From a virus: a stretch of DNA of 20,044 nucleotides. The stretch covers positions 1 through 20,044 of the IMG/VR virus record IMGVR_UViG_3300049456_000079. One strand, given 5' to 3'. Positions within the stretch are counted from its first letter, which is position 1. Each line of letters opens with the position of its first letter. Below are positions 1 through 20,044 of this stretch, piece after piece. Under the pieces are notes generated by a model. That model was not told the DNA's origin. It searched no databases and saw only the letters and a list, made by a program, of their open reading frames with translations. A program made the position numbers and the translations under genes.

Positions 1-615
1 GCCTCGGGAGCCTGGTCTGAACCTGCGCGCGAGCACTTCGAGGCGCTCGGCAAGGCGGGGTTCGACGGCGGCATCACTGTCGGCCTGGTCGGCTGGGACG
101 AGGACCGCGCGATGGCCCGCGAGATGATCGGCATGCACCTGCGCGCTAACGGCCTGCCCGAGCCCACGTGGATCGAGGCCCGCGAGGGGTGGGAGCAGCT
201 CACTCTGCAGCAGATCCATATCGACGTGCACGGTACCCCGGGCGAGTTCGCCGTGCTGTACGCGCACACCAAGGGCGCTCGCGACAACTCGGACTGGAAC
301 GCCTGCTGGCGCCGGTCGATGACCCGCCGCGTCGTGTCGGGCTGGGAGAGCTGCGCGGGGTTCCTGGAGCGGAACGGCACCGACGCGGTGGGCTGCCATT
401 GGCTCACCCCTGAAAGGCACCACAACCCGCCCGACTACGTGGTGGAGTCGCCGTTCTTCGGCGGCAACTTTTGGGTCGCGCGGGCGTCTTATTTGCGACG
501 GCTGCCGCCACCAGAAACAGAGTATCGGCACCAAGCTGAGGAGTGGGTCGGGCTGTGCAACCCGACGGTACGCGACGTGCTCCCCGGCTGGCCGACGGTG
601 AAGCTATGTTCGTAA
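1..615 (+). CDS. Glycosyltransferase-like protein, 5' end outside window (partial)
   Basis: The frame is open from base 1, and the residues before the first ATG (112) align with the paralogue at 1224-1886, so the gene starts left of the window and only about 15 residues are missing. Shared blocks are YAHTKGA, WRRSM, VGCHW, GGNFWVARASYLRRLPP and W(V/I)GL..PTV. The H-T-K-G block followed by Arg, and the later GNFWW/GNFWVA block, recall bacterial glycan-biosynthesis proteins of the RgpF/HTK type. That family assignment is from memory, and no catalytic residue can be proved. It has no signal peptide or membrane segment in the visible part and is probably cytoplasmic. It ends with TAA, 18 bases before the collagen-like gene. 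The position at the head of a run of sugar-modifying genes supports a glycan role, but the substrate is unknown. Confidence 0.7.
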   Translation, partial: ASGAWSEPAREHFEALGKAGFDGGITVGLVGWDEDRAMAREMIGMHLRANGLPEPTWIEAREGWEQLTLQQIHIDVHGTPGEFAVLYAHTKGARDNSDWNACWRRSMTRRVVSGWESCAGFLERNGTDAVGCHWLTPERHHNPPDYVVESPFFGGNFWVARASYLRRLPPPETEYRHQAEEWVGLCNPTVRDVLPGWPTVKLCS

Positions 616-633
616 CTAAAACAAGGAGGAATC

Positions 634-1227
634 ATGAAGATCTCTAAGCGCCTTGTAGTGATAGGCGGGGCAGTCGTAGTCCTAGCTGGTGCTGGTTCAG
701 GAGTAGCTATGGCATCAATTCCGGACTCAGGCGGTGCCATACATGGCTGCTATCACCCTCAGACGGACGGACACAGCTCTGCGCTAGGTGTAATCGACAC
801 GGCCCTCCCTAACGGACACTGTCCATCAGGTCAGACAGAGGTCGACTGGAACCATACCGGACCAGCTGGTCCGACTGGTCCGGCTGGAGCTACAGGGGCT
901 ACCGGACCGGCAGGAGCTACGGGAGCAACTGGACCTGCGGGGCCATCAGGAGTATCGGGCTACCAGCTCATCACTCAGAGTGAGAATAATCTGGGTTCAT
1001 GCTCGGGCAGTTGGACCCTCAGTATCCCTACAGGCGATGTGGTAACGGGATCTGGGATAAGTACCGGATCAGCTCCACCACCCAATCTCTTCAGCCCGTC
1101 TACGGGACCTGACAGTGATCCTACTAAGTGGGATTTCTCTGCCACAGATCCTTCCACGAACATCATCGGGAACTGCGCTGGGTTCAACGTCACCCTCTGG
1201 ATGACCGTGGCGAGTGCATCGGGGTGA
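634..1227 (+). CDS. Secreted collagen-like Gly-X-Y protein
   Basis: This 197-residue protein has a classic signal peptide: KISKR basic start, a hydrophobic run at about 7-24, and an A-M-A end near residue 27. Next comes an IPDSGGAIHGCY block with Cys39 and Cys63 and then DWNHTG. That arrangement is common in exported actinobacterial proteins. Residues 76-108 are eleven uninterrupted Gly-X-Y triplets (GPA, GPT, GAT), a collagen-like triple-helix segment. The C-terminal 85 residues are Ser/Thr/Gly-rich with two Cys. A strong AAGGAGGA ribosome site (623-630) fixes the ATG. Codon use is more A/T at third positions than in the neighbours, which suggests recent acquisition. It is not a usual phage tail-fibre form, because those lack signal peptides. 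It could be a host-derived cargo (moron) gene displayed or secreted by the infected or lysogenic cell. Its stop overlaps the GTG of the next gene. Confidence 0.85.
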   Translation: MKISKRLVVIGGAVVVLAGAGSGVAMASIPDSGGAIHGCYHPQTDGHSSALGVIDTALPNGHCPSGQTEVDWNHTGPAGPTGPAGATGATGPAGATGATGPAGPSGVSGYQLITQSENNLGSCSGSWTLSIPTGDVVTGSGISTGSAPPPNLFSPSTGPDSDPTKWDFSATDPSTNIIGNCAGFNVTLWMTVASASG

Positions 1228-1886
1228 GTAGCATTAAGCACTTCTACCACCTATATATAGATGGTGACGCTGCTTGGGAGCCTATCGCGCTGGAGTACGC
1301 GCAGGCGCTCGAAGTCGCGAATTTCCCGGTCACCCCCTCAGTGGGACTCGTTGGTAAGGATCGAGGAAATGCGAAGCAGTGGCTTGCCCGGCAGGGATGG
1401 CCGGTCGTTGCGGAGGCAGATACGGGGTTCGAGCAGGTGACCATCACCGCGCTTCAGGCTGAGCTGGGGTGGCCAGATGATGCGGCGGTGCTCTATGCGC
1501 ACAGCAAGGGAGCCTGGCGGAACATGCCTAACGAAGACCAGTGGCGTCGGTCAATGCTGTGGCACCTGGTTATCGGCTGGCGGAACTGCGTTGAGTTGCT
1601 GTCAACGTGTCAGGTTGTCGGCTGCCACTGGATGGGCAATCACTTCGCAGGGAACTTCTGGTGGGCTCAAGCGGGTTATCTGCGGAGTTTGCCCCCTGTG
1701 TATGGGATCACGGAAGCGGAGCGAGGCCAGGCCGAGACTTGGATTGGCCTGGGGGAGCCTACAGTAGCCAACCTTGTAGCGGGCTTCGCCAGTTCAGAGA
1801 ATACGGAAGCGGGGGCGTTGGCCATATCGGAGCTTCTGCCGATGCGTCACGTCAGACGTCGCGCGATATGGGGTGCCATCGAATGA
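1224..1886 (+). CDS. Glycosyltransferase-like protein, paralogue of the first gene
   Basis: The start is GTG at 1224, which overlaps the TGA of the collagen-like gene (GTGA) and gives 220 residues beginning V/M-SSIKHFYHLYIDG. The open frame extends further upstream (1128), but that part lies over the collagen gene in another frame. It shares with the first gene the blocks YAHSKGAW, WRRSM, VVGCHW, GNFWWAQAGYLRSLPP and ETWIGLGEPTV, and a similar N-terminal half (GLVGKD versus GLVGWD). I read it as a cytoplasmic glycosyltransferase-like protein; the exact fold and donor are unknown. Third positions are less G/C-rich than in most of the window, like the collagen gene. The C-terminal 30 residues after PTV have no counterpart in the paralogue. 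Its stop overlaps the next ATG at 1883. Confidence 0.75.
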   Translation: MSSIKHFYHLYIDGDAAWEPIALEYAQALEVANFPVTPSVGLVGKDRGNAKQWLARQGWPVVAEADTGFEQVTITALQAELGWPDDAAVLYAHSKGAWRNMPNEDQWRRSMLWHLVIGWRNCVELLSTCQVVGCHWMGNHFAGNFWWAQAGYLRSLPPVYGITEAERGQAETWIGLGEPTVANLVAGFASSENTEAGALAISELLPMRHVRRRAIWGAIE

Positions 1887-2554
1887 AGGCGTTCATTATC
1901 TTCCGCGACCGGGTGGCTTATGCTCAGCGATGCATGGCGGCCATGTTCGCGGCAGGGCTCGAGCCGGTAGTCGTTGATCACGGCAGTACTTACCCTGGTG
2001 CCGTCCGCTGGCTAGGGCATCTGGAGAAGCACGATGTGAAGGTACTGTACCGCGGCGGAGGTCACCCCCGGGGGTTGTGGCTGTGGCCTCCGTTCCGCGA
2101 GGTGTGCGGCCCGGTCGACCGGTATATCGTGACCGACCCCGACTGCGTGCCCTCGGAGGGCTGCCCGCCCGGCTGGGTTGACCATCTGGGCTTGGTGCTG
2201 GATGCCTATCCGCGCGCCAAGGTCGGCCTCGGCCTGCGCATCGACAACATCCCGCTGCACTACCCCCGGCGCGACCACGTGCTGGAATGGGAGGGGCAGT
2301 TCTGGCGTAGTCAGTTGGCGCCCGGGGTCTACGATGCGGGTGTGGACACCACGCTGGCCCTGTACCAGCCGCTGAGCGTGGCCGGCTGCCACAGCATCGG
2401 CGGGACGCGAACCGGGCCGCCGTACACGGCCGACCACCTGGCCTGGTACGAGGACCCGGCCGCGTTGCCGGAGGATATCCGCTACTACCACGAGCACGCC
2501 GAGCCCGGCATCTCGTACTGGACGATCGGAGGGCACAGTGCCTGGGGAGCTTGA
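1883..2554 (+). CDS. GT-A-like glycosyltransferase (phage type)
   Basis: The ATG at 1883 overlaps the previous stop (ATGA) and gives 223 residues. A longer ORF from 1607 exists, but its upstream part is a shadow of gene 1224-1886. The N-terminus (KAFIIFRDRVAYAQRC, then VVVDHGST) resembles the nucleotide-binding first half of GT-A/GT2 folds. The block YIVTDPDCVPSEGCP at about residues 74-88 supplies a D-x-D (DPD) expected to bind metal and the nucleotide sugar. PLHYPRRDHVLEWEGQFW and the late HEHAEPGISYWTIGG are of a type seen in small phage glycosyltransferases. It has no membrane segment. It belongs to a translationally coupled run of glycan genes. Its 3' end overlaps the following methyltransferase by 17 bases. 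The GT call is based on motif order only; the acceptor is unknown. Confidence 0.7.
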   Translation: MKAFIIFRDRVAYAQRCMAAMFAAGLEPVVVDHGSTYPGAVRWLGHLEKHDVKVLYRGGGHPRGLWLWPPFREVCGPVDRYIVTDPDCVPSEGCPPGWVDHLGLVLDAYPRAKVGLGLRIDNIPLHYPRRDHVLEWEGQFWRSQLAPGVYDAGVDTTLALYQPLSVAGCHSIGGTRTGPPYTADHLAWYEDPAALPEDIRYYHEHAEPGISYWTIGGHSAWGA

Positions 2555-3116
2555 TCATCTCATCTGGCCGGAGATCCCGTCGGCGGTGACGCCGCCGGAG
2601 TCGCTGGCGCTGGCCACGCTGGCGATCGGCAAGAACGTGCTCGAGTGCGGGGCGCACTACGGGTACTCCACCGTTCTGCTCGCTTCGGTGGTGGAGCATC
2701 TGACCTCGGTCGACTGGCACCGCGGCGACGACCACGCCGGGCACTGCGACAGCCTCGGCATCTACACCGCGAACTTGGACCGCTACGGCGTGACGGACAA
2801 GGTGACCACACGCGTCGGCCGCTTCGAGGACGAGCTGCCGAAGCTGGCGGAGGAGGGCGCGATGTTCGACGGCGCGTTCCTCGACGGGATGCACGACGAG
2901 GAGTCGGTATCCCGAGATCTCGAGCTGATCCTCAAGCTCGTGAAGCCCGGCGGTTTCGTGGCCTTTCACGACTACGGCCGGTGCGCCGAGAACGGCCACC
3001 CCGGCTTCGCGGTCACGCCGGTCGCCGACAAGTTCGGCATCTCCGGCAGCGTGGGATTCCTCGGATGGGGTTTCGTCCCGGTGCTCCCGCCAGGCTTTCG
3101 GAAGGACGCCGCATGA
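2538..3116 (+). CDS. Class I SAM-dependent methyltransferase (Methyltransf_24-like)
   Basis: The start is GTG at 2538, preceded by GGAGGG (2528-2533), which gives 192 residues. Motif I is VLECGAHYGYST (34-45), the acidic residue after strand 2 is in SVDW (57-60), and FDGAFLDGMHD (110-120) followed by LKLVKPGGFVAFHDYG completes a Methyltransf_24/CmcI-type Rossmann fold. That family methylates sugars and small molecules, among other substrates. The fold is clear; O-methylation of a glycan is an inference from the surrounding GT genes. It overlaps the upstream GT by 17 bases. Its TGA overlaps the ATG of a tiny membrane ORF. Confidence 0.88.
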   Translation: MPGELDHLIWPEIPSAVTPPESLALATLAIGKNVLECGAHYGYSTVLLASVVEHLTSVDWHRGDDHAGHCDSLGIYTANLDRYGVTDKVTTRVGRFEDELPKLAEEGAMFDGAFLDGMHDEESVSRDLELILKLVKPGGFVAFHDYGRCAENGHPGFAVTPVADKFGISGSVGFLGWGFVPVLPPGFRKDAA

Positions 3117-3229
3117 TCCTACTCTGGCTCCTGGTGTGGCTGATCGAGAACACGCCAAAGGTGGAGTGGTTCGGACCGGTGTGGAACACGTGGGGGATCA
3201 CGCTGCTGATCTCGATCATCCTTCTGTGA
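3113..3229 (+). CDS. Tiny hydrophobic membrane peptide, 38 aa
   Basis: The ATG at 3113 overlaps the TGA of the methyltransferase (ATGA), which suggests translational coupling. The 38 residues form two hydrophobic stretches (about 2-11, Leu/Trp/Ile; and 29-38, GITLLISIILL-like) around a short polar middle with ENTPKVE. This could be one or two short membrane passes, or a hairpin. I recognise no family. GC-rich codon choice matches the neighbours. It ends 12 bases before the PLD-family gene, separated by GGGAGGG, so it may be a membrane partner of that protein or an unrelated filler. Confidence 0.55.
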   Translation: MILLWLLVWLIENTPKVEWFGPVWNTWGITLLISIILL

Positions 3230-3241
3230 GGGAGGGACCGC

Positions 3242-3781
3242 ATGCTGCATAGCCTGAGCGAGCTCGACACGTTCATCGCCGCTGGCGTGCCGCACGACTG
3301 GGCGCCGGACACGCGCACGTTTTGGAGCCCGGTCGACGACGTGCACGGGGCGCTCATCGAGCTGGCTAACTCTGCTTCGCTGTCGCTGGTGATGGCCGAG
3401 TTCGCCTATGACGATGAAGAGTTCGCGGAGGTGGTGCACAGAAAGATCGACACCCCCGGCGTGTTCGTGCAGATGAGCCTCGACGGCAGGCAGCGCCTTG
3501 GCCCGCACGAGCAGGCGATCCTGGCCAAGAACAACTACCCGGAAACCTCTCTCGCGTGGGGGCACAGCGAGAAGAACGCGTACATGCACCTCAAGGTGAT
3601 CGTCGTGGATGGCATCTACCTTGCCACCGGCTCGACCAACCTGAGCTCTAGCGGCGAGACCAAGCAGGACAACCAGCTCACCGTCACCGCGAACCCCCTG
3701 GCGTGCGCTCAGGCGCGGTCCAGGATCGACGTCATCCACGATTCGATGCTCAAGCAGATGGCGAAAGCGGCGGTCAAGTGA
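3242..3781 (+). CDS. Phospholipase D-family (single HKD) nuclease/phosphodiesterase
   Basis: The 179-residue protein contains one complete HKD signature: His116-x-Lys118-x4-Asp123 followed by Gly130-Ser131-x-Asn133 and a downstream Glu/Lys/Asp cluster (ETKQDNQ). Single-HKD proteins of this size resemble Nuc-type nucleases, which work as dimers so that two motifs form one active site. The N-terminal half (TFWSPVDD, LVMAEFAYDD, VFVQMSLDG) fits the first part of a PLDc_2 domain. It has no signal peptide, so it probably acts in the cytoplasm. GGGAGGG at 3229-3235 precedes the ATG. The substrate cannot be told from sequence: DNA, RNA or a phosphodiester in a glycan or lipid are all possible. It is a biologically odd neighbour in a glycosylation cluster. 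Its TGA overlaps the GTG of the next gene. Confidence 0.85.
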   Translation: MLHSLSELDTFIAAGVPHDWAPDTRTFWSPVDDVHGALIELANSASLSLVMAEFAYDDEEFAEVVHRKIDTPGVFVQMSLDGRQRLGPHEQAILAKNNYPETSLAWGHSEKNAYMHLKVIVVDGIYLATGSTNLSSSGETKQDNQLTVTANPLACAQARSRIDVIHDSMLKQMAKAAVK

Positions 3782-4542
3782 TCGAGCCAACCGAGATCCT
3801 GTTGCACATTCAGGTCGTGCACGAGACCCTTCGCCAGACTGCGATGGCGCACGCGCAGGAAAAGATGGCGTGCGGCCACCTCCGGGACTGCCGCAATCTC
3901 AGGGCCGTCGACCGGGTGCGCTTCGCCGGCTCCTATCTCGCCCGGCTGCTGGCCGTTCTCCTGCCGCGCTGGCCCCGCGTGTCGGTGGTCACCCCCACGT
4001 GGCAGCGGCGGGGCCTGCTGCTGGAACGGTGCATCCCGTCGGTGCAGGCGCAGGAGTACCAGGGCTCGGTTGAGCATGTCATCGTCAGCGACGGCCCCGA
4101 CCCGACCCTGCCCCCGCTCGGCGGGATGGTGATGCTGCGCGAGCACGAGCCGGGGCGCAACCGGGGACTGCGAGCCAGGGATTACGGGACGCAGTTGGCG
4201 GACGGCGACGTGATCGCCTATCTCGACGACGACAACGCCTGGCGTCCCCGCCACCTCGCCGTGCTCGTCCGGGCGCTGCTCGACTCCGACGCCGACTTCG
4301 CCTACAGTCGAGCGATGTGCAGCGACGGCACGTTCGGCTACTCGATCGGGATCTCCCCGCCAACGTACGCTCAGATCGACACGTCCCTCATCGTGCACCG
4401 CCGGGAGCTGCTGGGCAAGGCCCGCTGGCAGGAGTCGGATGAGCCCGCGGACTGGAACATCGTCCGGCGCTGGCTCGGGGTGGGCGCAAAGTGGGCCTTC
4501 GTCCCCGAGATCACACTCGACTACTACGTGGGGAAGACATGA
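3778..4542 (+). CDS. GT2-family glycosyltransferase with N-terminal helical extension
   Basis: The start is GTG at 3778, overlapping the previous stop, and gives 254 residues. Residues 1-65 are a mostly helical extension with Cys32, His34 and Cys38 (ACGHLRDC) that is not part of the usual GT2 fold. From residue 67, RVSVVTPTWQRRGLLLERCI, then VEHVIVSDG (Asp105) and GDVIAYLDDDNAWRPRHL (Asp150-152) give the expected GT2 order: strand 1, first Asp, and DxD metal/nucleotide-sugar site. The later ES.EPADWNIVRRWL block supplies the acidic residue commonly used as base. It is a cytoplasmic enzyme; donor and acceptor are unknown. The ATG of the GT4 gene overlaps its TGA. Confidence 0.88.
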   Translation: MIEPTEILLHIQVVHETLRQTAMAHAQEKMACGHLRDCRNLRAVDRVRFAGSYLARLLAVLLPRWPRVSVVTPTWQRRGLLLERCIPSVQAQEYQGSVEHVIVSDGPDPTLPPLGGMVMLREHEPGRNRGLRARDYGTQLADGDVIAYLDDDNAWRPRHLAVLVRALLDSDADFAYSRAMCSDGTFGYSIGISPPTYAQIDTSLIVHRRELLGKARWQESDEPADWNIVRRWLGVGAKWAFVPEITLDYYVGKT

Positions 4543-5993
4543 AGATTTTCGCAGGACACGACGGCGGCTCCGGCTGCATGTACTACCGGATCGAGCTGCC
4601 CCTGCGCCAGCTGGAGAAGCATGGCCACGAGGTGACCTTCCGGTCGGCGGGCGACGGGGAGGGCAACAAGCCGGTCACGCTCCGGGACATGGAGGGCTAC
4701 GACATCATCATCGGGCAGCGGTTCAACACTCACCGCGGTCTGGAGACCTGGCGCCGCGCCCGCACCCCGACGAGCCGCCTCGTCTACGAGACCGACGACG
4801 ACGTGTTCAGCATCACGCCGGAGAACTGGCAGGCGTACCACCTCTACCAGCGCGGCGACATCAAGGACGCCGTTACCCACATGGCCGAGGTATCTGACCT
4901 GATCACCGTGACCACCCCGCACCTGGCTGAGGTGATGGCCGAGGAGACCGGGAATCAGAACGTGGCTGTGCTGCCCAACTGCGTGCCCGCCTGGGTGACG
5001 GAGACCGAGTGGGAGCACGGCGCGCGGCCGTCCGTCGGCTGGCAGGGCGGCGGCAGCCACGGGATCGACGTAGGGATCATCGCGCACCCGGTACGCCGGT
5101 TCCTGAAGCGCTTCCCCGGCTGGGATCTGCGCATCGGCGGCACCGACTTCCGGCCCACCTTCAAGGTTCCGGGCGACCGCGCCGTCTTCACTGACTGGGT
5201 ACCGGCCTACGAGAACCCGTCCGGCTTCTATTCCACCATTGACTGGGACATCGGCCTCGCCCCGCTCGTCCCGAAGAACTTCAATGCGTCCAAGAGCAAC
5301 GTCAAGGTTTTGGAGTATGCAGCTCGCGGTATCCCGTCCATCGCCAGCGACCACCCTGTTTACAGCGGCTTCATCAAGCACGGCGAGAACGGGTTCTTGG
5401 TTAAGCGGGACCACGAGTGGCTTTACTACATGTCGGAGCTGGCCTCTGACGACGACCTGCGCCGGAAGATGGGCGAGCGGGCCAGGCAGGACGCGAAGGC
5501 TTGGACGATCGAGGAGCACTGGAAACTGTGGGAGCAGGCTTACGCTTCCCTGTTCCGGTCTAATAAAGTATCGTTATCCGAAATCCGAACGGAGCATCGT
5601 GACGCGAGTTCTGCTAACCGGCGCAGGCGGCTTCGCCGGCCATCACTGCCTGGAGCACATCCTGGCCACGACCGACTGGGACGTGGTTGTCACCGACAGC
5701 TTCCGGCACAAGGGCAAGACCGACCGCATCGCCGAGGTGCTCGACGCCCAGCCCGACACCTGGCGCAAGCGCGTGTCGGTCGTCACGCACGACCTGGCCG
5801 CCCCGTTCAGCACCCAGGGCATCGGCCAGATGCGGCCTATCGACTACGTGGTGGCCTACGCCTCCGACAGCCACGTCAACCGGTCGATCAGCGATCCGGT
5901 GCCGTTCGTGCTCAACAACACCAGCATCGCGCTGACCACCCTAGAGCTGTGCCGCCAGCTGAAGCCGAAGGCCCTGGTATGGGTGTCCACTGA
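4539..5993 (+). CDS. GT4-family glycosyltransferase; 3' part of the ORF is probably a frameshift run-on
   Basis: The ATG at 4539 overlaps the GT2 stop. Residues 1-340 are a GT-B/GT4 glycosyltransferase: N-terminal GGSGCMYYRIELPLRQL, YETDDDV, LPNCVP, a WQGGGSHG loop, IGLAPLVP, and the donor-binding SNVKVLEYAARGIPSIAS, ending in W..AYASLF near base 5555. The frame then stays open to 5993, but over 5599-5993 it lies on the next gene in another frame and becomes Arg/Pro/Gln/His-rich, so that part looks non-coding. One extra base in the A-run at 5580-5582 would end the protein in the TGA at 5600-5602, overlapping GTG 5599 as at other junctions. An alternative is a TAATAA at 5561 in that same frame. 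Catalytic domain is confident; the stated 3' end is not. Confidence 0.75.
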   Translation: MKIFAGHDGGSGCMYYRIELPLRQLEKHGHEVTFRSAGDGEGNKPVTLRDMEGYDIIIGQRFNTHRGLETWRRARTPTSRLVYETDDDVFSITPENWQAYHLYQRGDIKDAVTHMAEVSDLITVTTPHLAEVMAEETGNQNVAVLPNCVPAWVTETEWEHGARPSVGWQGGGSHGIDVGIIAHPVRRFLKRFPGWDLRIGGTDFRPTFKVPGDRAVFTDWVPAYENPSGFYSTIDWDIGLAPLVPKNFNASKSNVKVLEYAARGIPSIASDHPVYSGFIKHGENGFLVKRDHEWLYYMSELASDDDLRRKMGERARQDAKAWTIEEHWKLWEQAYASLFRSNKVSLSEIRTEHRDASSANRRRRLRRPSLPGAHPGHDRLGRGCHRQLPAQGQDRPHRRGARRPARHLAQARVGRHARPGRPVQHPGHRPDAAYRLRGGLRLRQPRQPVDQRSGAVRAQQHQHRADHPRAVPPAEAEGPGMGVH

Positions 5994-6612
5994 CGAGGTG
6001 TACGGGCCGCAGCCGACCGGCACCCCGCCGTTCCCCGAGTGGTCCGCGATTCTGCCATCCAACCCGTACGCCGCGAGCAAGGCCGCGCAGGAGGCGCTGT
6101 GCGTCGCGTGGTGGCGCACCTACGGCGTGCCGGTGATCATCGTCAACGCGATGAATATGTTCGGCGAGAGGCAGGACCCGGAGAAGTTCATCCCGATGAC
6201 CATCCGGAAGGTGCTGTCCGGGGACACCGTTACGATCCACGGGGAGCCCGGCGACATCGGCACCCGGCACTGGCTGCACTCCCGGAACCTGGCCGACGGC
6301 ATCGTGTACCTGCTGCGGAACAACATGATGATGGCGTTCCCGGCATGGCGTCGCCCGGCCCGGTTCAACGTCGCGTCCCCCGACCGGATCGACAACCTGG
6401 CCCTCGCGGAGATGATCGCCGAGGTAGCCAGGAAGCCGCTACGGTACGAGATGGTCGGCCCCGATCAGACGCGCCCCGGGCACGATCCGCACTACGGGCT
6501 TGACTCCCGGAAGATCGGGAACATGGGCTGGAAGGCGCCGGTGCGCTTTCGCGAGTCGCTGGAGCGCACCGTACGCTGGACGCTGGACCACCCCGAATGG
6601 CTGGAGGACTGA
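5599..6612 (+). CDS. NAD-dependent sugar-nucleotide dehydratase/epimerase (RmlB-like extended SDR)
   Basis: The start is GTG at 5599 with GGAG at 5591-5594, giving 337 residues. The NAD-binding motif is TGAGGFAG (7-14), with Asp33 ending strand 2. STDEVYG (130-136) carries the Thr-Asp-Glu triad typical of dTDP-glucose 4,6-dehydratases, and Tyr157-x3-Lys161 (YAASK) is the SDR catalytic pair. The N-x-FG block (MNMFGERQDPEKFIP), the GTRHWLHSRN block and RFNVASPDRIDNLALA match the extended SDR sugar-binding half. The TDE triad favours a 4,6-dehydratase making a 4-keto-6-deoxy sugar nucleotide, but an epimerase or decarboxylase role cannot be excluded. It would supply a modified donor to the neighbouring transferases. 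The ORF extends upstream to 5239 only as a shadow of the GT4 gene. Confidence 0.9.
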   Translation: MTRVLLTGAGGFAGHHCLEHILATTDWDVVVTDSFRHKGKTDRIAEVLDAQPDTWRKRVSVVTHDLAAPFSTQGIGQMRPIDYVVAYASDSHVNRSISDPVPFVLNNTSIALTTLELCRQLKPKALVWVSTDEVYGPQPTGTPPFPEWSAILPSNPYAASKAAQEALCVAWWRTYGVPVIIVNAMNMFGERQDPEKFIPMTIRKVLSGDTVTIHGEPGDIGTRHWLHSRNLADGIVYLLRNNMMMAFPAWRRPARFNVASPDRIDNLALAEMIAEVARKPLRYEMVGPDQTRPGHDPHYGLDSRKIGNMGWKAPVRFRESLERTVRWTLDHPEWLED

Positions 6613-6614
6613 CC

Positions 6615-6809
6615 ATGAGCCGGGAGAAGAACAGGCCGCGGCAGGAGACGCGCGGTGGCGACAAGATCGACTGGGCGTCGGCCAGGCCGGGTGAGCCGCT
6701 GCCCGAGCGCCTCGATCAGATCGCCGAGACGCCAGACGAGCCGGGTGTGCTTGACTACGAAGAGCACGGCGGAATCGAGATCGACAACGGACCGGAAGGC
6801 GGAGTATGA
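6615..6809 (+). CDS. Small acidic protein, unknown function
   Basis: The ATG at 6615 follows GGAGG (6603-6607), two bases after the epimerase stop, and gives 64 residues. The N-terminus is basic (SREKNRPRQETRGGDK) and the rest is acidic and Pro/Gly-rich (EHGGIEIDNGPEGG), so it is probably poorly structured. I recognise no domain. Its reading frame uses G/C third positions, and its TGA overlaps the ATG of the next methyltransferase, which supports it being translated. Confidence 0.55.
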   Translation: MSREKNRPRQETRGGDKIDWASARPGEPLPERLDQIAETPDEPGVLDYEEHGGIEIDNGPEGGV

Positions 6810-7354
6810 CCGCGATCAACATCTCCACATCAGAGCGCATCCGCGCTACGATCGCCGAGGCGAAGAAGGCGGACCTGGAGTGGGGCAGGAACAGGGTCGG
6901 CCGCGACGACCACCGGTTCCTACCGTGGATGCCGTTCTCCTGGCCCGAGTTCGTCTCCATGGTGGCCGAGGCCATGCCGGAGATGGCGGGCGATCGGTTC
7001 CTCGACGTCGGCTGCGGGCCGGGCACCCGGATGCTGCTCGCCCAGGAGATCTTCGGCCTCGACGTGAAGGGCTTCGACCGCGTGCCGGAGTACGTTAGCT
7101 CGGCCCGGTTGTACGGTCTGAACGTGACGTGCGAGGACGCGCTCGAGTACAAGGACTACGGCTCGTTCGACCTCATCTGGTTCAACCGGCCGATCCGCGA
7201 CCGGGAGCTGCAGTTCCGGCTGGAGGCGAAGATCTGGGAGGAGATGGCCCCCGGCGCCGTCGTCGGCTGCGCCAACCTGGAGAGCCCGCCCCCGAACTGG
7301 TACCCCGTCCTCGACGACTGGGAGGCCAGGCGAGGGGTGTGGCAGAAGCCGTGA
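6806..7354 (+). CDS. Class I SAM-dependent methyltransferase
   Basis: The ATG at 6806 overlaps the previous TGA and gives 182 residues. Motif I is FLDVGCGPGTR (65-75), then GLDVKGFDRVPEYVSSAR supplies the acidic ribose-binding region, CEDALEY is the adenine-contact loop, and GSFDLIWFNRPI holds motif IV. PGAVVGCANLES closes the sheet. The protein is short at the C-terminus, ending soon after strand 5. A 50-residue helical N-terminal cap (TSERIRATIAEAKKADLEW) precedes the fold. The substrate is unknown; a sugar or glycoprotein target is inferred from context. The GTG of the next gene overlaps its TGA. Confidence 0.85.
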   Translation: MTAINISTSERIRATIAEAKKADLEWGRNRVGRDDHRFLPWMPFSWPEFVSMVAEAMPEMAGDRFLDVGCGPGTRMLLAQEIFGLDVKGFDRVPEYVSSARLYGLNVTCEDALEYKDYGSFDLIWFNRPIRDRELQFRLEAKIWEEMAPGAVVGCANLESPPPNWYPVLDDWEARRGVWQKP

Positions 7355-7641
7355 CCACACCGCAGCGTCCGCTAATCGACCCGGGCAACCCGATGCTGGA
7401 GCGCTTTCCCGCCCAGATGGACACCGGCACCGTGGACATCCAGGGCGCCGGCACGTTCGGCGTGATGACCATCCGCTCCGCCAACACCACGCTCACCGTC
7501 ATGCTGGGCGCGGACGACCTGCGCGAGTGGTCGAAGATCCTGGGCGGTCTGGCTGACCAGCTCGGCGGCGGCCTGGTCAAGGCAAGCCCGTTCGATGTCT
7601 CCGCTCTGGACTCGATTCAGAAGAGGCTGAACCACCGGTGA
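7351..7641 (+). CDS. Small protein of phage hypothetical type, 96 aa
   Basis: The start is GTG at 7351, overlapping the methyltransferase stop (GTGA). The ORF reaches back to 7129, but only as a shadow of the methyltransferase. The 96 residues begin TTPQRPLIDPGNPMLERFP, followed by a beta-like segment (TFGVMTIRSANTTLTVML) and a helical end (DDLREWSKILGGLADQL). The order suggests a short beta sheet with a regulatory-like helix; no known domain is recognised. Its coupling to the next tiny ORF is again GTGA. Confidence 0.6.
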   Translation: MTTPQRPLIDPGNPMLERFPAQMDTGTVDIQGAGTFGVMTIRSANTTLTVMLGADDLREWSKILGGLADQLGGGLVKASPFDVSALDSIQKRLNHR

Positions 7642-7754
7642 GCCTCGCGCCGCACGAGATCGCGCACCTCGACCAGGGTCACGTCCTCGTGCGGCGCACG
7701 CCGCGGCATCCACTCATTCTCATGTGGCTTACCAGCGGCTACACTAAGCGGTAG
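7638..7754 (+). CDS. Very small ORF, 38 aa, unknown
   Basis: The start is GTG at 7638, overlapping the previous TGA, and the frame ends at TAG 7752-7754. The peptide starts SLAPHEIAHLDQGHVLVRR and ends LMWLTSGYTKR. No domain is recognised. The four-base overlap and G/C third positions in the first half support translation. The last third is less G/C-rich and coincides with a candidate promoter, so it could be a leftover rather than a functional gene. Confidence 0.4.
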   Translation: MSLAPHEIAHLDQGHVLVRRTPRHPLILMWLTSGYTKR

Positions 7755-7757
7755 AAT
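7729..7757 (+). promoter_or_regulatory. Candidate sigma-70-type promoter
   Basis: TTACCA (7729-7734), a 17-base spacer and TAGAAT (7752-7757) match a sigma-70/SigA-like promoter (4/6 and 5/6 to consensus). It lies in one of the few breaks in the overlapping gene array and could start transcription of the small-protein and MAW-protein block. It is motif-based only. Confidence 0.35.
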
Positions 7758-7768
7758 GCCCGGCCCTC

Positions 7769-7797
7769 GGGAGCGGCACGGTTCTTTAAGCGCTCCC
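7769..7797 (+). other. Hairpin before the GTG at 7808
   Basis: GGGAGCG (7769-7775) pairs perfectly with CGCTCCC (7791-7797) around a 15-base loop, and the stem can be lengthened with one bulge into CGGGAG. The likely ribosome site GGGAG (7799-7803) directly abuts the stem, so folding could restrict initiation at GTG 7808. There is no U-run after it, so a Rho-independent terminator is unlikely. Confidence 0.35.
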
Positions 7798-7807
7798 CGG
7801 GAGACCC

Positions 7808-8224
7808 GTGTACGACGTTCCGCTGCTGAAGGTCCCGTTCGAGGAGTGGCACTGCCCGAACGGCTGCCACTGCACCGAGACGATTCCCGCGCTGCCCCCA
7901 GGTGCCACCAGGTTTCACAACTGCCCGCGCCTGCACCAGCTCAGCGCGCCCCTCGTCCGCGTCGGCACCGACTGCAAGGTGACGGCGAAGCTGCGCGAGG
8001 ACTACCTGGGCAGCGAGGTCCAGGCAACCGGCGACGACGACCGCCCCTATATGTCCGTCATCACCGAGCACGCCGACGGTCACACTGACCTGGCCGTGAA
8101 TGCCGGTCTTGCGCAAGGGCGACTGGGCGACTGGGCCGCGCCCGAGATCGGACCCAGGTTATGGGCAAGAGGCAGCGCAAGCGCATCCGCGAGGGCAAGG
8201 CTTCTAAGCCCGTTCCAGTGCTGA
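7808..8224 (+). CDS. Cys-containing small phage protein, C-terminus probably frame-shifted
   Basis: The start is GTG at 7808 with GGGAG four bases upstream, giving 138 residues. The N-terminal region (DVPLLKVPFEEWHCPNGCHC) and then FHNCPRLHQLSAPLVRVG form a C-x3-C-x-C ... C pattern like a short zinc ribbon. REDYLGSEVQATGDDDRPYMSVITEHADGHTDLAV follows. The pattern fits small proteins that accompany capsid genes in actinobacterial phages. From about residue 98 the protein turns Ala/Arg/Ser-rich (WARGSASASARARLLS) and overlaps the next ORF by 64 bases. A tandem duplicated 8-mer sits where this change begins, so the true C-terminus is uncertain. Confidence 0.65.
   Translation: MYDVPLLKVPFEEWHCPNGCHCTETIPALPPGATRFHNCPRLHQLSAPLVRVGTDCKVTAKLREDYLGSEVQATGDDDRPYMSVITEHADGHTDLAVNAGLAQGRLGDWAAPEIGPRLWARGSASASARARLLSPFQC
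8117..8136. repeat. Tandem repeat GGGCGACT, two and a half copies
   Basis: GGGCGACT occurs at 8117-8124 and 8125-8132, followed by GGGC. The unit is 8 bases, not a multiple of three, so gain or loss of one copy shifts the frame. Removing one copy joins 7808-... in frame to the ORF at 8161-8286, giving one longer protein. Confidence 0.85.
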
Positions 8225-8286
8225 TCGTCCAGGCTGGACTAGCCAGCGCCAAGGGCAAGTCCCACGAGCAGGGAAAGAAGGACTGA
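8161..8286 (+). CDS. Basic 41-aa protein, or displaced C-terminus of the upstream gene
   Basis: The ATG at 8161 gives 41 residues: a Lys/Arg-rich start (GKRQRKRIREGKASK), a hydrophobic middle (PVLIVQAGLA) and a charged tail (KSHEQGKKD). Third positions are strongly G/C in this frame, whereas the overlapping end of 7808-8224 is not, so this frame is the coding one here. It either is a separate small gene or is the natural C-terminal part of the upstream gene cut off by the 8-base duplication. No family is recognised. It ends three bases before the MAW gene. Confidence 0.5.
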   Translation: MGKRQRKRIREGKASKPVPVLIVQAGLASAKGKSHEQGKKD

Positions 8287-8289
8287 GCC

Positions 8290-8829
8290 ATGGCCTGGTC
8301 TGCCAGTGCTATCTTCCAGCAGGCGATGCTGAACCCGATCGCTCGCGGGGTGGCCGCAACCTCCGGATTCCCGACTGCCTACACAGGGCTGACGGCCGAT
8401 TCAGTGTTCGTCGCGCTCTTTAACAACACCACCGCGCCGGACAAGACCGCGGCGGTGGGCAGCACCGGGTACAACACCGGTACCTGGACGACCGGCAACG
8501 AGATCAGCTCCGGCGGCAACTGGCCGGCGGCTGGTATCTCCGTCGGCACCACCAAGACGTGGACGGTCGACTCCGGCTCGAGCTCACTCTGCTACCAGGT
8601 GACCGCGCCCATCGCCGGGCAGACCGGCCCGGCCAACGCTGTTACGCTGACGGGATTCTACGGCTGCATGGTCTATGACAACACCATCTCCGGCGGCACG
8701 GTTTCCAAGCAGGGCATGTGCTTCAACTACTTCGGCGGCACCAACACAATCACCTTGGGCAACTTCACCATCCTGTGGGCCACCCCGGCGTCGGCAGCGG
8801 TCACGGCTATCTTCAACATCTCGGTGTGA
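8290..8829 (+). CDS. Virion-type protein of the 'MAW' family (copy 1)
   Basis: The ATG at 8290, three bases after the previous stop, gives 179 residues. The MAWSASAIFQQAMLNPIARG start, VFVALFNNTTAPDKTAAV, TGNEISSGGNWPAAG and TITLGNFTILWA-type end are a pattern I know from actinobacterial phage structural regions. The protein is Gly/Thr/Ser-rich and beta-like, without a signal peptide. A similar protein (15910-16404) shares the start and the SS.GNW and G.F...W.ASG-type blocks. It is probably a capsid-associated or decoration protein; the exact role is not established by sequence. Confidence 0.7.
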   Translation: MAWSASAIFQQAMLNPIARGVAATSGFPTAYTGLTADSVFVALFNNTTAPDKTAAVGSTGYNTGTWTTGNEISSGGNWPAAGISVGTTKTWTVDSGSSSLCYQVTAPIAGQTGPANAVTLTGFYGCMVYDNTISGGTVSKQGMCFNYFGGTNTITLGNFTILWATPASAAVTAIFNISV

Positions 8830-8830
8830 C

Positions 8831-10273
8831 ATGACGACCGCCGCGAAGACCGAGGCCCGGGTACTGTGCTGCCCGGTGCAGCCGTACCCGGAGGCGATGC
8901 ACGCGCTGATGAGGTACGCGCCGCAGGCCGATGTGGTGCCGCTGGCAGAGGACGACAAGTTCGGCTACTGGCGCGAGATCCGGAAACGCTGGACCGGCGA
9001 GCGCGACCTGATCATCATCGAGCAGGACATCGAGATCGCCGACGGCGTGATCGAGTCGCTGCAGGAATGCGACCAGGACTGGTGCTGCTACGCCTACCCC
9101 ATCTTCCGTAGGCAGATCAGGCTCCGGGTGGGACTCGGCTGCACGAAGATCTCCGCCGCGGCCCAGCGGCTGGTCGGCGCCCGCGAGATCGCCGAGGGCT
9201 TCGAGCTGTGCGCGGCATGCAAGGGCGCTGGCTGCTGGTGGCACCTGGACGGCCGGATCACGCAGCTGCTGAAGCACCGCGGTCTCACCCCGCACGTGCA
9301 CGGAGACGTCATCCACCACCACGACTATCACGCGATGGACCCGAACGACGACGGGCAGCGCGGCTTTCCGATGGAGATGTTCTTCGAGAACGCCGACCCG
9401 TCGGCCCCGGCCCGGGTGATCATGACCGAGGCGCCCAACGGCCCGGCGTGCAATCCCCGTCAGGCCAGGCACGTCTCCAGTGAGCTATGGCGGATGGGCG
9501 AGGAGCTGGCGCAGGGTGACGAATCCTACGCGCGCTTCGTTGGCACGCTACCCCCGCCCGGACCGCCGGTGGCGTCGCCTGCGTACTCTACGGACAAGGT
9601 GAGCCAGGGGTACATTCCCGCCTACCACCACATCGCCGACCAGATCGGGCCGTCCGCCCGGGTGCTGGAGATCGGCGTCCACACCGGCGGTTCGCTGTCG
9701 ACCTGGCTGGAACTATTCCCGCAGGGAACCGTGGCCGGGGTGGACAACGACCCGCTCGCGCGCTGGCCAGAGGGAACTCTGCGGATTCTGTCCGATCAGG
9801 AGGACCCGTCCCTGCCAGACAAGCTCTACGAGTTCGAGGACGAGTGGGACCTGATCGTAGATGACGCGAGCCATAACGGGACGCTGACCGCAGCGACGTT
9901 CGAACTGCTGTGGCCGCTCGTCTCACCCGGCGGCTACTACGTGATCGAGGACTGGTTCGTAGGGTTCCCCGATTACCACGGCGCGTGCAAGAGCCCGGCG
10001 ATGCTAGCCACCGTGCAGGGCCTGCTCGACCGGCTGCACTGGGACACCGATACGGAGTCGGTGAGCTACCGGTACGGAATGGCGATTATCAGGAAGAAGG
10101 CGTTAGCTCATGAGTTTCTTCGGCGACTCCCCGGCGGAGCTGCTCTACGCGATGCCCGGCGTTGGCGGCGCTGTCACCGGCACCACCACAACCGGAACCG
10201 CGGCCGGCGGCCCGCAGCTGGGCGGCGGCGGCGCGTCGTCCGCGACGGTCCAGCCCGCCGAGCTTCCGCATAA
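8831..10273 (+). CDS. GT-A-like / SAM methyltransferase fusion; 3' end probably a frameshift run-on
   Basis: The ATG at 8831, one base after the MAW stop, opens a two-domain protein. Residues 10-170 are GT-A-like: RDLIIIEQDIEIADG (Glu64-Gln-Asp66 as DxD-type site), then WWHLDGRITQLLKHRG and PHVHGDVIHHHDY. Residues 260-425 are a methyltransferase: VLEIGVHTGGS (278-288), VAGVDNDPLARWPEG, LIVDDASH (341-348), VSPGGYYVIEDWFVG. This pairs sugar transfer with capping in one chain. The likely end is near residue 426. The frame then runs 160 bases into the next gene and becomes Arg/His-rich. One extra G in the AAGG at 10097-10100 would give ...IIRKKGVSS and a TGA overlapping ATG 10110. The fusion is seen directly; the biochemical roles are inferred. 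Confidence 0.78.
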   Translation: MTTAAKTEARVLCCPVQPYPEAMHALMRYAPQADVVPLAEDDKFGYWREIRKRWTGERDLIIIEQDIEIADGVIESLQECDQDWCCYAYPIFRRQIRLRVGLGCTKISAAAQRLVGAREIAEGFELCAACKGAGCWWHLDGRITQLLKHRGLTPHVHGDVIHHHDYHAMDPNDDGQRGFPMEMFFENADPSAPARVIMTEAPNGPACNPRQARHVSSELWRMGEELAQGDESYARFVGTLPPPGPPVASPAYSTDKVSQGYIPAYHHIADQIGPSARVLEIGVHTGGSLSTWLELFPQGTVAGVDNDPLARWPEGTLRILSDQEDPSLPDKLYEFEDEWDLIVDDASHNGTLTAATFELLWPLVSPGGYYVIEDWFVGFPDYHGACKSPAMLATVQGLLDRLHWDTDTESVSYRYGMAIIRKKALAHEFLRRLPGGAALRDARRWRRCHRHHHNRNRGRRPAAGRRRRVVRDGPARRASA

Positions 10274-10727
10274 CTACTTCTCCAAGGTCGGCAAGTCGAT
10301 CCTGGTCGAGGGCGGCGGGGTGGCCGTCACCGGCACCACCACCCCGACTCTAAAGTTCGGCGTCTACCTGACCACCCTGCTCGGCGTGCCGTCCAACTCG
10401 GGAGGCGTCACGCTGGCTTCCACCGGAGCGTTCACCACAGTCGCGTCGCTGACCCTGAACTGGTACTTCCGGCTGCTCACCACGTGCACTGCGACCGGTT
10501 CCTCGGGCGCGCTGCAGTCGATTGGCCAGCTGTTCTGGGGGCTGAACAACCTGACTACCAGCGTGCCGCAGCCGTCGTACCTGATGGGCGCGTCGTCCAC
10601 CACCCCGGTCACGTACAACACGGGCCAGTCGGTTCCGGTGTGGGTTGAGCCGCTGGCCTACTGGTCGGCAACCACCACCTCCCTGACTATGACCATGACC
10701 AACATGTTCATCTGGGGACTCAACTAA
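10110..10727 (+). CDS. Gly/Thr-rich virion-type protein, unknown
   Basis: The ATG at 10110 overlaps an out-of-frame TGA (ATGA) that would fit the upstream gene after a one-base correction. The 205 residues start SFFGDSPAELLYAMPG, then a flexible Gly/Thr/Ala stretch (about 18-50), then KVGKSILVEGGGVAVTGTTTPTLKFGVYLTTLL and a beta-rich remainder ending MTNMFIWGLN. No signal peptide or catalytic motif is visible. Composition and context (between MAW-type and repeat-rich genes) suggest a structural or appendage protein, and the Thr/Ser-rich parts are conceivable O-glycan acceptors. Confidence 0.6.
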   Translation: MSFFGDSPAELLYAMPGVGGAVTGTTTTGTAAGGPQLGGGGASSATVQPAELPHNYFSKVGKSILVEGGGVAVTGTTTPTLKFGVYLTTLLGVPSNSGGVTLASTGAFTTVASLTLNWYFRLLTTCTATGSSGALQSIGQLFWGLNNLTTSVPQPSYLMGASSTTPVTYNTGQSVPVWVEPLAYWSATTTSLTMTMTNMFIWGLN

Positions 10728-10738
10728 AGGGGAACGGC

Positions 10739-11038
10739 ATGGCAGTGTTCGGCGGGATCACCGCGAGCAACATCACGACAGGAGCGCAGGCCAGGCTCAT
10801 GTCGCTGCGGCTCGCGCTGCAGGCGGCAGACGACTACTACCTCTGGCTGTCCGGGTACAACGCCGGGGACCTGGTTGCGGCTGGTCTCGCCAACTCCACG
10901 GACGCCCAGTATCTGCTGAACGCCTTCGCCGACGCGCACGAGCTCTCCGTCCTCGCCAACGGCGGCGGCCTGGGCACCTACACGCTTCCCTACAACTTCA
11001 TGACCAGCATGCGGGTCGTCATCGGCCCCCAGTTCTGA
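10739..11038 (+). CDS. Small phage protein, 99 aa
   Basis: The ATG at 10739 is preceded by AAGGGGAA, 11 bases after the previous stop. The chain is helical: ARLMSLRLALQAADDYYLWLSGY, DLVAAGL, DAQYLLNAFADAHELSVLANGGG, then LPYNFMTSMRVVIGPQF. It resembles small helical proteins found beside actinobacterial phage structural genes, with the end 'R.VIGP' being characteristic in my memory. No catalytic motif is seen. Confidence 0.6.
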   Translation: MAVFGGITASNITTGAQARLMSLRLALQAADDYYLWLSGYNAGDLVAAGLANSTDAQYLLNAFADAHELSVLANGGGLGTYTLPYNFMTSMRVVIGPQF

Positions 11039-11077
11039 GAGGGCGACTGACCCGATCCTGACGGCGGGAGGTGACCT

Positions 11078-14000
11078 GTGGCCGTCGCCTTCGACGCCCA
11101 AGGGAGCGGCACTCTCTCCGGCTGGTCGCACACTAACAGCGCCGGCGGCAACGCGTTCGTCGTCCTCGCCCATGAAACGAGCAACGGCTCCGTAAGCGCT
11201 GTCAGCTACGGCGGGGTCGCGCTGACTAAGCTCGGCTTCAAGGCCAGCAACACCGCAGCGGACGGCGTGTCGCTATGGGGCAAGATCGGCAGCCTGCCCA
11301 CCGGGGTTAACACGATCACCGTCACCGGCTTCACCTCGTACGCCGGGTCGTGTTCCTATACGGGCGCAGCCAGCTTCGGCACAGTCTTCTCCAACAGTGC
11401 CGCGGGCGGTAACAGCAGTGTGACCATCACGAGCACCACGACTGGCGGTATGTGCGTCGTCGGCGCCTGTGACGGCGGGGCCGGAAGCCCTAGCTCCTGG
11501 ACGGCGACATCGCCCGCTAACCTGCGCTGGCAGCGGAACATAGGCACGGGTAGCGCGTCCGACAACGGCATGATGGAGGATCAGGCCAGCGCTGGCGGCG
11601 GCTCTAACACCACGGTCGCCTGGACGCAGGCTTCCAACGACTGGAGCGGCACGATCGGCGTCGAGATCCTGCCTTCCGGTGGCGGCGGCTCTGGCGGCGG
11701 GGGAGTCTCCTGGGCCAGGCGCACCGGTATTACTCAGCGCTTCCACCACCGCGGATACAGCCAGCAGCAGGCGCAGCAGGTATTCACCCCGGCCCTGGTC
11801 GTCACCGCCGGGCTGGCCACCGCAGTCGGCCAGGCGATGGACACCCCCGACGGCACCGTCCTCGCGCTCACCCCGGGACTGGCCACCGCGACGGCTGAGG
11901 CGCTCGATAACGTGGACGGCTTGAAGGTCGGCCTTACCCCCGGGCTGGCGAACGGGCTCAGCCAGGTGATGGACGTAGGCGACGGCCTGGTTCTGGCGAT
12001 CATCCCGGGTCTGGCCAGCGGTACCGGAGCCGCTAACGCACCACCAGCTATCGGCCTCACCCCCGGACTCGCCAACGGCATCGGCTCCGCGCCGGACTAC
12101 CTGCAGGGCCTGACTTTCACCGGCGTCGTCTCCAGCATCGCCGTCTCCTGGCCCGGACGGCCCGGCACAGCCCAGCGATTCCACCACCGCGGCGCTCGCT
12201 CGCAGCAGGCGCAGCCGGTGTTCAGCATCCCCTCGATAACCGTCACCGTGACCGTGCCGGGAACCAACGGCTCCAGCGTCAAGATTCTCGTTCTCACCGG
12301 GGCAAACGAGGGGGGCGGCGCGCAGAACAGCGCCGAGGTCACCAGCGGCGTCCTCACCTGGCCTCTCACTCCGAACGGCACCAACTCGCTACCCTGCCTG
12401 GTCATCTACGACGAGACCGGCGGGAGCTCGGGCGAGTTCACCGCCGCGACGAACAACACCCTGATAGACAACAGCATCCAGCATGACGCGTTCGCCGACG
12501 GCTACTACTCCGGCTCTGTCAGCTCCGGCACCGGCATCACGCTGGGCACGTCCGCGCCGTCCAACACGAACAAGCGGTGCGGGTCCGCGTACGAGGTGCT
12601 GGCGTCCGGCGGTTCCACCCCGTCTATTGACGCCAGCACGCCGCCCGTGGCCATCTCGGCGTCGAACGTGGTCACGACCACTTCCTTCACTCCCCCCGCC
12701 GGGGCGGTCCTGGTTGCGCTCGCCACCGGGAACAACACCGGTACCTCCGAGACGATCAGCGATACCCGAGGTCTGACCTGGACGCAGCGGTCGTCGTTCA
12801 ACGGCGGCGGCGGCATTACCTCGATCTGGACGGCCACGGTACCCGGCGGAGGCAATCTATCGGTCAACGCCGGGCTGGCGACCGGCACCGGCTCGGCCGC
12901 CGACTGGAGCACCGGCCTCGGCGTCGGGCTGGGCAGCTCGGTCGCCTCGGGCACGGGCGCCGCCGCGCAGCCCGGATACGCCCTCGCTGGGGGACTGGCG
13001 ACCTCGACGGGTGCTTCGGCCGGACCCGGGGTAGAGCTCACGACCGGCCTGGCCACCGGGACCGGCACCGCCGCGCAGCCCGGGATAGGGCTCACGACCG
13101 GCCTGGCCACCGGAACCGGCGCGGCGCTCCAGCCCGGATATGCCCTCGCCGGGGGACTGGCCACTTCCGTCGGCGCTTCCCCCGGTCCCGGCATCGAGTT
13201 GACGACCGGCCTGGCCACTGGCATTGGCTCAGCTCAGCAGCCGGGCATCGGACTCACCCCGGGTCTGGCCACCGGGACCGGCGCGGCGCTCCAGCCCGGA
13301 TACGCCCTCGTCGGCGGCCTGGCCACTTCCACCGGTGCTTCCCCCGGCCCTGGCATCGAGCTCACGACCGGCCTGGCAGTCGGCACCGGCGCGGCGTCCG
13401 ATTGGAGCACCGGACTTGGCATCGGCCTCACCCCGGGGCTCGCCATCGCGATCGGCTCTGCGCCGGACTACCTGCAGGGCCTGACCTTCACCGGCGGCGT
13501 CCAGAGCATCGCCGTCTCCTGGCCCGGCCGCCCTGGCTCTGCCCAGCGATTCCACCACCGCGGCGCTCGCTCGCAGCAGGCCCAGCAGGTGTTCAATCCG
13601 TCCGGGATCACCTCCCCGGCCCTGATCACCTCCGGGTTCGGCTCGTTCCCGCAGGTTCCGGCCGGGTCGATCATCGAGAGCGTGATCGCCGAGATCTACC
13701 AGTACGGCTCGGATGCGTCCGTCGGCCCTCCGACCTACCAGCTGTGGGACGGCACCAGCGCGCAGATCGGCGCCTCGGTCACCGGCAGCATGTCGACTAC
13801 CCCGGGCAACTTCGACCTGGTGGCGTTCACCGGGGTGAGCTATAGCCAGCTGGCCACACTGCAGCTACAGGTCTTCGGCGCGGGCCAGGTCAGCGATCAT
13901 GGTGCCACCGTCAACGTGGACGCGGTGGGCCTGTCCGTGCTCTGGCTGCCCAACCTGAACGGCAACGCTACGCCGGGCGACTCCCTGAACGTGGTGCCGC

Positions 14001-14635
14001 AGTTCCCGCCCGTCACCGCCAGCGGGGTGGTCAACGGCACTGCGACCGCCTCCCTGCTGGCGATCGTGCCGACGTTCCCTGCGGTGCAGGCCGGGTTCGA
14101 GGCGGGCAACGCTACGCCGGGAGACACCCTCGCGATCGTGCCCGTGTTCCCGCCGGTTACGGCGAGCGGGGTGGTCAACGGCACTGCGACCGCTTCCCTG
14201 CTGGCGATCGTGCCGACCTTCCCGGCGGTGCAGGCGGGGTTCGAGACCGGGCTGGCTACACCGGATACGCTGCAAACGGTTGCGGTCTTCCCGCCGGTCA
14301 CCGCGAGCGGAGTGGTCAACGCCACGGCCACGGCCTCGCTGCTGGCGATCGTGCCGACCTTCCCCGCCGTGCAGGCCGGCGTCCTCAACGGCACCGTGTC
14401 GCCGCTTACGCTGCAAACGGTTGCGGTCTTCCCGGCGGTCACCGCCAGCGGCACGATCAGCGGCACCGCGACCGCCGTGCTGCTCGCTGTGGTGTCGGCG
14501 TTCCCGGCGATCACCGACATCACCGGGCCGCCCGGATACGCGAGCGCGGAGACTACCCCTGGCGGCGGCTGGACCAACCCGGGGAGCGTGACCGGGCCGC
14601 CGGACGGATCGAATGCAACCTGGACGGTGCCGTAA
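11078..14635 (+). CDS. Giant repeat-rich appendage/fibre-like protein, 1185 aa
   Basis: The start is GTG at 11078 after GGGAGGTGA. Residues 1-200 form a beta-rich domain (VSYGGVALTKLG, GVNTITVTGF). A Gly/Ser linker at about 202-209 leads to an FHHRG cassette (about 210-238: QRFHHRG, then QQAQ.VF). Two more copies of that cassette lie at about 361-382 and 818-839. Between them are 18-residue 'GLATGTG' units (240-340 and 597-790). Residues 385-590 form further beta domains. Residues 860-955 hold a separate beta domain, and residues 962-1145 are 48-residue repeats (ATP.DTL..V..FP.VTASG). The C-terminus (residues 1160-1185) is GPPGY...NATWTVP. There is no signal peptide. The architecture suits an extended virion appendage. 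I do not recognise the repeats as a named family. Confidence 0.75.
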   Translation: MAVAFDAQGSGTLSGWSHTNSAGGNAFVVLAHETSNGSVSAVSYGGVALTKLGFKASNTAADGVSLWGKIGSLPTGVNTITVTGFTSYAGSCSYTGAASFGTVFSNSAAGGNSSVTITSTTTGGMCVVGACDGGAGSPSSWTATSPANLRWQRNIGTGSASDNGMMEDQASAGGGSNTTVAWTQASNDWSGTIGVEILPSGGGGSGGGGVSWARRTGITQRFHHRGYSQQQAQQVFTPALVVTAGLATAVGQAMDTPDGTVLALTPGLATATAEALDNVDGLKVGLTPGLANGLSQVMDVGDGLVLAIIPGLASGTGAANAPPAIGLTPGLANGIGSAPDYLQGLTFTGVVSSIAVSWPGRPGTAQRFHHRGARSQQAQPVFSIPSITVTVTVPGTNGSSVKILVLTGANEGGGAQNSAEVTSGVLTWPLTPNGTNSLPCLVIYDETGGSSGEFTAATNNTLIDNSIQHDAFADGYYSGSVSSGTGITLGTSAPSNTNKRCGSAYEVLASGGSTPSIDASTPPVAISASNVVTTTSFTPPAGAVLVALATGNNTGTSETISDTRGLTWTQRSSFNGGGGITSIWTATVPGGGNLSVNAGLATGTGSAADWSTGLGVGLGSSVASGTGAAAQPGYALAGGLATSTGASAGPGVELTTGLATGTGTAAQPGIGLTTGLATGTGAALQPGYALAGGLATSVGASPGPGIELTTGLATGIGSAQQPGIGLTPGLATGTGAALQPGYALVGGLATSTGASPGPGIELTTGLAVGTGAASDWSTGLGIGLTPGLAIAIGSAPDYLQGLTFTGGVQSIAVSWPGRPGSAQRFHHRGARSQQAQQVFNPSGITSPALITSGFGSFPQVPAGSIIESVIAEIYQYGSDASVGPPTYQLWDGTSAQIGASVTGSMSTTPGNFDLVAFTGVSYSQLATLQLQVFGAGQVSDHGATVNVDAVGLSVLWLPNLNGNATPGDSLNVVPQFPPVTASGVVNGTATASLLAIVPTFPAVQAGFEAGNATPGDTLAIVPVFPPVTASGVVNGTATASLLAIVPTFPAVQAGFETGLATPDTLQTVAVFPPVTASGVVNATATASLLAIVPTFPAVQAGVLNGTVSPLTLQTVAVFPAVTASGTISGTATAVLLAVVSAFPAITDITGPPGYASAETTPGGGWTNPGSVTGPPDGSNATWTVP
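12050..12224. repeat. Direct repeat, copy 1 (FHHRG cassette)
   Basis: This 175-base segment recurs without gaps at 13421-13595 (offset 1371 bases) with only scattered substitutions. It encodes a GL(T/P)GLA... APDYLQGL block and the W..R.G.AQRFHHRG.RSQQAQ cassette. The offset is a multiple of three, so the reading frame is kept. Confidence 0.85.
12968..13399. repeat. 162-base higher-order tandem repeat (three 18-aa units)
   Basis: QPGYALAGGLATS starts at 12968, 13130 and 13292, an exact 162-base spacing. Each 54-residue unit is three 18-residue sub-units: QPGYAL..GLATS, GPG.ELTTGLATG and QPGIGLT.GLATG. The third copy has two sub-units. The period is a multiple of three, so copy number can change without frameshift. 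Confidence 0.9.
13421..13595. repeat. Direct repeat, copy 2 (FHHRG cassette)
   Basis: This is the second copy of the segment at 12050-12224. It encodes the same APDYLQGL and FHHRG/QQAQ region, with few substitutions, and leads into a new beta domain instead of a second repeat block. Confidence 0.85.
13961..14512. repeat. 144-base tandem repeat, about four copies
   Basis: Copies begin at 13961, 14105 and 14249 (144-base spacing), with a shorter one at 14390. Each encodes 47-48 residues built from two related halves: ATP.D(S/T)L..V..FP.VTASGVV and NGTATASLLAIVPTFPAVQAG. Unit lengths are multiples of three. Confidence 0.9.
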
Positions 14636-14645
14636 GCTGCACGTC

Positions 14646-15329
14646 ATGAGAACAGGCGTCGCACTCACCTTCACCGCTCACAACATCGAGCTACCCGACG
14701 GCTCGGAAACACTGCCGGGCACCGAGCTCATCGCGAGGAACGGCATCTGCCGGGCGGCGCTGCGGGACCTCGAGCTAGTTCGCGGGTATCCGCCGACGGT
14801 CGCTGACCTGGGCTGCCTGGAGGGAGGTTACGCCGCGGCCTTCGCACGGGCGGGCTACCGCACTTTCGCGTACGAGGCTCGGACCGAGAACTACCTGTGC
14901 TGCAAGTACGTCGCCGAGCAGCTGGCGATGCCCGATCTCCTCCAGTTCTTCCAGGCGGACGTGCGCGAGATCATGGGCGTGCGCGTGTGGGACGCGGTGT
15001 TCTGCTGCGGGTTGCTCTATCACCTCGACAACCCGGTGGCGTTCCTGAACCAGCTCGGCAAGTCGACGCGACGGCTGCTGATCTTGCAGACCCACTACTC
15101 GACGCGTCCGGACGCCGAGCATGAGGGCCGCCGCGGCCACTGGTACGAAGAGGGCAACACCCGGTGGTCATCGTGGCAGAACAAGCGGTCGTTCTGGCTG
15201 ACGAAAAAGGACCTGATGGCGGCGATGCGCGACGTCGGGTTCAACCTGGTCTTCGAGCAGTTCGACTACCTCGACGACATGACGGCCGAGGGGGAAGCTC
15301 GCGGCATGTTCGTGGGGGTCAAAGTCTGA
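14646..15329 (+). CDS. Class I SAM-dependent methyltransferase (CmoB/TylF-like core)
   Basis: The ATG at 14646 gives 227 residues. Motif I is VADLGCLEGGYA (52-63), the acidic strand-2 end is AYEART (75-80), QADV (103-106) carries the adenine-contact Asp, and DAVFCCGLLYHLDNP (116-130) is the 'GxLYHL' block shared with CmoB/mo5U34-type enzymes. Trp/Arg-rich SFWLTKKDLMAAM follows, then a C-terminal beta strand ending MFVGVKV. A tRNA or sugar target cannot be separated from sequence; position next to the repeat protein and GT genes favours a glycan or appendage target. TAAGCT lies seven bases before the ATG. Confidence 0.87.
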   Translation: MRTGVALTFTAHNIELPDGSETLPGTELIARNGICRAALRDLELVRGYPPTVADLGCLEGGYAAAFARAGYRTFAYEARTENYLCCKYVAEQLAMPDLLQFFQADVREIMGVRVWDAVFCCGLLYHLDNPVAFLNQLGKSTRRLLILQTHYSTRPDAEHEGRRGHWYEEGNTRWSSWQNKRSFWLTKKDLMAAMRDVGFNLVFEQFDYLDDMTAEGEARGMFVGVKV

Positions 15330-15399
15330 CGCTTCCGTTATGCTGATGGTGTCAGCCTGTGGCCTTGCGGAGCCGGGTTCCCGTATGAAGGGATCTACG

Positions 15400-15633
15400 G
15401 TGGCTACTGAGTGGCAAGAGAAGATGCGATCCATCGGCTACCTGTCCAAGGGCCGAACGCGGAACCGTGAGGTGTCCGGCCGCGCGCACCCCGACTCCGG
15501 CAAGCCGTACAAGTCGACCACCGACGAGAACGGCACCGTGATCACCGAGCACTCTGACCCGGGTAGCGGAGTGTCATGCCGCCAGGATGCCGAGGTTCAC
15601 CCGGACACTGTGAATGTGACGGTGTTCCCATGA
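15400..15633 (+). CDS. Small phage protein, 77 aa
   Basis: I chose GTG 15400 because AAGGGA (15388-15393) is spaced correctly; ATG 15385 is possible but has no good ribosome site. The 77 residues contain SIGYLSKGRTRNREVSGR, then HPDSGKPYKSTTDENGTVITEH and SCRQDAEVHPDTVNVTV. The VITEH block echoes MSVITEHADG of 7808-8224, and both genes lie upstream of a MAW-family gene, so a distant relation is possible. The 70 bases before it hold no ORF that I can support. Its stop overlaps the next ATG. Confidence 0.6.
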   Translation: MATEWQEKMRSIGYLSKGRTRNREVSGRAHPDSGKPYKSTTDENGTVITEHSDPGSGVSCRQDAEVHPDTVNVTVFP

Positions 15634-15905
15634 GCGAGCAGAGCAGGGCGATCTTCGAGAAGGCGCTGTACCAGGACTTCCCGCGGAACGGCAACGCTGA
15701 GGCCCTGCTCGCCGCGGCGTACGGCCACATCGGGGCATCCCGTCGGCTCGAGGTGATTCTCGAGGAGTACAACGAGGCGATGGAGGGTCATCCCCGGCAC
15801 ACCCCCGAGCAGGCTGTCGCCGCGCAGGAGATCGCCGACGAGCTAGTTCCCGTCCGGGCCGCGCACGCGGTCGTCGAAGGCTACGTGCCGCGAACGGAAG
15901 AGTGA
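15630..15905 (+). CDS. Small helical protein, 91 aa, unknown
   Basis: The ATG at 15630 overlaps the previous TGA (ATGA). The sequence is helical and acidic: SRAIFEKALYQDFP, ALLAAAYGHIGASRRLEVILEEYNEAMEG, and EQAVAAQEIADELVPVRAAHAVV. No known domain is seen. It sits four bases before the second MAW gene. Confidence 0.6.
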   Translation: MSEQSRAIFEKALYQDFPRNGNAEALLAAAYGHIGASRRLEVILEEYNEAMEGHPRHTPEQAVAAQEIADELVPVRAAHAVVEGYVPRTEE

Positions 15906-15909
15906 CGCT

Positions 15910-16404
15910 GTGGCTTGGACTGAATCGGGTCTGTTCTACCCGACGATGCGCGACCTGCTGAAGGGCGCCCTCACGTCGGTGAACTGGCTTACCACGACCA
16001 ACAAAATGTCTCTGGCTAGCAACTCAGCCACCCCCGACTTCTTCGGCACCACCGACCCGTCCACCTGGACGAGTACGGCCGAAGTTGTAAGCTCAGCTGG
16101 CAACTGGACTTCTTCAGGAGGAGTTGCGTTCTCAGCCTTGGGAGCGGGCAGCACCTCGATCGCCCCGGCTTTCAGTCATACTGGTCCAGGCCCGTCAACA
16201 CTGGTATATTCAGCCAGCAACGTGTCGGTCGCCACAACCACTATTACCGGCGCTTTCGGCGCCTACCTGTATGCGGCTGCGCAAAGCCCGGCGGCGATGT
16301 ACCTCGGGATCTGGTTTGGCGGCTCTGGAGTTACCACGGTGGCGGGCACGTTTGCAGTTACGTGGAACGCGAGCGGCATCATGACACTACAGTGCGCAGC
16401 GTGA
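15910..16404 (+). CDS. Virion-type protein of the 'MAW' family (copy 2)
   Basis: The start is GTG at 15910, giving 164 residues. It begins (M)AWTESGLFYPTMRDLLKG, then LASNSATPDFFG, VVSSAGNWTSSGGVAF and ends TFAVTWNASGIMTLQ, matching copy 1 (8290-8829) in order. It is beta-like and Gly/Ser/Thr-rich. Third positions are slightly more A/T than in neighbours, as in recently acquired or diverged sequence. It is probably a capsid-associated protein. The gene after it is a tiny ORF and then the connector. Confidence 0.7.
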   Translation: MAWTESGLFYPTMRDLLKGALTSVNWLTTTNKMSLASNSATPDFFGTTDPSTWTSTAEVVSSAGNWTSSGGVAFSALGAGSTSIAPAFSHTGPGPSTLVYSASNVSVATTTITGAFGAYLYAAAQSPAAMYLGIWFGGSGVTTVAGTFAVTWNASGIMTLQCAA

Positions 16405-16410
16405 TGTGGG

Positions 16411-16536
16411 ATGGATAGTCGGTACGGAGTGGAGCGGTGGGTTACGTATTGGCGCGGGATGGCACGGCTGGTCGGTTTGGCTAGTTATCCGTCTTACTAC
16501 CGGAGTCTCTTCCAGTATAGAGGAGCCGTAGAGTGA
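16411..16536 (+). CDS. Tiny ORF, 41 aa, coupled to the connector gene
   Basis: The ATG at 16411 opens a 41-residue frame rich in Arg, Tyr and Trp (DSRYGVERWVTYWRGMARL, YPSYYRSLFQYRG). Its TGA overlaps the GTG of the connector gene (GTGA), the same junction used throughout the window. No clear ribosome site is seen and the third-position G/C is modest. It fills an otherwise empty 128-base gap. It may be translated, or may be a chance frame. Confidence 0.4.
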   Translation: MDSRYGVERWVTYWRGMARLVGLASYPSYYRSLFQYRGAVE

Positions 16537-17672
16537 CCGCGACAGTTCTGTATGACAATGTTAATCAGCTCGCCTTCCTCACCAACGTCTTCCACAACAG
16601 CGCCGGCGCCGCAGCCGACCCTACCACGATCAGCTGCATCGTGACCGACCCGTCCGGCAACGCGATCACTCACACTTACCTGGGCGCCTCGCCGTCCGAC
16701 ATCACCAAGCCGCTGATCGGCAACTACGCCCTTTCCGTGTCGTGCTTCCCCAACGTCGCGAACATCGACGGCATGTGGTCGTTCGAATGGGTTGGAACCG
16801 GCACGCAGGTAGTCGACAACGTGGCGCCCGGCACCTTCCGGGTGTTCGCCCCGCCTTCCCCCAATCTGTATTGCGGGCTCGAGGAATTGAAGGACCGCCT
16901 CGGCCTCGCCGATCACACGGACGACTACGCAGCCGAGCAGGCGATCCAGGCGGCTAGCTCGTGGATCAACGAGTACTGCGGCCAGCACTTCTACCGGATT
17001 ACCGAAACAAGAACTTTTGTGCCGCACAGCCTGCTGGTGGTGAACATCGACCCGCTGATCTCAGTCAGCGCGTTCAACGTCGACACGACCGGCAACGGCA
17101 CCTTTGACCAGTCCTGGGTGCAAGGACCTGACTACCAGCTCTACCAGGGCGAGGACCGCTACAACCTGAACGCGGCCGGGGTGCAGCGACCGTTCAAGAA
17201 GGCGCAGGTCGTCCAGTCCGGCAAGTGGTTCCCGTTCCTCTACCCGTACGCGCACCGCGACCGGGTGCAGATCGTCGGAACGTGGGGCTGGCCGTCGGTG
17301 CCTCCCCCGGTATCCCAGGCAACGCTGGTGCTGGCCGCGCAGTGGTTCAAGGAAAAGGACGCACCGCTGGGCGTTGCCGGGGTGGCTGATTACGGTGTGA
17401 TCAAGGTCCAGACTAATCCCTGGGTGGTGGAGATGCTCCGGCCCTTTATCAACGTGAAGTTCAAGGTTGGATGTTTACAGGTTAAGCAAGTATGCTATGG
17501 GGTATGTGCATACACCCGAACTGTCCCCGCGACGACCTCAAGACCCTGGATTACTGCTCTGCGCACTACCAGCGTCTCAGAGCAGGCAAAGATATGGACA
17601 ACCCTCCGGTACGTCTGTATCAAGAAAAGGGTCGTAGGTTCTGCACTGTGGGGGACTGCAATAGACCGATAG
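16533..17672 (+). CDS. Head-tail connector (gp6-like adaptor) with N-terminal Ig-like domain; 3' end disrupted
   Basis: GTG 16533 is chosen on GAGGAG (16520-16525). Residues 1-107 are a small beta domain (TISCIVTDPSGNAITHTY, NYALSVSCFPNV, WSFEWVGTG) of the kind often a separate phage protein. Residues 113-314 match gp6-like head-tail connectors: YCGLEELKDRLGLAD, then AIQAASSWINEYCGQHF, RDRVQIVGTWGWPSVPP and ATLVLAAQWFKEKDAP. They would bridge portal and tail. The natural end seems to be ...VKFKVG near 17470. From there the frame continues 65 residues across an inserted HNH endonuclease gene, so the last part is probably not native. A stop in the reconstructed gene would be VGV then TGA (18044-18046). 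Confidence 0.85.
   Translation: MTATVLYDNVNQLAFLTNVFHNSAGAAADPTTISCIVTDPSGNAITHTYLGASPSDITKPLIGNYALSVSCFPNVANIDGMWSFEWVGTGTQVVDNVAPGTFRVFAPPSPNLYCGLEELKDRLGLADHTDDYAAEQAIQAASSWINEYCGQHFYRITETRTFVPHSLLVVNIDPLISVSAFNVDTTGNGTFDQSWVQGPDYQLYQGEDRYNLNAAGVQRPFKKAQVVQSGKWFPFLYPYAHRDRVQIVGTWGWPSVPPPVSQATLVLAAQWFKEKDAPLGVAGVADYGVIKVQTNPWVVEMLRPFINVKFKVGCLQVKQVCYGVCAYTRTVPATTSRPWITALRTTSVSEQAKIWTTLRYVCIKKRVVGSALWGTAIDR
17467..17496 (+). promoter_or_regulatory. Candidate leaderless promoter of the HNH gene
   Basis: TTGGAT (17467-17472), an 18-base spacer and TATGCT (17491-17496) lie seven bases before ATG 17504. This geometry suits a leaderless actinobacterial transcript and decides the HNH start. Confidence 0.4.
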
Positions 17673-18037
17673 ATAGCTGGGGTATGTGCCTACCTCATCG
17701 GGCTCGGTGGAACCGGGGTATCCGAGGAGAAGCCCTCGAGAAGCCCATCAGACCCATGAAGGTCAAGGACGGGACTGGAACCATCGATGCTGCTGGTTAC
17801 AGAGTTATCAGTGTAAACGGCAAGGCGAAAAAAGAACACAGGCACGTGATGGAGCAGATGCTCGGCCGCAGTCTACTGCCTCGCGAAGAGGTTCATCATA
17901 GGAACGGCGTGCGCGCTGACAACCGACCAGCTAACCTAGAGCTGTGGAGCACGTCTCAGCCCCCTGGTCAGCGGGTAGAGGACAAGACCGCATGGGCGAT
18001 CGAATGGATTCGCGTATACGCTCCGGAAAGGCTGGTG
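17469..18037 (+). mobile_element. HNH endonuclease gene inserted at the 3' end of the connector gene
   Basis: The segment between ...AAGGTTGG and ...GGGGTCTGATG carries almost only the HNH ORF and its promoter, with visibly lower G/C than either side. Joining the flanks gives ...K-V-G-V-stop overlapping the next ATG, like other junctions. The segment is too compact for a group I intron, so it is best read as a free-standing homing endonuclease insertion. Ends are approximate. Confidence 0.45.
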
Positions 18038-18046
18038 GGGGTCTGA
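17504..18046 (+). CDS. HNH homing endonuclease (HNH_3 family) with two N-terminal Cys/His modules
   Basis: I chose ATG 17504 because of the promoter geometry; ATG 17492 adds four residues (MLWG). The 180 residues begin with C-x4-C ... C-x2-H (MCIHPNC, YCSAHYQRLRAGK) and a second, similar module (CTVGDC, GMCLPHRARW), each probably a zinc-binding DNA-contact element. The catalytic HNH_3 core is EHRHVMEQMLG, EVHHRNGVRADNRPANLELW: His-His, the Asn of DNR and the final Asn in NLELW. C-terminal ERLVGV ends at the connector's likely native stop. Such enzymes copy their own gene into empty sites. Lower G/C and different codons support mobility. Confidence 0.9.
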   Translation: MCIHPNCPRDDLKTLDYCSAHYQRLRAGKDMDNPPVRLYQEKGRRFCTVGDCNRPIDSWGMCLPHRARWNRGIRGEALEKPIRPMKVKDGTGTIDAAGYRVISVNGKAKKEHRHVMEQMLGRSLLPREEVHHRNGVRADNRPANLELWSTSQPPGQRVEDKTAWAIEWIRVYAPERLVGV

Positions 18047-18129
18047 TGCGAGTTCTCACCACGCTGAACGCCTTCCAGATCATCCCGATCGTCAACGTCT
18101 CGAGTGCGAAGCCGCGGCCCCGGAAATGA
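18046..18129 (+). CDS. Tiny ORF, 27 aa
   Basis: The ATG at 18046 overlaps the stop (TGATG) of the HNH gene, which is also the reconstructed connector stop. The peptide is a hydrophobic MRVLTTLNAFQIIPIVNV followed by SSAKPRPRK. Its TGA overlaps the next ATG. It is either a real coupled micro-protein or a chance frame; no family is known. Confidence 0.4.
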   Translation: MRVLTTLNAFQIIPIVNVSSAKPRPRK

Positions 18130-18758
18130 GCCCGAGATCCCCAGCTCAGGTCAAGGCCGGGAAGGCGTTCGCGGCGGGGGGCCGGGCGGCGCAGGCCAAG
18201 GCCAGGAAGAATCCGAGAACGCGCCAGGCCATGAACGCCAAGCGCACCGCCACGACCGCCAACCACCGGCGGCGGGGCAAGGTAAACCCGGTGAAGCCTA
18301 CAAAGCGCACGGCGATAATCACCGACGCCGACTTCCGGATGGAGGCCGACCCACTCCCCGGCTGGTCGTGGCTGATGGCGTGCAATGACGTCGCCCCCAC
18401 CTGCGCCGCCGCCGCGGTCGCCAACCACCTGCTGGCCTACACCGGCCTGCGGATGACCGACGAAGACATCATGAGCCTGCACAACATGGCCGGCGGCGAC
18501 GACGGCGCGAGCATCGAGGCGGTGCTCGAGACTATCCAGAGCCACCGGAGTTGCTTCGGCGCCGCTAGCAAGGCGTACCTTTCTACCTTCACGCGGACCG
18601 ACAGCGACGTGATCGTGGCCGGGCTGGTCGTGGGGGTGAGGCTGCAGCACGCTGGGCACGCCGTGGTGTCCACCTCCCGCGGCATGGTCAGCTGGGGCCG
18701 GGTCATGCCGTTCGAGGGCACTCCCGAAGAGGCCTGGGCGTTGGAGTGGCTGCGGTGA
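18126..18758 (+). CDS. Possible papain/C39-like cysteine peptidase-fold protein with basic N-terminus
   Basis: The ATG at 18126 overlaps the previous TGA. Residues 1-62 are rich in Lys, Arg and Ala (repeated QAKA, RKNPRTRQAMNAKR), which suggests nucleic-acid or scaffold contact. From residue 78, GWSWLMACNDVAPTCAAAAVANHLL has Cys93 at the head of a helix and Asn87 six residues before it, the spacing of the oxyanion residue and Cys in papain-like enzymes. A His (HAGHAVV, His178) and SWGRVMP follow. This fits a C39/papain-like fold, as seen in some actinobacterial phage proteins. The catalytic third residue is not obvious, so activity is uncertain. Roles could be capsid maturation or host-factor cleavage. 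Confidence 0.6.
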   Translation: MSPRSPAQVKAGKAFAAGGRAAQAKARKNPRTRQAMNAKRTATTANHRRRGKVNPVKPTKRTAIITDADFRMEADPLPGWSWLMACNDVAPTCAAAAVANHLLAYTGLRMTDEDIMSLHNMAGGDDGASIEAVLETIQSHRSCFGAASKAYLSTFTRTDSDVIVAGLVVGVRLQHAGHAVVSTSRGMVSWGRVMPFEGTPEEAWALEWLR

Positions 18759-19165
18759 GGCGGGGTCCGGCGACGATCATCCTCGCCGTCCTCGGGGCGC
18801 TGGCGTACGGGATCTACCTGTGGAACACGATGCACTTTCACCTCGGCTACTGGCTGCAGGTGCACACCGGCACGGTCAACGAGCCCGGTCCCTACTACGG
18901 GTTCTTCTCCGGGTTCGGCTCGGACATCGCCGAGGTGACGCTGCTCGGCGGGGTCGTCGTGGTCGGCCGCCGGTTCAACTGCCACACCACGCACTGCTGG
19001 CGTATCGGCCGTCACCACGTAGCGGGCGGCCAGTACCTGATCTGCGGGAAGCACTTCCGCGAGGTGACCTGCGCGCCGAAGAAAACCACCGTCAAACATC
19101 TGCAGGAAGCTCATGAAGCGCACCGGGACTTGCTAGGATGCCAGCATGATCGCCCTGGAGCCTGA
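18755..19165 (+). CDS. Two-helix membrane protein with Cys/His metal-ligand cluster
   Basis: The start is GTG at 18755, overlapping the previous TGA, and gives 136 residues. TM1 is about 7-24 (TIILAVLGALAYGIYL), TM2 about 57-72 (IAEVTLLGGVVVVG). Next come Cys76, Cys81, Cys97 and His100 (NCHTTHCW, ICGKHF), a probable zinc site on the same side as the C-terminus. The combination PYYGFFSGFGSDIAEVTLLGG plus CH..GCWR.G is familiar to me from actinobacterial phage structural regions. The function is unknown; a role in membrane docking or DNA passage is only a guess. The 3' end overlaps the next gene by 20 bases. Confidence 0.72.
   Translation: MRRGPATIILAVLGALAYGIYLWNTMHFHLGYWLQVHTGTVNEPGPYYGFFSGFGSDIAEVTLLGGVVVVGRRFNCHTTHCWRIGRHHVAGGQYLICGKHFREVTCAPKKTTVKHLQEAHEAHRDLLGCQHDRPGA
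19134..19139 (+). promoter_or_regulatory. Candidate extended -10 for leaderless gene 19146
   Basis: TGC-TAGGAT ends six bases before ATG 19146. An extended -10 at that distance fits a leaderless start, but no good -35 is seen, so the assignment is weak. Confidence 0.25.
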
Positions 19166-19376
19166 GCTCCGTCTATCCGAGCATTACGGCGGCTACCGGA
19201 CGGACTGGTACTGCGACCCTCCGCTTCCAAGTCAGGGGTTCTTTGTTAAGGACGAGTACTGGTACACCGACGGCCACATCGCGGTGCGGAACATCTACCG
19301 GATCGAGCTGGTGGAGCCGGTGCGGCATTGCGTTTACGGAGATCTCATCGTGCGGGTGCTATCGTGGCCGACGTAA
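19146..19376 (+). CDS. Small phage protein, 76 aa, unknown
   Basis: ATG 19146 opens 76 residues of beta-like sequence: RLSEHYGGYRTDWYCDPP, FFVKDEYWYTDGHIAVRNIYRIEL, then DLIVRVLSWPT. It overlaps the preceding gene by 20 bases and the following one by 13. It stands just before the tail terminator, where head-closure proteins usually lie, so it may be a small head-tail component. I do not recognise it. Confidence 0.6.
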   Translation: MIALEPELRLSEHYGGYRTDWYCDPPLPSQGFFVKDEYWYTDGHIAVRNIYRIELVEPVRHCVYGDLIVRVLSWPT

Positions 19377-19786
19377 GCGCGATCCGCGTGGCGCTCGCGA
19401 ACCAGATCACCACCGTGACCGGGATGCGCACGCTGGCCGAGGCGAAGGACCAGATTTCCCCTCCCGTAGCGGTGATCCTGCCGGGCCAGCCGTTCGTCAC
19501 CTACGGATTGACCATGGACGGCGCGTTCTCGGTGAACTTGAGAGTCCTGCTGATCATCTCCGACGCCGGGCCGAACGAGAAGGTACAAAGGGCGCTCGAC
19601 GCCTACCTTGGCTCCGGCTCTGGGGTCAGCGCGAGCAGCATCGCTAACGCCCTCCGGGCCGATCCCACCCTCGGCGGGGTAGTGCATTTCGCCGAGACAA
19701 TCTCAGTCGGAAACTACAACAGGCTCGAGTACGCCGGCCTGCCCTACTTTGGCGCCCGGCTTGAGGTTCAGATAGGGGCGATATGA
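19364..19786 (+). CDS. Tail terminator-like protein
   Basis: I chose GTG 19364 (V/M-ADVSAIRVALANQ) since residues from the longer ORF (19328) are Arg-rich and overlap the previous gene. The 140 residues hold AIRVALANQITTVTGMRTLAEAKDQISPPVAVILPGQP, then a beta pattern (FSVNLRVLLIISDAGPNEKVQRALDAYL), an SSIANALRADPTLGGVV helix and RLEYAGLPYFGARLEVQI. That order matches the tail-terminator/tail-completion family of actinobacterial siphoviruses, which ends the tail tube at the head interface. Position after the connector supports it. The stop overlaps the next ATG. Confidence 0.75.
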   Translation: MADVSAIRVALANQITTVTGMRTLAEAKDQISPPVAVILPGQPFVTYGLTMDGAFSVNLRVLLIISDAGPNEKVQRALDAYLGSGSGVSASSIANALRADPTLGGVVHFAETISVGNYNRLEYAGLPYFGARLEVQIGAI

Positions 19787-20044
19787 GCAGTCAGAAGTAC
19801 AGTGGGGAAGACCTGCCGGAAGAGGTTCAGCTGCGTCTCCTGCGACGCACTAACGCCGAACAGGACCGTTACACCAACCTTGCCCGGATCGCGGACTCGC
19901 TAGAGCGCATCGCCGACACACTCGGCGAGGACGATAAGCCGGCCGAGGTCGACTTGAGGCGCATCGCTAAAATGCTCGGCAAGGACAAGTCGCTCCTCTC
20001 GCGTCTGCGGGCATGGGCTCGGAGCGTACTTCGCAGGGTCCTGT
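19783..20044 (+). CDS. Helical charged protein, 3' end outside window (partial)
   Basis: ATG 19783 overlaps the terminator stop (ATGA), and the frame is open to the window end (87 residues). The sequence is strongly charged and helical: SGEDLPEEVQLRLLRRTNAE, YTNLARIADSLERIADTLGEDD, then LRRIAKMLGKDKSLLSRLRAWARS. The heptad-like LARIADSLERIADTLG part suggests a coiled coil. Its position, after the tail terminator, is commonly taken by the major tail protein, but this sequence does not look like one. No family is assigned. Confidence 0.6.
   Translation, partial: MSSQKYSGEDLPEEVQLRLLRRTNAEQDRYTNLARIADSLERIADTLGEDDKPAEVDLRRIAKMLGKDKSLLSRLRAWARSVLRRVL

Follow-up and report, generated by a model that had tools for sequence, protein, structure and literature searches.

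The window, the whole 20,044-base stretch analysed, is a complete IMG/VR record and itself a fragment of a phage genome. From base 1 to approximately 16.4 kb, the called genes are all on the plus strand. The sugar-modification block in this part encodes a GT2 and a GT4 glycosyltransferase, two paralogues with a predicted GT-A fold, two glycosyltransferase-like domains seen by motif only, an RmlB-like dehydratase, and four SAM-methyltransferase domains. Genes for Ser/Thr/Gly-rich proteins alternate with those of the enzymes, and a head-tail connector and a tail terminator come after the block (Table 1). Stop and start codons overlap by 4 bp at g02/g03, g03/g04, g07/g08, g08/g09, g11/g12, g12/g13, and g16/g17, the last pair joining an enzyme gene to a structural-type gene. 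Scans of the window for sigma-70 promoters and terminators returned counts no higher than in shuffled sequence. The contig begins within the sugar block, and the major capsid protein (MCP) gene is absent from the window.

Table 1. Coordinates and assignments of the principal features of the window
Gene	Position	Strand	Assignment	Evidence
g01	1..615	+	glycosyltransferase of the g03 (GT-A-fold) family, 5' end missing at the contig edge	paralogue of g03
g02	634..1227	+	collagen-like protein between g01 and g03; passenger	GPAGATG
g03	1224..1886	+	GT-A-fold glycosyltransferase, by family model	
g04	1883..2554	+	glycosyltransferase-like, putative	TDPDC motif; 55-60% in relatives L031, L033, L064
g05	2538..3116	+	SAM O-methyltransferase (Methyltransf_24)	PF13578 3.6e-19; 61-63% in L031, L070
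g07	3242..3781	+	single-HKD PLD-like protein (NucT/DrmC-like); passenger	PF13091 3.8e-8; kept in L033, L070, L075
g08	3778..4542	+	GT2 glycosyltransferase	PF00535 9.9e-14
g09	4539..5599 (approximate end)	+	GT4 glycosyltransferase	PF00534 1e-8; phrog_7162 7.5e-47
g10	5599..6612	+	RmlB-like nucleotide-sugar 4,6-dehydratase	TIGR01181 2.2e-58
g12	6806..7354	+	small SAM methyltransferase	PF13649 3e-5, under Pfam cut-off; 45-53% in close relatives
g15	8290..8829	+	Ser/Thr/Gly-rich probable head-associated protein	one profile finds it and its paralogue g23 in relatives
g16	8831..10113	+	putative glycosyltransferase-like domain fused to O-methyltransferase	PF13578 at residues 279-375, above cut-off
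g17	10110..10727	+	Thr/Gly-rich probable virion protein	41% S+T+G; start overlaps g16 stop
g19	11078..14635	+	1185-aa repeat protein, probable fibrous appendage	39% S+T+G
g20	14646..15329	+	SAM methyltransferase	PF13489 7.2e-7, above cut-off
g23	15910..16404	+	Ser/Thr/Gly-rich probable head-associated protein adjoining connector	51% in G001, 48% in L005, same place
g24	16533..17462 (approximate end)	+	head-tail connector (adaptor), right edge of block	phrog_442 6.7e-27
g29	19376..19786	+	tail terminator	phrog_17840 8.4e-18; 65-71% in relatives

The original prediction counted six glycosyltransferase-type proteins or domains. Two of these are clear, g08 and g09, whose NCBIfam neighbours are mainly exopolysaccharide and glycolipid glycosyltransferases. 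Two more, g01 and g03, are assigned by predicted fold. The other two, g04 and the N-terminal half of g16 (g16N), stay putative, being glycosyltransferase-like by eye alone (a strand, then DPD or EQDIE). No family match was found for g04 in Pfam, PHROGs, or NCBIfam, and profile comparison links it weakly to g16N (probability 11%, E 0.0028). The GT4 enzyme is 56-70% identical to its counterparts in close relatives. Its reading frame is open to position 5993 and so covers the first 395 bases of the dehydratase gene, which is read in a different frame; its homologues in two complete relatives end after 357 residues. The overrun may be a natural frameshift, a lost stop, or an assembly error.

The g03 family has no database name. 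Searches with g03 gave no family match in Pfam, PHROGs, NCBIfam, or, with the family profile, PDB sequences, and g01 gave none in Pfam or PHROGs. The single g03 sequence matched no viral contig, and a profile from a five-sequence alignment matched at least 576 IMG/VR loci. The two paralogues share 41% identity in alignment, and g01 is 50% identical to its homologue in relative G001. An AlphaFold2 model of g03 built with 51 homologues (pLDDT 91.5, pTM 0.89) retrieved nucleotide-sugar-type folds in Foldseek, including cytidylyltransferases, GtrB, and GlmU. VIA-align placed the glycosyltransferase domain of heparosan synthase 2 first (Z 12.0, 166 residues, rmsd 3.0), with those of hyaluronan synthase, ArnC, KfiA, and B4GALNT1 also at Z 11-12. 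GlmU-type nucleotidyltransferases tie with heparosan synthase 2 at Z 11.9, so the fold alone cannot separate the two activities, and it is gene context that favours a glycosyltransferase. Across the 51 family sequences, E70, H93, K95, R108, R167, and E171 are invariant. Judged from strand order rather than from a residue-level structural alignment, an HxK formed by H93 and K95 would stand where the metal-binding DxD that follows the fourth strand is expected, and E171 may occupy the position of the GT2 catalytic base.

The RmlB-like dehydratase expected from the original prediction was recovered. When aligned to solved RmlB, g10 has the TDE and YxxxK catalytic residues and the NAD-binding fold. 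It scores 197.9 bits against an NCBIfam equivalog cut-off of 365 bits, and for this reason it is described as dehydratase-like. Its identity is 59% in L075 and 41-42% in Streptomyces phages Zuko and KimJongPhill; an RmlC or RmlD partner was not found in the window. Likewise, the four predicted SAM-methyltransferase domains are present in g05, g12 (a weak match), the C-terminal part of g16 (g16C), and g20, the last 49% identical to the product of G001 32876-33541 within the sugar block of that contig.

Ser, Thr, and Gly together make up 37-41% of g15, g17, g19, and g23, versus 14-22% of the enzymes, in agreement with the prediction of Gly/Thr/Ser-rich virion-type proteins; the range for the paralogues g15 and g23 is 37-40%. 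The exception is g02. It matches collagen-like tail-fibre PHROGs (best 1.2e-8) and has a hydrophobic, signal-like N-terminal stretch (KD19 2.19 at residue 7), and the protein is probably exported rather than virion-type. Fold prediction for g15 and g23 is poor (pLDDT 38.7) and neither has a family match, so their virion status is judged from position and composition; by the same measures all four proteins are probable head-associated proteins. No convincing family match was obtained for g17. In relatives, the g15 homologue follows the sugar genes; in G001 and L005, the g23 homologue lies immediately 5' of the connector. The C-terminal part of g19 is kept ahead of the connector in L003 and L005. 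This protein is encoded with 54/162-bp and 72/144-bp repeats, and positions 11700-13650 hold three copies of a AQRFHHRGARSQQAQ-type module, the first copy being TQRFHHRGYSQQQAQ.

As predicted, the block lies just upstream of a head-tail connector, which is 58-63% identical in G001, G002, G006, and G008. The connector frame continues to 17672, whereas connectors of relatives stop near residue 310, and its last part overlaps an HNH endonuclease gene at 17462-18046. This HNH gene may have entered the 3' end of the connector gene as a homing-type insertion.

The comparison with related phages that the original prediction proposed was carried out, and it showed the block to be additional DNA that separates the capsid genes from the connector. 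A connector search yielded contigs G001 (90.8 kb), G002, and G003; G006 (185 kb) and G008 (159 kb) carry the connector as well. G001, G006, and G008 all have the sugar block in the MCP-connector interval. In G001 this interval runs from the end of the MCP gene at 26.7 kb to the start of the connector at 54.3 kb. It encodes glycosyltransferases and methyltransferases together with an epimerase and an NTP-transferase, and after these the homologues of g13, g14, g15, g16N, g19, and g21-g23 in window order. From coordinates, the interval is ∼30.5 kb in G006 and ∼22.3 kb in G008. It is 2.5-4 kb in small aquatic phages, and in Rhodococcus phage Jflix2 the gap between MCP and adaptor is 77 bp and holds no sugar genes. 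In the window, the GT4, GT2, and methyltransferase genes are all 5' of the connector, and the MCP gene would lie beyond them as in G001, G006, and G008. The small aquatic phages encode a GT4 enzyme, a g03-type glycosyltransferase, a TOD1/MUCI70-like glycosyltransferase, a methyltransferase, and a GT2 enzyme in this interval; the window shares only the g03 family with that cassette. The host is probably an actinobacterium, as suggested by the phage relatives and by a G+C content of 59-72%; the connector profile found no relative in 84,980 genomes searched for a host.

A further survey began from the g03 family. Eighty loci were fetched of the at least 576 matched, with MCP and connector recognised by their own profiles. 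The g03-family gene lies between the two in 16 of the 16 loci that have both markers, a count that overstates independence because these loci fall in five clusters at 70% identity. Other arrangements exist: the g03-type gene is between protease and MCP in L027 and upstream of the head genes in L035 and L040.

Gene content within the slot bears on whether the block is one system. Close relatives share a core of g01/g03, g04, g05, g08, g09, and g12, with gene order largely preserved. Sugar-nucleotide enzymes vary around it: RmlB-like in the window and L075; RmlD-like plus an aldo-keto reductase in G006; an epimerase, a C-methyltransferase (Methyltransf_13/14, a type acting on sugar nucleotides), and a cupin in G008; and an NTP-transferase plus epimerase in G001. 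The slot also holds the probably exported g02, HNH genes, a PLD-like protein, and, in G008, a TnpB-like gene, as might be expected if a hypervariable insertion site had gathered unrelated genes, only some acting on the virion. The recurrent core and the nearly exclusive content of sugar genes in the small phages' slot make mixed cargo of this kind quite improbable.

The closest experimental parallels are mycobacteriophages. Cluster O phages carry an O-methyltransferase and three glycosyltransferases between portal and protease, for which capsid modification was proposed (PMC4351075). Later papers relay results of Freeman et al. 2023 (PMC11600133, PMC11256854, PMC12619734, PMC12363180); cluster O capsid and tail-tube proteins are reported as glycosylated (PMC11600133, PMC12363180), and Che8 gp110 and Corndog gp38 as essential for capsid glycosylation. 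As in Corndog and Firecracker, multiple glycosyltransferases and an O-methyltransferase of the window lie inside a run of head genes. Moreover, g16C and, less clearly, g05 appear distantly related to the Che8 gp108/cluster O O-methyltransferase family (hhalign probability 94% and 35%, respectively). However, the cluster O slot is portal-protease rather than MCP-connector, and it has neither a dehydratase nor interleaved Ser/Thr-rich proteins. In Che8 (cluster F), gp108 resembles a glycosyltransferase-methyltransferase fusion like g16, although gp108-gp110 are at the right genome end, distant from the head genes.

Glycosyltransferase homology does not extend this parallel. Profiles of g03, g04, g08, and g16N reached at most 4% hhalign probability against Firecracker 36 and Che8 110, which as two sequences make a shallow reference alignment. 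Membership of g04 or g16N in the Che8 gp110 family, possible by eye, is unsupported by hhalign. The window does have the phage glycosyltransferases and O-methyltransferase that characterise the Corndog/Che8-type system. It is predicted to work like that system, although glycosyltransferase homology does not support membership in it.

A second parallel shares the slot itself. Phage phiPsal1 (MG835450), sequenced alongside Pontimonas salivibrio, a marine actinobacterium (PMC6106888), has GT4, methyltransferase, and GT2 genes between MCP and an HK97-gp6-type neck, matching the window in position and enzyme classes. Its neck is 36% identical to that of the window, and it groups with the small aquatic phages (MCP 89% to L078). 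By contrast, its cassette is 2.5 kb versus >16 kb in the window and lacks a dehydratase and the g03 family; its three enzymes matched no window protein at E 0.01. Streptomyces phages Zuko and KimJongPhill encode the closest annotated g09 homologues (36%), with dehydratase and GT4 genes adjacent, but the site is left of the terminase, the enzymes number only two, and no methyltransferase is annotated beside them. The statement that no described system has such a gene set at this site was thus too strong, given phiPsal1 and cluster O as close precedents. The island is real, large, and conserved, and of the virion-glycosylation type; its kind is known, and its size, site, and gene content are new.

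Taken together, the enzyme set, the single-strand run of overlapping genes, the MCP-connector position in relatives, the differing sugar enzymes, and the cluster O precedent suggest that the block is probably a module expressed late and active in the cytosol, where it adds sugars and methyl groups to the virion head proteins of a tailed phage. Soluble phage enzymes would draw on host nucleotide sugars, with g10 supplying a 4-keto-6-deoxy sugar nucleotide. The GT2, GT4, and GT-A-fold enzymes would then assemble a short glycan, probably Ser/Thr-linked, on newly made head proteins, and the O-methyltransferases would cap it. Expressed with the head genes, the enzymes may act before or during assembly. 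Candidate acceptors are the MCP and/or g15, g17, g19, and g23. The original prediction of virion self-glycosylation and methyl-capping is upheld in so far as the enzyme set lies in the head-gene region beside Ser/Thr-rich, likely structural proteins; the lack of precedent claimed with it is not. Capsid or tail tube are as likely to be acceptors as g15, g17, and g19, the proteins it had singled out.

Several observations weigh against a virion target. Gaps between structural genes commonly tolerate foreign genes. No homology to Che8 gp110 or Corndog gp38 was detected for the window glycosyltransferases. In cyanophage S-SRM01, the g03 homologue is near tail-fibre genes, not capsid genes, and 37 of the 80 g03-family loci show neither MCP nor connector.

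Alternatively, the enzymes might act in infection or lysogeny on polysaccharides of the host wall (side chains of rhamnan, teichoic acid, or arabinogalactan), so that superinfection is blocked or release made easier. Surface-polysaccharide pathways typically contain RmlB, GT2, and GT4 enzymes, the nearest named families of g08 and g09 agree with this, and such a role is among those proposed for phage glycosyltransferases in a Nanopelagicales phage genome paper (PMC10202952). Nevertheless, no membrane glycosyltransferase, flippase, or polyprenol-phosphate glycosyltransferase is encoded in the 20-kb window, and the glycosyltransferase-type proteins lack membrane-type segments (maximum 19-residue hydropathy 1.07); the fragment therefore does not have the membrane glycosyltransferase and flippase of GtrABC-type serotype conversion. 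This absence argues mildly against a wall target. The interleaving of enzymes with structural-type genes also speaks against it, as does the fact that several lineages have the block among their head genes. Host-surface modification is accordingly considered unlikely.

Glycosylation of bases in the phage DNA, known from T4-like phages, is an often assumed role of phage glycosyltransferases (PMC10202952), and diverse DNA glycans made by viral glycosyltransferases are described by Pyle et al. 2024, as cited in PMC12619734. A thymidylate-synthase-type enzyme (pyrimidine hydroxymethylase) was found in 0 of 7 relatives, which are possibly incomplete, and in 9 of 14 controls, again mild counterevidence. 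A search for TET/JBP detected none of its controls and is hence uninformative on DNA modification. Known base pathways do not include an RmlB-like enzyme or O-methyltransferases encoded next to head genes, and a DNA target is very improbable.

If head proteins are indeed the target, their modification might protect against host defences, alter adsorption, or simply stabilise the particle; shielding from mammalian antibodies, as reported in mycobacteriophages, is an unlikely selective reason in soil or water. One tentative extension, which we consider possible though somewhat doubtful, is that many uncultured tailed phages of actinophage-like type use the MCP-connector interval to set virion serotype. 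The conserved part of such a locus, comprising the unnamed GT-A family with HxK for DxD and the GT4 enzyme, would be combined with exchangeable sugar-nucleotide cassettes, so that related virions wear different methylated deoxy-sugar coats; large phages would add dedicated head-fibre acceptors. Reports of virion glycosylation in tailed phages appear limited to a few mycobacteriophages. A slot with its own glycosyltransferase family would, if real, make glycosylated virions predictable from sequence, offer a source of methylated deoxy-sugar enzymes, and allow the reason for sugar variation among phage particles to be tested directly.

Two individual genes inside the sugar blocks of relatives were also noted. 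L064:13730-15511, within the G008 island, encodes a TnpB-like protein with a Cas12f1-like TNB domain. L008:13613-15106, within the G001 block, encodes fused NTP_transf_3 and APH kinase-like domains, possibly a sugar kinase/nucleotidyltransferase.
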